A stretch of 64,000 nt of DNA from Roseovarius sp. Its GTDB lineage: Bacteria > Pseudomonadota > Alphaproteobacteria > Rhodobacterales > Rhodobacteraceae. The DNA is taken from positions 1 through 64,000 of the forward strand of contig JAOSKR010000002.1 of the NCBI GenBank assembly GCA_027493545.1, read 5' to 3'. This document shows positions 1 through 64,000 of this stretch, piece by piece (within the stretch, counting starts at the first letter, position 1; each line of letters begins with the position of its first letter). The translations under genes and the position numbers were made by a program. The notes under the pieces were generated by a model. That model was not told where the DNA came from, made no database searches, and was given only the letters and a program-made list of their open reading frames with translations.

Positions 1-8
1 GCAAGAAC

Positions 9-1332
9 ATGTACACTTTCCTGCGCATTCTTGCTGCCCTGGCCCTCGTCGGAGTGCTGGCGCTGGTCGCTTTCATCTTCTGGCCGGTGCAGACGACATC
101 GCCCCGGACCGACTTGCCTGCTGATTACCAAGTGCCCGAAGGGGCCGGTGAATACGCAATGCAACTGTCCGATTGCGCCGCCTGTCACACCGCCGAGGAT
201 GGTGAACGCTTTGCCGGGGGCCGCGCGATCAAAAGCCCGATGGGGGTGATCTATTCGTCGAACATCACCCCCGACCCGGAGACCGGGATCGGCGAGATGA
301 CGCTGGATCAGTTCCGCGCGGCCGTCTACGACGGTATTGGCAAAGAGGGCGAACATCTCTATCCGGCGATGCCCTATGCCAATTACCGCAAGCTGAGCGA
401 GATCGACGTGCGTGCGCTCCATGGCTATTTCATGGACGAGGTGCCGCCCGTGAGCAACGCCGTGCCTGCGCCGGACATGGGCTTTCCCTTCGATCAGCGC
501 TGGGGCATCCGGGCGTGGAAATGGGTGGCACTGGGCGAGGCCGGATTCACGCCCCGGTATGACGACGAGCAACTGATCGCGGCGCCTATCTGGTCGAAGG
601 CCCGGGCCATTGCGGCGCCTGTCACAGCCCGCGCAACGCGTTTTTCGCGGAAGCCGGTTACACTGCGACGGATGATCGGTTTCTGACCGGGGGCGAGATT
701 GGCGGATGGCACGCGCCCGATCTGCGCGAACCGAACAGCGCGCCGCAGAAATGGGCGGCTGAACAGTTGGCCCATTGGCTGCGCACCGGGCGCAACAACC
801 ATGCCGGCGTCAGCGGTGGGATGCTGCTGGTCGTGGGTGAATCCCTGCAATTTCTGAACGATGAGGATGTGGCCGCGATGGTCGCCTATCTGCGCCATAT
901 CGGCCGTGACGGTCCGGCACCCGATACGCCGGCACCCCCGTCCCGAGACGTCAGGGAGAAACCGAGGCGTTGCTTGCCTCGGCCGATCCCGGCATGGAAC
1001 TGGGCGCGCGTCTCTATCTCGACAACTGCAACGCCTGTCATTTCGTGGACGGGCTCGGCGCCGACGAGGTGTTTCCGGAACTTGACGGCAATTCGCTTGT
1101 GAACGCGCCAGGCGGAACAGGCCTGATCCATATAATCCTGCATGGCGCGGAGTTGCCTTCGACCGAAATTCGGCCCATGCGCCTGCGCATGCCGGGTTTT
1201 GGCAACCGTTTGTCGGATGACGAGGTAGCCACGCTGGCGAACTTCGTTCGCAGCGGCTGGAGCAACACTGCCGACGCAGTTGATGCGGATATGGTGGCAG
1301 AGGTGCGCAGCCAATTCTCTGAAACCGAATGA
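9..1332 (+). CDS. triheme c-type cytochrome subunit of a membrane dehydrogenase (two frameshifts)
   Basis: This looks like the electron-accepting cytochrome c subunit that partners membrane-bound gluconate, alcohol or aldehyde dehydrogenases. An N-terminal hydrophobic anchor (about residues 5-28) is followed by three CxxCH haem sites: CAACH in the first frame, CGACH in the second and CNACH in the third. The coding sequence moves from frame 3 to frame 2 near 585 and to frame 1 near 955. Each step equals one lost base, and all three haem domains are conserved, so the breaks are probably sequence errors. The catalytic subunit should lie upstream, outside the window. It ends 12 bp before an IS256-type terminus. 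Confidence 0.8.
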
Positions 1333-1344
1333 ATCGAAAGAAAC

Positions 1345-2270
1345 GGGACATTCCCTCTGGCAGCGCTGGATCGGAATATCCTTCCCGAAGGTCCGGCGGA
1401 TCGCCTTGGTCAGGGCCTTTGCGCCATCGACGATGAACAGCCGACAGACCTGCGCGTCGAGCCCGCGCTCGATCAGGTTGTCCAGCAGGGCCTGAACGGT
1501 CGCGGTGTTCTCGGTGGCCCCCTCGACCACGCCGAGAGGGTGCTTGCCACCTTCCGCATCGACCCCGACGGCGCCGATCATCAGCAGGTTGTCATCCGGT
1601 GCAGACCATCGATCTGGATCACCAGCAGGTCGAGCTGCGACAGATCCGAGGCCATCCATTCCGCCAGCCGCGCCTCGGTCAACGCCTTGAACCGCCGGGA
1701 GACCGCGGATTTCGACAGCCCCGATCCCGCCTCCGCCACGATCCCGGCCTCGGGCAGGCGCACCGCGCGCCCGAACTTGCGCGTGGCGACGTTCATCAGC
1801 ATCAGGCTCATCGCCCATTCCTCCAGCCAGCCGCCCTCGGCCGCTTCCTTCCAGCTGGGCAGCGGCAGTTTCCTTTCCCGTGCTTTTCGAGGCGGACCAC
1901 GGGGCGATCGAGCGCGACCTTGCCGCCATGAAAGCCGACACGGCCCTTCGTGCGGCCCCAGCGATATCCGGGCTTGTCGGTGCTGCGGGCATGTGCGGCC
2001 CCCGCCAGGGTCTTCACGTCGTCTTCCAGCATCTCGCTCAACGCCGCGACGCCCGCAATCAGGCAGAACTGGTCGAAGCTCTGTCCAACCCCGTCCCGGG
2101 GCCGCATCGACGGCCAACGCCAGAGTCCGTTTGGCTGGTCAGCGCCCGGTCAGATGTCGTAGTCTTCTTCATGGTGTTGCTTCCCTCTCGGTTTGAACAC
2201 CCCGAGCCTACGGCTCGAGGGAAGCAACGCCACCCCTCAGCCCAATTTCAACATTCACCGGGACATTCCC
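1345..2270 (-). mobile_element. truncated IS256-family element, copy 1
   Basis: The right end (2260-2270) reads GGGACATTCCC on the plus strand, and the first part of the element is repeated in inverted orientation at 29973-30312. It holds the 5' two thirds of a mutator-type transposase. The left edge at 1345-1355 carries another GGGACATTCCC, preceded by AAAGAAAC. The 3' part of the transposase is missing, so this copy should not be mobile by itself. Confidence 0.75.
1356..2173 (-). pseudogene. IS256-family (mutator) transposase, 3'-truncated and frameshifted
   Basis: Reading from an ATG at 2173, the product starts MKKTTTSDRALTSQ and is identical in its beginning to the plus-strand copy at 30071. 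It continues over three reading frames: an N-terminal part, then a helix-rich part ending near QLDLLVIQIDGLH, then DNLLMIGAVGVDAEG through IRRTFGKDIPIQRCQ. The segment around QIDG and the IQRCQ block are typical of IS256-type DDE transposases, whose full length is about 400 residues. Only about 270 are present and the C-terminal catalytic part is absent. Confidence 0.8.
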
Positions 2271-2396
2271 TGTCTCGCTGGCTGGCCCCACAGGCCGCTG
2301 CGCACGATCACCGATAGCGGGATGCATGACGGCCGAGCCAACGGGAAGCGCGATGGACAGGGCGAGCCGGGCAGCGCCGGTCAGGACGTCTGCCAC
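2271..2396 (-). pseudogene. 5' fragment of a membrane-protein gene cut by the IS256 element
   Basis: A GTG at 2396 overlaps the stop region of the upstream membrane-protein gene (stop at 2381), which suggests translational coupling. It opens about 42 codons starting MADVLTGAARLALSIALP, a likely first transmembrane helix. The frame then runs straight into the IS256 terminus at 2270, so the rest of this gene was displaced. The family cannot be recognised from this piece. Confidence 0.4.
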
Positions 2397-3029
2397 CAGA
2401 TCAGCATTGCCGCAAATGCAGTTAACGCCAGGACGGAGAATGCGAACAACGCGACCGCGAGAAGCACGGGACCCGATCGGCCTGGAAGCCTGTGGGCAAG
2501 CCCGCCCAGTTTATCAGAATCCTCGATGGCCGTGACATAGAGCGGCAGCGCACTGACCAGCGTCGCGTAGAGATAGGCACCGGAGATATTCTCGAAGAGG
2601 ATAGAACGGACCAGCGTCGGCGCCACGACCCGAAGGGGCTGTCGCACGGCTTCCTCCGAAGGATCCAAACAGATCAGCTGACAGGACATAGATCACCGCA
2701 TGCAAAGCGATAAACCCCAGGACGCGGACTGGCAGATCGACCAGAAGAACAAGTCTGATCCCATAGTCCCGACCTGGCTTGGCCACGATCGAGGCGAACA
2801 GAAAGAAACTCACATAGTTCACGACAAAAACGACGGGCAGGCCGTTGGTCGCGACCTGCCTCAAGAACCTGCCGAGCGGCAGGCCACCGCCAGCCAGCAT
2901 GCCGCCGAAACCGGGGGTCGTCGCAACGTACATCATGACGGCCGGCACCAAGCTGAGCAGGCTGAAGACGAGCGTATTCCATATGAAACGCCCGGCCAGC
3001 ATGTCGATCGCGAAGTATCTCTTCATCAT
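2381..3029 (-). CDS. multi-pass membrane protein of unknown function (frameshift)
   Basis: Two minus-strand frames join into one protein of about 215 residues. The first (start 3029, MMKRYFAIDM) holds three or four hydrophobic segments, and the second (visible as 2381..2689) adds segments such as AYLYATLVSALPLYVTA and AVALFAFSVLALTAFAAML. The switch lies around 2640-2690 and equals one extra base. I do not recognise the family. It overlaps the truncated downstream fragment by a few bases, so the two probably formed an operon before the IS insertion. Confidence 0.55.
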
Positions 3030-3281
3030 TGGCAGTATTCCACGGATGTTGTGAGAATACTCTCAGGTCTTGCGGGCGATATTGCACTGGACAGCCTGAC
3101 CAAGCCTACACCCATGGTGATACAGCGGCCTGGCGCAACCGTAACAAAGCGGCTCGGAAACTGTCATTCGGTCCGAAATACCTCTTGAGGTTCCGGCTGC
3201 TCTATATCCTACTCTTGTGCCGGTGTAGGGTTCTGGCGGAAAAGCCTTCGCCGGGAATTGCAGGAGTAAATTGCAGGAGCG

Positions 3282-3956
3282 ATGTGTGACATGCTGACAA
3301 GACGCCATTTCGTGATGACGACGGCCGCACTGTTCTCGACACCCGTCATGAGTCCGGCTTTCGCGAGCACCCGGCCGTCCAAGGCGCAAAAAGCCGCGTG
3401 GGACGCGCAGGTGACGCCGCCAAACTACGACCCCGCGACCTCCAATCCATGGGGTCTGCATCCGCGCTTTCTTCCGCGGCGCGTGGTCGCCAATGACGGG
3501 CTGACGCCGGGCGACATCCATGTGGATGCGGTCGCACGCTACCTCTATCACATCGAGGCGGGCGGGACGGCCATGCGCTACGGTGTGGCCATCGGCCGGG
3601 GGGATCTCTACGAGGCGGGCACCTATACGATCCGGCGAAAGGTTGAATGGCCACACTGGACCCCGACCCGAAACATGATAAAGCGCGAGCCGGAACTCTA
3701 TGCGAAATATGAGGACGGGATGGAGCCGGGTCCGACCAACCCGCTCGGTTCGCGTGCCCTGTACCTCTATCTCGGCGACCGGGACACCTATCTTCGCATT
3801 CACGGCACACCCAGCCCCTGGTCGATCGGCGGCCGTGCGAGCTCCGGCTGCGTTCGGATGGTGATGGCCCACATGAACGATCTCTATCCAACCGTCAAAA
3901 TCGGATCGACGGCGTTTCTCTACCCACCCGAAGACCGCGTTACCGCGCAAAGCTGA
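3282..3956 (+). CDS. L,D-transpeptidase (YkuD family), exported
   Basis: A 224-residue protein with an N-terminal export signal (TRRHFVMTTAALFSTPVMSPAFA, arginine-rich and possibly Tat-like). The catalytic signature is HGTPSPWSIGGRASSGCVRM: the histidine at its start and the nucleophilic cysteine in SSGCVRM, as in YkuD-fold enzymes that form 3-3 peptidoglycan crosslinks or attach lipoproteins to the wall. GGAG at 3273-3280 fits the chosen start. The gene is intact and convergent with a small lipoprotein gene. Family assignment is firm; the physiological substrate is not visible. Confidence 0.9.
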   Translation: MCDMLTRRHFVMTTAALFSTPVMSPAFASTRPSKAQKAAWDAQVTPPNYDPATSNPWGLHPRFLPRRVVANDGLTPGDIHVDAVARYLYHIEAGGTAMRYGVAIGRGDLYEAGTYTIRRKVEWPHWTPTRNMIKREPELYAKYEDGMEPGPTNPLGSRALYLYLGDRDTYLRIHGTPSPWSIGGRASSGCVRMVMAHMNDLYPTVKIGSTAFLYPPEDRVTAQS

Positions 3957-4019
3957 CGCAAGGCGCCGATACGGCCAGTGCGGGCGGTCGCGAAATGCCT
4001 TGGGCAGTTCGTCCAGCCG

Positions 4020-4376
4020 TCAACCGTCCTGATACGGATAGAGGCCGCAGCGATGAAAGCCGCCGGGGCAGGAGATTGACCGACATACTTCCGGATCACA
4101 ATGCCGTCGACGCGCAGATCCGTTGTCCATCGGTCGTACGAAGCGGCAGCAACGTGGTTTCCACAGGTCCGGCGTATCGATACCAGTAACATCCGTCTTC
4201 GGGTCGCAGGTGTGCGGATAGAAGATCCTGATTGGGGTCCGCGAGCGCAGCCACCGATGCGGGAAGCTCCCCGATCCGGGGTCGGTCGCTTGCGGCTCTC
4301 CGGTCAGGGATGCCGAACACGCTCCCAGCAAGAACATCGCCGCCAGCAGCCCTGCAGGGCGAGATCGCGCTTTCAT
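4020..4376 (-). CDS. small lipoprotein, conserved hypothetical (frameshifted)
   Basis: The start at 4376 gives MKARSRPAGLLAAMFLLGACSAS, a lipoprotein signal with lipobox LGAC. The body continues in a second frame as LADPNQDLLSAHLRPEDGCYWYRYAGPV and TTLLPLRTTDGQRIC, then in a third frame as VDGIVIRKYVGQ, so at least two indels interrupt it. The GCYWYRxxGPVETTLLPLRT pattern recurs, as I recall, in short hypothetical lipoproteins of Rhodobacterales. It is convergent with the L,D-transpeptidase gene. Function unknown; exact 3' end uncertain. Confidence 0.5.
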   Translation of the reverse strand: MKARSRPAGLLAAMFLLGACSASLTGEPQATDPGSGSFPHRWLRSRTPIRIFYPHTCDPKTDVTGIDTPDLWKPRCCRFVRPMDNGSARRRHCDPEVCRSISCPGGFHRCGLYPYQDG

Positions 4377-4853
4377 GTCGTCCTCATCTCACGGCCTTTC
4401 CAAGGGTCTGTCCGCGTCAACGTCGCATTCCACGAAACGAACCGCAATGCGGAAGTAAACGTGGGTGAAGGCGGTCCGGTTGTGTCTTTGCTTCAGGGCA
4501 GGACGATGGTCCCGATGGCTTCGTCAAGAAACGGGCCGCTGAAAATCCCCAACTCGATCAGCGCGGCGGCGCAAAGCACCGCCACCGCACCGCTCGATCT
4601 GCCCAAGGTGGCGAGCTCGTCGCCCTGCGGCGCTGCGAAATGGTACTGTCCAAGGAACTTGGGTTGAGGCGAGGTTGGCACCACCCTATCCTGCCCGCAT
4701 TGACGTAACGCGATCCATTCAAAAGACCTCTGGGTAATGGAGGATTCTCATTGCAATCGTAATTTGGTATCTTTGCGGCAGGATGCTGAATGACGACATG
4801 GGGCCGAGACTTCCGGCTCACCGCCGCCGATGCTTCGTTGCGGATCGGTGCAG
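4377..4853. other. intergenic stretch without a supported gene
   Basis: Short ORFs on both strands here (for example 4493..4684 minus) show no recognisable domain, no good ribosome-binding site and no continuation in other frames. I see no tRNA or clear repeat. Confidence 0.5.
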
Positions 4854-6903
4854 CTACCGCCGCAAATCGCGGCGGCGGGCCACCCAGGCCGGCAGAACCG
4901 TGCGCAGCGTGTCGCCTTCGGCGCCCTTGGCGATTTGCCTGATGTCGCGGAGAACGCGTTTGTCGTCGGGGCAAAGAAGCCTTGGCGGCCAGGACCCTCG
5001 GGTCGCCGTCACGAGGTCGTCGAATCCCGCCGCCCATTGCTTCAAACCGTCTTCATTCAACGCGGCAAGAGCGCCGGCCACGATCTTCGGGTCGCCGGCG
5101 TCGTCATTGGCCTGGTTGGCGTGCATCATGATGAACCCCATCAGGCGGTCAATCACGCCCTCGCCGGGAAACTCGATCCCGCCGAGGAGTGATCCCAGCC
5201 AGTCCTGCGGCGATGGCTCCAGCGGCGCGATCACCAATGCCATGAGATAGCCCTGCAGATAGGCGCTGCTGATCCCGGCCTGCGCGAGCAGAGGGCCGAT
5301 CTCATCCCGAGTACCGGACCGAAACGTCGGCGGAGCGTCCCGGTCGCGCGCGGCGGCCGCATCCAGCGTCATGGCCACGATCTCGTCCATGATCGGGATC
5401 CGCCTCAGGGACCGCCCGTCGACAAGCGCCTGTGCCACTGCTGCAAAGGACAACCAGAGCGTCGGATCGACCCCCGCCGCGGATTTCAGCACTGCGGCAG
5501 AGACCGCGAAGTGGCGCGCCCACCAGTCCCGGCGGGTCGCGAGGTGCTTCCAGACAGCGGTCTCGCGCCCCTTGTCCGTCCGGGCGCGTGCAATAGCGGC
5601 GCGCAGGACGCCGGTGTCCTCGAACCAGCTGTCCGCCTGATCAAAGCGCCCCATCCAGTCGGCACTGGCCTTGACGAGCGCGGAGCGGCGGGCCGCGGAA
5701 AGACCGGCGAGCGCGTCGGCCGCACCGATGGCGTCGAGAATGGCCCCGGTATCGCCCGGGGCAGGTGCCAACGTGTCGGATCCAAGCATTTCGGCGAGAT
5801 CGAGCATGCCCGGCGCCGGCATCAGATCCAGCGCCAGCCCTTCGCCAAGACCGCGCGCCAGCATCGCGGCAAGCATGTCGGGGGAGACGTCAAAGGTTTC
5901 GATCTCGTCCAGGATGCGCGCGAGCATCTGCTTCTGCTCGGTCGCGCTGGCGCAGGGGATGACGAAGGCATCCTTCACGCCGTGACCCTGCTTCAGCATT
6001 GCCATGGCAACCCCGCGACGGCTGCCGATCCGGACGGCGGCGATCAGGCTTTGTGCGCCGGCACCGTCCGGCAGGCTGGCGGCGGCGCGATGAATGGTCG
6101 GGGCGGGTGGCGCGGCCCGGGTTGTGCCACTTCGCATTCGCTGCCGGATCACCCCGTCGAGGGCGGCGCGTGTGTTATCATCCGGCAGCCACTTGCGCAG
6201 CGTCGGCAGGAGCGCGCCAATCTCCGGCGCCAGCGTCCCCGCCTCGGTACGGGACAAGAGCGCCGTTGCGGCGGCGAGGCGCAGGTCGGGCTTTGGGTCG
6301 AGCAACCAGTAAAGGCCAAGCCGCGCCTCCACCGGACCTGGCCGCGCGACCGTCATGGAGACCAGCATCGCCGCCAGTTCCGGCGGCAGCCCCGCCAACA
6401 GCTCGACAAGCGCGGCATGGACCTGCAGGGGGCGCGTCACCGATCTCCTGCAGGATGGGGTCGATCAACTCGCCGAGGTCGGGCATCTCTTCGGACCCCG
6501 CCGGGGTCTCAGCCATGACGTCGGCGGTCAACATGGCGAAGTCCGGCGGCGCAAGGCCCGCACGGGCGTAGATCTGGGCGAGGCGCAGGCGCGGGGCCGG
6601 CGCGAACGGCTGGGCGGCGTCCCGAGCCGTCAGAGCCTCATCGAGGGTGTCGATCAGGGCCGCACCCTCGGGCGCGTCGTTCTCCCGGGCCATCCGTGCC
6701 TCGTCCAGCGCGCTGGACAAGAGCGTCGCAGCCGCCTGCGTGGCGGCATCGTCGGCTGAATCGAGCGCGACGGCGGCAATATCCGGGATGGCAGCGGGAT
6801 CGAACAGCAGGTCTCGGGCGCCGTCGCGGAGCAAAAGCGCGTGTGCGGCGTCATCCGGCGCGGCGACGATGGCATCGATCAGGGAGAGGGGTTCGCGAGT
6901 CAT
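4854..6903 (-). CDS. large protein of unknown function (one frameshift)
   Basis: Two minus-strand ORFs join into a soluble protein of about 683 residues. The N-terminal part starts at 6903 (MTREPLSLIDAIVAAPDDAA) and the C-terminal part runs from about 6430 to 4854. The join is at a G5 run (6428-6432). Removing one base gives a continuous GDAPLQVHAALVELL, so this is an indel. The protein is alanine- and leucine-rich and looks helical. A stretch near the C-terminus (GGIEFPGEGVIDRLMGFIMMH) recalls UPF0149/YecA-like proteins, but I would not assign it on that alone. It has no obvious operon partner. Confidence 0.55.
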
Positions 6904-7108
6904 GCGGGCATGAATACGGTATCGGGCAAGTCCTGCCAACGCCGCAGACGCATCTCTGCCGTTCGAAACCGCCTCTCATAGAATGCGCGAGTGTCAACAA
7001 CGGCGGAGTGAAAACCGCACCGGGTAGCGCGCCGGGAACAGGACGGACGGGCTGCCGGAGCGGCTCAGAACCAACTTTTGCGCGTCACTCATTCCCGACT
7101 CCGATCAA

Positions 7109-7798
7109 GTGCTCACACGAGTCTGGTCAAGATCAAATATATATCACATCGGGTACGCCGATGTATGGGTTCCCCTTTCATTGCGAAATGTGGAAGACCT
7201 GCCGCACGAGCGCGGCATCGACGTCAGCCACGAAACAGTGCGGTTTTGGCGGAATAGGTTCGGCCGGCTTTTTGCGTCCGAGATCCGCAGAAAGCGGGTT
7301 CAACAGCGGCGCGCATCCTCGAAATGGCAGTGGCACGTGGACGAGGATTTCATGAAGATGAACGGCTAGCGCCATTATCTCTGGCGGGCCATGGATCATG
7401 AAGGCGAGGTGCTGGAAAGCGTCGTGACGAAGCGACGAAACAAGAGCGCCGCATTGAAAATGCTAAGAAGATTGATGCGCCGATATGAAACACCAGAGGC
7501 CCCGGTCACCGATCGCTTGCCATTCTACAGAGCTGCGCTGCGCGAACTCGGGTGCGATGATCTGCAGGCATGTGGGCGCTGGCGCAACAACCGTATCTGG
7601 AATTCACACCTGCCATTCCGACGAAGGGAAAGGGCAATGCAGCGCTGCCGCCGAATGCGGAGTTTGCCGAAGTTCGTCGCCGTCCACTCTTCCGTCTTCA
7701 GCCACTTCAATCAGGGCCGCAGCCTCTCCCGTCGCGACATCTTCAAGCTGAACAGAACCGCCGCCCTTGCCGAGTGGCGCAATCTCGGCGCTGCATAA
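7109..7798 (+). pseudogene. IS6-family transposase with an in-frame amber stop
   Basis: The product shows the IS6/IS26 pattern: PLSLRNVEDLPHERGIDVSHETVRFW, then WHVDEDFMKMNG, then RHYLWRAMDHEGEVLESVVTKRR, ending AALAEWRNLGAA. The reading frame is the same throughout, but the codon expected to be Glu between MNG and RHYLW is TAG (7367-7369), so the gene is broken by a substitution, not an indel. The N-terminus is also degraded (IGYADVW where an aromatic HAVWLYFRF-like block is usual). I could not find convincing terminal repeats. Confidence 0.8.
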
Positions 7799-7873
7799 AG
7801 GACAGCGTCCCTGCCCTTCCCCGGACGAGTTGGAATTGGTCTGACACCACCTTTCTGACAGCGTGATACTCTT

Positions 7874-8764
7874 TCAGCCCGCCCCGCCCAGCCAGCGAAA
7901 GACCACATTTGCAACATATCTGCCCGACGACGGAATTGCGCGGGTCAGGAAATAGCTCTGCCGGGCCAGCAGTGTCTTGCGTGAAAGAGCAACCAGTCGG
8001 CCCTCGGCTATCAGGTCCTCGATCAACGGCAAAGTGCCGAGTGCGATACCATGGCCGCGCAAGCAGGCCTCGATCATCAGGGCCGGATCGTCGAAAATCC
8101 ACTCGTTGGCGAACTCGCATGTGTCGACCCCGGCCATGGAACACCAGTTCCGCCGGGCAGCGACGCTCCCCTCGTGAAGAAGGCGATACTCGCTCAACAG
8201 GTCCAACTGATCTTCGACCATGCTCGAACTCAGCAGTGCCGGGCTGGCAACCGGCGTCTGGTTGACCGACATCAGCTTCACGCCTTCGAACCCGTCGGGT
8301 ATTTCGGCGCCCCAGTGAACCGCGATGTCCACCTCACGGGAAAGCTCGGGGCGATCCTCGGTTGCATTGATCAGGCGGATCTCGATCCCCTGATTGGCCG
8401 AGGTGAACCGCTCGATGCGCGGGAGCAGCCAATGGGCGCAGAACAGCGGCGGGGCAGAAATGGTGATCGTTCCCGACAGGTCCCGGTCTTCCGTTTCGGA
8501 GACAAGACCGGAGAGGCCGGCAAAAGCGCCCTTGGCCACCCCGAACACCTGTTGCCCGCGTCTGGTCAGGATGAGCCCCGACCGTGTCCGCCGGAACAGG
8601 GCGGTGCCGAAATAGGTTTCGAGTGCCTTCACTTCGTGGCTGACCGCGCTCTGGGTCAGCGACAGCTCTCTTGCGGCAGCCGAAAAGCTGCCATGCCGCG
8701 CCGCGGCCTCAAAGGCGCGCAGGGGATAGAGCGGCGGAAGGCGTCGGGACAAGGCAAGCCTCAT
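7874..8764 (-). CDS. LysR-family regulator (GcvA-like), LysR-1
   Basis: A 296-residue LysR protein. The N-terminal winged helix-turn-helix is PLRAFEAAARHGSFSAAARELSLTQSAVSHEVKALE (residues about 15-50), followed by a substrate-binding domain of the GcvA type. It is transcribed divergently from the flavoprotein gene at 8858 with a 93-bp gap. A dyad, ATGAA-N5-TTCAT, spans its own start codon. It probably senses a substrate or intermediate of the adjacent flavoprotein/aldehyde-dehydrogenase/racemase operon and represses itself. The gene is intact. Confidence 0.88.
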   Translation of the reverse strand: MRLALSRRLPPLYPLRAFEAAARHGSFSAAARELSLTQSAVSHEVKALETYFGTALFRRTRSGLILTRRGQQVFGVAKGAFAGLSGLVSETEDRDLSGTITISAPPLFCAHWLLPRIERFTSANQGIEIRLINATEDRPELSREVDIAVHWGAEIPDGFEGVKLMSVNQTPVASPALLSSSMVEDQLDLLSEYRLLHEGSVAARRNWCSMAGVDTCEFANEWIFDDPALMIEACLRGHGIALGTLPLIEDLIAEGRLVALSRKTLLARQSYFLTRAIPSSGRYVANVVFRWLGGAG

Positions 8765-8777
8765 GAATTTGCTTCAT
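8763..8777. promoter_or_regulatory. candidate LysR-1 operator dyad
   Basis: ATGAATTTGCTTCAT is an inverted repeat (ATGAA/TTCAT, 5-nt spacer) overlapping the LysR-1 start codon in the divergent intergenic region. LysR-type regulators usually bind such dyads. The assignment rests on position and symmetry only. Confidence 0.35.
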
Positions 8778-8857
8778 ATGCCCCGTGAGGATTATCCGTA
8801 CCCGCCTGCCGGGGCAAATCATCTATCTTTCCGGAGGATGTCGGGAGAGGCGGACGC

Positions 8858-11198
8858 ATGATGCAGAACGCGGCAGAGGCTCTTATCATCGGCGGCGGCG
8901 CGATCGGATGCAGCGTTGCCTATCACCTGACGAAGAAGGGCTGGAACAATGTCGTCTTGTGTGAGCAGCATGACTTCGCCACGGGCGCGACAGCCTATGC
9001 CGCGGGAAATGTCATTCTCTACACGCTCAACGCGACGATCAGCCGGCTAAACCAGTATGGTGTCGAGCTTTATTCTAGGCTCGAGGCCGAGACCGGCCTC
9101 TCTCCGGGTTATCACGCCTGCGGCAATCTGAGACTGGCCACGCACCCGGACCGGATGGACGAATTTCGCCGCTACATGGGCATTGCCGAGGCGACCGGCG
9201 TCGAGGCGCGGCTGCTGACCCCCGAAGAGATCGCCGCGCTCTGGCCGCTGATGAAAACCGATGGTGTGCTGGGCGGGCTTTTCAACCCGCGCGACGGGCA
9301 TATCGCGCCGGCCGATCTTGCGCAGAGCCTTGCCGCGGGTGCGCGCAAGGGCGGCGCGCGGCTCTTGCGCAACTGCGAAGTGACGGCGCTGTCGCAAGAG
9401 GATGGCGGGTACTGGAACGTCACGACCTCGCAAGGAGCGATCCGTGCGAAACATGTCATCAGCTGTGGTGGAAACCATTCACAGCGCATCGCGGAAATGG
9501 TCGGCCTGACCGCGCAGTCCGTTCCGGTCCGGCACCAGTATTTCGTCACCGAACCGCTGGCCGAACTGAGCGCGCGGCGGGCGGCGAGACTGCCGGAAAT
9601 GCCGGTCATGCGTGATCCCGAGGACGTCTTTTACTGCCGACAGGAAGGCGATGCCCTGACGGTCGGGGCCTATGACGGGCGCGGCGAGGCGCGCTTTGTC
9701 CACGACGCGCCATCCGGCCCGGCCGAGCCCTTCCCCGACGAGCTGGAAAAGCTGCTGCCCTACCTGGAGCGTGCGATGGAGCGTATCCCGGCATTGGGCC
9801 GCGCGGGTGTGCGCCGGGTGGTGAATTATGCCATGCCCTATACGCCCGACGATCTGCCGACGACCGGCCCCGCCTTCGGGCTGACGAATTTCTGGCTGGC
9901 CGAGGGCAATCCTTTCGGCATCACGCTGGCCGGCGGGATCGGCTGGCAGCTGGCGGAATGGATGACGCACGGCGCGCCGTCGATCGACATGTGGGCCTGC
10001 GATTCCCGCCGTTTCGGGGACTGGGCATCGCGCGAATGGTCGGCGCGCAAGGTCGAGGAAGCCTATGAACATACCTACCTGCTGCCCAAGCCCGGCGAGG
10101 AACTGCCCGCCGCGCGCCCCTTGCGCACGACGCCGATCCACGACCTGCTGAGCGCGCGCGGCGCGCGTTTCGGGGTTGTCGCCGGCTGGGAGCGGCCGAA
10201 CTGGTTCGCACCCGACGGAGTGGAGGATGCACCGTCTTTTGCAAGACCGAACTGGTTCGAGACCGTCGGCGCCGAATGCCGCGCGGCCTTGACGGGGACG
10301 GTTCTGGCCGATGTCAGCCACAATGCCGTCATCCGGGTTTCGGGCAGCGGGGCGAGCGATTTTCTGGGCCGGATCTTTTCCGGCGACCTGCCGCGGCCGG
10401 GTCAAGGCGGCGCCGTGACAGCGCTGAGCGCGCGCGGGACGTTCGCCGCCGAGGCCGAACTGGTCTGCGAGGCGCCCGAGCGCTACACTCTGACGGGCGC
10501 CGCCGTGTCCGAGCGATATCTCCTTGATATCCTGCGACGGCAGGCACCGCAGGCCGGCCTGCGTGTCGATAACCTCACCGGACGGGTCGGGGCGCTGATG
10601 CTGTTCGGCCGGACCGCGCGCGACCATCTTCTGGCCGCCGCCGGCATGACGCCGGCGGATGCGGATTTGTCCCCTTGTTCGGTGGGGACGGTCATGGTCG
10701 GCTATGCCCGAGTGCAGGTGGTGCGCTGCGATCCATTCGGGTTCGAGGGCTACCGCCTTCAGGTTGCGCCGGACCTGTTGCGCCACGTGTTTCTGGCGCT
10801 TGGCGATTGCACCCTGATCGGTGCCCGCGCGCTTGAATGCCTGCGGCTGGAGCACGGCGCCCCCGTCATGGCCGAGCGAGCTGAATGTCGAGGTGACGCC
10901 GGGGGATGTGGCACGGGCCCCGGATGCTGCGCGCCATCTGCTGCATCTGGAAATCGACGGTGATGAAACGATCCCGCACGGGCTTGAACCAATCCGCGAC
11001 AGCCGCGGGCGTATCGTCGGGCGGACAACCTCGGCGGGCTGGGGCCATCTGAGAGGCAGGGCGCTGGCCCTTGCACTGGTCGAACCGGGGGCGGACGATC
11101 TGGAGATCTGCGTGATGGGACGCTGGCACAAGGCCGGCCCCACGCACGGCTATCACAATGCCCGGGGACGCGGCATTCATGAAAAGGAAACGGCATGA
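8858..11198 (+). CDS. FAD-dependent DMGDH-like oxidoreductase with GcvT domain (one frameshift)
   Basis: Residues 1-360 form a DAO-type FAD domain (Rossmann motif IIGGGAIGCSVAYHL), followed by an FAO_M-like linker and a GcvT-type aminomethyl-folate domain from about 430 to the end. Such proteins oxidise N-methyl groups of dimethylglycine- or sarcosine-like amines and can pass formaldehyde to tetrahydrofolate. The histidine that carries FAD in the GSTWHAAG motif is replaced here (GATAYAAG). The frame shifts near 10870 and the C-terminus continues as LNVEVTPGDVARAPD to 11198. The stop overlaps the next ATG (ATGA), so the two genes are coupled. Confidence 0.85.
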
Positions 11199-12650
11199 AC
11201 CGACCAATGAAGGATTACTGGAAAAACTACATCGGCGGGAAATGGGTCGATGGATCGGACGGCGGCAGGGTCACACTGCTGAACCCGGCCACCGGCAAGC
11301 CGCTGGCCGAGGCCGCCCGGGCAACGGCTGCGGACGTGGACAGTGCCGTTGCCGCTGCCCGCAAATGCGTCCGCTCGCGGGCCCTGGTGGACATGCGCCC
11401 GATGGATCGCGGCCGGATGGTTTCCGAAATGGGCCGTCTCCTGCGCGCCCGAACGGAAGAGATCGCCACGCTGATCTCGCTCGATGCCGGCAAGCGGATT
11501 TCCGAGGCGCGCGGCGAGGTCGAGGGATCAGCCAAATACTTCGAATATTACGGCGGTCTCGCCGCCCGCATCGAGGGGCGATACATCCCGCTCGGCGGCG
11601 GCTATGTCGATTTCGTGGTGCCCTATCCTTACGGCGTCAGCGCCCATATCATCCCGTGGAACTTCCCGCTGAACATGATCGCGCGCTCGATGTCGGCGGC
11701 GCTGGCGGCGGGCAACGCCTGCGTGGTCAAGCTGCCCGAGCTTGACCCGACCGCAGGCTATGTGCTGGCGGAGCTGGCCGAACAGGTCGGCCTTCCCGAA
11801 GGAGCCGTCAACCTGATCTGCGGGCTCGGGGAAGAGGCCGGAGCGGACCTTGCCAGCCATTCGGACATCGACCAGGTGGTATTTACCGGGTCGGTGGCCA
11901 CCGGCCGCAAGGTGGCCCATGCGGCGGCTGAAAGCCTGATCCCCGCGGTTCTGGAACTGGGGGGCAAGTCGCCCGGCATCGTCTATGCCGATGCCGACAT
12001 GGACAACGTGATCGCAAATACCCAGGCCGGCATCTTCATGAATTCGGGGCAATGCTGCGATGCCATGTCGCGCCTCGTCGTGCATGACAGCGTCTATGAC
12101 GAAACCATCGACCGCCTCGGCGAGATGGCGAAGGGGCTCAGCATCGGAGCCGGCATGGACGACCCCGACATCACGCCGCTGATTTCGGCCGAACAGCTTG
12201 CCCGCGTCGATAACTACGCCCAGATCGGCGTGCAGGAGGGGGCCCGGGCGATTGCCGGCGGGCGCAGGATCGATCGTGACGGGTTCTTCATGGCGCCGAC
12301 CATCCTCGTGGACGTGGACCCTTCGTCGCGCGTCAATAAGGAAGAGATCTTTGGCCCGGTCCTGTCGGTTCTCAGGTTTTCCGATCCGCGCGAGGCGGTC
12401 GAGATTGCCAATGGCACCGAGTTCGGGCTGGCGGCGGTGGTCTTTACCAACGATCTCGATCGAGCGATCTGGACGACCGAGCGGCTGGATGCCGGTCAGG
12501 TCCATGTCAATGAATGGGGTGTGGGCGGTGTCGAGACGCCATTCGGCGGCTTCAAGAATTCGGGCATCGGCCGCGAGAAAGGGGCCGAGGCGCTGGCGAG
12601 CTACTACCAGTCGAAAAACGTCGGCATGAAGCGCCTGCAATCCTTTTTGA
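11195..12650 (+). CDS. NAD(P)-dependent aldehyde dehydrogenase
   Basis: A classical aldehyde dehydrogenase of about 485 residues. Visible motifs are IIPWNFPLNM, VFTGSVATGRKVA, the general base in LELGGKSPG, and the catalytic-loop cysteine in NSGQCCDAMSR. The ORF track fuses it to a downstream racemase (747 aa). In the T5 run at 12644-12648, removing one T gives KRLQSF followed by TGA at 12648-12650, a natural end for this family. It overlaps the flavoprotein gene by ATGA and probably oxidises an aldehyde made in the same pathway. Confidence 0.88.
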
Positions 12651-12703
12651 ACGAGGTGTCGGCACCCGCGATCCGGGGGCCGACTGCTTGCGGAGCAACC
12701 GCC

Positions 12704-13438
12704 ATGATCTACAAGGCAACTCAGGGCCGGGATATTTACGGCGCCCCGGTGGGCGTCATCGTCATGGATTGCCTGATCCCCTATCCGCCGGGCACCCCCG
12801 GCAATGCCAGCACCTTCGGCTTTCCGGTCCTTTTTGAGATTGTCCGGGGCGCGACGATGGAGAGCCTGATCTACACGCCCTCGGCGGAACTGGTGGAACC
12901 ATTCATCGAGGCGGGTCGCCGTCTGGTGGCGCAAGGGGTCAGGGCGGTGTTCGGGAATTGCGGTTTCATGGTTCTCTTTCAGGAGGAGATGGCCGCCGAG
13001 CTTCCGGTTCCGGTCTTCATGTCCAGCCTGCTGCAACTGCCGCTGGTTGCACGCGGGCTGGCGCGCGGGCAGTCGGTCGGCATCATCTCGGCCAGCGCCG
13101 CATCCCTGACCCCGCGGCACATGGAGATCGCGCTTGGCGGGGCGACCGCCAGTTTCCATATAGCGGGGCTCGAGGCCAGGCCCGCATTCAGGGCCGCGGT
13201 GCATGACCAGTGCGGTTCGCTCGATTTCGATGCGGTCGAGGCCGAAGTGGTCGCGGCGGCCTGCGATCTGATCGCCGAGCATCCCGACATCCGGGCCCTG
13301 CTGTTCGAATGCACCGACCTGCCGCCCTATGCCCATGCGGTTCAGCAGGCCACCGGCCTTCCGGTCTATGATGTCTCGACGCTGATCGACTATGGGGCGG
13401 CGGCGGTAACGCGGACGCGGTTTTCAGGGCATTACTGA
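12704..13438 (+). CDS. aspartate/glutamate racemase-family protein
   Basis: About 244 residues starting MIYKATQGRDIYGAPVGVIVM, with GGAG eight bases upstream, which supports an independent start. The two cysteines expected in Asp/Glu/hydantoin racemase-like enzymes are seen as GNCGFMV and LLFECTDLPPY. The family includes amino-acid racemases, hydantoin racemases and maleate isomerases, so the reaction is open. It follows the aldehyde dehydrogenase by 53 bp in the LysR-1 operon. Its stop overlaps by 7 bp the stop of the convergent LysR-2 gene. Confidence 0.8.
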   Translation: MIYKATQGRDIYGAPVGVIVMDCLIPYPPGTPGNASTFGFPVLFEIVRGATMESLIYTPSAELVEPFIEAGRRLVAQGVRAVFGNCGFMVLFQEEMAAELPVPVFMSSLLQLPLVARGLARGQSVGIISASAASLTPRHMEIALGGATASFHIAGLEARPAFRAAVHDQCGSLDFDAVEAEVVAAACDLIAEHPDIRALLFECTDLPPYAHAVQQATGLPVYDVSTLIDYGAAAVTRTRFSGHY

Positions 13439-14382
13439 ACGGGGTTGCCCGCGGGGCCATGATCCATTCGCGTCCGGTCTGCTTCCACGTCCGCCAGAAG
13501 CCAGTTGGCAAACGCCTTGATCTTGGGATCACGCTCGCGATCGGCCCGATAGAGCAGAGCCCAGTAACCGCGTGATTGTGCCACCAGATCGATCGGCAGG
13601 ACAAGCTGCCGGCTGCGCAGTTCCGTGTCGGCAAAAGGGCCGTTCAGCATGGCCACGCCGGCCCCGTTGATGGCCAGTTCAAGGGCAAGGGCATATGTAT
13701 CGACCTTCTGGTAACGCGGTGAGGGAACCGCATCCACACCCGCAACGGCGAACCAGTCACGCCAGTCATTTGGCGCCGATGATACCTCGATCAACGGCAG
13801 CTTGAGCAGATCGGCCGGTGCCAGCACCGGGCTGAGTGTCTCGAGAAGCCCGGGACTGCAGACCGGAAAGAGGGTTCCGCCGAACAGATGCCGGCTGCGC
13901 AGGCTGGCCGGAACGTCGCGGTCCACATACATGATCGCCACGTCGGTATTGGCTTCGTCGAACCACCATTCCGTTCGCCGCGTATTGAGCGAGAAATTCA
14001 CCTCGGGATGGGCGGCGTGAAACCGTGACAGGCGATGCGAGAGCCAGCGGATCGCGACGGTCACATATGTCTCGGATCTGCAACGCGGCTTGGGATCCGA
14101 GCGGCGCAGGATACCCGCGCCGGTCAGCAGGCTTTCCAATGCCTGCCGGACATATTCGTGAAACAGCCGCCCCTCAGGCGTGAGGACGACGCCGCGCCCC
14201 TCGCGTGTGAACAGCAGACAGCCGAGATCGGTCTCCAATTGCTGGACCTGATGGCTGATGGCGACATGGGTGACGTGCAGTTCCTCGGCGGCGCGACGGA
14301 AACTGCCAAGCCGTGCGGCGGCCTCGAACCCCTTGAGCGCGTTCAGCGGCGGCAGCAGACGATAATTCAGACGCGCGATCAT
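13432..14382 (-). CDS. LysR-family regulator (GcvA-like), LysR-2
   Basis: A LysR protein of about 316 residues when started at ATG 14382 (MIARLNYRLLPPLNALKGFEAAARLGSF). The ORF track start at 14541 would add 53 residues that do not fit the family. The winged helix is FRRAAEELHVTHVAISHQVQQLE. It is divergent from the MttB-family gene, with a perfect 17-bp dyad between them, so that gene is its likely target. The gene is intact. Confidence 0.85.
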   Translation of the reverse strand: MIARLNYRLLPPLNALKGFEAAARLGSFRRAAEELHVTHVAISHQVQQLETDLGCLLFTREGRGVVLTPEGRLFHEYVRQALESLLTGAGILRRSDPKPRCRSETYVTVAIRWLSHRLSRFHAAHPEVNFSLNTRRTEWWFDEANTDVAIMYVDRDVPASLRSRHLFGGTLFPVCSPGLLETLSPVLAPADLLKLPLIEVSSAPNDWRDWFAVAGVDAVPSPRYQKVDTYALALELAINGAGVAMLNGPFADTELRSRQLVLPIDLVAQSRGYWALLYRADRERDPKIKAFANWLLADVEADRTRMDHGPAGNPVQ

Positions 14383-14417
14383 TGCATGGCTCCGATGCGG
14401 TGCGGATATGCGCCAGT

Positions 14418-14434
14418 GGTAATCTGACGTTACC
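14418..14434. promoter_or_regulatory. LysR-type binding dyad between LysR-2 and mttB
   Basis: GGTAATCTGACGTTACC is a perfect inverted repeat (GGTAA/TTACC) containing T-N11-A, the usual LysR-box pattern. It lies about 36 bp from the LysR-2 start and about 90 bp from the MttB-family start, as expected for an activator site of a divergent pair. Confidence 0.5.
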
Positions 14435-14522
14435 AAAGCCGCGGAATCTATCAATTGTCCAAAATCGACGTTGCCCGCAATCTGGCGTGACACGAACGCA
14501 CAGGCCGGAGAGGATGCCCGTG

Positions 14523-16109
14523 ATGCTGGATCAGATTGCAAAGCCCAGGCGTGGTGGACGCGACGCCCGCAGGCTGCTCAGATCATTGCCGCAGGCGGAT
14601 GAAACGAAACCGGTGCGGGGCGGAATGGAGCATGCGCAGCAGTTCCGGCCCCTGAGCGAGCAGGATATGGTGCGCATCCACCGGGCCGCGCTTGACGTGC
14701 TGGAAACCGTCGGCATCGGCGACTGTATTCCCTCGACCATAGAATACCTGACCGGCGTCGGTTGCGTGTTGCATGACAATGGCCGGATAACCTTCCCCCG
14801 CGCGCTGGTCGAGGATTACATCCCGCGGATCAATCGCGATTTCCTGCTGGCTGGGCGCGATCCGCGTCACGACATGCACATGCAGGGCAGCCGGCTTTAT
14901 TGCGGCACTGCGGGCGCCACGGTGAGCATGGTCAATCCGCGCACCGGCGCATACCGCGGCACCACGCTGAACGATCTCTACGACTGTGCCCGCCTGGTCG
15001 ATACGCTGGACAACATCCATTTCTTTCAGCGCACGGTGGTGCCGCGGGAAATCGAAGACTTCTACGAGATGGACGTCAACACCTGCTACGCAAGCCTGGC
15101 CGGGACGTCGAAACATGTCGGCACCAGTTGGGGCGGCGTTCGCCAGCTCGAGGATTCCATCGAGATGATGCACATGCTTGCAGGGAGCGAGGCAAGGTGG
15201 CGCGAGCGCCCCTTCGTCTCGATGTCCTGCTGCTTCACGGTCTCGCCGCTGAAATGGGCCCCCGACAGTTGTCAGTGCCTCGAGGTCGGCGCAAGGGCCG
15301 GGATGCCAATCATGCTGGTGTCGCTCGGTCAGGCCGGCGCGACCGGCCCGGCTTCGCTTGCCGGCAACGTGGTCATGATCCTGGCCGAGTTGCTGGCCGG
15401 GATGATCTACGTCGATGCCGTCGCGCCCGGCAACCCGGTCATCCTCGGGTTCTGGCCTTTCGTGTCCGATCTTCGGACCGGAGCGATGTGCTGCGGAAGC
15501 GGCGAACAGGCGCTGTTGACGGCGGCCTGCGGCCAGATGAGTCGCCACTACGGGTTGATTTCAGGTATTCCGGCGGGGATTGCCGACAGCAAGATGCCCG
15601 ATGCGCAGTCCGGCTACGAAAAAGGCCTCAACCATGTCGTCACCGCCAATTCCGGGGCCAACCTCATGTATGAGGCGGGCGGAATGGTCGCCTCGCTGAT
15701 GGGATTTTCGCTGGAAAGCCCGGCGATGGATAACGATTCTGTCGGGGCGGCGCTGCGCGTGGTGCGCGGGATCGAAGTCAATGACGATACTCTCTCGGTC
15801 GATGTAATCCGCGAGGTCTGCGTCGGCGGGCCTGGCCATTTCCTCGCCCACAGCCAGACCATGAACCTCATGGAGCGCGACTACGTCTATCCGCAGTTCG
15901 CCGACCGGATGAGCCCGGGCGAATGGAAGGAAAAGGGAAACGGGACCGCGCTGGACCGGGCGATCGACCATGTCGATGCGACGCTGGCCCAACATTACCC
16001 GGAATACATCACGCGCGAGATCGACGAGCAGATCCGCGCGAAACTTCCGGTTCGCCTGCGCAAGGATCGAATGCGCCCCAACCTCGATTGGCCGCGCAAC
16101 TGGCCGTGA
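14523..16109 (+). CDS. MttB-family (trimethylamine/betaine) methyltransferase, non-pyrrolysine
   Basis: A 528-residue member of the MttB superfamily (HRAALDVLETVGIGD near the start, TSWGGVRQLEDSIEMM mid-protein, YVYPQFADRMSPGEW near the C-terminus). The frame is open throughout with no amber codon, so it is of the non-pyrrolysine type. Some of these (MtgB-like) demethylate glycine betaine or related quaternary amines with a corrinoid protein. No corrinoid protein or MtgA-like partner is seen in this window. I chose ATG 14523, nine bases after GGAGAGG; ATG 14514 is the alternative. The context of DMGDH-like and Rieske genes supports quaternary-amine catabolism. Confidence 0.85.
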   Translation: MLDQIAKPRRGGRDARRLLRSLPQADETKPVRGGMEHAQQFRPLSEQDMVRIHRAALDVLETVGIGDCIPSTIEYLTGVGCVLHDNGRITFPRALVEDYIPRINRDFLLAGRDPRHDMHMQGSRLYCGTAGATVSMVNPRTGAYRGTTLNDLYDCARLVDTLDNIHFFQRTVVPREIEDFYEMDVNTCYASLAGTSKHVGTSWGGVRQLEDSIEMMHMLAGSEARWRERPFVSMSCCFTVSPLKWAPDSCQCLEVGARAGMPIMLVSLGQAGATGPASLAGNVVMILAELLAGMIYVDAVAPGNPVILGFWPFVSDLRTGAMCCGSGEQALLTAACGQMSRHYGLISGIPAGIADSKMPDAQSGYEKGLNHVVTANSGANLMYEAGGMVASLMGFSLESPAMDNDSVGAALRVVRGIEVNDDTLSVDVIREVCVGGPGHFLAHSQTMNLMERDYVYPQFADRMSPGEWKEKGNGTALDRAIDHVDATLAQHYPEYITREIDEQIRAKLPVRLRKDRMRPNLDWPRNWP

Positions 16110-16173
16110 TGGCCAGCATCGCCGGCCGGAAACCGGGCCGTTACATCGCTGCGCCGACGCGCGCAGGGGCGGC

Positions 16174-16332
16174 GCCATCCCTGTCTTGCGGCAGACCGGT
16201 ATCGCGGCATTCCCGGCATGCGGGTTCCGCGAAGCGACCACATTCAACAAGCATTTCAAGCGCGTTTTCGGCGTCTCGCCGGGCCATTTCCGGCGGTTCG
16301 GGTTGCGCGCGGAGCGGGTGAAAGCGCCCTGA
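16174..16332 (+). pseudogene. 3' fragment of an AraC-family regulator gene
   Basis: The last 50 codons of this frame read VLRQTGIAAFPACGFREATT, then FNKHFKRVFGVSPGHFRRFG, the second helix-turn-helix of AraC/XylS regulators. No matching N-terminal part or first helix precedes it; the MttB-family gene ends only 65 bp upstream. This is a relic of a lost regulator gene. Confidence 0.6.
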
Positions 16333-16464
16333 TCGCGGCGTCGGGCAAGCTGATTTCCGTTCGGCCGCGGGAACGCGACGGACCCCGGTCAATACCTCGA
16401 AGACGCGCCCGGACTGTCACACCGCCGGATGATGAGGGCGGCGGAGACCGCCGCCCCCAAGTGA

Positions 16465-18027
16465 TCACGCGAACCAGACCCGTTCGGATACCCGGCAGCC
16501 CATCAGGCGGGCTACCGCGTCGGTGGTCGCCCCCTGAACGTTCAGGGCATAGGAATCGAGCTCGGCGGGAAACGCGAAGAGGGCGTTGCCACCGTCCCGA
16601 TGCACGATTTCCTGCATCTCCCAGTAGATTTCCTTGCGTTTGTCGAAGTCGGTCTCCGCCTTGCCCGCAACGAGAAGTTCATTGAAGCGATCATTGCTCC
16701 AATAGGCCTCGTTCCAGGGGGCATTCTCGGCGAAGGCGACCGAGAACATCATGCCGGGCGTCGGGCGCACGCCCCAGGCCGACATGCAATAGGGTTTCTT
16801 CATCCAGACATCCGACCAGTAGCTGTCGTTCGGCACCCGGTCGACATTGATGTTGAGCCCCGTTTGTGCAGCGCTGGCCTGCATCAGAACGGCAACGTCC
16901 ACCGCACCGGCATATGCACCGTCCGCGGCGGAAAGGGTGATGTCCAGACTGTCGAGCCCGGCCTCCTTCAGATGCCAGCGCGCCTTGTCGGGATCATAGG
17001 GCCGCTGCGGCAGTTCCGAGTTGTAGAACGGATCAGTTGGCGGGACCGGATGATCGTTGCCCACCGCACCATACCCGCGGTAGATCTTTTCCAACAACTC
17101 GTCGCGGTTGATGGCGTACTTGATTGCCTCGCGCACATTGGCATCATCGAAGGGCGCGGCGCGCGTATCCATCACGCTTTCATGGAATGCGGTGCCGACA
17201 CTTTCGACGATCTGGAACTTGTTCATCGCCTTGATACGATCGACGATCATGTTGTCGGTGCGGTCGATGACATCGACTTCACCGGTCATCAGGGCCGATG
17301 CGCGTGCCGTCGGGTCGAGTATGAACAGCATCTCGACCGAATCCACCCAGCCACGATCCGGCTTCCAGTAGTTGGGATTGCGCGTGGCGGTGAACTGCAC
17401 GCCCGGCTCGAAACGGTCGAGCACATAGGCGCCGGAACCGACGAAACCTGTCCAGTCGTCATGTCCCTCGGGCAGGATCAACAGGTGAAACTGGCCCATG
17501 ATGATCGGAATGTCGGCATCGCCGGTTTCGTGTTCGATGATGACGTTGTCGCCATCGGCACGGATCGAGGAAACGCCCTCGAGAAAGCCCTTGGCGGCCG
17601 ATTTCGAATCCGGCGCGATATGGCGGTTGAGCGACCAGACCGCGTCGGCGGCGGTGACGGTCTTGCCGTTGTGGAACTCCACGCCCTTGCGCATCTTGAA
17701 GACCCAGCGCTTGGCGTCCTTGCTGCCTTCCCAGCTTTCGGCCAGCTCGGGGATCGGCTGCTTGTTCGCGTCAAGCTCGACCAGCGTGTTCCCGAGCGTG
17801 TAGCCTACCGTGTACATGTGATAGGAAAAGTAGGTGGTCGGGTCGAGCGAGTCGCTGGTTCCGCCTTCGGCCTCTCCGATCCTGAGTGTACCGCCCCTTT
17901 GCGGGGTCTGGGCGTGAGCGAAGGATGCACCAAGCGTCCCAGCGGCCAGAACGCCTCCGCCCAGCACACCCAGTGCGCCGCGCCGGGTGAACGGTGGGGC
18001 GTGGAAGCCGTTTCGTCGAGTGGTCAT
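16465..18027 (-). CDS. ABC transporter solute-binding protein (SBP_bac_5, peptide/opine type)
   Basis: A 520-residue periplasmic binding protein of the DppA/OppA class. The twin-arginine-like signal is TRRGALGVLGGGVLAAGTLGASFAHA, and family features include PELAESWEGSKDAKRWVFKMRKGVEFHNGKT and VREAIKYAINRDELL. A strong GGGAGGAG precedes the ATG. No permease or ATPase gene lies next to it, so the transporter must be elsewhere or lost. Position inside the amine-catabolic block suggests a small cationic or amino-acid-like ligand, which is inference. Confidence 0.9.
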   Translation of the reverse strand: MTTRRNGFHAPPFTRRGALGVLGGGVLAAGTLGASFAHAQTPQRGGTLRIGEAEGGTSDSLDPTTYFSYHMYTVGYTLGNTLVELDANKQPIPELAESWEGSKDAKRWVFKMRKGVEFHNGKTVTAADAVWSLNRHIAPDSKSAAKGFLEGVSSIRADGDNVIIEHETGDADIPIIMGQFHLLILPEGHDDWTGFVGSGAYVLDRFEPGVQFTATRNPNYWKPDRGWVDSVEMLFILDPTARASALMTGEVDVIDRTDNMIVDRIKAMNKFQIVESVGTAFHESVMDTRAAPFDDANVREAIKYAINRDELLEKIYRGYGAVGNDHPVPPTDPFYNSELPQRPYDPDKARWHLKEAGLDSLDITLSAADGAYAGAVDVAVLMQASAAQTGLNINVDRVPNDSYWSDVWMKKPYCMSAWGVRPTPGMMFSVAFAENAPWNEAYWSNDRFNELLVAGKAETDFDKRKEIYWEMQEIVHRDGGNALFAFPAELDSYALNVQGATTDAVARLMGCRVSERVWFA

Positions 18028-18266
18028 GTCTTTTTCTCCTCCCGGCGGGACTGGAATTCGCCCGCAGGAGTCACCGGACCGGATCCTGCCAGGGGGCGTC
18101 CGGCGCCGTGGCCCGCCACCGCGGCACCGGGGTGTGGAAATCGGGGACGACGCGGCGCGGTATTCGCGCTGTCATCCCGAACGCGTGTCATGCCGCCGGC
18201 CACGGGGGGCCGGACCGGACCGGCGTTGCGGCTGGCGCGGCACTGTTTGGAGCCCCGTCCGACCGT

Positions 18267-18659
18267 TCAGCTCTTGCCCTCCCCCTTCTCATCGCCCAGC
18301 ACCTTTCGCGCCACGCGGAAGCATTCGAGCGCCTGCGGCACGCCGCAATAGATGCCGATCACATGGATGATCGCGCGAATCTCTTCTCGGCTGACGCCGT
18401 TGTTGACCGCGCCGCGGCAGTGGGTTTCCCATTCGTGCATCTTGCCGAGCGCGCCGATCATGGCGAGGTTCATCATCGAGCGTGTCTTGGGGTCGATGGC
18501 GTCATCGCCCCAGCCGAAGCCCCAGCACCACGCGGTCATCGCCTCCTGGAACGGGCGGGTGAAGTCATCGGCGGCGGCGAGGTTCCTTTCCACATACTCC
18601 GCCCCCAGCGTCGCCTTGCGCCGCTCCAGCCCTTTCCTGAAGAGGTCCTCGTCGGGCAT
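18267..18659 (-). CDS. carboxymuconolactone decarboxylase-family protein
   Basis: About 130 residues from ATG 18659 (MPDEDLFRKGLERRKATLGAEYV). The conserved CMD fold pattern is EWETHCRGAVNNGVSREEIRAIIHVIGIYCGVPQALECF. The family ranges from gamma-carboxymuconolactone decarboxylase to AhpD-like proteins. The gene begins one base after the stop of the Rieske gene, so they are translationally linked and likely act in one route. Its exact chemistry here is unknown. Confidence 0.8.
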   Translation of the reverse strand: MPDEDLFRKGLERRKATLGAEYVERNLAAADDFTRPFQEAMTAWCWGFGWGDDAIDPKTRSMMNLAMIGALGKMHEWETHCRGAVNNGVSREEIRAIIHVIGIYCGVPQALECFRVARKVLGDEKGEGKS

Positions 18660-18660
18660 G

Positions 18661-19791
18661 CTACTGTTCCGGGTCCTGGCTGATCGTGGCGGAGCCATCC
18701 ACGGCTTCGCGCATCCACTGCTGCAGTGTCCGGACCGAATGTTCCGAGTTCAGCCCGCAGGCGGGATCGAGGACCAGCGGCCCGGGCCTGTAGCCGCGGC
18801 TTTGCAGGCCGCGATAGACGCTTTCGACAAGGTGGATATCTTCTTCCACCGTGGTCGCCCGGTCCTGGATTGCAAGGCGGCGGATCACCTCGCTGTCTTC
18901 ACCCCGTGGCGTGAACCAGCCGCGCCAGACGGTGCAGCGGCCGACGTCATGGGCGCGCCAGTGATAGGTGTTCAGCACGTTGCCGGGATAGACCTGGAAC
19001 GAGAACATCGGCCAGAGGTAAAAGCTGCGATACTCGTCCGCATGCGGCCTTGAAAGGTCGATGTCATAGGTCATCGCGTCCAGCGACTGGCATTCGGTGG
19101 TGTGACGCAGGACATAGCCCTTTGCCAGCGGCTGGATGTCATAGGTCTCGGGCCGGATCACCCCGGTCGAGAATGTCGGATGATTGAGCGAGCAGTGATA
19201 GCATTCGGAATAGTTCTCGACCGAGACCTTCCAGTTGCACCGTTCCGGAATCTCGACCCATTCCAGCGGCTCGAGCATGTCAATATCGGGCACGTATTCG
19301 CCCAGTTCGGCCCGCACGCCGGGATACCAGTCGTCCATTGGCGCCGCGTCGTCGTTGAGGTTGACGAAGATGAAGCCGTGAAAGACCTCGGTCCTGACGC
19401 CGGTCAGGCAAATCGCCGACCGGTCGAAGCCGGGCACCGCCTTGAGGTTCGGCCCCGACCGCAGCTGGCCCGACAGCTCGTAGGTCCAGGCATGATAGGG
19501 GCACACGACGACCCGGGTCGTGCCCGAGCCCTCGACGAGCTGATGCGCGCGGTGCTGGCAGACGTTGAAGAACGTGCGCAGCTCGCCGTCGCGGCCGCGG
19601 ATGCAGAACAGGCTCTCGCCCGCCAGATCGAAGGTGAAATAGTCGCCCGGATTGCGGACCTGGCTTTCGTGGCCGGCGAATTGCCAGCTTCGCGCCAGCA
19701 GCCCGTCCCTTTCCTGCTCGAAGATGGCGGGGTCCGTGTAATAGCGCGCCTCAAGCGAATGGACGAGCTGCGAACCCTCGTGAATGCTCAT
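18661..19791 (-). CDS. Rieske non-haem iron oxygenase, alpha subunit (betaine-demethylase type)
   Basis: A 376-residue oxygenase from ATG 19791 (MSIHEGSQLVHSLEARYYTD); the longer ORF-track version only adds antisense-like sequence. The Rieske [2Fe-2S] site is CQHRAHQLVEG...CPYHAW, and the mononuclear iron site is seen in VENYSECYHCSLNHP. The closest described types are glycine betaine, stachydrine and carnitine monooxygenases, which remove an N-methyl or cleave C-N. No reductase gene is adjacent. Its ATG overlaps the stop of the rpiR-type gene (ATGA). Confidence 0.88.
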   Translation of the reverse strand: MSIHEGSQLVHSLEARYYTDPAIFEQERDGLLARSWQFAGHESQVRNPGDYFTFDLAGESLFCIRGRDGELRTFFNVCQHRAHQLVEGSGTTRVVVCPYHAWTYELSGQLRSGPNLKAVPGFDRSAICLTGVRTEVFHGFIFVNLNDDAAPMDDWYPGVRAELGEYVPDIDMLEPLEWVEIPERCNWKVSVENYSECYHCSLNHPTFSTGVIRPETYDIQPLAKGYVLRHTTECQSLDAMTYDIDLSRPHADEYRSFYLWPMFSFQVYPGNVLNTYHWRAHDVGRCTVWRGWFTPRGEDSEVIRRLAIQDRATTVEEDIHLVESVYRGLQSRGYRPGPLVLDPACGLNSEHSVRTLQQWMREAVDGSATISQDPEQ

Positions 19792-20699
19792 TTGCTCTGA
19801 ACCTTCTGCGAGACATAGATGCCCAGGGCCTGACGCTGGCTGTGATAGCTTTCGATCGACGACACCACGTCCTCGCCGGCCTCGGCGATGATGAAGGCGA
19901 TCAGAACCTCGAAGAACGCGGTCAGCGCAATTGTCGAGATGAAGAACTGCGGCGTGTCGGTCGGCACGATGAACCGGTGCTGCGCGTCGGGCATGATCGG
20001 GCATGCAAGGCTGTCCGAGATCGCGATGACACGCACTCCCTGCGCGCGGGCGACATCGACCGCCTCGACGATCTCGCGCCGGTAGGGCCGGAACGTCATG
20101 GCGATCAGGATGTCGCTTGCACCCGCGCGGGCGATGCCGTCCACCGGCAGGGTGCCGCCCTGCGGCAGGGCGCGCACGCCGTCGATTGCCATGCCGGCGA
20201 GATAGGCGAAGTTCTGTGCGATCGCGTTGTTCACCCCGACCCCGAGCACGTAGCATCGCCGTGCGGTGACGATCTCCCGTGCCGCCACCTCGATGGCGCG
20301 GTGATCCGTCGAGGCGAACAGCCCCTCGATATTGTCGAGCGCCGATTCGGCGCTGGCGGCATAGAGCGCGCCCATCTCGCCGCGCTGCGCCAGCGATTGC
20401 AGCCAGCGCGCCCGGTCGGGAAAGGTTTCGCGGCCCTGACGGATCTCGTCGCGGAACACCTCGCGGAACGACTCGTAGCTGTCCATGCCGACGGTGCGGG
20501 ACAGACGTACCAGCGTATTGGGTTTCACATCCGCCTTGCCGGCCAGCTGCCGGATCGAGCAGACGCCGATCTCGTTGGGATTATCCAGCAGGAAGCTCGC
20601 CAGTTTCGCCAGCTCCGGCGTCAGATCCGCGCGCGCCGCCTGAATCCTTTCCAGGATTTCGCTGGAGGTGGCAGGCGATGGTTCATTTGTCTGTTTCAT
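19788..20699 (-). CDS. RpiR/MurR-family transcriptional regulator
   Basis: 303 residues: an N-terminal HTH (SIRQLAGKADVKPNTLVRLSRTVG, residues about 48-71) and a C-terminal SIS domain (about 125-270, with VLGVGVNNAIAQNFAYLAG). Such regulators usually sense a phosphorylated or small catabolic ligand. It heads the minus-strand operon with the Rieske and CMD genes and faces the second flavoprotein operon. Three direct repeats with core CATTTGT at exact 30-bp spacing cover its start and the intergenic gap. It is a good candidate for the local controller of both operons. Confidence 0.88.
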   Translation of the reverse strand: MKQTNEPSPATSSEILERIQAARADLTPELAKLASFLLDNPNEIGVCSIRQLAGKADVKPNTLVRLSRTVGMDSYESFREVFRDEIRQGRETFPDRARWLQSLAQRGEMGALYAASAESALDNIEGLFASTDHRAIEVAAREIVTARRCYVLGVGVNNAIAQNFAYLAGMAIDGVRALPQGGTLPVDGIARAGASDILIAMTFRPYRREIVEAVDVARAQGVRVIAISDSLACPIMPDAQHRFIVPTDTPQFFISTIALTAFFEVLIAFIIAEAGEDVVSSIESYHSQRQALGIYVSQKVQSK

Positions 20700-20750
20700 G
20701 ATTGACGAGACTACATTTGTATTTTACGTCTGTCCATAGCAAACATTTGT
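20683..20750. promoter_or_regulatory. three 30-bp-spaced CATTTGT repeats, candidate RpiR operator
   Basis: TCATTTGT at 20683-20690, ACATTTGT at 20713-20720 and ACATTTGT at 20743-20750 are direct repeats with exactly 30 bp between starts, close to three helical turns. The first lies in the rpiR-type coding start, the others in the 68-bp divergent gap. Same-face spacing suggests cooperative binding of an SIS-domain oligomer. Confidence 0.55.
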
Positions 20751-20767
20751 GCGAAAGGGCGCATCAC

Positions 20768-23219
20768 ATGATTCAATCCCACGCCGGGGTCGTCATCATC
20801 GGCGGTGGCATCATGGGGTGCGGTCTTGCCTATCACCTCGCACATGAAGGCTGGAGCGATGTCGTGCTGCTGGAAAAGGCGGAACTGACCTCGGGGTCCA
20901 CCTGGCACGCGGCGGGGCAGATCACCCATTCGACCAGCAGTTTCGCCCTGGGCAAGTGCGTGGGCTACAATATCGACCTTTACTCCAGGGTGCTGGAGGC
21001 CGAGACCGGGCAAGGCGTCACCTGGCACGGCTGCGGCTCGCTGCGGCTGGCCTATACCGATGACGAACTCGACTGGCTGCACCAGACGATCTCGGTCGGC
21101 CGGGGCCTCGGCTTTCCGATGGAGATGGTCGGACCGGACCGCATCCGCGAATTGCATCCCTTCTACAATCTCGATGGCGTCAAGGCGGCGTTGCACACGC
21201 CTGACGATGGCCACGTCGATCCCGCGGGTGCCGCCTTCGCGCTGGCCAAGGGCGCGCGGCAACTGGGTGTCACGGTCATCCGCCAGTGCCGCGCCACCAA
21301 TGTGACGCAGACCGAAAGCGGCGAATGGCTGGTCGAGACCGAGCAGGGCGACATCACCTGCGAACATGTGGTCAACGCCGGCGGCACCTATGCCCGGCAG
21401 ATGGCGGCGTGGTCGGGCTATGATCTGCCCGCGACCTCGATGACGCACCATTACCTGATCACCGATACGGTTCCGGAATTTCAGGCCCTCGACACCGAAC
21501 TGCCGGTGGTGCGTGATGACAGGCTGGTATCGGGCTACATCCGCATGGAGCAGAAATCCGGCCTGATCGGCATCTACGAAAAGGCCAATCCCAACACCGT
21601 CTGGGAGGATCACTGTCCCTGGGACGCCGAACATGAACTGTTCGAGCCGGATTATGACCGGATCATGCCGTGGCTGGAAAACGCCATGGACCGGATGCCG
21701 GTGCTGGCGGAACTGGGCATCAAGCGCGTGGTGCATGGCGCGATCAGCCATCCGCCCGACGGCAATCCGCTGGTCGGCCCGGCGCCGGGGCTGCGCAATT
21801 ACTGGTGCTGCTGCGGCACCCAGATCGGCATCGGCTGGGGGCCGGGCCTGACCCGCGAACTGGCACGCTGGATGGTGCATGGCGCCGCCGATATCAGCAT
21901 GCGCGAATTCGACCCGCGCCGGTTCGGCGCCTATGCCGATCAGGAATTCCAGATCGCCAAGGCGAAGGAAGACTATCTTCTGCGCCATGAAATCCCCTTT
22001 CCGCATTTCAACCGGCTGGATGCGCGCCCGGTCAAACCCTCGCCGCTTCATGAAGACCTCAAGGCCGAGGGCGCGGTGTTCGAGGAAGTGTTCGGCCACG
22101 AGCGCCCGCGCTGGTTTGCGCCCGAGGGAACGGAGGCGCGCGATATCTACGGCTTTCGCCGCACCGCGCTGCACGACATTGTCGGCGCCGAGGTCCGCGC
22201 GGTCCGCGAGCGCGCGGGGATCATGGATATTTCGGCCTTCAGCAAGGTCGAGCTCTCCGGGCCGGACGCCGCGACGTTCCTCGACGCGCTGGTGCCCAAC
22301 CGTCTGCCGTCCGCACCGGGACGCATCGCGCTCGGCCATCTGCTGACCGAGAGCGGCCGGATCGAGTTGGAGATGACCATCGTCCGGCTGGCGGAGGATC
22401 GTTTCTACCTCGTCTGCGCCGCGTTCTTCGAGCAGCGTCTGATGGACATCCTGAGTTTCGCGCGGCGGGGGCGAAAAGGTCACGATCACCAACCGCTCGA
22501 CCGACTGGGGCGCGTTCACGCTCAACGGTCCGCGCGCGCGCGATATTCTGTCCGCCTGCACCGGCGCGGATCTCACGAATGCCGGGTTCAAATGGCTGAC
22601 GGCGCGGGAAATCAATGTCGGTGGCCACCTCCTCTGGGCCTTCCGCATGTCCTATGCCGGCGAGCTGGGCTGGGAGTTCCACGGCCCGCGCGACGCGATC
22701 CCGGGCGCGTTCCGGGCGGTCAAGGCGGCCGGCAAGGCGCATGGCCTGACCAATTACGGATCGTTCGCGATGAACGCGATGAGGATGGAAAAGGGCTTCA
22801 AGGGCGCGGGCGAGCTGACCAACGAGGTGACGCTGCCCGAGGCCGATGTGATGCGCTTCGTGCGCATGGACAAGGACTTTCGCGGCAAGGCCGCAACCGA
22901 GGCGGCGCTGGCCCGGCCCCTGCGCTGGCTCTGCGCCTATCTCGAAATCGACAGCGACGGCATATCCGACGGCAACGGCGGCGAGGCGGTGCTGTCGGGC
23001 GGACGGCAGGTCGGCACGGTCAGTTCCATCGCCTTCGGCCACGCCACCGGCAAGCTGCTGGCCTTCGCCTATGTCGAGGCCGAACATGCCGCGCCGGGGT
23101 CCGATCTGGAGGTCGTCATCATGGCCGAACCGCGCGCGGCAAGGGTTCTGGGCGATCCGGTCTACGACGCCGCAAGCCTGCTGCCGCGAACCGAAGCAAG
23201 CGAGGTGGCGGCGCAATGA
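20768..23219 (+). CDS. FAD-dependent DMGDH-like oxidoreductase with GcvT domain, second copy (one frameshift)
   Basis: About 816 residues: FAD/DAO domain (VVIIGGGIMGCGLAYHL, residues about 8-25), the SGSTWHAAG motif whose histidine carries covalent FAD in dimethylglycine dehydrogenase, an FAO_M linker, then a GcvT-type folate domain (about 440-800). The frame shifts at the G5 run 22467-22471. Removing one G restores RGEKVTITNRSTDWGAF and the rest of the protein. The ORF track instead reads 20702..24292 as one 1196-residue ORF, which is an artefact. The stop overlaps the next gene (ATGA). Likely role: oxidative N-demethylation of a tertiary or secondary amine made by the Rieske enzyme. Confidence 0.88.
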
Positions 23220-24292
23220 GCGACACCATGAAAGCGATGGTGCTGACCGGGCATGGCGGGCTGGACAAGTATGTCTGGCACGACGATTGGCCGAAACCCC
23301 GGCCGGGCCCGATGGAGGCACTGATCCGTGTCGGCGCCTGCGGGCTGAACAATACCGACGTGAACACCCGCACCGGCTGGTATTCCAAGGCGGTCAGCGA
23401 GGCGACCACCGGCGAGGCCTATGCGACGGTGTCCGGGGACGACCCGACCTGGGGCGGTGCGCCAATCACCTTTCCGCGCATCCAGGGCGCGGATGCGGTG
23501 GGCGAGGTGGTCGCGGTGGGCGAGGGCGCGGACGCGGCCCTGATCGGCAAGCGGGTGATGACCGACGGCTGGCTGCGCGACTGGACCGATCCCGACAACA
23601 TGGACAAGGCCGGCTATCTCGGCTCGGAGATCGACGGCGGTTTCGCCGAATTCACCAAAACCGATGTGCGCAACATGGCGGTGGTGGAGTCCGATCTGAG
23701 CGACGCCGAACTTGCGACCTTTTCGTGTTCCTACACGACCGCCGAGGGCATGCTGTCGCGGGCGAATGTCGGTGCCGGTGACACGGTTCTGGTTCCCGGC
23801 GCGTCGGGGGGCGTCGGTGGCGCGCTCGTCCAGCTCGCCAGGCGCCGGGGCGCGCGCGTCATCGCCATGGCATCAGAGGCGAAACATGCCGAGGTGGCCC
23901 GGCTCGGCCCCGACCTCGTCCTGCCGCGCGCACCGGAAAACCTGCGCGAGGCGTTGGGCGGCAGAAAGGTGACGGTCGTGGCCGACATCGTTGGCGGCCC
24001 CTACTGGCCCAGGCTGATCGACATCCTCGAACGCGGCGGGCGCTATACCTGTTCCGGCGCGATCGCCGGCCCGATCGTCACGCTCGATCTGCGCACTTTC
24101 TATCTGCGCGACCTGACCTTTACCGGTTCGACGGTCATTCCGTCGGGCATCTTCAAGGATGTCGTCGGCTATATCGAGCGTGGCGAGATCAGGCCGGTGC
24201 TGGCGGCCACCTATCCATTGAGCGAGCTTCGCCGGGCGCAGCAGGCCTTCATCGACAAGCGCCACGCCGGCAACATCGTGGTGATCCCGTGA
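23216..24292 (+). CDS. MDR-superfamily (quinone oxidoreductase/alcohol dehydrogenase-like) oxidoreductase
   Basis: 358 residues with a GroES-like N-terminal domain (GACGLNNTDVNTRTGWYSK) and a nucleotide-binding fold with GASGGVGGALVQLARRRG at about residues 193-210. Zinc-ligand residues of classical ADHs are not evident, so a zinc-free reductase is more likely. It overlaps its neighbours at both ends (ATGA upstream, GTGA downstream), which places it firmly inside the catabolic operon. The substrate is unknown. Confidence 0.85.
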   Translation: MSDTMKAMVLTGHGGLDKYVWHDDWPKPRPGPMEALIRVGACGLNNTDVNTRTGWYSKAVSEATTGEAYATVSGDDPTWGGAPITFPRIQGADAVGEVVAVGEGADAALIGKRVMTDGWLRDWTDPDNMDKAGYLGSEIDGGFAEFTKTDVRNMAVVESDLSDAELATFSCSYTTAEGMLSRANVGAGDTVLVPGASGGVGGALVQLARRRGARVIAMASEAKHAEVARLGPDLVLPRAPENLREALGGRKVTVVADIVGGPYWPRLIDILERGGRYTCSGAIAGPIVTLDLRTFYLRDLTFTGSTVIPSGIFKDVVGYIERGEIRPVLAATYPLSELRRAQQAFIDKRHAGNIVVIP

Positions 24293-25405
24293 AGATCACC
24301 CGTATCACCGTCTGGGCGCTGGATCTGCCGTTGACCGAGCCATACTGGCTCTCGGGCGGGCGGCTGAAGTTCGAACGGCTCGACAGCACGTTTTTGCGGA
24401 TCGACACCGACAAGGGCGTCAGCGGCTGGGGCGAGGGCTGCCCATGGGGCACCACCTATCTGCCCGCGCACGGGCCGGGTATCCGGGCCGGGATCGCCAC
24501 GCTCGCGCCCGCGATCCTGGGCCGCGATCCGCGCAGCCTGCGGGCGCTGAATGATGCGATGGACATGCAGTTGCCGGGGCATCTTTACGTCAAATCCGCA
24601 ATCGACATGGCCTGTTGGGACATTCTGGGGCAGGTCGCGGGCCTGCCGCTGTGGCAGTTGTTCGGCGGGGACCGCGCCGCGCCGGTGGCGGTGAATTCCT
24701 CGATCTCGACCGGCACGCCGGATCAGATGATCGCGCTCATCCGCAGTGCCAGCCAGAAGGGGTATCGGGTACATTCGGCCAAGCTGGGCGGGCATGACAT
24801 CGCCGCCGACATCGCACGGATAGAGGCAATATCCCACGCCTTGCCATCGGGTGAGAAGGTGACCTACGACATCAACCGCGCGTGGACGCCGGGCGTCGCG
24901 GTGCAGGTGCTCAATTCGGTCACGGCGCGCGACTGGGTGGAACAACCCTGCGAGACGCTGGATCAATGCGCCCATGTCGCGCGCCGCGTGGCCAATCCGA
25001 TCATGCTGGATGAATGCCTGCACAGCTTTCAGGATCATCTGGACGCCTGGCGACTGGGCGCCTGCGAGGGTGTCAAGGTCAAAGCCGAACCGCGTGGGCG
25101 GGCTGACACGCGCGTTGCAGATCCGGGATTTCGGCGTCTCGGTGGGTTGGCAGATGCATATCGAGGATCTGGGCGGCTCGGCCCTTGCCGACACGGCTGC
25201 GATCCATCTGGCAAGTGCCACACCCGAGGCCAACCGGCTGGCCAGTTGGCTTTGCCATTATCACCTGTCGGTCGATCCCGTGCCGGGCCAGGGCGCGCGC
25301 AACGAGGGCGGGTTCGCGACGCCGCCATCGGCGCCGGGCCTCGGCGTTGTCCCCGATCCTGCCCGGCTGGGCGACCCGGTCGCCGTTCATGAGGTGCCAA
25401 GATGA
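24289..25405 (+). CDS. enolase-superfamily (mandelate racemase/MLE type) enzyme 1 (one frameshift)
   Basis: About 371 residues, GTG start overlapping the previous stop. Metal ligands are visible as the Asp in TYDINRAW, Glu in WVEQPCETL and Asp in MLDECLHS; the distal lysine is in VKPNRVGG. In the usual KxK motif the first lysine is replaced (HSAKLGG). The frame breaks at the AAA at 25081; removing one A gives EGVKVKPNRVGGLTRALQIRD. The protein resembles hydroxyproline-betaine epimerase (HpbD) and other betaine racemases in active-site spacing, and the neighbours fit. The stop overlaps the second enolase gene (ATGA). Confidence 0.82.
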
Positions 25406-26504
25406 AGATCACCCGGCTCATGTTCTGGGAGGTGCCCTCACCAGTCACGTCGCCTATCACATGGCCGGCGGCAAGACCTGCGATACGGTCACATCCGTTG
25501 TCTTGCGCGTCGATACGGACGAAGACGTGTCAGGCTGGGGCGAGGTCTGCCCGATCCCGCATTATCTGCCAGCCTATGCCGAGGGCGTGCGCCCGGCGCT
25601 GGAATACCTCGCGCCGGTGCTGATCGGCGCCGATCCGGTCGGACCGGAGGCGCTCATGGCGCGCGCCGACGCCTGGCTGCAGGGCCACCCCTACGCCAAG
25701 TCGGCTCTGGACATCGCGCTTTGGGATATCACCGGGCAAGCGGCGGGGCTGCCGCTTTACGCGCTGCTTGGCGGCCGGCAGGCGGCCGACATGGCGCTAT
25801 ACCACTCGATCACCTGTGTCGCGCCCGAAGAGATGGCGCGCATCGCCCGCGACGCGCAACGCTCGGGCATTACCCAGTTCCAGGTCAAGCTCGGTGCCGA
25901 CAACGACTGGCAGGCCGATGCCGCCCGGCTGCGGCTGGTGCGCGAGGCGGTGGGCGACGGCCCGCTCGTCTACGGCGACTGGAACTGCGGCGCGACGCGG
26001 CTCGATGCCACGCGGGTCGGCAGGGCGGTGGCGGGGCTCGACGTCATGCTCGAACAGCCCTGCGCGACCCTCGAGGACTGCGCCGCCGTGCGCGCCGCGA
26101 CCGGTTTGCCGATGAAGATCGACGAGAACGGGCATGACACCGCGTCGCTTCTCAGGGCTCATGAACTGGGCTGCATGGATGCGGTTGCGTTGAAGTTGTC
26201 GAAGTTCGGCGGGCTTTCGGCGTCCCGCCGGGCGCGCGATCTCTGCCTGCATCTCGGGCCGCGGATGTGCATCGAGGACACCTGGGGATCGGACATCACG
26301 ACCGCCGCACTCCTGCATCTTGCCGCCGCGACACCGGAGCGGGCGCTTCTCAACACCTGTGACCTTTCGGGCTATGTCGCGCCGCGCCTCGCGCCCGGGG
26401 CACCCACCCGCCGTGACGGGCGCATCGCCCCGCCCGACGGGCCGGGCCTCGGCGTCGCGCCCGACCCCGACACGCTCGGCCAGCCCGTGGCCATCATCGA
26501 CTAG
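25402..26504 (+). CDS. enolase-superfamily (mandelate racemase/MLE type) enzyme 2 (one frameshift)
   Basis: About 368 residues and a tandem paralogue of the preceding gene, with the same MKITR start. Metal ligands are in VYGDWNCG, LEQPCATLEDC and KIDENGHD, and the distal lysine is in ALKLSKFGGL. The first lysine of KxK is again replaced (FQVKLGAD). Early in the gene one C is missing from the CCC at 25435-25437; adding it gives WEVPLTSHVAYHMAGG. Its active-site blocks resemble HpbD-type betaine epimerases as I remember them. Two different epimerases in one operon suggest the route handles both stereo-forms or two substrates. Confidence 0.82.
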
Positions 26505-26514
26505 GAGATGACCG

Positions 26515-27797
26515 ATGCCCGACAAGGCCCCGATGAAGGCCCTCGCCGAACGCGCCCGCGCCGTGCTGCCCGCGGGCGGTTTCGGCAATTTCGACCCATC
26601 CATCTTCATCCGCGAGGGCCACGGCGCGCGCGTTCTTGACGAGGACGGACGCGAATATGTCGACTACCTGATCGGCTCGGGGCCGATGCTGCTCGGCCAT
26701 GGCCATCCGGAGGTGCTGGAGGCTGTGGCCGAACAGTTGCCCAGGGGCATGACCTTTTTCGCCAACAACGCCGCCGGCCTGGAACTGGCGGAGGAAATCT
26801 GCCGCGCGGTGGCCTGCGCCGAACAGGTGCGTTTTCTCGCCTCGGGTGGCGAGGCGGACATGTACGCGATGCGTCTTGCGCGCGCCTTTACGGGCCGCGA
26901 CAAGATCCTCAAGTTCGAGGGCGGCTATCACGGCATGTCGGCCGAGGCGCAGATGAGCCTTGCGCCGACACGGCTGGTGAATTTTCCGCAAGCGGTGGCC
27001 GACAGCGCCGGCATTCCCGAGGCCGTGCGCGGCGAGATGCTGATCGCGCCGTTCAACGATCCCGAATACCTGGAAAGCCTGCTGGCCGAGCATGGCGACC
27101 AGATCGCCGGACTCATCGTCGAACCCCTGCAGCGGATCATCCCGCCCGAGCCGGGATTTCTCCTCACGGTGCGCAACCTGTGTGATCGCTACGGCATCGT
27201 GCTGATCTTCGACGAGGTCGTGACCGGTTTTCGCCTCGCCTATGGCGGCGCGCAGGAAGTCTATGGCGTGACACCCGATCTCTGCACGCTGGGCAAGGTC
27301 ATCGGCGGCGGCTTTCCACTGGCCGCGGTGGCGGGGGCGCAAGGATATCATGGACCATTTCGACAAGGCCATCGTCGGCGCCGACAAGTGGCTGATGATG
27401 CTCGGCACGCTGTCGGGCAATCCGGTCGCCGCCGTGGCGGGCCTGAGGACGATGGAAATCCTGCGCCGCGAAGGCGCCCATGACCGCCTGCACGGGTTCG
27501 GGAAGCGCCTGCAGGCGATGTTCGCAAAGCACCCTCAATGCTGCCGGCGTGCCCCACCGCATCGTCGGCCATCCGGCGCTTTTCGACGTGGTCTTCACAA
27601 ATCGCGAGGTCAGGACCTACCGCGATGTCCTCGCCGCCGATGGCAAGAGGAACGCCGCCTTCAACGCGGTCCTGCGCGAGAATGGCGTCTTCAAGTCGCC
27701 GGGCAAGCTCTACCCCTGCCTTGCGCTGACCGAGGCCGATCTCGATCTGACCGACGCCGCAATCGCGAAAGCCGCGCAAGCCGTGGCCGAGGAGTGA
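26515..27797 (+). CDS. class III aminotransferase (glutamate-1-semialdehyde mutase-like; two frameshifts)
   Basis: About 425 residues, PLP fold type I. Seen are LIGSGPMLLGHGHPEVLEAV, KFEGGYHG, the PLP-aspartate block LIFDEVVTGFR and TLGKVIGGGFP with the Schiff-base lysine. The first break is at G5 27333-27337 (removing one G gives GRKDIMDHFDKA) and the second at CCC near 27533 (removing one C gives AKHLNAAGVPHRI). AGGAGA stands before the ATG, and the gene closes the RpiR-facing operon. It probably transfers the amino group of a demethylated intermediate. Confidence 0.85.
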
Positions 27798-28353
27798 GTT
27801 CGGGCAATTCGACGGCAATGACGACGATCCGATCCGTGACGCGAGGGATCGACTGCGACGCGAAGGCCCGCATGATGATGGGCCGTCTGCATGATGGCCT
27901 GTCTGCCCGAAACCGCCCGGTTTGGGCTGTAAGATGTGGTAGAAATAAGCGCTGCAACATATGGTGGGAGGTAAGGACATGGCGATGGTCCGGGCAATGA
28001 TTTCGACTGGACGATCGAGAGTGCAGCCGCGCCCTTCACATCTTTTGCCGTTATTGTGACACGCAACCTTTCCAAGTCAGGGCGGTTACGGACGCCGAAC
28101 GAACGAGCGGCATCGGCAACAATGTGATCATCGCGGGGAGGAGGGGTTGCCTGCACTAATGCAGATCAGGTATGAACGAGCCACATAAGGGCTCAAGGGC
28201 AGTAAGAAATCCGTAAAGGCCGGGACAGCAACTGCATCCGGCAAGAGCCGATGAAGCACGACCGAGACTGGTAACAGCTTGCAGGCAGCTTTGTCTGGCC
28301 GGCATCCGGCTGCCAGCAATCGTGACCCCACCAAAGGAACCCTTGATCAGCGC
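27798..28353. other. intergenic stretch of about 0.55 kb without a supported gene
   Basis: ORFs on both strands (for example 27710..28156 minus) lack recognisable domains and sit partly antisense to the aminotransferase. I see no tRNA. The 3' edge adjoins a strong hairpin in front of the GcvT-like gene. Confidence 0.45.
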
Positions 28354-28380
28354 GGAGGCCGCAAATCGTTGCGGACCTCC
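28354..28380 (+). promoter_or_regulatory. strong leader hairpin upstream of the GcvT-like gene
   Basis: GGAGG-CCGCAA-ATCG-TTGCGG-A-CCTCC forms an 11-bp stem with one bulged base and a tetraloop, 31 nt before the ATG at 28412. It lacks a following T-run, and the gene's ribosome-binding region lies just beyond. It may be a leader element or the end of a longer structured RNA. I could not match it to a glycine riboswitch. Confidence 0.4.
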
Positions 28381-28411
28381 TCAGAGAGTAGTCCGGGAAA
28401 GGACCTGAAAA

Positions 28412-29511
28412 ATGACAGATCGTATTTTCGCTCTTGAGGACGAACATAGTGCCCTGGGCGCAGAGTTCATGGACTGGAACGGCTTGAAGCTGGCTGCGAA
28501 CTATTCCGGGATCACGACCGAACAAGAACATGACGCGGTGCGCGATGCAGCCGGAATGTACGACCTCACCGCGTTCCGCAAGCTATGGCTCAGGGGGCCC
28601 GATGCGCGCGCGGTTCTGAACCGGGCCTGTACCCGCGACATCACCGGGCTCAAGCCGAACAGGGCCACCTATACCTGTGTTCTGACTGCCGACGGTGGGG
28701 TGGTCGATGACAGCGTGGTTTTTGCACGGCCAAGGACGAATTCCTTTATGTCATCGGCACCGGTGACAGTGGCGAGGTCATTGAGAACATCGCCAAGGGC
28801 AAGGATGTCGAGCTGACATGGGACAATTCGCTTCAGCTCATGTCGCTCCAGGGACCGAAGGCAGTCGATATCCTGGCGCCGAACACCAGTGGGGACGTGC
28901 CCGGGTTGAAATTCTTCCATCAGATGGACACCCAGCTGTTTGACCGCGACGTTATGATCGCGCGCGTCGGATATTCTGGTGAGCGCGGCTATGAGATCTA
29001 TGCCAAGCCTGAAGATGCGCCACAAATCTGGCGCAACCTGCTCGACGCCGGCAAGGAACACGGTATCCAGCCTTGCTCGTTCGCCAGCCTGACGCCGGTA
29101 CGTGTTGAGGCTGGCCTGTTGTTCCACCCCTTTGACGTCAACGAGGACACGACCCCTTGGGAAGTCGGTCTTGGATTTACCATCGACAAGAACAAGGGCG
29201 ACTTCGTCGGTCGGGATGCCGTTCTGGCAAAGGAAGGCAAGGAACGTTTCATGACCCGCGGCGTCTCGTGCCCGTCGGACAAGCCGATTTTCGAGGGCGA
29301 AGAGGAGCTTTATCGCGACGGCAAGAAGGTCGGCACCATCGTCACCTCCGCCTATTCGCACCGCATGAAGAAATCGCTTGCCTTCGCCTATCTCGATCCG
29401 GACGTGACCGAGGGGGCGACACTGACGGTTGGCAAGAATGCCGGCGCTCGGGAGGTCGCTGTCGAGGACCTGCCGTTCTACGACAAAAAGAAGAAGAGGC
29501 TGCGCGCATAA
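28412..29511 (+). CDS. GcvT-family tetrahydrofolate-dependent methyltransferase (one frameshift)
   Basis: About 367 residues with GcvT fold features: GMYDLTAFRKLWLRGPDARAVLN, RVGYSGERGYEIY and PWEVGLGFTIDK in the folate domain. Stand-alone proteins of this length include DMSP demethylase (DmdA) and other folate-dependent demethylases besides the glycine-cleavage T protein. The glycine-cleavage H and P genes are absent here, which argues against the classical role. One base is missing near 28725; restoring it gives TAKDEFLYVIGTGDSG. Likely role: moving a methyl group from an N-, O- or S-methyl substrate to folate. Confidence 0.8.
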
Positions 29512-29555
29512 GCGGGCGGCATGTTCCGGTTGCGATCAGCGGATTGGCTCGGTCT

Positions 29556-29819
29556 TTACTTACGATCCCGCAAATCCTTGATCGCAACCAGCAGTGCAAG
29601 AAGAACCACAAGTGCGATCAGACTGAACCCGACGATCATCACCGTCGACCGGGCCGCCTTCGCAAGCGTGGAGAAAACCGCCGTCGTGATGATCGCAATC
29701 CCGACAGCCGTGCCGATACGCTGACCGGTCTGCATAATGGCGCCTGAACCGCCTGCATATTCCAAGGGCACCTCCGGCAACGAGGACGTGCTCTCATCCG
29801 TCTCCGGCGAAACCATCAC
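29556..29819 (-). pseudogene. C-terminal fragment of an MFS (DHA2-type) transporter
   Basis: The minus-strand frame reads PLEYAGGSGAIMQTGQRIGT, then AVGIAIITTAVFSTL and a last hydrophobic helix, matching the final two helices of 14-TM drug exporters. No upstream helices are found before the IS256 terminus at 29973, so only the 3' end of the gene survives. Confidence 0.6.
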
Positions 29820-29964
29820 TGTGGCTTTCCTGGCAGGAGTCAGGAGGCCGTATGGCGCCGGCGTTGCGTGGCTACGAAATGCCGAGATCCGACATCAATT
29901 GCTTGTCCGAGCGATCGACAGGCTCGTCCACGTCTGCTCGCAATCGATGTGCCGGGTCATGTCC

Positions 29965-29972
29965 GTTTCTTT
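29965..29972. repeat. 8-bp GTTTCTTT flank of IS256 copy 2 (candidate target-site duplication)
   Basis: GTTTCTTT directly precedes the element's terminus. Its reverse complement AAAGAAAC directly precedes the GGGACATTCCC end of copy 1 at 1337-1344. An 8-bp target duplication is usual for IS256-family elements. Confidence 0.45.
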
Positions 29973-30312
29973 GGGAATGTCCCGGTGAATGTTGAAATTG
30001 GGCTGAGGGGTGGCGTTGCTTCCCTCGAGCCGTAGGCTCGGGGTGTTCAAACCGAGAGGGAAGCAACACCATGAAGAAGACTACGACATCTGACCGGGCG
30101 CTGACCAGCCAAACGGACTTGGCGTTGGCCGTCGATGCGGCCCGGGACGGGGTTGGACAGAGCTTCGACCAGTTCTGCCTGATTGCGGGCGTCGCGGCGT
30201 TGAGCGAGATGCTGGAAGACGACGTGAAGACCCTGGCGGGGGCCGCACATGCCCGCAGCACCGACAAGCCCGGATATCGCTGGGGCCGCACGAAGGGCCG
30301 TGTCGGCTTTCA
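29973..30312 (+). mobile_element. truncated IS256-family element, copy 2, interrupted by IS21
   Basis: GGGAATGTCCCGGTGAATG starts a segment that matches copy 1 in inverted orientation, base for base as far as I compared, through the transposase start (ATG 30071) to GTGTCGGCTTTCA. There the match stops and an IS21-family end begins. Only about 80 codons of transposase remain, and the rest of the element is not found on the far side of IS21. Confidence 0.8.
30071..30312 (+). pseudogene. IS256-family transposase, N-terminal fragment
   Basis: The first about 80 codons (MKKTTTSDRALTSQTDLALA to GRVGFH) equal the start of the copy 1 transposase. The ORF-track product at 30071..30358 then runs into IS21 sequence (VRTAVQKSATVAAG), which is not part of the transposase. 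Non-functional. Confidence 0.85.
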
Positions 30313-30432
30313 TGTGAGAACGGCGGTGCAAAAGTCGGCCACGGTAGCGGCGGGATGATCCTGCTGCGGGCGGCGGAATAGTCGTCCACCTTTACCCTTT
30401 CTGGCGACAGGGAGGGCAGGAGGATTTTTACT

Positions 30433-31921
30433 GTGGACTTGTATCGCAAGGTTCGTCTGGCTTGTGCGGAAGGTATGAGCCAGCGAGAAGCGGCGCGGCA
30501 TTTCAACATCTCGCGTGACAGCGTCCGCAAGATGATGGCGTTCTCGGTACCGCCCGGGTATCGGCGGACGGCGCCGGTGAAGCGGCCGAAGCTGGATGCC
30601 TTTACTGGCATTATCGACAGCTGGCTGGACGGCGATCGGGAGGTCCATCGCAAGCAGCGCCATACGGCGAAGCGGGTGTTCGAGCGGCTTCGTGACGAAC
30701 ATGGGTTCACCGGCGGCTACACGATTGTGAAGGATTACATGCGGCAGCGTGAACGGCGCGGTCGCGAGATGTTCGTGCCGCTGGCGCATGCGCCCGGACA
30801 CGCTCAGGCCGATTTCGGTGAGGCGGTGGTTGTCATCGGCGGTGTCGAGCAGAAGGCGCACTTCTTCGTCATGGATCTGCCGCACAGTGATGCCTGCTTT
30901 GTGCGGGCCTATCCCGCAGCGACAGCGGAGGCCCGGGTCGACGGTCACGTCCACGCCTTCACGTTTTTCGGCAAGGTGCCTACGTCGGTCCTATACGACA
31001 ACGACCGCTGTCTGGTTGCGAAGATCCTGCCGGATGGAACGCGCAAGCGGGCGACGCTCTTCAGCGGGTTCCTGTCGCATTACCTGTTCCGCGATCGTTA
31101 CGGACGGCCGGGCAAGGGCAACGACAAGGGCAACGTGGAAGGCCTGGTCGGCTATTCCCGCCGCAACTTCATGGTGCCGATCCCGCGGTTTGCGTCCTGG
31201 GACGCGTTCAACGCCTACTTGGAGGATCAATGCCGCAAGCGCCGGGCGGATATCCTGCGGGGCCAGTCCGAGACCATCGGAGACCGGCTCGCGCGGGATC
31301 TGGCCACGATGACCGACCTGCCGGCCGCGCCGTTCGATGTCTGCGATCAGGCCACCGGACGGGTCAGTTCCCAGGCGCTGGTGCGCTACGAGACCAATGA
31401 TTACTCGGTGCCGGTCTCCTACGGCCACCGTGACGTCTGGATCAGGGGGCTATGTCGACGTGGTCGTGATCGGCTGCGGCGGCGAGGTGATCGCACGCCA
31501 TCCCCGCTGCTACGACCGTGAGGACATGGTCTTCGATCCGGTGCATTACCTTCCGCTGATCGAGCGCAAGATCAATGCCCTGGATCAGGCGGCGCCCCCG
31601 GCTGAATGGGACCTGCCGCCGGAGTTCGCGACCCTGCGCCGCCTGATGGAGGCGCGGATGATCAAGGCCGGACGCCGCGAGTATGTCCAGGTTCTGCGCC
31701 TGCTGGAGACCTTCGACATCGACGACCTGCACGCGGCGGTGAAGAAGGCCCTGCAGCTGGGCGCGGTCGGCTTCGATGCCGTCAAGCACCTCGTCCTCTG
31801 TCACGTCGAGAAACGGCCGCCGAAATTGGATCTCGATGTCTACCCATACCTGCCACGGGCGAACGTCGAGACCACATCCGCGGCCAGCTATATGGCCCTG
31901 ATGTCGGAGGATGCAGCATGA
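30433..31921 (+). CDS. istA: IS21 transposase IstA (one frameshift)
   Basis: About 495 residues: an N-terminal HTH (GMSQREAARHFNISRDSVRKMM), an rve-type catalytic core (PGHAQADFGEAVVVI, SVLYDNDRC, KGNDKGNVEGLVGY) and a C-terminal domain. The frame breaks at the G5 run 31445-31449; removing one G gives DVWIRGYVDVVVIG and an open frame to 31921. The GTG start at 30433 is taken from the frame. The stop overlaps the istB ATG (ATGA). Confidence 0.88.
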
Positions 31922-32680
31922 CCGTCGCCCCGAAGATCCTGCTCGCGGATCATCTCAAGACGCTGAAGTTACCCACCTTCCTGCGGGAATACGACAAGCT
32001 TGCCCGCCAATGCGCCACCGAGGGTCGGGATCACGTCCAGTTCTGGCGCGCCTCGTCGAACTGGAACTGATCGACCGAGAGCGCAGGATGATTGAGCGGC
32101 GTATAAAGGCCGCGAAGTTCCCGGCCGCCAAGAGCCGGACAGCTTCGACTTCAAGGCGATTCCAAAGCTGAACAAGATGCAGGTGCTGGAACTGGCCCGC
32201 TGCGAATGGATCGACCGGCGCGAGAACGTCATCGCCTTGGGGCCCAGTGGAACCGGCAAGACCCATGTTGCCCTGGGTCTCGGGCTGGCCGCATGCCAGA
32301 AGGGCATGGCGGTCAGCTTCACCACCGCTGCGACGCTGGTCAACGAGATGATGGAGGCCCGCGATGAACGCCGCCTGCTCCGCCTGCAAAAGCAGCTGGC
32401 CAGCGTCAAATTGCTGATCATCGACGAACTGGGCTTCGTGCCGCTATCCAAGACCGGCGCCGAGCTCTTGTTCGAACTGATCTCGCAGCGCTATGAGCGT
32501 GGCTCCACGATGATCACGAGCAACCTGCCATTCGACGAATGGACCGAAACCTTCGGCACTGAACGCCTGACTGGCGCGCTGCTCGACAGGCTGACACACC
32601 ACGTCAACATCCTCGAGATGAACGGAGACAGCTATCGGCTCGGCCAAAGCCGCGCCCGAAAAGCCGAAGCCTCAACCTAA
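31918..32680 (+). CDS. istB: IS21 helper ATPase IstB (two frameshifts)
   Basis: About 254 residues of the DnaC-like AAA+ helper that assembles IstA on DNA: MTVAPKILLADHLKTLKLPT, Walker A in GPSGTGKTHVALGLG, Walker B in LLIIDELGF and sensor NLPFDEW. Single bases are missing near 32050 (restored: QFLARLVELELIDRE) and near 32133 (restored: KSLDSFDFKAIPKL). Confidence 0.88.
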
Positions 32681-32842
32681 TCATCCGTCACAGGATTGGC
32701 CCTGTGGGCCAATGCGCCATGGCACGCGCCAGCTATCTGGAGAGCGCGCGCGCCATGGCGCTTGCCACCCCGCCACTGGCCTGGTTTTGCGCCGCCGCGT
32801 GGCCGGATTTGTCTCCGCCGTTGACAAGTATATTGGCTGTAC

Positions 32843-32917
32843 TGGCTGGGGTGGTAGGATTCGAACCTACGGTACACGGTACCAAAAACCGCTGCCTTAC
32901 CACTTGGCTACACCCCA
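32843..32917 (-). tRNA. tRNA-Gln (anticodon TTG)
   Basis: The reverse complement is a 75-nt cloverleaf starting TGGGGTGTAGCCAAGTGG with encoded CCA. The acceptor stem is TGGGGTG/CACCCCA, the anticodon loop TTTTGGT reads TTG, and the T-loop is GGTTCGAATCC. It resembles E. coli tRNA-Gln. Its 3' end lies 16 bp from the IS21 end, marking a border between mobile and core DNA. Confidence 0.93.
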
Positions 32918-32985
32918 TCAATGCGGCGCTAAGTACTCCGGACGCCGCGGCGGTTCAAGTGCGGATTGGCAAAATTCACGCCGCC

Positions 32986-33505
32986 TCAATCGACGATCTC
33001 GTCGGCGCCCACGCCCCAGAGTTCCGACCGGGGCGCCCAGCCGGCATAGCCGCCGGCATCGAGCCGGCACCAGCGCGCCTTGCAGGCCCTCAGCCGGGCG
33101 ACGACGCCCAGCTCCAGCCGCGCGACCACCGGCGCGTCGGGGGTCCGGGCGGGCATGGAGTTCGGTCATGTCCTTTTCCACCAGAACCGTGCGCACCCCC
33201 GACAGGAGCGAATAGTGAACCCATCCGCCGGCGCCGTCGCGGTCGCGCACCCGCCGCCAGTGGCCGTATTCGGCGGTGATCTCGAGCGGCATGTCCTCGC
33301 GCTTGAAAATCCAGTCGATGCGGTGGGTCAGGCTGGGGCCGCGGCGGACATTGGCCTCGCCGGTCTTCATCGACACGAAGCGCGGCAGCGGCAGGTTGGT
33401 GACCGGCCCGCGTTCGCTCGCCCATGCCGGCAGGCCCGCGAAGGCGGCACAAAGACAGGCGGAAACGAAAAGGGCGGTCACGGAACGGGCCAATCCGACC
33501 GGCAT
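32986..33505 (-). CDS. exported SH3-domain protein (one frameshift)
   Basis: About 173 residues from ATG 33505 (MPVGLARSVTALFVSACLCAA, a signal peptide), with AGGAA seven bases upstream. The SH3b/SH3_4 region is NVRRGPSLTHRIDWIFKRED and GHWRRVRDRDGAGGWVHYSLL. The frame breaks at the run of five at 33139-33143. Removing one base gives HARPDPDAPVVARLELGVVA and an end at ADEIVD. It is likely a periplasmic wall-associated protein, as is usual for this domain. Confidence 0.8.
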
Positions 33506-33610
33506 GCTGATATTCCTGCTCGTCAATGCTCACGGGGTTCTTGTGCCCCGCTGCGTCCTGCGTCAGTCTGGCAGCATCGCGCAAGCTTTGGAAGTCGAAG
33601 GAGACGCTTC

Positions 33611-34597
33611 ATGCCATCTGCCCGCCTGAGTGTTGTCGTAACGCGACGCCTGCCCGAGGCGGTCGAGCGCCGGATGGCCGAACTGTTCGACACCCGCCTG
33701 CGCGAGGACGATACCCCGATGACGCGCGAGGAACTGGCCGAGGCGATGAAGACGGCCGACGTGCTGGTGCCGACCATCACCGACCGCATCGACGCCGGGC
33801 TGATCGCGCAGGCGGGCGACAAGCTCAAGCTCATCGCCAATTACGGCGCCGGGGTCGACCATATCGACGTTCATACCGCCCGCCAGCGCGGCATCCTGGT
33901 GTCGAACACGCCGGGGGTTCTGACCGACGACACCGCCGACATGACCATGGCGCTGATTCTCGCGGTCCTGCGGCGCATCCCCGAGGGGCTCGCCGTGATG
34001 CAGGCGGGCGAGTGGCGCGGCTGGGCGCCCACGGCCTATCTCGGCGGGCGCGTCGCCGGGCGGCGGCTGGGCATCCTCGGCATGGGGCGCATCGGCCAGG
34101 CGGTGGCGCGGCGCGCGACCGCGTTCGGCCTGCAGATCCACTATCACAACCGCCACCGCCTGCGCCCCGAGATCGAGGAAGAACTCGGCGCGCGCTATTG
34201 GGAAAGCCTCGATCAGATGGTGGCGCGGATGGACGTGATCAGCATCAACTGCCCGCACACGCCCTCGACCTTTCACCTGATGAACGCCCGGCGGCTGAAG
34301 CTGATGAAGCGCGACGCGGTGATCGTGAACACCTCGCGCGGCGAGGTGATCGACGAGAACGCGCTCACCCGCATGCTGCGCACGGGCGAGATCGCGGGCG
34401 CCGGACTCGACGTCTTCGAGCGCGGCGCCGAGATCAACCCGCGCCTGCGGGCGCTCAAGAACGTGGTGCTCCTGCCGCATATGGGCTCGGCCACCCATGA
34501 AGGCCGCATCGAGATGGGCGAAAAGGTGCTCCTGAACATCAAGACCTTCCAGGACGGCCACCGCCCGCCCGACCAGGTGGTGCCGAGCATGCTGTGA
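33611..34597 (+). CDS. D-isomer-specific 2-hydroxyacid dehydrogenase (glyoxylate/hydroxypyruvate reductase type)
   Basis: 328 residues starting MPSARLSVVVTRRLPEAVE. The NAD(P) fold is LGILGMGRIGQAVARRA (about 156-172). Catalytic residues are the Arg in NTSRGEVIDE, the following Glu region (IAGAGLDVFE) and His in LLPHMGSATHEGR. This matches GyaR-like enzymes reducing glyoxylate or hydroxypyruvate. It is intact, divergent from the SH3 gene and followed by a GC-rich hairpin. Confidence 0.9.
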   Translation: MPSARLSVVVTRRLPEAVERRMAELFDTRLREDDTPMTREELAEAMKTADVLVPTITDRIDAGLIAQAGDKLKLIANYGAGVDHIDVHTARQRGILVSNTPGVLTDDTADMTMALILAVLRRIPEGLAVMQAGEWRGWAPTAYLGGRVAGRRLGILGMGRIGQAVARRATAFGLQIHYHNRHRLRPEIEEELGARYWESLDQMVARMDVISINCPHTPSTFHLMNARRLKLMKRDAVIVNTSRGEVIDENALTRMLRTGEIAGAGLDVFERGAEINPRLRALKNVVLLPHMGSATHEGRIEMGEKVLLNIKTFQDGHRPPDQVVPSML

Positions 34598-34742
34598 GGG
34601 GTTTCGTGGCCCCGATGTTCTTTCCGATCGAAATCACCCGCGCCGACGCCGCCGGAGCGACTCGTCAACGGATGACCACGCCGTCACGCCTGACCCCGCC
34701 CGCCCCGGCCCCCGAACCGGACCCTTGCGTCAGGGTAAACAG

Positions 34743-34763
34743 GCCCCGGATCGCGCCCGGGGC
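34743..34763 (+). terminator. GC-rich hairpin downstream of the 2-hydroxyacid dehydrogenase
   Basis: GCCCCGG-ATCGCGC-CCGGGGC, a 7-bp perfect stem about 145 bp after the stop and shortly before CTTT. A closely related palindrome occurs in other intergenic spaces of this window (46932, 61289). Confidence 0.4.
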
Positions 34764-35041
34764 GGGCGGGCTTTGAGGCGTTTGCGGACGGACGGCCCAA
34801 CCTCAGATGCCGTGGGCACAGCCGGCGGATGCCAGCCCCTTTGCGGACGGTCAGCGTGAACCCCGCATCCAGTGGTACAACCGTCATGGAGGGTGGGAGG
34901 CGGTCGTTCGTTGCGCTCTGCACTTGTGGAAGCTATGCGCAGGGAGCTGACGCTGTAAAGTTGCGGACTGCGGTCGCCTTTCAGAACCTGATCGGCTCTT
35001 GGCGAAGTTCAGGGTTCATTGTGCAAGTCAACAAGGCATTG
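34764..35041. other. left part of the AT-richer island ahead of the reverse transcriptase
   Basis: There is no supported gene. The 11-mer TTTGCGGACGG occurs twice (34781, 34840). A hairpin, GAACCTGA...TCAGGGTTC, lies at 34984-35017 (one bulge, 17-nt loop). Base composition drops toward the reverse transcriptase gene. Part of this stretch may belong to the retron RNA region. Confidence 0.4.
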
Positions 35042-35064
35042 TTCCAAACACTGACAACCTGTGC

Positions 35065-35070
35065 TAGACT
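35065..35070 (+). promoter_or_regulatory. candidate extended -10 box ahead of the RT-associated RNA
   Basis: TGCTAGACT contains the -10-like TAGACT with an upstream TG. A weak -35-like TTCCAA or TTGTTC lies about 17-20 bp upstream. The expected start, 7 bases after the box, falls exactly on the first base of the inverted repeat at 35077. Confidence 0.35.
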
Positions 35071-35076
35071 CAATAA

Positions 35077-35160
35077 CGGAGCAGCTTGACGACAAGGTTA
35101 AAGGTGCGAGTCGCATCTGCCTATTACGGTACCACTTGCTACGTGTGTCTTGCTGCTCCG
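35077..35160 (+). ncRNA. candidate retron-type structured RNA (84 nt) framed by a1/a2-like repeats
   Basis: CGGAGCAGC (35077-35085) and GCTGCTCCG (35152-35160) are a perfect 9-bp inverted repeat enclosing 66 nt. An internal hairpin, AGGTGC-GAGTC-GCATCT, lies at 35102-35118. The RT start codon follows 15 nt after the second arm. Retron msr-msd RNAs sit in just this place and are closed by such a1/a2 arms. The RNA is short for a retron and I see no long msd stem, so the role is a hypothesis. Confidence 0.4.
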
Positions 35161-35174
35161 CCTAAGAGATTAAA

Positions 35175-36938
35175 ATGGCATTTGATTACGATTTACGACG
35201 TATAAAGACAAAAGATCAGCTTCTCACCTATATTGGATTAGAGGAGTACTTTTTCGACAAAGCGCTGGACTTCAGCATCACTGAGTATGAAGCGCGTATG
35301 GCCGAATACTCAAATGAAACGGAAGTCGGCAGCCTGTACCTACCTCTGTTTTGGAAGCACGAAATCCCCAAGCGTAATCCGAAGCGTGGCAAACGGGTTG
35401 TCTGGGAGGCCAACAGTCACATCAACAATACCCTAAAAGGCCTCGCCAGACGCCTCACATTGTTTTTTGGGACTGTTATTCCCGACTTCCCGCATCCGCA
35501 AAACTGCGGCTATGTTCGAGGCCGCAATATTAGGGAAAACGCTCAATTCCACGTTGGCGCGAGGTACCTTCTGAAAGCTGATATTGAAGACTACTTCCCC
35601 TCGATATCCTTTGAACGCATTAGCAACTTCTTCGAAAATCTAGGCGTGAATGCTGTTATTGCGCGGCAGATTTCTAATTTCCTGTGCATCGATGAAAAGC
35701 TACCTCTTGGCCTCCCGACTAGTCCGATCATTGCAAATGCGATTAGTCACCTGATGGACTTTGATCTCAGCAGCTTGGCCGAAACACATGGTGCCGTTTA
35801 TAGCCGATATGCTGACGACCTGACGTTCTCATCCAATGACACCCTGCCTTCGGAAGATGATATTTCAAAAGTCGTCGAACACCACGGCTTTGTGCTGGCA
35901 GCGGACAAAACGCGACACAGCAAACGAGGCCAAAATCACTACGTAACGGGTTTGAGCGTGTCAGAATCTGACGCGCCCCATGCACCTCGAAAAATGAAGC
36001 GCAGCTTGAGGCAAGAGCTCCATTTTTCGAAGAAATATGGCTTAGACGATCATCTAGACCACCTAGGGCTTCAAGATCAATTCGAGCGACAAAGCTATAT
36101 CAACCATCTCGACGGGCGCGTAAAATACATCGGGTTTCACGAGCCTCATTTGGCTTCCAAGATTGTCCCGCTATGGCAAGACATCTTGGGAAAAAGCGGT
36201 GAAGCACCAAGCTTCAAGCCCAAAAACCAACACCGAATGCCCTTTCAATTCTACGTGGATGAAACCGAATTCACCCTAGATGGCGTGAACTACCTCGCGC
36301 TTGGAATGAGCGCCAGTCAGCATCAAGATCACCTAAACGATACGACCAAAAACCTGTGGGAAAACTACTTGGCGAACCCGTGGTCAGATGGTGACCGCGA
36401 CCAAATCTTCGCCAAAGGCATGCACTTCACAGATACGACTGAGGATTTGCGGCGCGCCTATCTATCCGCACTCCAACCCCTGCCATTCAATGGCTACATT
36501 GTCTTTGGCAAGCTCACATTAGACTATCAAGAAACCTACCTAACCCTGCTCAATTTCATTCTCAGGCGGCGCTTAATGGCTGCCGAAAGCCAAGCGGCGT
36601 ATTTCCATTTTGAACAAACGAGCAAGGTTTCAAAAGATGCCCTCATAAAAACAGTAGATGCCGTATGGAAAGAACTACGCCACGAAAATAATAGGCGTCC
36701 AGACTATGTCATCACCGAGATCGTCGATAAGAAGTACTTTGGCATTGCCGTCCCGGATTTCATGCTGGCCGTTTTCCGTAGGTATCTAACTGCGAACCCG
36801 TCCGAAAAGGACTATCGTCGAAGAGCCAATATGTTCGAGATGCTACGGGACAAAGTCCGACTCATTGTGAACGCAGATACTGGCGAAGAATTCGGTCGCC
36901 GAAACCCGCTCGTTAATCCGGATATTGAAAACTTGTAG
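35175..36938 (+). CDS. retron-type reverse transcriptase fused to a DUF3800 domain
   Basis: 587 residues, intact, with lower GC than all neighbours. RT motifs are GYVRGRNIRENAQFH (112-126), KADIEDYFPSI with the first catalytic Asp (134-144), LPLGLPTSP (176-184), YADD (212-215) and the retron-typical VTGLSV (257-262). From about 355 a second domain begins with FYVDETEF (359-366) and ends FGIAVPDFMLAVFRRYL, the pattern of DUF3800, an RNase H-like domain. As I recall, RT-DUF3800 fusions form one of the described retron types (type VII). The likely role is phage defence, in which the DUF3800 part acts as effector. AAGAG precedes the ATG. No other gene lies in the island. Confidence 0.88.
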   Translation: MAFDYDLRRIKTKDQLLTYIGLEEYFFDKALDFSITEYEARMAEYSNETEVGSLYLPLFWKHEIPKRNPKRGKRVVWEANSHINNTLKGLARRLTLFFGTVIPDFPHPQNCGYVRGRNIRENAQFHVGARYLLKADIEDYFPSISFERISNFFENLGVNAVIARQISNFLCIDEKLPLGLPTSPIIANAISHLMDFDLSSLAETHGAVYSRYADDLTFSSNDTLPSEDDISKVVEHHGFVLAADKTRHSKRGQNHYVTGLSVSESDAPHAPRKMKRSLRQELHFSKKYGLDDHLDHLGLQDQFERQSYINHLDGRVKYIGFHEPHLASKIVPLWQDILGKSGEAPSFKPKNQHRMPFQFYVDETEFTLDGVNYLALGMSASQHQDHLNDTTKNLWENYLANPWSDGDRDQIFAKGMHFTDTTEDLRRAYLSALQPLPFNGYIVFGKLTLDYQETYLTLLNFILRRRLMAAESQAAYFHFEQTSKVSKDALIKTVDAVWKELRHENNRRPDYVITEIVDKKYFGIAVPDFMLAVFRRYLTANPSEKDYRRRANMFEMLRDKVRLIVNADTGEEFGRRNPLVNPDIENL

Positions 36939-36941
36939 GTA

Positions 36942-36963
36942 GCCCGCAAAGCCATTTACGGGC
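36942..36963 (+). terminator. hairpin terminator of the RT gene
   Basis: GCCCG-C-AAA-GCCA-TTT-A-CGGGC begins 4 bp after the RT stop: a 5-bp GC arm, one mismatch, three AT pairs and a 4-nt loop. No T-run follows. It marks the right end of the AT-richer island. Confidence 0.45.
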
Positions 36964-37189
36964 CTGCCACGTGGCGAACTCGGGGGCAGAGGCCGCGGCG
37001 ATAGCTCCCGCGTCAGCTTTGGGCTGTGACCACTCATCCTCTGCGCACCTTGTGAAGGTTCAGTTTGGGCCGGTCGCACCCAGGCAACCGGCCACCAGTT
37101 TGCAACTTTGCGCCGCCCCCTTCCTGCACATCGCCACCGCCTCGAAAACCGCACCCCGGGTGCGGTCCCCGCACGCGCTCCGCCCCCAC

Positions 37190-38162
37190 TCAGAGCGTGA
37201 TCACCGTCGAGCCCGTGGTCTCGCGTGCCTCGAGCGCGCGGTGCGCCTCGGCAATCTCCTCGAGCGGCCAGCGCTGGCCGATATTGGCCCTCACCGCGCC
37301 GCTCTGCATCTTCTCGAACAGGTGCCGCGCCATCGCCCGGCAGCGGTCGTGATCGGCGAGAAAGGTGAAGAGCGTGGTGCGCGTGAGCTTGAGCGAGCCC
37401 TTGGCGGCAAGCGTCAGCAGGCTCACCGGTTCGACCGGGCCCGAGGCGTTGCCGAACGAGATCATCATGCCGAGCGGCTTGAGGCAGTCGAGCGAAGCGT
37501 CAAAGTGTCCTTGCCGACCCCGTCCATCACCGCGTCGACGCCCGCGCCGCCGGTGATCGCCTTTACCTCGGGCACGAAATCGGTTTCGCGGTAGTTGATG
37601 CAATGGGCGGCGCCGTGCTCGCGCGCCAGCGCGCATTTGGCGTCCGTCCCCGCCGTGCCGATCAGCTCGATCCCTTCCGATCTCGCCCACTGGCAGGCGA
37701 TCAGCCCGACCCCGCCGGCGGCGGCGTGAAAGAGCACGCTGTCGCCCTTTTCGAGCGGCCAGACGCGGTGAAAGAGGTATTCCACCGTCATCCCCTGCAG
37801 CATCATCGCCGCCGCGTCCTCGTACGAGATCGCGTCGGGCAGGGGGCAGACCTGGGCGGCCGGCATGACGCGGGCCTCCGCATAGGCGCCGGGGGCATGG
37901 CGGCATAGGCCGCGCGGTCACCCTCCTTGAGGTGCGTGACACCCTTGCCCACCGCCTCGACCATGCCGGCGGCCTCCATCCCCAGCGCGTGCGGCATCGT
38001 CAGCGGATAAAGCCCGGTGCGCTGGTAGACGTCGATGAAGTTGAGCCCGACGGCGTGGTGGCGGATGCGGATCTCGCCCGGACCGGGATCGCCGATCTCG
38101 CGGTCGACGAGTTTCAGGGCTTCGGGCCCGCCGTGTTTCTCGATGATGATTGTGCGTGACAT
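37190..38162 (-). CDS. NADPH:quinone oxidoreductase (MDR superfamily; two frameshifts)
   Basis: About 324 residues from ATG 38162 (MSRTIIIEKHGGPEALKLVD). The GroES-like part is VGLNFIDVYQRTGLYPLTMP, and the nucleotide-binding motif is HAAAGGVGLIACQWA. One base is missing at the G5 run 37891-37895 (restored: AMPPGAYAEARVMPAAQ) and one near 37508 (restored: GKDTFDASLDCLKPLG). The ending ETTGSTVITL is typical of Qor/zeta-crystallin-type reductases. It is convergent with the RT island. Confidence 0.85.
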
Positions 38163-38404
38163 GGGGTGTGCCTCCCGGCTCGATCTGTGGGGTTTGATCC
38201 AATTGATGCACCCGATGCGCGGAGGACTCAACCCGCCCCGCGCTTTCGGTGCCATCGCTCCGGCCGGCGCCGGCGTTTTCCGGCCGCGAGGCGGCGGTGG
38301 AGAATGCGGCCCCGTGGCATTCGGGCGTCCTTGGCTGTCGGAGATGCCGATGCCCGCGATCGCGGCGGCACATATGCCGGCGGGGCGGGCCTGAGGGCAG
38401 GAAA

Positions 38405-38442
38405 AACGGCGGTACCCGGGGAGGAGGTCGGGCACCGCCGTT
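38405..38442 (-). ncRNA. CcsR/cuckoo-type sRNA hairpin 4
   Basis: On the minus strand AACGGCGGT...ACCGCCGTT forms a perfect 9-bp stem, extended by CCCG/CGGG, with CCTCCTCCC in the loop. It is the last of four such hairpins downstream of the DUF1127 gene. Confidence 0.7.
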
Positions 38443-38448
38443 CCGATA

Positions 38449-38483
38449 CGTCCGGCCCCGGGGAGGAGGAGACGGGCCGGACG
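38449..38483 (-). ncRNA. CcsR/cuckoo-type sRNA hairpin 3
   Basis: A perfect 10-bp stem CGTCCGGCCC/GGGCCGGACG encloses a loop with CCTCCTCCC on the minus strand. It lies six bases from hairpin 4. A further hairpin, GGTCAGG...CCTGACC at 38489-38514, precedes it on the minus strand. Confidence 0.7.
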
Positions 38484-38617
38484 TTATCGGTCAGGGCCTT
38501 GCGGCCTCCTGACCTGAGCGCGCGGCGTTCATACGCAATCGCGCGTCGTGTATTGACCGGTTGATGCTGCGCGTTCGAAAGGCGCGGGACCGGTTTTCAC
38601 TGCTGTGCGGTTCTGGC

Positions 38618-38654
38618 GGCGGCGGCACCAGGGAGGAGGAGAGATGCCGCCGCC
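38618..38654 (-). ncRNA. CcsR/cuckoo-type sRNA hairpin 2
   Basis: A perfect 10-bp stem GGCGGCGGCA/TGCCGCCGCC with a 17-nt loop that carries CCTCCTCCC on the minus strand. About 100 nt without a clear signal separate it from the next hairpins downstream. Confidence 0.7.
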
Positions 38655-38658
38655 GGGT

Positions 38659-38696
38659 TCAGGCGCTTCCAAGGGAGGAGGAAAAGAAACGCCCGA
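38659..38696 (-). ncRNA. CcsR/cuckoo-type sRNA hairpin 1
   Basis: The stem TCAGGCG/CGCCCGA (one mismatch) closes a 24-nt loop containing CCTCCTCCC on the minus strand, eight bases after the DUF1127 stop. It is the weakest stem of the four. Confidence 0.6.
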
Positions 38697-38703
38697 TCTG
38701 GTG

Positions 38704-38919
38704 TCACGCGCCGTAGACGGCCTTGTGCGCCTCGAACTGGATGCTCGAGCGATAAATGCCGAGGTCGGCCAGCGTGGCATCGTCGAGCCGCGACAGTTCG
38801 CGTACGGTGGTGCGGTAATTGATATGGTCCTGCAGGCGCTGCACGAGGCGATGCACACCAGCGCTGATGTCCAGCGCGAGGCTCGACCGGGCGGTGCGGG
38901 TTTCGGTGTTGAAGGCCAT
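38704..38919 (-). CDS. DUF1127 small protein (CcaF1-like)
   Basis: 71 residues from ATG 38919 (MAFNTETRTARSSLALDISA), with GGAG eight bases upstream; the ORF-track start at 38937 is less likely. The C-terminal DUF1127 motif is YRTTVRELSRLDDATLADLGIYRSSI. In Rhodobacter sphaeroides, a small DUF1127 protein gene (RSP_6037, CcaF1) is co-transcribed with four CCUCCUCCC sRNAs (CcsR1-4) under stress sigma factors, and the same arrangement is present here. The protein is described there as RNA-binding. Function by analogy only. Confidence 0.85.
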   Translation of the reverse strand: MAFNTETRTARSSLALDISAGVHRLVQRLQDHINYRTTVRELSRLDDATLADLGIYRSSIQFEAHKAVYGA

Positions 38920-38998
38920 TGGTTCGGCTCCGTTCATCTGTGCCGCCCCGTGTCCGGGGCCGCGTTTTCAATCTCTGAACAGCAACATAGGCAAATGC

Positions 38999-39048
38999 TG
39001 CAATTGCACAATAGCCGGCAGGACAATGCTGCTATGCAGAAACTGCAT
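38999..39048. promoter_or_regulatory. palindrome cluster upstream of the DUF1127 gene
   Basis: TGCAATTGCA (38999-39008), CTGCTATGCAG (39029-39039) and ATGCAGAAACTGCAT (39034-39048) are overlapping or adjacent dyads about 80-130 bp before the DUF1127 start. The CTGC-N3-GCAG form recalls PhaR boxes of polyhydroxyalkanoate regulators in related genera. The protein that binds here is not shown by the sequence. Confidence 0.4.
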
Positions 39049-39175
39049 AAGCCTTCCTGACCTAAATTTTTTTGAGCGGCAAGCCTGCGGCGCGATGTCC
39101 CGATATCCGGGGCGCGCCCTTGCGGAGGCTGAAAATTCTGCCACTTATGCCGGCAGAAACGGCAGGAGAGTGCAG

Positions 39176-40264
39176 ATGGCGGATATTCGCGCGGCGATCG
39201 AGGCGGAACTGGAACGGCTGGAGCTGCCCGGCGGCGGCAATCTGGTCTCGCGCGACATGGTGCGTGCGCTCAGCGTCGAAGGGGGGGTTGCGCGTTTTGT
39301 CATCGAGGCGCCAAGCCCCGAAGAGGCCCGCGCGATGGAGCCCTTGCGCGCCGCCGCCGAACGCGCGGTGCGCGCCTTGCCGGGGTGAAAGGGGCGTCGG
39401 TGGCGCTCACCGCGCACGGGCCGGCGGCCGGGGGGCGGCGCGGGGGCAGGGGCGGCGGCGCCCTCGCTCAGGATCGGCGGCCACGCCAAGGGCGGGCAGG
39501 AGTCGATCCGGCCCGCTTCGGTGCGTTCGATCCTGCCCATAGCGTCGGGCAAGGGCGGTGTCGGCAAATCCACCGTGTCGTCCAATCTCGCCGTGGCGCT
39601 GGCGCGGCGCGGCCGGCGCGTGGGGCTTCTCGATGCCGATATCTACGGACCCAGCCAGCCGCGGATGATGGGCCGGAACGAAAAGCCCGCCAGCCCCGAC
39701 GGCAAGATCATCGAGCCGCTGGTGGCGCATGGCGTCACCTTCATGTCGATCGGGCTGATGCTCGACGCGGATCAGGCGGTGATCTGGCGCGGACCGATGC
39801 TGATGGGGGCGTTGCAGCAGCTCTTGTCCCAGGTCAGGTGGGGCGATCTCGATGTTCTGATCGTCGATCTGCCGCCTGGCACCGGCGACGTGCAGCTGAC
39901 GCTCTGCCAGCGTGCCCAGCCCACCGGCGCGCTGGTGGTATCGACGCCGCAGGACGTGGCGCTCATGGATGCGCGCAAGGCGATCAGCATGTTCAACACC
40001 CTCAAGACGCCGGTGCTGGGGCTGATCGAGAACATGTCCTTCTACACGTGCGAGAATTGCGGCCACGAGGCGCATATCTTCGGGCATGGCGGCGTCCGGG
40101 CCGAGGCCGAAAAGCTGGGTGTGCCGCTTCTGGCGGAAATGCCCATCGACATCGAGACGCGCATCGCGGGCGATGCCGGAACGCCGGTGGCCGCCGGCGA
40201 CGGACCCATCGCCGAGGCCTATCTGCAACTGGCTGACCGGCTGATCGAGGGCGGTGTCGCCTGA
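39176..40264 (+). CDS. mrp: Mrp/ApbC-type Fe-S cluster carrier ATPase (two compensating frameshifts)
   Basis: About 362 residues: an N-terminal MIP18/DUF59 domain ([20 protein letters not shown]) and a P-loop ATPase with the deviant Walker [29 protein letters not shown] and the [12 protein letters not shown] cysteine pair that holds the bridging cluster. One G is missing at 39382-39385 and one extra base lies in the G-rich stretch near 39430, after which the original frame returns. GGAG precedes the ATG. Role: loading or carrying Fe-S clusters for apoproteins in the cytoplasm. Confidence 0.9.
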
Positions 40265-40273
40265 GCCGCGCAG

Positions 40274-40287
40274 TTGATCATGATCAA
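40274..40287. promoter_or_regulatory. perfect FnrL/FNR box
   Basis: TTGATCATGATCAA equals the consensus TTGAT-N4-ATCAA. It is centred about 66 bp before the start codon of the DUF6064-type membrane gene and follows the mrp stop by 9 bp. It predicts oxygen-dependent control of that gene. Confidence 0.75.
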
Positions 40288-40345
40288 TGACGCGTAGGGT
40301 CGCGGCAGCTAGCGTCTTCCGGCACGAAGTCGGGAAAACATACCC

Positions 40346-40984
40346 ATGCCGTTTTCGACGCCGGAATTCTTCGATGTCTTCGCGCGCTACAATCTTGCGA
40401 TCTGGCCGGTACAGGTACTGGCCTATGTGGCGGGCCTGACCGTTCTGGCCCTTGCATTGCGCCCTTTCCGGTACTCGGTGAGAAGCATCGGCGCATTGCT
40501 GGCGCTGATGTGGGCGGTCAACGGGATCGGCTATCACCTGATCTTCTTTACCGCCATCAACCCGCTGGCGCAGGTTTTCGGGGTCGCGTTTCTGGTGCAG
40601 GCGGTGGCGCTGGCGGTGTGGCCGTGGATTCAGCCCAGGGCGGAGTTGCGCCTCGGGCGCGACGCTCGCGGCACAGCGGCGCTGGCGCTGGCGGTTTTCG
40701 CGATGGTGCTTTACCCGCTCTGGGGTTACGCGGCGGGGCATGGCTGGCCAGGGATGCCCGCCTTTGGCGTCGCTCCTTGTCCGACGACGATCTTTACCAT
40801 CGCCATCCTGTTGCTCGCACCGTGGCGCGCCGCGCGATGGCTGCTGATCATCCCCGGTCTTTGGGCGTTGGTGGGCGGCTCGGCGGCGATCCTGTTACGC
40901 GTACCCCAAGATACCGGCCTGTTGTTCAGCGCCGCGCTGATTGTGGCGTTTTCGCTTGCCCGCCGCCGGATCGGTTGGGGCTAG
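40346..40984 (+). CDS. DUF6064-type integral membrane protein
   Basis: 212 residues with about six hydrophobic helices (for example VQVLAYVAGLTVLALALRPF, ALIVAFSLARRR). The sequence pattern (FARYNLAIWPVQ, AFGVAPCPTTIFTIAILLLA) matches DUF6064 proteins as I remember them; no biochemical role is known to me. A perfect FnrL box upstream suggests anaerobic or microaerobic expression. The gene is intact. Confidence 0.7.
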   Translation: MPFSTPEFFDVFARYNLAIWPVQVLAYVAGLTVLALALRPFRYSVRSIGALLALMWAVNGIGYHLIFFTAINPLAQVFGVAFLVQAVALAVWPWIQPRAELRLGRDARGTAALALAVFAMVLYPLWGYAAGHGWPGMPAFGVAPCPTTIFTIAILLLAPWRAARWLLIIPGLWALVGGSAAILLRVPQDTGLLFSAALIVAFSLARRRIGWG

Positions 40985-41033
40985 CGACTTTGGCAGGCCG
41001 TTACCCTGTTGACACAGCGCGGACGCTGAGCCG

Positions 41034-41981
41034 TCAGAGGATCATGTCCTCGACCCTCCGGCGCGGCGAGGGCACCAGCCGGTCGCCGGTATAGCCCATC
41101 CGCAGCAGGATCTGCGGCGCGCCGCCCTTCCCGCTCAGCGCCGCCAGGCGCGGGCGCAGGGCCGCCACCTGCAGCGGCTGGTTGAGATAGGACGCCTGCA
41201 GCCCCGAGGCCGACGCCGCGGAGCAGCAGCCGCTGCAGGGCCTGACCGGCGATCAGCCATTCGCGCGGGGGTGTCGCCCTCGGTGCCCAGCACCGCCAGC
41301 AGCGGCGAGCCCCCGGCGAGGTGAGGCGTCATGGGCGGCGACGCCCCCGCCCATGTCGAAGCTGCGCACCACCAGCCGCGCCGCCGGCAGAGTCAGCCAC
41401 GGCAAGGTCAGCCCGTCACCCTTGCGGCGCGGATGCATCCATTGCGAGAGCTCCCGCCGCCAGCTCGGGTCCTGCCAGAGCGCGGCATCGCCCTGGGCGA
41501 CGAGGGCGGCGGCCTCGGCGCGCGCCGCCTCGTCCCGCAGTGGCGCGAACCACGCGCCCTCGGCAGTCGCGGCGTCGGTCAGAGCGGCGACATGCTCGGG
41601 CGCCACCGGACGCTTGTCGAAGGCGGCGCGAAAGGTCTGGCGCGCCTCGATCGCGGGCGCCAGTGCCGCCAGAGCGGCATCCACGGGTCCGGTCAGGTCG
41701 AGCCGCGCCAGCAGATCCTCGTCGTCGGGGTCCGGCATCGTCGCCGTCACGCAGCCCAGATGCGCGGCGGCGATGGCGACGCGCAGGTTGAACAGTGCGC
41801 AGCCGCAGCTGATCGTCAGTTCGCGGTCGTCGGGGTCGTTGGCGGGCAGGGCGCGGGTGCGGTCGGCCAGGAGCTCGATCCGGTCCTCGCCGGGGCGAAA
41901 GAGCCATGGCTGGGTGTTGTGGCTCGAGGGGGCGCGCACGGCACGGGTCAGGATCTGTTCCAGCGTCGGGATGTCGGTCAT
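41034..41981 (-). CDS. Acg-type nitroreductase-family FMN oxidoreductase (frameshifted)
   Basis: About 315 residues from ATG 41981 (MTDIPTLEQILTRAVRAPSSHNTQPWLF, the FMN-binding start of Acg/nitroreductase-like proteins). The C-terminal third is scattered over frames between 41150 and 41340: HLAGGSPLLAVLGTEGDTP in one, VAALRPRLAALSGKGGAPQI and LLRMGYTGDRLVPSPRRRVED in another, ending at 41034. Two or three indels are needed. The substrate is unknown. Confidence 0.75.
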
Positions 41982-42091
41982 GGCTCAGCCTTTTTCTCGG
42001 GGGCGTCGATGCGCATCATGGCACGAATTGCGGCCTTTCGTCTTGCGCCGAGTCGAAGGTGGCCGGCCACGGCCCGGTCCGCGGACGCGGG

Positions 42092-42979
42092 TCAGTAGGT
42101 CTCGGCCGAGACCGGCAGCGGCCTGGGGGCAGAGGCGCGCGCGGCGCTCTCGGCGGACAGCGCGGCGCGCAGTTCGGCCTGCCGGGCGGCGTCCCGGGCG
42201 GCTTGCGCCCGCGCCCCGGCCTCCTCCTCGGCCCTTGCTTGCGCCTCGGCCCTGGCCCTGGCCTCGGCCTCCGCTCTTGCTGTCGCCTCCGCCTGCTCCG
42301 CCAGCTTGCGGGCGTGGGCCCCGTCCGGTGCGGTTTCAGGCGCTGCGGGGCGCGGCGTTGTCCGGGCTGTTTCGTCCGGCACGTCCGCCGCCTCCTCGAC
42401 CGTTTCGGGTCGTGCCGTTGCCGGCGGCGCTTCGGCTCCCGTCTCCGCGTCCCTTTCCGGGTCGGACGGCCTGACCGCGATGAGCCCCATCTGCCGCGCC
42501 GCAGCCAGCGAGATCATGCCCGAATCGAGCCCCTGCGGCCGCTGATAGGCGCGTATCGCGGCGCGGGTGCGTGCATCCATCCGCGCGGTCACCGGCCCGC
42601 GGTAATGTCCGCGCGCCGCCAGCGCGCGTTGCAGTGAGGCGGTGAACTCGGCCGTCAGCGCCGCCTCGCAGGGGGTTTCGAACCACGTCGCCTTGCGCGG
42701 CTTCACGATCCGCTGCCGGGTCTCGGTCTTGTAGACGGCCGGCCGCTGGACGGTGCCGTCGGTCAGGATCTCGGGCGGTTGCAGCACGATCTGCTCGGTC
42801 ACGGTCTCGACCACCGCGGGGGTCTCGTCCTGCCCCCAGCAGGTGCCGGGAGCGGCGCCGGGCGGGGCCTCGTCGCGGGCGCTGACATGCACCGGCTCGG
42901 CCATGCGCGGCAGGGCCGCCTGGCAGCCGCCAAGTGCCAGAACCGCCAGCAGGGCGGCAAGTGGGGGGCGGGGCGTCAT
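42092..42979 (-). CDS. lipoprotein with peptidoglycan-binding domain and Ala/Glu/Arg-rich coiled coil
   Basis: 295 residues. The signal with lipobox is LAVLALGGCQA, so the mature protein starts at Cys 19. A PG_binding_1-like repeat is FTASLQRALAARGHYRGPVTARMDARTRAAIRAYQ (about 113-147). The C-terminal third is low-complexity AEAEARARAEAQARAEEEAG, a probable coiled coil. The protein likely anchors in the outer membrane and contacts the wall. The gene is intact and stands alone between convergent or divergent neighbours. Confidence 0.8.
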   Translation of the reverse strand: MTPRPPLAALLAVLALGGCQAALPRMAEPVHVSARDEAPPGAAPGTCWGQDETPAVVETVTEQIVLQPPEILTDGTVQRPAVYKTETRQRIVKPRKATWFETPCEAALTAEFTASLQRALAARGHYRGPVTARMDARTRAAIRAYQRPQGLDSGMISLAAARQMGLIAVRPSDPERDAETGAEAPPATARPETVEEAADVPDETARTTPRPAAPETAPDGAHARKLAEQAEATARAEAEARARAEAQARAEEEAGARAQAARDAARQAELRAALSAESAARASAPRPLPVSAETY

Positions 42980-43039
42980 GCTCGGTGCCTCGTGCCTCTT
43001 GAGCGCCTTCGCCTTCGGGCGCCCTGGTTTTACCCCAGT

Positions 43040-43443
43040 CTACCCGTTTCCGGCCCTTTGGGAAAGCGCGCAGTCGGGATCGGCCAGCCGGTCGAGCAGG
43101 GCCGAGATGTCCTCGATTCCCTCGGCCAGCACGTGCACCACCCCGCCGCCGCGCTGCACCCGCCCCGTCACCCGCAGCAGCCGGCCCGCGATCACCGCCC
43201 GGCGGAACCGCTCGTAGACCGCGCGCCAGACGATGACATTGACCACCCCGGTCTCGTCCTCGAGGGTGAGGAACACCACCCCCGCGCGGTGCCCGGGCGC
43301 TGGCGCAGGATCACCAGCCCGGCCACGGCGACGCGCGCGCCCCCGGGCGGCTCGTTCAGCCGCGCCGCCGGCAGTGCCGCGGGCGGGCGCGGCCAGTCGG
43401 TCGCGGGGCAGGGGGGCGTCGTCGTCGAACCAAAGGCCGTCAT
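43040..43443 (-). pseudogene. OB-fold fragment related to the C-terminus of error-prone DNA polymerase DnaE2/ImuC
   Basis: The sequence VAVAGLVILRQRPGTARG (first frame), then VVFLTLEDETGVVNVIVWRAVYERFRR and RVQRGGGVVHVLAEGIEDI (second frame), matches the OB domain near the end of DnaE2, which normally has over 1000 residues. Here only about 130 are present, starting at an ATG (43443) two bases from a LexA box. The usual SRDF-like end of DnaE2 is also missing. It is either a remnant of a deleted imuA-imuB-dnaE2 cassette or a shortened SOS gene. Confidence 0.5.
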
Positions 43444-43445
43444 GC

Positions 43446-43460
43446 GAACAAAAATAGAAC
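43446..43460. promoter_or_regulatory. LexA (SOS) box of alphaproteobacterial type
   Basis: GAACAAAAATAGAAC on the plus strand is GTTC-N7-GTTC on the minus strand, the direct-repeat LexA site of alphaproteobacteria. It ends two bases before the ATG of the DnaE2-like fragment. Confidence 0.75.
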
Positions 43461-43532
43461 ATTCGCGAATTTTCGCAATGCCCCGGCGAAGTCTCGCAAA
43501 AGGGGCTGGTCTGGACTAGATCGCTTGTCTAG

Positions 43533-45270
<1,738 letters not shown>

Positions 45271-45353
45271 CTGCCGCCCTTCCGCTTGGCCTTCGCTGCC
45301 GCGCGTTCTAAGGTGGCGCCGCGACAGAGACAAGCCAGCCCCGAAACCGAGCC

Positions 45354-46838
45354 ATGTCCGACCTGATCGACGACCCCGCACCGGGCGAGAACGCTCCCGA
45401 ATTCACCGTCTCCGAGCTCTCGGGCGCGGTCAAGCGCGTGATCGAGGGCGAGTTCGGCTTCGTGCGCGTGCGCGGCGAGTTGGGCCGCGTCAGCCGGCCG
45501 CGCTCGGGGCATGTCTATCTCGACCTCAAGGACGAACGCGCGGTGCTCGCCGGCGTGATCTGGAAGGGCAACGCCGCGCGGCTGGCCATTCAGCCCGAAG
45601 AGGGGATGGAGGTCGTGGCCACCGGCCGGCTGACCACGTTTCCCGGGCAGTCGCGCTATCAGATCGTGATCGAGAGCCTCAAGCCCGCGGGTGAGGGCGC
45701 GCTGATGGCGCTTTTGGAGAAACGCCGCAAGGCGCTGGCGGCCGAGGGGCTTTTCGCCGAGGAACGCAAGCGCCCCCTCCCGTTCCTGCCCGAGGTCATC
45801 GGCGTCGTCACCTCGCCCTCGGGCGCGGTGATCCGCGACATCCTGCACCGCCTGCGCGACCGTTTCCCGCGCAAGGTGCTGATCTGGCCGGTGGCGGTGC
45901 AGGGCGAGGCCTGCGCGCCCGAGGTGGCGCGCGCAATCAAGGGGTTCAACCGGCTCGAGCCCGGCGGCGCGCTGCCGCGTCCCGACCTGATCATCGTGGC
46001 GCGCGGCGGCGGTTCGGTCGAGGATCTCTGGGGCTTCAACGAAGAGGTGGTGGTGCGTGCCGCCGCGGCGTCGGATATTCCGCTGATCTCGGCGGTGGGA
46101 CACGAGACCGATACCACGCTGATCGACCTTGCCGCCGACCGGCGCGCGCCCACGCCCACGGCGGCGGCGGAAATGGCGGTGCCGGTGCGGCTCGAGCTGA
46201 TGGCGTGGCTCGACGGGCAGGGTGCGCGGCTCAGCCATGCGCTCAGCCGGTCGATGGGTGAGCGCCTTCGGCGCCTGCGCGATCTCGCGCGTGCCCTGCC
46301 GCGGCCCGAGACCCTGCTCGACGGCCCGCGCCAGCGCCTCGACGGGCTGTCCGAGCGGCTGCCCGGGGCGCTGACCCGCTCGGTGCAGCGGCGGCGCATC
46401 CGGCTTTATGAGCAAAGCGGCGTACTGCGCCCGGGCCTCCTGCGCAACGCGGTGGCCGGCCATCGCCGCGACTTGCGCGGACTTTCCGCGCGGCTCAACG
46501 TCGCCGCGCTGGAGCGTGACATTGCCCGCAAGCGGGACGAGGCCGCAAGGCTGGCGCGGCGTCTTTCCGAGGCCGGGATCCGCCAGACGGGGCGCTGGCG
46601 CGACCGGATGGAGACGCTCGACAGGCTGATGTCGTCGATGAGCTACAAGGCGACGCTGGGGCGCGGCTACGCGGTGGTGCACGGCCCCGCGGCGGTGGTG
46701 ACCAGCCGCGCCGAGGCGGCGCGCGCCGGCGCGCTCGAGATCGAGTTCGCCGATGGCCGCCTGGCCGTCGCCCCCGCCGGAAAACCCGGCCCGGGCAGGT
46801 TGAGGCCCGAAAGCCCCGACCAGGGCTCGCTGTTCTGA
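45354..46838 (+). CDS. xseA: exodeoxyribonuclease VII large subunit
   Basis: 494 residues, intact. An N-terminal OB-fold (FTVSELSGAVKRVIEGEFGFVRVRGEL) is followed by the catalytic domain (GVVTSPSGAVIRDILHRLRDRFP, IIVARGGGSVEDLWGFNEE, SAVGHETDTTLIDLAADRRAPTPTAAAE), a long helical region (about 285-420) and a C-terminal LGRGYAVVHG segment. It degrades single-stranded DNA together with XseB, which is not in this window. Confidence 0.95.
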   Translation: MSDLIDDPAPGENAPEFTVSELSGAVKRVIEGEFGFVRVRGELGRVSRPRSGHVYLDLKDERAVLAGVIWKGNAARLAIQPEEGMEVVATGRLTTFPGQSRYQIVIESLKPAGEGALMALLEKRRKALAAEGLFAEERKRPLPFLPEVIGVVTSPSGAVIRDILHRLRDRFPRKVLIWPVAVQGEACAPEVARAIKGFNRLEPGGALPRPDLIIVARGGGSVEDLWGFNEEVVVRAAAASDIPLISAVGHETDTTLIDLAADRRAPTPTAAAEMAVPVRLELMAWLDGQGARLSHALSRSMGERLRRLRDLARALPRPETLLDGPRQRLDGLSERLPGALTRSVQRRRIRLYEQSGVLRPGLLRNAVAGHRRDLRGLSARLNVAALERDIARKRDEAARLARRLSEAGIRQTGRWRDRMETLDRLMSSMSYKATLGRGYAVVHGPAAVVTSRAEAARAGALEIEFADGRLAVAPAGKPGPGRLRPESPDQGSLF

Positions 46839-46931
46839 CGCAGCGTCCGACCGTCGGGATGGCGCGACCCGCCAGATCGGGTGCCGCACCCGTCCCGGCC
46901 TCCGAGCCGGGATGTTCAACCGAGGCGGCAA

Positions 46932-46952
46932 GGCCCCGGGTCAGGCCCGGGG
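46932..46952. repeat. GC-rich intergenic palindrome downstream of xseA
   Basis: GCCCCGGGTCAGGCCCGGGGC is a near-perfect stem-loop about 95 bp after the xseA stop, of the same type as those at 34743 and 61289. It may serve as terminator. The following 100 bp are AT-richer and hold no gene. Confidence 0.4.
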
Positions 46953-47049
46953 CGGAAAATGCCGTGACGTACGCGCCATGCCTTGAAAGTGATAGAATTC
47001 AGTCAATTGTGATGACTAATTCTATTACCGAGATCGTGTTTGTGAAAGT

Positions 47050-47454
47050 TCAGACACCCACATCCGGTCCCGGACAGATCAGCGGGTCGCTGGTCCTGCG
47101 GACTTCGTAGAGCTCGGTCAGCGCGGGGTCGTTCTCGAACCGCGCGATCAGCCCGCCGGCCGAGCGGGTGAAGCTCCAGCACTGCGGATCGGGTTCCTTG
47201 TCGTAGACAAAGCAGATCAGGCCGTCCTCTTCGTACCAGGTCCCGTTCTGGCACTCGCCGTTCAGAAAGGTCCAGATCACGCGGCGGTTGGGCAGGTATT
47301 CCTCGGCCCCGTAGGGCTCGCCCAACGAGCCGTAATAAAAGGTCTTGCCGCGGGTGTAGTCGTCGAATTCCCCGGCGCTCATCGCCGCCGGGGCCGCCGT
47401 GGCCGCCGCCGGCGCGACAAGCAGAACCCACATGATGATGGCGCGTATCCACAT
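47050..47454 (-). CDS. small exported protein of unknown function
   Basis: 134 residues from ATG 47454 (MWIRAIIMWVLLVAPAAATA, a signal peptide). The mature part has the pattern FDDYTRGKTFYYGSLGEPYG, then RRVIWTFLNGECQNGTWYEE and LICFVYDKEPDPQCWSF, with four cysteines that could form disulphides. I know similar short periplasmic proteins from Rhodobacterales but no function. The ORF-track entries 47003..47506 and 47050..48015 are a shadow frame and a frame that runs through from alkB. Confidence 0.6.
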   Translation of the reverse strand: MWIRAIIMWVLLVAPAAATAAPAAMSAGEFDDYTRGKTFYYGSLGEPYGAEEYLPNRRVIWTFLNGECQNGTWYEEDGLICFVYDKEPDPQCWSFTRSAGGLIARFENDPALTELYEVRRTSDPLICPGPDVGV

Positions 47455-47486
47455 GCGCAGAGTTTGGCAGATGCCGCGCGGCGAAG

Positions 47487-48524
47487 CTAGCGCGATTCGT
47501 CCGCACCGGCGCGGTCCTGCCAGGTCTCGCAGCGCGGGTCCATCAATCGGAACCAGACCGGCGGCACCAGCGCCAGCGCCGCCATTACCGGCAGCGGTCG
47601 GGGCAGGCAGGGCATGGTCTGCGCGTCGATCTGCAGCGCCGGGTAGGGGCGCGATGGAGTGACGTGGTGGTCGGAATGGCGCGGCGCATTGAGCGACAGC
47701 GCCGAGGATATGACATGCGGCGAATTCCACGAATGCCGCGGGCCCACCGGCTCGGCCCGGCCATCGGGACGCCGCTGCCGGCGCAGGCCGTAATGCTGCA
47801 CGTAATCCGACATCTGGATCTGCAGCTGCGCGTGCGCCGCCATCGCAAGGAGTGCCGCCACGCCGCCCGCCCCGGCCAGCGCCCCGGCCGCCGCAAGCGT
47901 CAGCGCGCCGCCGCCGATATAGAGCACGTAAGGATGCCGCCAGAGCGCGCGCCCCGCCTGACGCCGGTTTTCGGCCGCAAGCCCTGCGCGGAACGCCCCA
48001 CGCCATGCCCGCCATGCGAACCGGTAGAACCCGACCCCGCGCGGGGCGCTGCTGGGGTCGGCGTCGGTGCCGACATGGACGTGATGCACCAGAAGATGCG
48101 CGCTGGCGTGATGGCCGATCAACAGCGAGGTGTAGACCAGCCGCCCCAGCCGCCGCAGCGCGCGTCTTGGCCGGTGGATGAGTTCATGCGCCGCCGGGTG
48201 CGAAATCTGCCCGAAGACGAGCCCCGCCGCGAGGCCGACACCGAGGCGCTCGGGCAGGCTCAGCCCGCTTTCGCCGCCCACCGCCCGGATGGCGAGGCCC
48301 AGCAGCGCGAAATGCGCGAGCCCCAGGCAGACCAGAAGCGCATCGGCCGCCGGGAACTCCTCGCCGGGATCGCGATTGCGGTTGCTGGCGGCAACCAGCC
48401 GGTCCGCCGCCGCGACCAGCACGGTCATGTAACCCAGCGCAAGCCACACCCAGGCACCGCCCGAAAGCGCCGCCGGCACGATCAGCAGAAACGGCGCCAG
48501 CGTGACCACGGCAAAGAGCCCCAT
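47487..48524 (-). CDS. AlkB-type membrane fatty-acid/alkane monooxygenase
   Basis: 345 residues from ATG 48524 (MGLFAVVTLAPFLLIVPAAL), with AAAGGA nine bases upstream. The histidine boxes of integral-membrane diiron hydroxylases are seen: HELIHR, GHHASAHLLVHHVHVG and APRHSDHH, plus YVQHYGL. Several transmembrane helices lie in the N-terminal part. It resembles alkane 1-monooxygenase; relatives act on other hydrophobic substrates. No rubredoxin gene is adjacent. The gene is intact. Confidence 0.85.
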   Translation of the reverse strand: MGLFAVVTLAPFLLIVPAALSGGAWVWLALGYMTVLVAAADRLVAASNRNRDPGEEFPAADALLVCLGLAHFALLGLAIRAVGGESGLSLPERLGVGLAAGLVFGQISHPAAHELIHRPRRALRRLGRLVYTSLLIGHHASAHLLVHHVHVGTDADPSSAPRGVGFYRFAWRAWRGAFRAGLAAENRRQAGRALWRHPYVLYIGGGALTLAAAGALAGAGGVAALLAMAAHAQLQIQMSDYVQHYGLRRQRRPDGRAEPVGPRHSWNSPHVISSALSLNAPRHSDHHVTPSRPYPALQIDAQTMPCLPRPLPVMAALALVPPVWFRLMDPRCETWQDRAGADESR

Positions 48525-48675
48525 GCAGCACAGTCCTTTCACTCCGCCAGGCCCCACTCCTACACTCCGGCGCGGGCCACCGGCAACGCTTCCGGTGCTC
48601 GATACGTCGCTTTTGCTCTCGCATCTCCGTTTGGTCCGCGGCTATGGTGGAAGGCGTCACAAGGAGGGGTCCGGC

Positions 48676-50362
48676 ATGGCTTTGGATCAACGCAAGGGCG
48701 TCTGGAAATCGGGGCGCGGCAAAGGCCGGCCCACGCCCAAGGGCCGCCAGCTCGACGATCGCGCCTGGGAAGAGGTGCGCTCGCTTCTCGGCGAGGGTCC
48801 GCACCGGCGCGATCTGCTGATCGAGTATCTGCACCGCATCCAGGATACCTGTGGCCATCTTTCCGCGGCCCATCTGCGGGCGCTGGCCGAGGAACTGCGC
48901 ATCGCCCAGGCCGAGGTCTATGAGGTGGCGACCTTCTACGCCCATTTCGACGTGGTGAAGGAGGGCGAGACCCCGCCGCCGGCACTGACCATCCGGGTGT
49001 GCGATTCGCTTTCCTGCGAACTGGCTGGCGCGCAGGAGCTGAAGGCGGCGCTGGAGAAGGGGCTTGATCCGGCCGAGGTGCGGGTGCTGCGCGCGCCCTG
49101 CATGGGCCGCTGCGATACCGCGCCGGTGCTGGAGCTGGGGCACCGCCATATCGACCATGCCACGCCGGAAAAGGCCCGGGCGGCGGTGTCCGCCGGCGAT
49201 GTCCATCCAGTTATTCCCGATTATCAAGGGTTTGACTCCTACCGCGAAGGTGGCGGCTACGGGGTGCTGGCGCGTCTGCGGCGCGAGGGCGATTTCGAGG
49301 CGGTGCAGGAGGAACTGCTCGCCTCGGGGCTGCGCGGGCTCGGCGGGGCGGGTTTTCCCTCGGGGCGCAAATGGGGTTTCGTGCGGGCCGAGCCGGGGCC
49401 CCGTTACCTTGCCGTGAACGGCGACGAGGGCGAGCCCGGAACCTTCAAGGATCGCTTTTACCTCGAGAGAGAGCCGCATGTTTTCCTTGAGGGAATGCTG
49501 ATTGCCGGCTGGGCGGTCGAGGCCGAGACCTGTTTCATCTACATGCGCGACGAATATCCCGCCGTACTGGAAATCCTGCGCCGTGAAATCGCCGCGCTGG
49601 AGGATGCCGGCATCGTCGCTCCGGGATACATCGACCTGCGCCGCGGCGCCGGCGCCTATATCTGCGGCGAGGAATCGGCGATGATCGAATCGATCGAGGG
49701 CAAGCGCGGCCTGCCGCGCCACCGCCCGCCCTTCGTCGCGCAGGTGGGGATTTTCGGCCGGCCGACGCTGGTCAACAACGTCGAGACGCTCTACTGGGTC
49801 ACGCGGGTGCTGCGCGAGGGTAAGGATATCCTCGCAAGTGTCGAGAAAAACGGCAGAAAAGGGCTGCGCTCCTATTCGGTTTCGGGGCGGGTGAAAAACC
49901 CCGGCGTCCACCTGCTGCCGGCGGGCTCCACCATCCGCGACGTCATCGAGGCCGCCGGCGGCATGACCGAGGGGCATGTCCTCAAGGCGTATCAGCCCGG
50001 CGGGCCGTCATCGGGGCTGCTGCCGGCGAGCCTCGACGATGTGCCGCTCGATTTCGACACGCTTCAGCCCCATGACAGCTTCATCGGCTCGGCGGCGGTG
50101 GTGGTGCTGTCGGACCGTGACAGCCCCCGCGCCGCCGCGCTCAACATGCTGCGCTTTTTCGAGGACGAAAGCTGCGGCCAGTGCACTCCCTGCCGGGTGG
50201 GCTGCGAAAAAGGCGGTGAAGCTGATGCAGGCCGACCGCTGGGACCGTGCCTTGCTGGATGACCTCTGCGACGCCATGGCGGACGCCTCGATCTGTGGTC
50301 TGGGCCAGGCCGCGCCCAACCCGATCCGCCTGGTGATGCGGCATTTTCCGGATGAGGTTTGA
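48676..50362 (+). CDS. NuoE-NuoF fused flavoprotein, formate dehydrogenase beta-subunit type (one frameshift)
   Basis: About 561 residues. An N-terminal NuoE-like domain with a [2Fe-2S] site (VCDSLSCELAG, APCMGRCDTAP) is joined to a NuoF-like domain with the FMN/NADH region (GGAGFPSGRKWGF, GAGAYICGEESAMIESIEG) and the 4Fe-4S ligands ESCGQCTPCRVGC. An extra A in 50207-50211 breaks the frame; removing it gives GCEKAVKLMQADRWD and an end at RHFPDEV. This fused form is typical of NAD-dependent formate dehydrogenases, but no molybdenum alpha-subunit gene follows. AAGGAGG precedes the ATG. Confidence 0.88.
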
Positions 50363-50374
50363 GGGGCAAGCGTC

Positions 50375-50614
50375 TCAGATTGCTTTGAAAAGCCGCTGAA
50401 ACACCCGGCCGCCCAGCCGTGGCATGCCCGCCATGTAGACGATCCACAGCGCGAACATGACGATCGCCGGCAGGCCGGTGAGCGCAAATCCCTCCTCGGT
50501 GGTGTCGCCGGTGACGGCGGCGATGGCGAAGCCGATCAGGAAGAAGCTGAAGACGAGATCGAGGATGAAGGCTGTGACCACGCGCCATGTCGCGGGCCTT
50601 GCGGGGTCGGTCAT
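50375..50614 (-). CDS. small RDD-like membrane protein
   Basis: 79 residues with two hydrophobic helices (WRVVTAFILDLVFSFFLIGF, LPAIVMFALWIVYMAGM). The Arg...Asp spacing in the first helix fits RDD-family proteins, though this one is short. It is convergent with the flavoprotein gene; the 3' ends are 12 bp apart. The function is unknown. Confidence 0.6.
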   Translation of the reverse strand: MTDPARPATWRVVTAFILDLVFSFFLIGFAIAAVTGDTTEEGFALTGLPAIVMFALWIVYMAGMPRLGGRVFQRLFKAI

Positions 50615-50751
50615 GCGTCGCTCTCCTTTGCGCGTTGTCCGGCAAGGATAGCGCGATCCGACGCCAAAAGGCAGTCCGCGCGCGGCGGTGCAAGGCTTCC
50701 ATCTGCCGCGTGATGCGATTAGGTGACGTCAGGCATCCGGCTGGAGGGCTC

Positions 50752-51861
50752 ATGGCGTTATTCTCGAAACTCAAGGAACGGCTCTTCAAGTCCTCCTCAA
50801 GGCTTGAACAGGGGCTCGACGCGATCGTCGACGAGGGCGTCGATGAAGGCGTCGAGGCAGGTCCGGCCGATGAGGCCATTGATGAGGCTGTTGCAGTCCG
50901 GCCCGATGACAGCGCGGCCGAGGCGCCCGCGCCCGCCGCGAAACCGGCGCCCGGGCACCCCGACAGCCCCGACAGCCCTGACCGCCCGGGCCTGCTGGGC
51001 CGGGTTCTGGGCCGGGGCGGCGAGCCCCGCCGCGTCCTCGACGACGAGATGCTGGAAAGCCTCGAAGAGTTGCTGATCACCACCGACATGGGGGTCGAGA
51101 CCGCCCTGCGGGTGACCGCCAACATGGCCGAGGGGCGGATGGGCAAACGCCTTTCGACGCGCGAGATCAAGGCGCTGCTGACCGCCGAGATCGCCCGCAT
51201 CATGGAGCCCGTGGCCCGGCCGATGCCGCTTTACGCCAAGCGCCCGCAGGTGGTGCTGGTCGTGGGGGTGAACGGCTCGGGCAAGACCACAACCATCGGC
51301 AAGCTGGCCAACCAGTTCAAGGCCGCCGGCAAGACGGTGGTGATCGCCGCTTGCGACACCTTCCGCGCGGCGGCGGTGGAGCAGCTGCAGATCTGGGGCG
51401 AGCGCGCCGGCGTGCCGGTGCTGAGCGCGCCGGAGGGCTCGGATCCGGCAAGCCTTGCCTTCGACGCCATGGCCAGGGCCGAGGCCGACGGCGCCGATCT
51501 GCTGCTGATCGACACCGCCGGGCGGCTGCAGAACCGTGCCGACCTGATGGAGGAACTGGCCAAGATCGTCCGCGTCATCCGCAAGCGCGACGAAAGCGCG
51601 CCACACAACACGCTGCTGGTGCTCGACGCCACCACCGGGCAGAACGCGCTGAGCCAGGTCGAGACCTTCCGCAAGCTCGCCGATGTGACCGGCCTGGTCA
51701 TGACCAAGCTCGACGGCACCGCGCGCGGCGGCGTGCTGGTGGCGGTGGCCGACCGCTTCGGCCTGCCCATTCACGCCATCGGTGTGGGCGAGCAAATCGA
51801 CGATCTGGTACCCTTCGACCCACAGGAGTTCGCCGCGGCGCTGACCGGTCTGGAGGCGTGA
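50752..51861 (+). CDS. ftsY: signal recognition particle receptor FtsY
   Basis: 369 residues from ATG 50752, with GGAGGG just upstream. An acidic, proline-rich A domain (about 1-80) precedes the NG GTPase domain: GVNGSGKTTTIGKLA, DTFRAAAVEQL, DTAGRLQNR, TKLDGTARGG and GVGEQIDDL. It docks ribosome-SRP complexes at the inner membrane. The gene is intact. Confidence 0.97.
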   Translation: MALFSKLKERLFKSSSRLEQGLDAIVDEGVDEGVEAGPADEAIDEAVAVRPDDSAAEAPAPAAKPAPGHPDSPDSPDRPGLLGRVLGRGGEPRRVLDDEMLESLEELLITTDMGVETALRVTANMAEGRMGKRLSTREIKALLTAEIARIMEPVARPMPLYAKRPQVVLVVGVNGSGKTTTIGKLANQFKAAGKTVVIAACDTFRAAAVEQLQIWGERAGVPVLSAPEGSDPASLAFDAMARAEADGADLLLIDTAGRLQNRADLMEELAKIVRVIRKRDESAPHNTLLVLDATTGQNALSQVETFRKLADVTGLVMTKLDGTARGGVLVAVADRFGLPIHAIGVGEQIDDLVPFDPQEFAAALTGLEA

Positions 51862-51996
51862 TGAACCGCCCGGCCCGTTCTTCCAGGCGGAAATACCCCG
51901 GCGGGATCGGCGGGCCGGCGCCCCGATCGGCGGGCTTTCATCCGTGAGCGGGTGGATCGTCGCGCTCGAGGGCACGGCCGAGGGCCACACCCGGCG

Positions 51997-52845
51997 ATGG
52001 TCCTGGCGCTCCTGGCGGCGTTTTTGCATGCAATTTTCGGCGCGCTGCAGAAGGGGCGCCACGACCCCTGGCTCAGCCGGCTTTCGATCGACGTGTGGCT
52101 GGTGGTGCTGTCGCTGCCGCTCCTCTTTCTCGTGCCGGTGCCCGAGGCGCATATGTGGCCCATCTTCGCCGGCGCGATCGTCATTCATTTCACCTACAAG
52201 TCCCTGCAGGCGATGGCCTACAGCCGCGGCGCCTATACCGTGGTCTATCCGGTGGTGCGGGGCGCCGGGCCGCTCTTTACCGTGATCGGAGCCTGGGTGA
52301 TCTTCGGCGAGGTATTCACTCCGGTGCAGTGGCTGGGGCTGGGTGTCCTGCTGGCGGGCATCTTCGGGCTGGCGGTCTACAACCTGATCTTTCTGGTCTC
52401 CGCGCGCGAGACGCTGGTTCCGGCTTTGGGGCTGGCCGCGATCACCGGGCTCTTCGTGGCGCTCTACACCACCTACGACGCCTACGGCATCCGCGCCTCC
52501 GCCGACCCGTTCACGTTTCTGGCGTGGTTCTTCTTTCTCACCGCCTTCGACTTTCCGCTGCTCTTCGCGCTGACCCCGATGGGCGCGCGCATCTCGGGCC
52601 TGCCGCTCAGGCCGCTTCTGCTGCGCGGGCTGGCGGGGGCGCTGGTGGCCTATGGCAGTTTCGGGGCGGTGATGCTGGCCACGCGGCTCGACAAGGTGGG
52701 CCAGGCGGCGGTACTGCGCGAGACCTCGACGGTTTTTGCCGCGGTGATCGGGTGGCTGGTGTTGCGCGAAACCGTCGGGCCGCGGCGGATCGCGCTGATG
52801 GCATTGATCGCCGCCGGCGCCGTGATAGTTGAGTTTGGCGGTTGA
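51997..52845 (+). CDS. EamA/DMT-family membrane transporter
   Basis: 282 residues from ATG 51997 (MVLALLAAFLHAIFGALQKG), about ten transmembrane helices in two EamA-like repeats (AYSRGAYTVVYPVVRGAGPLF in the first, KVGQAAVLRETSTVFAAVIGWL in the second). An upstream in-frame start at 51952 would add a non-hydrophobic leader and is less likely. The substrate is unknown. It is 14 bp upstream of ispZ and likely co-transcribed. Confidence 0.82.
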   Translation: MVLALLAAFLHAIFGALQKGRHDPWLSRLSIDVWLVVLSLPLLFLVPVPEAHMWPIFAGAIVIHFTYKSLQAMAYSRGAYTVVYPVVRGAGPLFTVIGAWVIFGEVFTPVQWLGLGVLLAGIFGLAVYNLIFLVSARETLVPALGLAAITGLFVALYTTYDAYGIRASADPFTFLAWFFFLTAFDFPLLFALTPMGARISGLPLRPLLLRGLAGALVAYGSFGAVMLATRLDKVGQAAVLRETSTVFAAVIGWLVLRETVGPRRIALMALIAAGAVIVEFGG

Positions 52846-52859
52846 ATGAGAGGCAGGGC

Positions 52860-53468
52860 ATGGCGAAACGGCATCTGAACCCGAAACTGAAGGCGGCGCT
52901 GGAATTCGGCCCCGTCCTGGGCTTTTTCGTCGCCTATCTCTGGCTCAAGGACGAGACCTTCAGCATTTCGGGCGCCGATTATGCCGGCTTCATCGTCGTC
53001 ACCGCCGGGTTCATCCCGGTCTTTCTGCTGGCGATGGCGGCGCTCTGGCGGCTTACCGGGCACCTGTCGCGGATGCAGGTGATGACGGCGGTGCTGATCG
53101 TGGTCTTCGGCGGGCTCAGCGTCTGGTTCAATGACCCGCGCTTTTTCAAGATGAAACCAACCTTCATCTATCTGCTCTTCGGCGGTGTGCTGGGCCTGGG
53201 GCTCTTGCGCGGTCAGTCCTGGCTGAAATACGTGATGGAAGGAGTGATGCCGCTCAGCCATGAGGGCTGGATGATCCTGACCCGGCGGCTGGCGATCTTC
53301 TTTCTCGGGCTCGCGGTGCTCAACGAGGTGATCTGGCGGGGCTTTTCGGAAGAGACGTGGGTCTATTTCAAGACCTTCGGGCTGACCGCGGCGATCTTTG
53401 GCTTTTTCCTGCTCCAGGGCCCGCTTTTCCGCGACCACGGCTTCGGAGGGCGACGACGCGCGCGATGA
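52860..53468 (+). CDS. ispZ: intracellular septation protein A family (IspZ/YciB)
   Basis: 202 residues with five or six transmembrane helices and the family pattern LEFGPVLGFFVAYLW, VFGGLSVWFNDPRFFKMKPTFIY and LNEVIWRGFSEETWVYFKTFG. YciB proteins influence envelope integrity and division. The start at 52860 follows GAGGCAG. The gene is intact. Confidence 0.92.
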   Translation: MAKRHLNPKLKAALEFGPVLGFFVAYLWLKDETFSISGADYAGFIVVTAGFIPVFLLAMAALWRLTGHLSRMQVMTAVLIVVFGGLSVWFNDPRFFKMKPTFIYLLFGGVLGLGLLRGQSWLKYVMEGVMPLSHEGWMILTRRLAIFFLGLAVLNEVIWRGFSEETWVYFKTFGLTAAIFGFFLLQGPLFRDHGFGGRRRAR

Positions 53469-53525
53469 CAACGGCGATGCGGGTCATTGACGCGCGGCCG
53501 GGACGCGGCTAAAGCGGCCGCCGGG

Positions 53526-53580
53526 TGTGGCGATTTGTGACCGGATTGCGGGCCACGTTAAACAACTCCGCTAAAGAGGC
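53526..53580 (+). promoter_or_regulatory. SAM-II riboswitch
   Basis: GTGGCGATTTGTGACC...GGGCCACGTTAAAC...CGCTAAAGAGG has the SAM-II layout: the P1 stem GTGGC/GCCAC (53527-53531 with 53552-53556), the GATTTGT loop segment, GCCACGTTAAA and the conserved GCTAAA-GAGG that pairs into the pseudoknot. It lies 92 bp before metZ, whose product is a usual SAM-II target in alphaproteobacteria. High S-adenosylmethionine would hide the ribosome-binding site. Confidence 0.88.
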
Positions 53581-53585
53581 GAGGC

Positions 53586-53675
53586 ATGAAGGGCTTCCTT
53601 CCGCTTGGCCGGGTTCAGGGGGTTCTTTCACGGGTCGCGTCGACGCTGCGCGAATGCCTCGGAGACGGAACATGA
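53586..53675 (+). CDS. 29-codon leader ORF between SAM-II riboswitch and metZ
   Basis: An ATG six bases after the riboswitch's AAAGAGG opens 29 codons (MKGFLPLGRVQGVLSRVAST and nine more). The TGA at 53673-53675 overlaps the metZ ATG at 53672 (ATGA). The riboswitch-controlled ribosome-binding site serves this ORF best, so metZ would be translated by coupling. It is not in the ORF track. An indel in the G5 run inside it would change this reading. Confidence 0.5.
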   Translation: MKGFLPLGRVQGVLSRVASTLRECLGDGT

Positions 53676-54855
53676 CAGAGAACTGGAAGACGCGCACCGA
53701 GGCTGGTGCATGCCGGCAGCCGCCGCAGCGGCTGGGGCGAGGTGAGCGAGGCGATCTTTCTCACCCAGGGGTTCGTCTATGACAGCGCCGAGACGGCGCA
53801 GGCGCGGTTCATCGAGTCCGGGCCTGACGAGTTCATCTATGCCCGCTACGGCAACCCCACGGTGCGCATGTTCGAGGACCGCATCGCCGCGCTCGAGGGC
53901 GCCGAGGACGCCTTTGCCACCGCCAGCGGCATGGCCGCCGTCTCGGGTGCGCTGACGTCGTGCCTGCGCGCGGGCGATCACGTCGTCGCGGCGCGGGCGC
54001 TTTTCGGGTCGTGCCTTTACGTGCTCGAGGAAATCCTGACCCGCTTCGGCGTCGAGGTCAGTTTCGTTGATGGCACCGATCTCGCGCAGTGGCGCGCCGC
54101 GATCCGGCCCGGCACGCGTGCGGTCTTTTTCGAGTCGGTCGCCAACCCCACGCTCGAGGTGATCGACATCGCCGCGGTGGCGGATCTGGCCCACGCCGCG
54201 GGTGCCGTGGTGATCGTCGACAATGTCTTTGCCACCCCGGTCTTTTCGCGCGCGCTGGAACTCGGCGGCGATGTCGTGGTCTATTCCGCGACCAAGCATA
54301 TCGACGGGCAGGGGCGCACGCTCGGCGGGGGTGATCCTGGGTACGCGCGAGTTCATCCGCAAGACGGTGGAGCCCTACATGAAGCACACCGGGGGCGCGA
54401 TGTCGCCCTTCACCGCCTGGGTGTTGCTCAAGGGGCTCGAGACGCTCGATCTGCGGGTGCGGGCGCAGGCCGCGACGGCGCTGGCGCTCGCGCAGGCGCT
54501 GGAGGGGCACGCCAGGCTCGAACGCGCCATCTATCCCGGCCACCCGGCGCACCCTCAGCACGCGCTGGCGATGCGCCAGATGGGTGGCGGCGGCACGGTG
54601 GTGGCGCTCGACATCCGGGGCGGGCAGGCGGGGGCGTTCAGGTTTCTCGACGCGCTCAAGATCGTGCTCATCTCCAACAACCTGGGCGACGCCAAGTCGA
54701 TCATCACCCATCCCGCGACCACCACCCACCAGCGCCTAAGCGACGAGCGCAAGACCGCGCTGGGCATCACCCCGGGGCTGGTGCGGCTGTCGCTGGGGAT
54801 CGAGGACACCGGCGATCTGATCGCCGACGTGATGCAGGCGCTCGACGCGGTCTGA
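53672..54855 (+). CDS. metZ: O-succinylhomoserine sulfhydrylase (two frameshifts)
   Basis: About 394 residues of the Cys/Met-metabolism PLP family: TRLVHAGSRRSGWGEVSEAIFLTQGFVYD, YARYGNPTVRMFEDRIAALEGAE, ANPTLEVIDIAAVAD and the PLP lysine in SATKHIDGQGR. An extra base near 53700 and another in the G5 run 54327-54331 break the frame; removal gives LGGVILGTREFIRKTV. It makes homocysteine from O-succinylhomoserine and sulphide. The SAM-II riboswitch upstream supports the methionine role. Confidence 0.9.
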
Positions 54856-54948
54856 AGCGGTGGTGTCAGGGCCCGGCCTGCGGACCGCACCTGCGGGCTG
54901 CAGGCCGGGTCGCGTCAGAGACCGCCGCGTCAGGTCTGATACAGCCCC

Positions 54949-56319
54949 CTATCGCCGCGGCGTATGCCAGTCCGAAGGCGGAATGTTCCGGCGGTAGAGC
55001 CTGAGCGCCAGCCCGACGATGACGCCAACCCCGATCGCCAGCGCCAGATCCGCGACCACCGTCAGCACGAAGGTCAGCAACAGCAGGAACTGGTCGGACC
55101 GGCGTTCGCGCAGATAGCCGGGCCAGCGGTGCGGCTCGCTCATGTTCCAGGCGGTGATCATCAGCAGCCCGGCAAGCGCCGGCATCGCCAGAAAGCCCGC
55201 CAGCGGCGCGGCCAGCAGCATCACCAGCAGGATCGTCACCGCGTGCGTCATGCCCGCCACCGGGGTGCGGCCGCCGGCGCGCACGTTGGTGGCGGTGCGC
55301 GCGATCGCGCCGGTGGCGGGCAGCCCGCCGAAGAGCGCCGAGCCGAGGTTGGCCACGCCCTGCGCCAGAAGTTCGGCATTGGGGCGGTGGCGGCCGCCGA
55401 TCATCCGGTCGGCCACGATCGCCGACAAGAGCGACTCGACCCCGGCGAGGAACGCGATCACCAGCGCCGAGGGCAGAAGCTCGACCATCCGTTCGGGCGT
55501 TATCGCGGGCAGGGTGGGCATCGGCAGGCTGCGCGGCAACTCGCCGAAACGCGACTGGATGGTATCGACCGGCAGCGTTGTCAGCGCCACCACCGCCGAG
55601 GTTGCCGCTACCGCCACGATCAGCCCCGGCACCCGCGGAAATGCCCGGCGCATCACCACGATCAACACCACCGTGGCGACGCCGATGAGCGCCGCGGCGG
55701 TGTTGAAGGTTTCGCGCACCTGCCAGAGCGTCTCGAGCTTGGCAAAGAACGCGGCCGGCACCGCGTCGGCCGTGAGCCCGAGGAAATCCTTCAGCTGGCT
55801 CGCCGCGATGACCACTGCGATGCCGAGGGTAAAGCCGTTGATGACCGGCTCGGGCACCAGCTGGATCAGCCGCCCGGCGCGCAGCAGGCCGCCTGCCAGC
55901 AGGATGGCACCGGCCATCAGCGTCGCGATGACCAGCCCGTCATAGCCGTACTCGGCAATGACCCCGTAGACGACGACGATAAAGGCGCCGGTGGGCCCGC
56001 CGACCTGCACCCGGCTGCCGCCGACAAGCGAGATCAGGAACCCCGCGACGACGGCGGTCACCAGCCCAGTGGCCGGATCGGCGCCCGAGGCGATGGCGAT
56101 GGCGAGGCTGAGCGGCAGCGCCACCATCGCCACGGTGACGCCGGCGATGATGTCGGCCAGAAAGGTCTGGCGATCATAGTCCCGGATCGTGGCCAGGATT
56201 TTCGGCTGTCTGGGCAAGATAGGATTCCGGTATCTCAGAATGCGTATCCGGCGCCTGCACGGACCCGCCCGCTTGCAGGTACGAGCGGACGTTTCGTCGC
56301 CGTGGCGCCGCGCAATCAT
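54949..56319 (-). CDS. SulP-family anion permease without STAS domain
   Basis: Up to 456 residues, about 11-12 transmembrane helices, with SulP patterns DIIAGVTVAMVALPLSLAIAIASGADPATGLVTAVVAGF and GGLPATGAIARTATNVRAGGRTPVAGM. The usual C-terminal STAS domain is absent: the protein stops at SDWHTPRR after the last helix. A TTG start at 56217 (PRQPKILATIRDYD) may be the true one, as the first 34 residues look non-native. It likely carries sulphate, bicarbonate or another anion. Confidence 0.88.
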   Translation of the reverse strand: MIARRHGDETSARTCKRAGPCRRRIRILRYRNPILPRQPKILATIRDYDRQTFLADIIAGVTVAMVALPLSLAIAIASGADPATGLVTAVVAGFLISLVGGSRVQVGGPTGAFIVVVYGVIAEYGYDGLVIATLMAGAILLAGGLLRAGRLIQLVPEPVINGFTLGIAVVIAASQLKDFLGLTADAVPAAFFAKLETLWQVRETFNTAAALIGVATVVLIVVMRRAFPRVPGLIVAVAATSAVVALTTLPVDTIQSRFGELPRSLPMPTLPAITPERMVELLPSALVIAFLAGVESLLSAIVADRMIGGRHRPNAELLAQGVANLGSALFGGLPATGAIARTATNVRAGGRTPVAGMTHAVTILLVMLLAAPLAGFLAMPALAGLLMITAWNMSEPHRWPGYLRERRSDQFLLLLTFVLTVVADLALAIGVGVIVGLALRLYRRNIPPSDWHTPRR

Positions 56320-56436
56320 TAGCACCGGGCAAAAGTGATCCGCAATGCCGCTTTCAGCGTATGCTCAATCGTCATTGGGAATTTCCGTCCGAAAGCATTA
56401 TGTGATAGGGCGGCGACAGCAGGAAAGGGGCCGTCG

Positions 56437-57543
56437 ATGAACATCCACACCGTCAAGCCGGATCGCGTGATCGGACGCGAGGATGCCGAGCAGGCGCTAT
56501 CGGTGCTGCGCGCCTGGGCCGCGAACGCCACCGCCGGCGAGGTGGCCGAACTCGATCCGGGCGTGGCCCGGCTCCTGCAGCGCGGCGCGACGCCGGACTA
56601 TCCCGCGCTCGCCCGCGACTATCGCGACGATTTCGTGCCCGACAAGGCCTATCTCGCCTCGATGCCCGATCTGCAGAACGGGCCGGCCTCGCTCATTCGC
56701 GGCGCGCGCCAGCATCTGCAGCATGTCGGCATCTCCAATTTCCGGCTGCCGATCCGGTTTCACACCCGCGACAACGGCGACCTGACGCTCGAGACCTCGG
56801 TCACCGGCACGGTCAGCCTCGAGGCCGGCAAGAAGGGCATCAACATGTCGCGGATCATGCGCAGTTTTTACCGCCATGCCGAAAAGACCTTCAGCTTCGA
56901 CGTGATCGAGGCCGCGCTCGACGACTACATCGCCGATCTCGACAGCCTCGACGCGCGTATCCAGATGCGCTTTTCCTACCCGATGAAGATCCGCTCGCTG
57001 CGGTCGGGGCTCGAAGGCTTTCAGTATTACGACTTCGCGCTCGAACTGGTCGAGCAGGCCGGAGAGCGGCGCCGCTTCATGCATCTCGACTACGTCTATT
57101 CCTCGACCTGCCCGTGCTCGCTGGAACTGAGCGAACACGCGCGCCAGATGCGTGGTCAGCTGGCGACGCCGCATTCGCAGCGCTCGGTGGCGCGGATTTC
57201 GGTCGAGATCGATCCCACCGCACCCGGCTGCCTGTGGTTCGAGGACCTCATCGACATGGCCCGCAGGGCGGTGCCGACCGAGACCCAAGTCATGGTCAAG
57301 CGCGAGGACGAGCAGGCCTTCGCCGAACTCAATGCCGCCAATCCGATCTTCGTCGAGGACGCGGCGCGGCTCTTTTGCGAGCAGTTGCAGAAGGACCCGC
57401 GAGTCGGCGATTTCCGCATCATCGCCAGCCATCAGGAAAGCCTGCACAGCCACGACGCCATCAGCGTGCTGAGCGAAGGCCCGACCTTTGAGGCCCAGAG
57501 CATCGACCCCAGGCTCTTCAGGACGCTCTACCACGTCGGTTGA
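56437..57543 (+). CDS. folE2: GTP cyclohydrolase I type 2
   Basis: 368 residues, intact, with AGGAAAGGGG upstream. Family blocks are GISNFRLPIRF, SLEAGKKGINMSRIMR and the metal/catalytic region YSSTCPCSLELSEHARQ, then PHSQRSVARISVEI. It converts GTP to dihydroneopterin triphosphate for folate or queuosine and can use metals other than zinc. In several bacteria folE2 is expressed under zinc limitation; I see no convincing Zur site here. Confidence 0.95.
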   Translation: MNIHTVKPDRVIGREDAEQALSVLRAWAANATAGEVAELDPGVARLLQRGATPDYPALARDYRDDFVPDKAYLASMPDLQNGPASLIRGARQHLQHVGISNFRLPIRFHTRDNGDLTLETSVTGTVSLEAGKKGINMSRIMRSFYRHAEKTFSFDVIEAALDDYIADLDSLDARIQMRFSYPMKIRSLRSGLEGFQYYDFALELVEQAGERRRFMHLDYVYSSTCPCSLELSEHARQMRGQLATPHSQRSVARISVEIDPTAPGCLWFEDLIDMARRAVPTETQVMVKREDEQAFAELNAANPIFVEDAARLFCEQLQKDPRVGDFRIIASHQESLHSHDAISVLSEGPTFEAQSIDPRLFRTLYHVG

Positions 57544-57754
57544 TCGCGGCGCCGGCGGAGTGCGGCCGCCGGGCCTGCTCCCTCGGCGGCGGGAGCCAGA
57601 CCGACCCGGCCAGTGCCGCGATGCCCCCCGCGCGCTTGGGGGCCCATGCACCACGCGCAACCCGGCCTTACCCGAATGCCGCTTCTCTTCGCCGGCCCGG
57701 GGACATAGCTGTCGCCGTGAGGGAGGAGACCGACGCCAACCCGCGAGGTTTCCA

Positions 57755-57991
57755 GTGACAACCGCAACCACCGATATCCGCGCCACCAGCCACGCCACCA
57801 AACCCCGGCCGGGGTTTCTTGCGCGCGCTCTGGCCGGGTTTTTCCACCGGATCGAGACCGGCGGGCATTTTGGCGCGCGCCGCCGCCGGCTCGAGGCGCT
57901 GGAGGCACGCACCGACGCCGAGCTGGCCGCGATGGGCCTGCGCCGCGAGAACATCATGCATCACGTCTTTCGCGACCTCTATTACGTCTGA
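57755..57991 (+). CDS. second DUF1127-type small protein
   Basis: 78 residues from GTG 57755 (TTATTDIRATSHATKPRPGF), with GCGAGG upstream. The C-terminal pattern RRRLEALEARTDAELAAMGLRRENI fits DUF1127. Unlike the copy at 38704 it has no CCTCCTCCC hairpins downstream. Confidence 0.65.
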   Translation: MTTATTDIRATSHATKPRPGFLARALAGFFHRIETGGHFGARRRRLEALEARTDAELAAMGLRRENIMHHVFRDLYYV

Positions 57992-58044
57992 TCCCGGATC
58001 CGGCCCCGGTGCGGCACGGCCGCCCGGCAGACGCTTGACAGTTC

Positions 58045-59520
58045 ATGACCCTCCCGCCAAGGCTTCGCGGCATGGACGACATTCGCCCCGTCGGATACAT
58101 CATCGGCCTGGCAGTCATGACGCTCGGTCTGACCATGATCCTGCCGCTGGCGGTGGACATGGCCGAGGGGCGCGAGCACTGGCCGGTTTTCGTTGAAAGC
58201 GCGCTTCTCTCGACCCTCGTCGGCGGGCTGGTGGCGCTGTCGTGCCACAACGGCGTGCGCGAGGGGCTGACCATCCGGCAGGCGTTCATGCTGACCACCG
58301 GGGTTTGGGCGGTGCTGCCCTTTTTTGGGGCGCTGCCGTTCATGCTGGGCGCCACCCAGGCCAGCTTTACCGACGCCTATTTCGAGGCCATGTCGGGCGT
58401 GACCACCACCGGCACCACGGTGTTTCGGGGGCTCGACGACCTGCCGCGCGGCCTGCTGCTGTGGCGCGGCATCCTGCAATGGCTGGGCGGGCTGGGGATC
58501 GTCATCGTTGCGCTGGTGTTCCTGCCGATCATGCGCGTGGGCGGCATGCAGTTCTTTACCTCCGAGGGGTTCGACACCTTCGGCAAGGTGCTGCCACGGG
58601 CGGTCGACATCTCCAAGGGGGTGCTCAACGTCTATCTGCTGCTGACCATCGGCTGCATTCTGAGCTACATCGCGCTGGGCCTGTCGGCATTCGATGCCAC
58701 GGCGCATGCGCTGACCACCATCTCGACCGGGGGGTTTTCGACCCGCGACGCCTCGTTCGGCACCTTCGGGGCGCTGGCGCAGTATGCCGCCATCGTGTTC
58801 ATGATCCTCGCCAGCATGCCGTTCGTGCGACTGATGCAGGGCGTCAACGGCGATTTCCGCCCGTTTCTGCGCGACCCGCAGGCGCGCGCCTATGCCTTGT
58901 GGATATTTTACGCCTTCGCCCTGGTGGTGCTCTATGACCTCGTGGCCAACGGGCGGATGACCGAAGCCTCGGCGCGCGAGCGGCTCTTCAACCTCGCCTC
59001 GATCTTTTCCGGCACCGGCTATGGCGACGGCGACGTCATGGCCTGGGGGGCGGGGCCCTTCATGGTCCTGATCCTCGCCGGCGCCATCGGCGGCTGCACC
59101 GGCTCGACCGGCTGTTCGATCAAAGTCTTCCGCTACCAGATCCTGTTTCGGGCCATCAGCCTGCAGCTCAAGCGCATCTTCAATCCGCACGGGGTCTTTG
59201 TCATGCGCTATGGCGGGCGGCGGGTCGATGAGGACGTGCTGCAATCGGTGATGACGCTGCTGACCGTCTTCATTCTGCTGTTCGGCCTCTTCACCGTGGG
59301 GCTCGAGTTGACCGGGCTCGACTTCACCGAGTCGGTGACCGGCGCCCGGACCGCGCTCTACAACATCGGACCCGCCTTCGGCCCCGGCGTCGGGCCCACC
59401 GGCGCCATCGACGGCTTTCCCCAGGCGGCAAAATGGCTCATGATCCTGGCGATGCTGGTGGGGCGGCTCGAAGTGGTGTCGGTACTGGTGCTGCTGCTGC
59501 CGGCCTTCTGGCGAAACTGA
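58045..59520 (+). CDS. trkH: Trk-type potassium uptake membrane protein TrkH
   Basis: 491 residues, intact, with four selectivity-filter-type loops: MSGVTTTGTTVF, TTISTGGFSTRD, FSGTGYGDGD with GGCTGSTGCSIKVFR, and YNIGPAFGPGVGPTG. It forms the potassium pore and works with the cytoplasmic NAD/ATP-binding TrkA, which is not in this window. A second start at 58072 (MDDIRPVGYIIG) is possible. Confidence 0.92.
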   Translation: MTLPPRLRGMDDIRPVGYIIGLAVMTLGLTMILPLAVDMAEGREHWPVFVESALLSTLVGGLVALSCHNGVREGLTIRQAFMLTTGVWAVLPFFGALPFMLGATQASFTDAYFEAMSGVTTTGTTVFRGLDDLPRGLLLWRGILQWLGGLGIVIVALVFLPIMRVGGMQFFTSEGFDTFGKVLPRAVDISKGVLNVYLLLTIGCILSYIALGLSAFDATAHALTTISTGGFSTRDASFGTFGALAQYAAIVFMILASMPFVRLMQGVNGDFRPFLRDPQARAYALWIFYAFALVVLYDLVANGRMTEASARERLFNLASIFSGTGYGDGDVMAWGAGPFMVLILAGAIGGCTGSTGCSIKVFRYQILFRAISLQLKRIFNPHGVFVMRYGGRRVDEDVLQSVMTLLTVFILLFGLFTVGLELTGLDFTESVTGARTALYNIGPAFGPGVGPTGAIDGFPQAAKWLMILAMLVGRLEVVSVLVLLLPAFWRN

Positions 59521-59580
59521 GAAAAACAGCCGAACCGGCCGGAGGCAGGGCCCCGGCGGCGGACACGAAAGGAGCATCCG

Positions 59581-61178
59581 ATGGATCACAAGAGGGGCGA
59601 CCCCACGCGGCCGCTGGGCGCGCAGATCAGCCACATGCTGAAATCGCGCGGGGTCGAGGTGATCTTCGGCATTCCCGGCGTACACAACCAGGAAATGTAT
59701 CGCGGCATCGAGGAGGCCGGGATCACCCACGTGCTGGCGCGCCACGAACAGGGGGCGGGGTTCATGGCCGACGGCTATGCCCGCGCCACCGGCCGCCCCG
59801 GCGTGGCCTATGTCATCACCGGGCCGGGGCTGTGCAATACCATGACGCCCCTGGGACAGGCGTGGTCGGACAGTGTGCCGGTGCTGGCGATCTCGTCCTG
59901 TCTCGATGAGACCGCGGCGCGGCGCGGGCAGCTGCACCAGATGCGCGACCAGCAGGCCGCCGGCGCCACCGTCTGCGACTGGAGCCTTGAGGCACGCGAT
60001 GCCGCCAGCGCCTATGCGCTGATCGACCGCGCGCTGGCCGAGTTCGCCACGCTTCGCCCGCGCCCGCGCCACATCCAGTGCCGATCGGCGCGCTCGAGGC
60101 GCGCGCGCCGGCTCCGCCCGCGATCCCGCCCGCACCTTGCACCGAGACCCGGCCGGTCGCGGCGGCAAAGGCGCTGGCCGCGGAGCTGAAAAAAGCGCAA
60201 CGTCCGCTCTTTGTCTTTGGCGGCGGCGCGGTTTTCGGCGCGGCCGAGTGGGCCAGGGTCGCCGAGCGCGCGGGGGCGGCGAGTTTCACCACCTATGCCG
60301 GGCGCGGCATCAATGGTGGCGGGGCGCTCGATTTCGGAGCCTGGCTCGCCCGGCCCGACAGCGCGGCGGTAATCGCCGGCGCCGATCTGGTGGTCGCGGT
60401 GGGCACCGAGCTGTCGCAGGTCGATCTGTGGCGCGATCATCTCGGCCATACCGGGCGGTTCGTCCGCGTCGATATCGACCCCGCCGAACTCGCCGGCGTG
60501 GCGGGCACGGACCTGGCCATTCGGGCGAACGCGGCGGCGCTGGCGCGCGAGGTGCTGGCGCTCGATGAATTCCGCCAAGCTACCGGCTGGGCAACCGATG
60601 AGGTCGCCGCCGCCCGCGCCCGCTGGCGCGCCGAGGTCGATGCCGAGCGCCCCGGCATCGCGGCCCATTGCGCCGCGCTGCATGCCGCGCTGCCGTCCGA
60701 GACGATGATCTATTCCGACATGACCCAGTTCGCCTATGCGGCCAAGGAGGTCTGGCCCATGGACCGGCCCGGCCACTGGCACCACCCGTTCGGGTTCGGC
60801 ACGCTGGGCTATGCGCTGCCCGCCGCCATCGGTGGCGCGGTGGCGCGGCGGGGAAGCCCACGCTCTGTATCGTGGGCGACTACGGCTTTCAGTACACCTT
60901 GCAGGAGCTTGGCACCGCGGTCGAGCTGGGGCTGGCGCTGCCGATCCTGATCTGGGACAACGGCAAGCTCAAGGAAATCGAGGACAGCATGGTGCGCGCC
61001 CAGATCGCGCCGCGCGCGGTGGCCGCGCACAACCCCGATTTCTGCGCCCCCGGCGCGTGCCTATGGCGCCCTTGCCGAGGCACCCGGCAACCCCGAGGAC
61101 GTTGCCGCGGCGGTGCTGCGCGCGTTTCAGGCCGACCGGCCGACACTGATCCACGTCAGCGCGCCGCGACCGGGCTGA
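59581..61178 (+). CDS. thiamine-pyrophosphate enzyme, acetolactate-synthase-like (three frameshifts)
   Basis: About 530 residues. N-terminal PYR domain with catalytic Glu: VIFGIPGVHNQEMYRG, ARHEQGAGFMADGYAR. Central domain: RPLFVFGGGAVFGAAEWAR. C-terminal PP domain with the TPP motif GDYGFQYTLQELGTAVELGL. Breaks lie near 60073, 60851 and 61055, after which it ends TLIHVSAPRPG. The family holds acetolactate synthases, 2-oxoacid decarboxylases and similar enzymes. No small regulatory subunit is adjacent, so a catabolic 2-oxoacid decarboxylase is as likely as a synthase. Confidence 0.82.
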
Positions 61179-61278
61179 GGCGGCGGAGGGCCTTTGCGTC
61201 TCATCGCGTCGGTTCAGGTGTCCCGCACCCCGCACCCCGCGCGCCCGCGCTCCGGGCTCGACCCGGGGCCCTGCCGTG

Positions 61279-61314
61279 CGGTGAAAGGCCCCGGCTCCGG
61301 GGCCGGGGCGCGCG
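61279..61314. repeat. GC-rich intergenic palindrome
   Basis: GGTGAAAGGCCCCGGCTCCGG and the following GGCCGGGGC give a stem GGCCCCGG/CCGGGGC-like. It resembles palindromes at 34743-34763 and 46932-46952, and lies between two convergent genes where it may act as a terminator. Confidence 0.35.
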
Positions 61315-61341
61315 ACGTGCCTGACCGGCGCTTTCCGCGCC

Positions 61342-62796
61342 TCAGTCCCAGCAGCTGACCAGGACGGTCATGCCGGTGGCGCGTTCGGCCAGGCTTTCGG
61401 GCGAGAGCGGCAGGCGGTCCTGCGAGGCGGCCGGGCTCACCCCGGCGTCGGCCAGAATTGCGCGCAGCGCCCCGGCATCGGCGGCGAAGCTCACCCCGTC
61501 GGGCAGTTGCCGGTCACCCTGGCGCGTGGGCAGGAGCATCCCCACCACCGCGCCATAGCCGTCCACCACCGGCCCGCCGGCATCGCCCTCGAGCGCGCTG
61601 AGCGCCAGTCGCTTGAGGTCTTCCTCGCCGGCAAGGCCGCGAACGTCGGCGAGTTCGCCATAGGTTAGTGTCGGTGCGCCCAGCACGCCGCCATAGGAAT
61701 AGCCGGCCAGCGCGATCTCGGACTTGATGCGTGGCGCGACCTCGGCAAAGGTGGCCACGGCGATGGGTGCCATCGCATCGAGCGGGCGCAGCACCGCCAC
61801 GCCCAGCCGGTCGTCGATGGCCACGACGCGGGCGTCGTAATCCTCGTCGAGCGTCACCCGCTCGCAGCCCTGCACCGCCTCCAGCGTCGTCACCACCGTG
61901 CCCTGGCCATCGACATAAAAGCCCGAACGCGAGAGCTTGGGTTGCCGGATCTCCAGCCCCGCGAGCAGATCGACACGCTCTTCGGTATCGCCGCCGGCGG
62001 CCGGGTCGAGCACGCCGTCGATGCGTGTGAAACTGGCCTGCATCTCGTCCGCCAGCCGGGTGCGGCGGTCCTCGTCGCCGGTGGGCCAGATCAGGGTAAA
62101 GCCCTTGATCTGGCCGCCGCGCAGCGTCACCTGGGTCTGTGACACGATGCGGTCGTTGCGCCCGATCAGGGTGAAGTCGTCGCCATTGACCTGGCGCGGG
62201 CCCTCGGGCGGCACGATTTCCAGCGTCTGCATGATGTCGTAGAGCCCGACCATGGTGTTGCGGTCGCCGCGCTGGCTGATCAGCAGCACCCGCGCCTCGG
62301 GCATCGGGCCGCTGGCCTTGAAATGCGCGAATGGCGGTTCGTAATGGTCGAACGCCACCACCGCCAGCGGGATTTTCATCTCGATGCCGGTGGCATCGTC
62401 ACGCACCGTGCGCAGGTCCAGCCCGTCGAGGACGGTGTTGTAGCTGTCCAGAAGCTGGGCGCGCTGGCGGGTGGTCAGGATGCCGGTGGGCTCATGCCCG
62501 TTCTCGCGCTGCCAGGCCGCCATCGCCGCGCGCGTGCCCGGCCCGAAGGCGGCGTCGACGAAGCTCTGGTAATAGCCCGCCCATTGCAGCGCCTCCTGGA
62601 TCTGGGCGCGTTCCTCGCGGCTCAGCCGGGCCTCGTTCTGGGTCGCCTCGAAAGGCGTTTCGAGTGGGATTTCGGGATCCGGCACGATTTGCGGGGCCGG
62701 ATCGCCCTGGGCCTGGGCCTGGGCGGGGGCTTGGACGACAATGAAATGGAGGGCAAGAACGATCGTGAAAAGAAGGGCATTCGCAATGCGCGTCAT
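61342..62796 (-). CDS. exported trypsin-fold protein with peptidoglycan-binding domain, catalytic residues lost
   Basis: 484 residues from ATG 62796. A signal peptide (to about AQAQ, residue 30) is followed by a PG_binding_1-like repeat (IQEALQWAGYYQSFVDAAFGPGTRAAMAAWQ, 66-96) and a trypsin-like domain (about 285-450). The histidine of the usual TxxHV block is replaced (TTLEAVQGC, Glu 306), and the nucleophile motif reads GDAGGP (Ala 406) instead of GDSGGP. The Asp region (AIDDRLGVAVLRP) remains. It should be inactive as a serine protease and may act as a wall-bound binding or scaffold protein. The gene is intact. Confidence 0.8.
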   Translation of the reverse strand: MTRIANALLFTIVLALHFIVVQAPAQAQAQGDPAPQIVPDPEIPLETPFEATQNEARLSREERAQIQEALQWAGYYQSFVDAAFGPGTRAAMAAWQRENGHEPTGILTTRQRAQLLDSYNTVLDGLDLRTVRDDATGIEMKIPLAVVAFDHYEPPFAHFKASGPMPEARVLLISQRGDRNTMVGLYDIMQTLEIVPPEGPRQVNGDDFTLIGRNDRIVSQTQVTLRGGQIKGFTLIWPTGDEDRRTRLADEMQASFTRIDGVLDPAAGGDTEERVDLLAGLEIRQPKLSRSGFYVDGQGTVVTTLEAVQGCERVTLDEDYDARVVAIDDRLGVAVLRPLDAMAPIAVATFAEVAPRIKSEIALAGYSYGGVLGAPTLTYGELADVRGLAGEEDLKRLALSALEGDAGGPVVDGYGAVVGMLLPTRQGDRQLPDGVSFAADAGALRAILADAGVSPAASQDRLPLSPESLAERATGMTVLVSCWD

Positions 62797-62959
62797 AGAG
62801 CTACCTTTGCATTTGGGCCTTGGTGCCGGTCCTGGAGTCATTCTTAACAAATTGCGCCCGGCTTGCATCCAAAATATGCGCGTGCCCGCGATTGACCCGG
62901 CCCGGCCTGCGCCGTAGGTAGTTGCCACGGTCCGCGAGGGCCCCGGGATAGGGACGAAA

Positions 62960-63889
62960 ATGGCGCAAACGCAGGAAAAACCCCGCTGTTTCCAGGACAT
63001 CCTCCTGCGGCTCCAGGGCTACTGGGCGGCGCAGGGCTGCGCCATCCTGCAGCCCTACGACATGGAGGTGGGCGCCGGCACCTTTCACCCCGCCACCACG
63101 CTGCGCAGCCTCGGCCCCCGGCCCCGGGCGGCGGCCTATGTGCAGCCCTCGCGCCGGCCCACCGACGGACGCTATGGCGAGAACCCCAACCGGCTGCAGC
63201 ACTACTATCAGTACCAGGTGCTGATCAAACCCAGCCCGCCGGAGCTGCAGGCGCTCTATCTCGGCTCGCTTCAGGCCATCGGCATCGACCCGGCGCTGCA
63301 CGACATCCGCTTTGTCGAGGACGACTGGGAAAGCCCGACGCTGGGCGCCTGGGGGCTCGGGTGGGAGGTCTGGTGCGACGGCATGGAGGTCAGCCAGTTC
63401 ACCTATTTCCAGCAGGTCGGCGGGCATGACTGCCACCCGGTCTCGGGCGAGCTGACCTATGGGCTCGAGCGGCTGGCGATGTATGTTCTGGGCGTCGATC
63501 ACGTGATGGAGATGCCCTTCAACGACCCCGACGCGGACATTCCGCTCAGCTATGGCGATGTCTTCCGCCAGGCCGAGGAGGAATACAGCCGCTTCAACTT
63601 CGACGTTGCCAACACCGCGATGCTGCTCGACCACTTTGCCGCGGCCGAGGCCGAATGCGCCGCCATACTCGCCGCGCCCGCCAGTGATCCGAAAACCGGC
63701 AGGCGCATCGTCATGGCCCAGCCCGCCTATGACCAGTGCATCAAGGCCAGCCACATCTTCAACCTGCTCGACGCGCGCGGCGTGATCTCGCCGACCGAGC
63801 GGCAGGCCTATATCGGGCGCGTGCGCGCGCTGGCGAAACGCTGCGCCGACGCCTTCGTGCAGACCGAGGCGGGGGGCTGGCAGGCGTGA
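62960..63889 (+). CDS. glyQ: glycyl-tRNA synthetase alpha subunit
   Basis: 309 residues, intact. Class II core motifs are seen: [72 protein letters not shown] and [21 protein letters not shown], ending [10 protein letters not shown]. It pairs with GlyS, expected downstream. The stop overlaps the next GTG start. Confidence 0.97.
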
Positions 63890-64000
63890 TCGGAAAGCTT
63901 CTGGCCGGCATCATCGTCGTCACCGCGCTGGCGGCGGGCGCGGCGGTCTATTACCTGCAGGTCTACGCCTTCTATGAAGAGATGGCGCCCTCGGGACCCG
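63886..64000 (+). CDS. DUF6446-type single-pass membrane protein, 5' part
   Basis: A GTG at 63886 overlaps the glyQ stop (GTGA) and opens a frame starting with a membrane anchor ([23 protein letters not shown]), then [13 protein letters not shown], cut by the window end. Proteins of this type sit between glyQ and glyS in Rhodobacterales; the role is unknown. Confidence 0.7.

What the first reader, a model, noticed from the sequence alone, without database searches (positions are those of the whole stretch)
7874..29511. Compact block that could encode an undescribed betaine-type catabolic pathway
Two DMGDH-like flavoproteins with GcvT domains, a Rieske demethylase-type oxygenase, a non-pyrrolysine MttB methyltransferase, two betaine-epimerase-like enolases, an Asp/Glu racemase-like protein, aldehyde dehydrogenase, MDR reductase, class III aminotransferase, CMD-family protein, solute-binding protein and a GcvT-like methyltransferase are clustered under three regulators. 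Known hydroxyproline-betaine clusters have epimerase, Rieske and demethylase genes, but to my knowledge not this combination with MttB, aminotransferase and two enolases. Overlapping ATGA/GTGA joints show tight operon structure.
Basis: partly seen in the sequence, partly recalled or inferred. Interest (0 to 1): 0.72.

Follow-up and report, generated by a model that had tools for sequence, protein, structure and literature searches.

The report
Conserved betaine-demethylation gene cluster, substrate unknown
This stretch of a marine-type bacterium's genome holds two neighbouring sets of genes that most likely strip methyl groups from an unidentified betaine-like compound; one set is conserved across many related genera and, in about a third of them, also contains the gene for a well-known 'DMSP lyase', so it offers a way to find what both really act on.

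Summary
In detail: every gene named is present at 7.9-29.5 kb of a Rhodobacteraceae genome. The block is two conserved modules. Module B (CMD-Rieske-RpiR | DMGDH2-MDR-Eno1-Eno2-aminotransferase) recurs in 46 inspected loci; Eno2 orthologues occur in about 57 of 394 Rhodobacteraceae genomes. Its core (Rieske, RpiR, DMGDH, Eno2, class III aminotransferase) is nearly invariant, and 17 of 46 copies also carry DddQ, a known DMSP lyase. Module A (LysR-DMGDH1-ALDH-racemase-LysR-MttB) is rare, but all four other genomes found with it also have module B. One relative carries both, side by side, rearranged and unbroken. Active-site residues fit quaternary-ammonium chemistry: CntA Tyr203/Glu205 in the Rieske enzyme, the HpbD Tyr56/Trp320 pair in Eno1, the DMGDH histidine motif in DMGDH2. 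The genome encodes the corrinoid protein and RamA-like activator MttB would need. The block's seven frameshifts match a genome-wide indel excess, so they are probably sequencing errors. Best reading: stepwise N-demethylation and epimerisation of a chiral betaine, then transamination. The substrate is unknown, and this is not the published hydroxyproline-betaine pathway. Reader partly supported: real, apparently undescribed cluster; no substrate or single pathway proven.

The parts
7874..8764 (-). LysR1, GcvA-like LysR regulator (module A)
   Evidence: Pfam HTH_1 and LysR_substrate; NCBIfam GcvA 225 bits, below its 288 cut-off; 66-67% in L010, L011, L012 at the same place
8858..11198 (+). DMGDH1: FAD oxidoreductase + GcvT flavoprotein (module A), one frameshift near 10863; GATAYAAG in place of the GSTWHAAG motif
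   Evidence: best solved relative DMGDH 4p9s; 67-68% orthologues in L010 and L011
11195..12646 (+). Aldehyde dehydrogenase, closest to betaine-aldehyde dehydrogenases but below the BADH cut-off (430 of 668 bits) (module A)
   Evidence: 87-88% in L010-L012, 70% in L013. No stop before the racemase frame here
12704..13438 (+). Asp/Glu racemase-like protein, PRK07475 subfamily (module A, variable: found in window and L010)
   Evidence: NF005679 273 bits over the 231 cut-off; 83% in L010, not detected in L011-L013
13432..14382 (-). LysR2, GcvA-like LysR regulator (module A)
14523..16109 (+). MttB-superfamily methyltransferase without pyrrolysine codon (module A)
   Evidence: PF06253 344 bits; best solved relative glycine betaine methyltransferase 9yce, E 4e-59; 85% in L010-L012, 70% in L013
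16465..18027 (-). Family-5 ABC solute-binding protein
   Evidence: PF00496; 76% orthologue beside module B in G395
18267..18659 (-). Carboxymuconolactone-decarboxylase-like (CMD) protein (module B)
   Evidence: PF02627; in 29 of 46 module B loci
18661..19791 (-). Rieske oxygenase alpha subunit with CntA Tyr203 and Glu205 equivalents (module B core)
   Evidence: in 46 of 46 loci
19788..20699 (-). RpiR-family regulator (module B core)
   Evidence: PF01418 and PF01380; 44 of 46 loci
20768..23219 (+). DMGDH2: dimethylglycine-dehydrogenase-like flavoprotein with GcvT domain (module B core); frameshift near 22468
   Evidence: Full-length match to DMGDH 4pab/4p9s, E 1e-147; GSTWHAAG in 44 of 44 copies
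23216..24292 (+). MDR-family reductase (module B accessory)
   Evidence: 29 of 46 loci
24289..25405 (+). Eno1: MR/MLE enolase with Tyr56/Trp320 equivalents of HpbD (module B accessory); frameshift near 25083
   Evidence: 2qdd, E 3e-199; residue table
25402..26504 (+). Eno2: MR/MLE enolase with Cys-Asp in place of Trp320-Leu (module B core); frameshift near 25437
   Evidence: 4mgg, E 7e-87; residue table; orthologues 66-86% in 57 of 394 genomes
26515..27800 (+). HemL-like class III aminotransferase (module B core); two frameshifts; 3' end approximate
   Evidence: PF00202, 5i92 E 2e-81; 41 of 46 loci, plus 3 with another class III aminotransferase
28412..29511 (+).
   Evidence: seen in 2 of 46 loci only, by weak similarity

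Best explanation
The block encodes two linked sets of enzymes that take apart a chiral betaine-type compound (an amino acid with a methylated nitrogen). Module B: Eno1 epimerises the quaternary ammonium compound; the Rieske enzyme opens the attack on the quaternary nitrogen, releasing formaldehyde or an aldehyde; DMGDH2 removes further N-methyl groups by oxidation, passing them to tetrahydrofolate; Eno2 epimerises the less methylated amine; the class III aminotransferase then removes the amino group to give an oxo-acid. Module A offers a second, oxygen-independent first demethylation: MttB moves one methyl to the cell's shared corrinoid protein MtgC, DMGDH1 oxidises the rest, and the aldehyde dehydrogenase deals with an aldehyde product. 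Shown here: gene content, conservation, co-occurrence, active-site residues, presence of the corrinoid partners. Inferred: the reactions, their order, and that A and B share a substrate. Unknown: the substrate.
For: Core Rieske-RpiR-DMGDH2-Eno2-AT nearly invariant over 46 loci and present in about 57 of 394 Rhodobacteraceae genomes, about one per genus. All four other module A genomes also carry module B, DMGDH2 74-90%, and in G395 the modules adjoin in a different order from the window, with no stops. Rieske: nearest solved relative is carnitine oxygenase CntA; Tyr203/Glu205 equivalents in 46 of 46 copies, the signature given for quaternary-ammonium oxygenases of group Va (PMC7948474). Eno1 keeps catalytic residues and the Tyr56/Trp320 pair, Eno2 has Cys-Asp there. 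DMGDH2 aligns full length to DMGDH. Formaldehyde-activating (GFA) genes in 13 loci. MtgC-type corrinoid protein, MtgE and DUF1638 on contig C5 and a RamA-like activator on C3, as in the R. pomeroyi glycine betaine system (PMC12478193). A second locus of the same genome has MttB beside an MDR and an enolase 63% identical to HpbD.
Against: No substrate or activity is demonstrated. Three of the four co-occurrence genomes are close relatives, so that evidence is partly one lineage; most module B genomes lack module A. No Rieske reductase lies in the cluster. DddQ, a lyase, in 17 loci is not explained by simple demethylation. DMGDH1 lacks the histidine motif. Group Va Rieske enzymes with known substrates attack carnitine, choline or benzalkonium and need not demethylate; the tested demethylases (GbcA, Stc2) are group Vb.
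Confidence: 0.5

Rival explanations
1. Two separate pathways that merely lie side by side: module A demethylates one compound through MttB, module B another through the Rieske enzyme.
For: B occurs without A in most genomes; in L010, L012 and L013 the two are not on the same stretch; each module has its own regulators.
Against: A was never found without B, and the two adjoin in opposite arrangements in the window and in G395.
Confidence: 0.3
2. A variant of the known proline/hydroxyproline betaine route: HpbD-like epimerase, Rieske demethylase, then N-methylproline demethylation.
For: Eno1 has HpbD's Tyr56/Trp320 pair and all catalytic residues; both enolases score best on the cis-3-hydroxy-L-proline dehydratase model.
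Against: Both enolases fall below that model's cut-off (303 and 357 of 500 bits). No DAAO-type hydroxyproline oxidase, DHDPS-family deaminase or ketoglutarate semialdehyde dehydrogenase was found in the block. A conserved aminotransferase has no role on a cyclic imino acid. The genome has a better HpbD candidate elsewhere (63%).
Confidence: 0.2
3. Module B is mainly a DMSP-related cluster (the dddQ cluster) acting on a sulfonium compound or its breakdown products.
For: DddQ in 17 of 46 loci, usually right after the MDR gene; published dddQ genes sit beside an MDR gene (PMC3338564).
Against: 29 loci including the window lack DddQ; DMGDH, aminotransferase and Rieske chemistry is for nitrogen; the R. 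nubinhibens MDR gene from the dddQ cluster failed to correct acrylate sensitivity (PMC3338564).
Confidence: 0.1
4. A decaying block of pseudogenes.
For: Seven frameshifts in six genes; IS21-type transposase at 30433.
Against: Frameshift-like breaks occur at about 3 per 10 kb on every contig sampled, against 0.12 in a same-genus genome and 0 in six other Rhodobacteraceae stretches; no premature stop by substitution was seen; catalytic residues are intact.
Confidence: 0.05

Closest known systems
4-Hydroxyproline/proline betaine catabolic clusters (HpbD, Zhao et al. 2013; Kumar et al. 2014)
   Same: MR/MLE epimerase with a betaine-binding Tyr/Trp pair, and a Rieske oxygenase
   Different: Two or three enolases, DMGDH-type demethylase and a class III aminotransferase; no hydroxyproline oxidase, DHDPS-family deaminase or semialdehyde step found (both papers known to me from memory and from citations in PMC4113996; neither was held)
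MtgBCDE glycine betaine/methionine system of Ruegeria pomeroyi (PMC12478193)
   Same: MTTB-family methyltransferase; MtgC, MtgE, DUF1638 and RamA homologues present in the genome
   Different: This MttB is a distinct subfamily: nothing above 54% identity in 294 other family genomes; it sits with DMGDH1, ALDH and two LysR regulators
dddQ gene cluster of R. pomeroyi and Roseovarius nubinhibens (PMC3338564)
   Same: Same MDR-DddQ adjacency seen in module B loci; solved orphan enolases 2qdd, 2rdx and 3eez match the enolase slots of module B
   Different: The window's copy lacks DddQ; the identity of the published clusters with module B is inferred from adjacency and structure matches, as I did not hold those genomes by name
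Carnitine oxygenase CntA and group V Rieske enzymes (PMC7948474)
   Same: Closest solved structure; shares Tyr203 and Glu205
   Different: No reductase gene beside it; substrate unknown
Dimethylglycine dehydrogenase (4p9s, 4pab)
   Same: DMGDH2 matches over its whole length, including GSTWHAAG
   Different: Clustered with Rieske, enolases and aminotransferase; DMGDH1 lacks the histidine

Membership tests
4-hydroxyproline betaine catabolic pathway | HpbD-type 2-epimerase with Tyr56, Trp320 and Lys/Asp/Glu/Asp/Lys catalytic set | tested here: inconclusive
   Eno1 has all of them, Eno2 lacks Trp320; neither is close to HpbD, whereas a 63% homologue lies at C2:429.5-430.6 kb
4-hydroxyproline betaine catabolic pathway | cis-4-hydroxy-D-proline oxidase, DHDPS-family deaminase, ketoglutarate semialdehyde dehydrogenase (PMC4113996) | tested here: not met
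   None among the genes of the block or the recurrent families of 46 loci
cis-3-hydroxy-L-proline dehydratase (NF043002) | Score over the curated cut-off of 500 bits | tested here: not met
   Eno1 303, Eno2 357 bits
Non-pyrrolysine MttB superfamily | PF06253 over cut-off, no in-frame TAG | tested here: met
   344.5 bits, cut-off 25; open frame without TAG
Non-pyrrolysine MttB superfamily | Corrinoid protein and reductive activator in the cell | tested here: met
   MtgC-like with MtgE and DUF1638 on C5; RACo/RamA-like on C3; none inside the block
Glycine betaine methyltransferase MtgB | Methyl transfer from glycine betaine | not testable with these tools
   Needs enzyme assay; sequence similarity to 9yce only
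Group V (quaternary ammonium) Rieske oxygenases | Bridging Glu205 and, for clade Va, aromatic residue at 203 (PMC7948474) | tested here: met
   NYSE/NYNE motif in 46 of 46 copies and window; tree placement not tested
Dimethylglycine dehydrogenase family | FAD domain + GcvT domain and the flavin-attaching histidine (GSTWHAAG; role from own knowledge) | tested here: met
   DMGDH2 only; DMGDH1 has GATAYAAG/GATAFAAG, so it fails the histidine

The most novel reading that the evidence does not exclude
Module B is an undescribed catabolic pathway for a chiral marine betaine that is common in Rhodobacteraceae, and the DddQ 'DMSP lyase' found inside it works on an intermediate of that pathway rather than on DMSP; module A adds a corrinoid (oxygen-independent) entry to the same pathway.
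Probability: 0.25. Interest if true: 0.8.

Novelty: new variant of a known kind. Interest (0 to 1): 0.55.

Why it matters
Methylated nitrogen compounds are major carbon and nitrogen sources in the sea, and Rhodobacteraceae are major consumers. A cluster with an invariant five-gene core in about 15% of sampled genomes of this family, with no assigned substrate, is a sizeable gap. It also gives a shared context to solved but functionally unassigned enolases (2qdd, 2rdx, 3eez slots) and to DddQ, a DMSP lyase used as a marker of dimethyl sulfide production. If DddQ's main role is in this pathway, counts of dddQ genes would need reinterpretation.

Tried and rejected
Pseudogene decay: rejected, because the frameshift excess is genome-wide. 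GcvT gene at 28.4 kb as part of the system: dropped, not conserved. Plasmid collection for module A: no MttB above 51% identity, though module B was found there. Homarine degradation: no usable description in the library. R. pomeroyi locus tags around dddQ: only SPO1593 and SPO1596 are mentioned, without function for the neighbours. The key hydroxyproline/proline betaine papers were not held. A first gene caller based on ORF length gave shadow ORFs at this G+C content and was replaced by one scored on codon usage, then by tblastn. Mean ORF length failed to show the frameshifts; a frame-tracking model did.
Full report
Source. The window is the start of contig C2 of a 3.33 Mb, five-contig genome. 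Its nearest named relatives at the MttB gene are Defluviimonas sp. WL0075, Defluviimonas salinarum and the MAG Rhodobacteraceae bacterium HKST-UBA115, at 85% identity. The genome tool places it in a Rhodobacteraceae-type family.

What is in the block. From left to right: LysR1(-), DMGDH1(+), ALDH(+), PRK07475 racemase-like(+), LysR2(-), MttB(+); then SBP(-), CMD(-), Rieske(-), RpiR(-), DMGDH2(+), MDR(+), Eno1(+), Eno2(+), class III aminotransferase(+); then, after a gap, a GcvT-like gene(+). Overlapping start/stop joints are real. It is not one operon: the two halves of module B are transcribed away from each other from the RpiR/DMGDH2 gap.

Frameshifts. Comparing with intact orthologues shows seven 1-nt shifts in six genes, most at short runs of G or C and none by substitution to a stop. 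A frame-tracking model found six of the seven and, applied elsewhere, gave 2.8-4.3 such breaks per 10 kb of coding sequence on all contigs sampled of this genome, 0.12 in a same-genus genome and 0 in six stretches of other Rhodobacteraceae. The excess is therefore genome-wide. I take it as sequencing error in this assembly, and the genes as intact in the organism. The 'ALDH-racemase fusion' and the split GcvT gene are probably the same artefact.

Two modules. Four other genomes hold the left half (module A): three near relatives and a Ruegeria atlantica strain. In a draw of 295 genomes of the family, at about one per genus, no other MttB exceeded 54% identity. Module A is therefore rare. The right half (module B) is common: Eno2 orthologues of 66-86% identity occur in about 57 of 394 family genomes, well separated from the next group at 44-46%, in at least four other families of the class at low frequency, and on two Roseobacter-group plasmids.

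Anatomy of module B. Mapping 46 loci gives: Rieske 46, Eno2 46, RpiR 44, DMGDH2 44, aminotransferase 41 plus 3 with another class III aminotransferase, CMD 29, MDR 29, an enolase of Eno1 type (2qdd- or 3eez-like) 28, DddQ 17, a 2rdx-like enolase 18, ALDH 14, GFA 13. The minimum that occurs alone is Rieske-RpiR-DMGDH2-Eno2-AT (for example L061, L062, L083, L091). DddQ was identified by PF16867 and by matches to solved DMSP lyases. It follows the MDR gene in most loci that have it. PMC3338564 reports that dddQ of R. pomeroyi and the paired dddQ1/dddQ2 of R. nubinhibens are linked to an MDR gene that did not correct acrylate sensitivity. I infer that these published clusters are copies of module B; I did not hold those genomes by name.

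Link between A and B. All four other module A genomes also have a DMGDH2 orthologue at 74-90% and a full module B, against about 15% of family genomes. Three of the four are close relatives, so this is not four independent events. In G395 both modules, with the solute-binding protein, lie within 23 kb and are free of stops, but in a different relative order from the window. In the window's own genome a second locus at C2:428-434 kb has another MttB next to an MDR, an enolase fragment and an enolase 63% identical to HpbD 4h2h. MttB-enolase-MDR neighbourhoods thus recur, though I did not test this statistically.

Active sites. Eno1, Eno2 and the third enolase all keep the two lysines and three acidic ligands of HpbD. 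The pair Tyr56/Trp320, which bind the quaternary nitrogen in HpbD (own knowledge of Zhao et al. 2013; the paper was not held), is complete in Eno1 and all Eno1-type copies. Eno2 copies have Cys-Asp and the third enolase Thr-Asp there. I infer that Eno1 takes quaternary and Eno2 less methylated amines. The Rieske enzyme's nearest solved relative is CntA. It has Tyr203 and Glu205 equivalents in 46 of 46 copies, which by PMC7948474 marks clade Va of the quaternary-ammonium group. DMGDH2 aligns over its whole length with dimethylglycine dehydrogenase and keeps GSTWHAAG in 44 of 44 copies; DMGDH1 does not. The aminotransferase is nearest to glutamate semialdehyde aminomutase, with D-phenylglycine and beta-amino acid aminotransferases further down, so its substrate cannot be read from sequence.

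Corrinoid partners. MttB needs a corrinoid protein and an activator. The genome has a free-standing MtgC-like protein flanked by an MtgE-like (betaine-homocysteine methyltransferase family) gene and DUF1638, and a RamA-like protein elsewhere. This matches the R. pomeroyi system, whose authors propose that several MTTB paralogues share one MtgC (PMC12478193). The genome has about ten MTTB genes.

Mechanism, and how sure. Shown: content, conservation, linkage, residues, partners. Inferred: Eno1 epimerises a betaine; Rieske (or MttB through MtgC) removes or opens the first N-substituent; DMGDH2/DMGDH1 remove further methyls to tetrahydrofolate; Eno2 epimerises; the aminotransferase yields an oxo-acid; GFA and ALDH deal with aldehydes. 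The order and the shared substrate are guesses. I give the general model 0.5 and leave the substrate open.

Comparison with the known. The published 4-hydroxyproline betaine route needs an oxidase, a DHDPS-family enzyme and a semialdehyde dehydrogenase (PMC4113996). None was found in the block or among the recurrent module B families, so I do not file it there. Both enolases fail the cut-off of the cis-3-hydroxyproline dehydratase model. The parts are members of known families; the combination is, as far as I could search, undescribed as a pathway.

Limits. Papers outside the open library were not seen, so 'undescribed' is provisional. No tree of the Rieske or enolase families was built. Gene counts depend on tblastn thresholds stated in the scripts.

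Noticed in passing
G000:C2:428060-433592 (loci L163, L002): Second betaine-type locus in the same genome: MttB, MDR reductase, a 71-aa enolase fragment, an enolase 63% identical to the hydroxyproline-betaine epimerase HpbD (4h2h), and two SDR proteins.
   Followed up: partly
window:35175-36938 (+): Reverse transcriptase with DUF3800-type C-terminus, PADLOC RT-DUF3800_VII-A1, 933 bits; a candidate anti-phage reverse transcriptase.
   Followed up: partly
window:30433-31521 (+), 886-1992 (-), 32843-32917 (-): IS21-family transposase and a Mutator-family transposase remnant flank the block, with a tRNA-Gln nearby; the flanks at 1-7 kb and 30-39 kb look like mobile or eroded DNA.
   Followed up: no
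whole genome G000: About 3 frameshift-like breaks per 10 kb of coding sequence on every contig sampled, against 0.12 in a same-genus genome: an indel-rich assembly, so gene fragments from this genome should be read with care.
   Followed up: yes
L064, L066, L068, L075-L077, L082, L086, L088, L093-L095, L097, G395, G397 and others: DddQ-type DMSP lyase genes, often as tandem pairs, lie inside module B in 17 of 46 loci.
   Followed up: partly
genomes G394-G397: Each genome has 11-19 DMGDH-like flavoprotein genes at E below 1e-50, an unusually large family whose members probably differ in substrate.
   Followed up: no
L016:20354-25151 (Roseovarius sp. THAF8 plasmid pTHAF8_b): Downstream of module B lies a complete ABC transporter with family-8 solute-binding protein and an AraC-type regulator with DJ-1/PfpI-like domain, possible clues to the substrate.
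   Followed up: partly

What the first reader, a model, noticed from the sequence alone, without database searches (positions are those of the whole stretch)
61342..62796. Wall-binding trypsin-fold protein that has lost His and Ser of the catalytic triad
The His position reads Glu (TTLEAVQGC) and the nucleophile reads Ala (GDAGGP), while the fold signatures and the Asp region persist. The gene is intact, so selection keeps a non-catalytic form, perhaps a decoy or a regulator of periplasmic proteolysis.
Basis: seen in the sequence. Interest (0 to 1): 0.55.

Follow-up and report, generated by a model that had tools for sequence, protein, structure and literature searches.

The report
Conserved wall-anchored dead protease
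This marine bacterium and most of its family carry an exported, cell-wall-anchored protein whose protein-cutting module lost all of its cutting residues once, early in the family, and has been kept ever since as a non-enzyme, so it probably holds or regulates something at the cell wall.

Summary
The gene is real and intact: 61342-62796 (-), 484 aa, with signal peptide, PG_binding_1, an unnamed middle domain and Trypsin_2. The His (E306) and Ser (A406) losses are confirmed.

This is not a local error. 105 of 108 distinct orthologues sit divergent from glyQ, as here; the other three lie on stretches too short to show glyQ. None has the His, 3 retain the Asp and 1 the Ser; the usual triad is E/D-G-A. 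A tree built without the triad columns puts every inactive sequence on one side of one branch (SH-aLRT 99) and intact H-D-S relatives on the other. dN/dS is 0.06-0.34. The former active site has its own conserved residues (R396, D405), and a Cys pair shared with active relatives is kept.

The usual orthologue also has an N-terminal SPOR domain, which the window clade lost. Conversely, six sampled genomes kept SPOR, PG-binding and middle domains but lost the trypsin domain. The core is therefore PG-binding plus middle domain.

Best reading: a lineage-wide, wall-anchored pseudoprotease working by binding. Partner and phenotype are unknown. I found no description of it in the papers searched.

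The parts
61342..62796 (-). Whole gene, 484 aa, exported wall-binding pseudoprotease, divergent from glyQ
   Evidence: orthologues divergent from glyQ in 105 of 108 distinct sequences
62710..62796 (-). Probable signal peptide (MTRIANALLFTIVLALHFIVVQAPAQAQA), residues 1 to about 29
   Evidence: Read from the translation: basic start, hydrophobic core, AxA-type end; no signal-peptide program was available
62452..62619 (-). PG_binding_1 domain, residues 60-115
   Evidence: PF01471, 2.3e-12
62011..62445 (-). Middle domain, residues about 118-262, unnamed; found in 107 of 108 family members and also in relatives that lost the trypsin domain; not detected in the catalytic paralogues
   Evidence: Profile searches; no Pfam match, no PDB match
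61537..61926 (-). Degenerate trypsin domain (Trypsin_2), residues 291-420
   Evidence: PF13365, 3.9e-15; own-genome search
61879..61881 (-). Glu306 at the catalytic His position
   Evidence: Aligned with His in 38 of 38 catalytic relatives; E 63, D 18, Q 11, never H, in 108 orthologues
61801..61803 (-). Gly332 at the catalytic Asp position
   Evidence: Asp in 94% of catalytic relatives; Gly in 96 of 108 orthologues
61579..61581 (-). Ala406 at the nucleophile Ser position (GDAGGP)
   Evidence: Ser in 97% of catalytic relatives; Ala in 72 of 108 orthologues, Ser in 1
61864..61866 (-). Cys311, one of an invariant Cys pair (probable disulfide, inferred)
   Evidence: Present in all 108 orthologues and 94% of catalytic relatives
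61351..61353 (-). Cys482 in the C-terminal TVLVSCWD motif, the other half of the pair
   Evidence: 107 of 108 orthologues (the other is unaligned there) and all catalytic relatives that align there
62797..62959 (.). 163-bp gap between the divergent starts of this gene and glyQ; too short to hold the SPOR domain that most orthologues have

Best explanation
An exported, peptidoglycan-anchored pseudoprotease, fixed across the family Rhodobacteraceae (as the genome collection groups it). Shown by sequence: the HtrA/MarP-like trypsin domain lost all three catalytic residues once, on the stem of a glyQ-linked gene lineage, and has since been kept under purifying selection with its own conserved residues in the old active site and an invariant Cys pair. 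Inferred: it cannot cut peptides and works by binding. The PG-binding domain, and the SPOR domain where present, hold it on the sacculus (SPOR would favour denuded glycan at the division site). The middle domain plus pseudo-trypsin domain then dock or hold a protein or peptide partner, as a scaffold or regulator of envelope enzymes. The trypsin module is accessory, because some lineages dropped it and kept the rest.
For: Triad loss: E306/G332/A406 here, and no catalytic His in any of 108 distinct orthologues, 3 with Asp, 1 with Ser. One branch, SH-aLRT 99, separates inactive from H-D-S sequences with the triad columns removed. Conserved neighbourhood divergent from glyQ. dN/dS 0.06-0.34 in close pairs, similar for the trypsin part. 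Pseudo-specific conserved residues at and round the old active site: R396 92% (Q in 91% of active relatives), D405 97% (N in 97%), G332 93%, S367 83% (P in 100%). Cys311/Cys482 kept. PG_binding_1 in 49/49 and SPOR in 35/49 members scanned with Pfam at E up to 1. Trypsin-less relatives keep SPOR, PG-binding and middle domains. A neighbouring gene is broken while this one is intact.
Against: No experiment, expression data, partner or phenotype. Two AlphaFold jobs with the only two sequences I could submit gave useless models (mean pLDDT 32 and 38), so the fold rests on sequence homology. Lineages that lost the whole trypsin domain show that it is not always needed. Some deep orthologues are strongly degenerate with long branches, which fits relaxed constraint there. 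dN/dS of 0.32 in the window clade is only moderately low.
Confidence: 0.72

Rival explanations
1. MamO-like regulator: the pseudoprotease activates or restrains an active periplasmic serine protease (DegP/HtrA type) at the cell wall.
For: MamO, an alphaproteobacterial trypsin-like pseudoprotease, activates proteolysis by its partner MamE (PMC4794232). The window genome has two intact Do/HtrA-type proteases and one secreted trypsin.
Against: No genetic linkage to a protease: the constant neighbour is glyQ. Close catalytic paralogues occur in only about 2 of 60 genomes of the genus, while the pseudoprotease is in 59 of 60. No PDZ domain was found in the family.
Confidence: 0.25
2. The pseudo-trypsin domain is a passive leftover; the PG-binding and middle domains do the work, and the trypsin domain is tolerated and slowly lost.
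For: Five genomes of one genus and one other genome (G350) keep SPOR, PG-binding and middle domains next to glyQ with no trace of the trypsin domain. Several deep members are very divergent in this domain.
Against: Retained in the great majority of sampled lineages; dN/dS of the trypsin part is as low as or lower than the whole in most pairs; new residues are conserved at 90% or more in the old active site.
Confidence: 0.2
3. It is still a protease, using a moved or unusual catalytic set.
For: Oxyanion-loop glycines (GDxGGP) are kept; pseudoenzymes with migrated catalytic residues are known (review PMC10211241, abstract seen).
Against: No His is invariant in the family, and Cys311 is shared with active relatives, so it looks structural.
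Confidence: 0.04
4. Decaying gene or sequencing error in this genome.
For: The adjacent TPP-enzyme gene has three frame changes.
Against: Same residues in Roseovarius amoyensis (81% identity) and across the family; the frame is open; dN/dS is below 1.
Confidence: 0.01

Closest known systems
HtrA/Do-like and MarP-like trypsin-fold proteases (Pfam Trypsin_2, PF13365)
   Same: Full-length domain match (3.9e-15), oxyanion-loop glycines, sequence matches to Deg1, HTRA1 and a membrane-associated serine protease
   Different: All three catalytic residues lost; no PDZ domain; carries PG-binding, middle and usually SPOR domains
Active alphaproteobacterial H-D-S proteases with the same Cys pair and C-terminal C(W/Y/F) motif, including paralogues in Rhodobacteraceae
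   Same: Nearest relatives of the trypsin domain; same Cys pair; several Rhodobacteraceae ones have an N-terminal PG-binding-like stretch, and one (G222) a SPOR domain
   Different: Intact NHV / DLALL / GNSGGP; not next to glyQ in the eight Rhodobacteraceae loci examined; middle domain not detectable by sequence
MamO pseudoprotease of magnetotactic bacteria
   Same: Bacterial trypsin-fold protein with a degenerate active site and a non-catalytic role (PMC4794232)
   Different: MamO belongs to magnetosome formation and binds metal through a di-histidine; no invariant His here; different domain set and lineage
SPOR-domain proteins such as RlpA, FtsN, DedD and DamX
   Same: Most orthologues have a SPOR-like N-terminal domain, known elsewhere to bind denuded septal glycan (PMC6895207)
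   Different: The window copy has no SPOR domain; none of those proteins has a trypsin fold (own knowledge)

Membership tests
Active Trypsin_2 / HtrA-type serine protease | Trypsin-like fold by profile | tested here: met
   PF13365, 57.3 bits against a cut-off of 27.6
Active Trypsin_2 / HtrA-type serine protease | His-Asp-Ser catalytic triad | tested here: not met
   E306, G332, A406
Active Trypsin_2 / HtrA-type serine protease | C-terminal PDZ domain (HtrA) | tested here: not met
   No PDZ match; the protein ends about 60 residues after the trypsin match
Pseudoprotease | Homologue of a protease family lacking catalytic residues | tested here: met
Pseudoprotease | Loss conserved in orthologues under purifying selection | tested here: met
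Pseudoprotease | Absence of proteolytic activity shown biochemically | not testable with these tools
   Needs purified protein
Peptidoglycan-binding protein | PG_binding_1 domain | tested here: met
   47.3 bits against a cut-off of 23
Peptidoglycan-binding protein | Binding to sacculi | not testable with these tools
   Needs a pull-down assay
SPOR-domain protein | SPOR domain present | tested here: not met
   Absent in the window copy, R. amoyensis and L024; present in 99 of 108 orthologues by a family profile, though just below Pfam's curated cut-off (21 bits) in the three SPOR-bearing orthologues listed individually
MamO | Magnetosome gene context and di-histidine metal site | tested here: not met
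   Neighbour is glyQ; no invariant His in the family alignment

The most novel reading that the evidence does not exclude
The old protease cleft has become a dedicated binding pocket: a conserved acid at the His site, Gly at the Asp site, and R396 and D405 beside the old nucleophile form a new site that recognises a peptide or wall fragment at the sacculus, making this a family-wide wall-bound receptor or adaptor built from a dead protease.
Probability: 0.25. Interest if true: 0.65.

Novelty: new variant of a known kind. Interest (0 to 1): 0.5.

Why it matters
Bacterial trypsin-fold pseudoproteases with an established role are few (MamO is the clear example found). This one is not a specialist curiosity: it was found in most of the Rhodobacteraceae genomes sampled, always inactive by sequence, with wall-binding domains. 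It gives a clean case of one early loss of catalysis followed by long retention, with related lineages that lost either the wall-targeting SPOR domain or the dead domain itself, so the role of each module can be tested by comparison. Annotation pipelines that match Trypsin_2 are likely to name it a serine protease or peptidase, which would be misleading.

Tried and rejected
Local sequencing error or pseudogene: rejected by orthologues. 'Asp region persists': rejected, the Asp itself is Gly. An alternative Cys nucleophile: rejected, Cys311 is equally conserved in active relatives. Phage origin: the viral collection gave no relative; only one near-full-length match in a plasmid record, the 1.58-Mb record of Pseudorhodobacter turbinis. 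Literature searches for a SPOR/trypsin pseudoprotease in Rhodobacter relatives found nothing; only openly licensed papers are held, so this is weak evidence of novelty. Identity of the middle domain: no Pfam or PDB match.

Full report
Observation. The gene at 61342-62796 on the minus strand encodes 484 aa. It starts with a signal-peptide-like stretch, then PG_binding_1 (residues 60-115), an unnamed middle domain (about 118-262) and Trypsin_2 (291-420). The full triad is lost.

Is it local? No. The protein matches in 60 of 60 genomes of the same genus (a full or near-full orthologue in 59), and by my count of the table 254 of 298 genomes of the family (one per genus, nearly) have a match better than 1e-30. 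Among 108 distinct orthologues, position 306 is E in 63, D in 18, Q in 11 and never His. That 'never' is partly a matter of definition, since the set was split on this position. The independent check is gene position: 105 of the 108 lie divergent from glyQ and the other three are on stretches where glyQ was not found within about 1.5 kb, while none of the eight H-D-S loci examined in Rhodobacteraceae lies next to glyQ. Position 332 is Gly in 96 and Asp in 3; position 406 is Ala in 72 and Ser in 1.

One loss. With the three triad columns removed, a maximum-likelihood tree of 77 trypsin domains puts all 41 inactive sequences on one side of a single branch and all 36 H-D-S sequences on the other, SH-aLRT 99. 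Many inner branches are weak and some deep members have long branches, so the order inside the family is not resolved.

Kept by selection. dN/dS (Nei-Gojobori) in close pairs is 0.06-0.34, with the trypsin part similar to the whole. The neighbouring TPP-enzyme gene shows three frame changes and is mostly deleted in Roseovarius amoyensis, while this gene is open in both. The old active site is not random: R396 (92%, Gln in 91% of active relatives), D405 (97%, Asn in 97%), G332 (93%) and S367 (83%, Pro in all active relatives) are conserved only in the inactive family. The Cys pair 311/482 is shared by active and inactive members, so it is most likely a structural disulfide and not a new nucleophile.

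Domain gain and loss. Most orthologues are about 580-600 aa with an N-terminal SPOR-like domain (99 of 108 by a family profile). The window gene, R. amoyensis and one further member (L024) lack it; the 163-bp gap to glyQ leaves no room. In the opposite direction, five genomes of one genus and G350 keep SPOR, PG-binding and middle domains next to glyQ and have no trace of the trypsin domain. The common core is thus PG-binding plus middle domain. The catalytic paralogues share the trypsin domain, a PG-binding-like stretch and, in G222, SPOR, but the middle domain is not detectable in them.

Mechanism. Shown by sequence: export signal, wall-binding domain, trypsin fold by homology, complete triad loss, conservation. 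Inferred: it is catalytically dead, sits on the sacculus, and works by binding a partner. SPOR domains bind denuded septal glycan (PMC6895207), so SPOR-bearing orthologues probably act at division sites; the SPOR-less window copy would rely on PG_binding_1. The nearest functional precedent is MamO, a trypsin-fold pseudoprotease that activates a partner protease and binds metal (PMC4794232). It is a precedent for 'works like', not for membership: the magnetosome context and di-histidine site are absent. In most genomes of the genus there is no close active paralogue; the window genome has two Do/HtrA proteases and one secreted trypsin with intact triads, which are the plausible protease partners if there is one.

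Limits. The structure models were unusable. No experimental data exist here. The literature check covers only openly licensed papers.

Noticed in passing
59581-61160 (+): The adjacent TPP-dependent (acetolactate-synthase-like) enzyme gene has three frame changes (near 60081, 60850 and 61048) against intact relatives; in Roseovarius amoyensis (L064) only about 170 bp of it remain. It looks like a gene being lost in this clade, though indel errors in this assembly cannot be excluded.
   Followed up: partly
L155, L157, L158, L159, L160 (one genus) and L161: glyQ-linked orthologues that keep SPOR, PG-binding and middle domains (two SPOR copies in the genus) but have wholly lost the trypsin domain.
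   Followed up: yes
L154:3570-5810 (+): A 747-aa frame in G222 combines a SPOR domain, a PG-binding domain and an intact H-D-S trypsin domain, not next to glyQ: a possible picture of the ancestral active architecture.
   Followed up: partly
62011-62445 (-): Middle domain (GIEMKIPLAVVAFDHYEPPFAHF...KGFTLIWPTGDEDRRTRL) has no Pfam or PDB match and was detected only in the glyQ-linked family; it is the family's most consistently kept unnamed part.
   Followed up: partly
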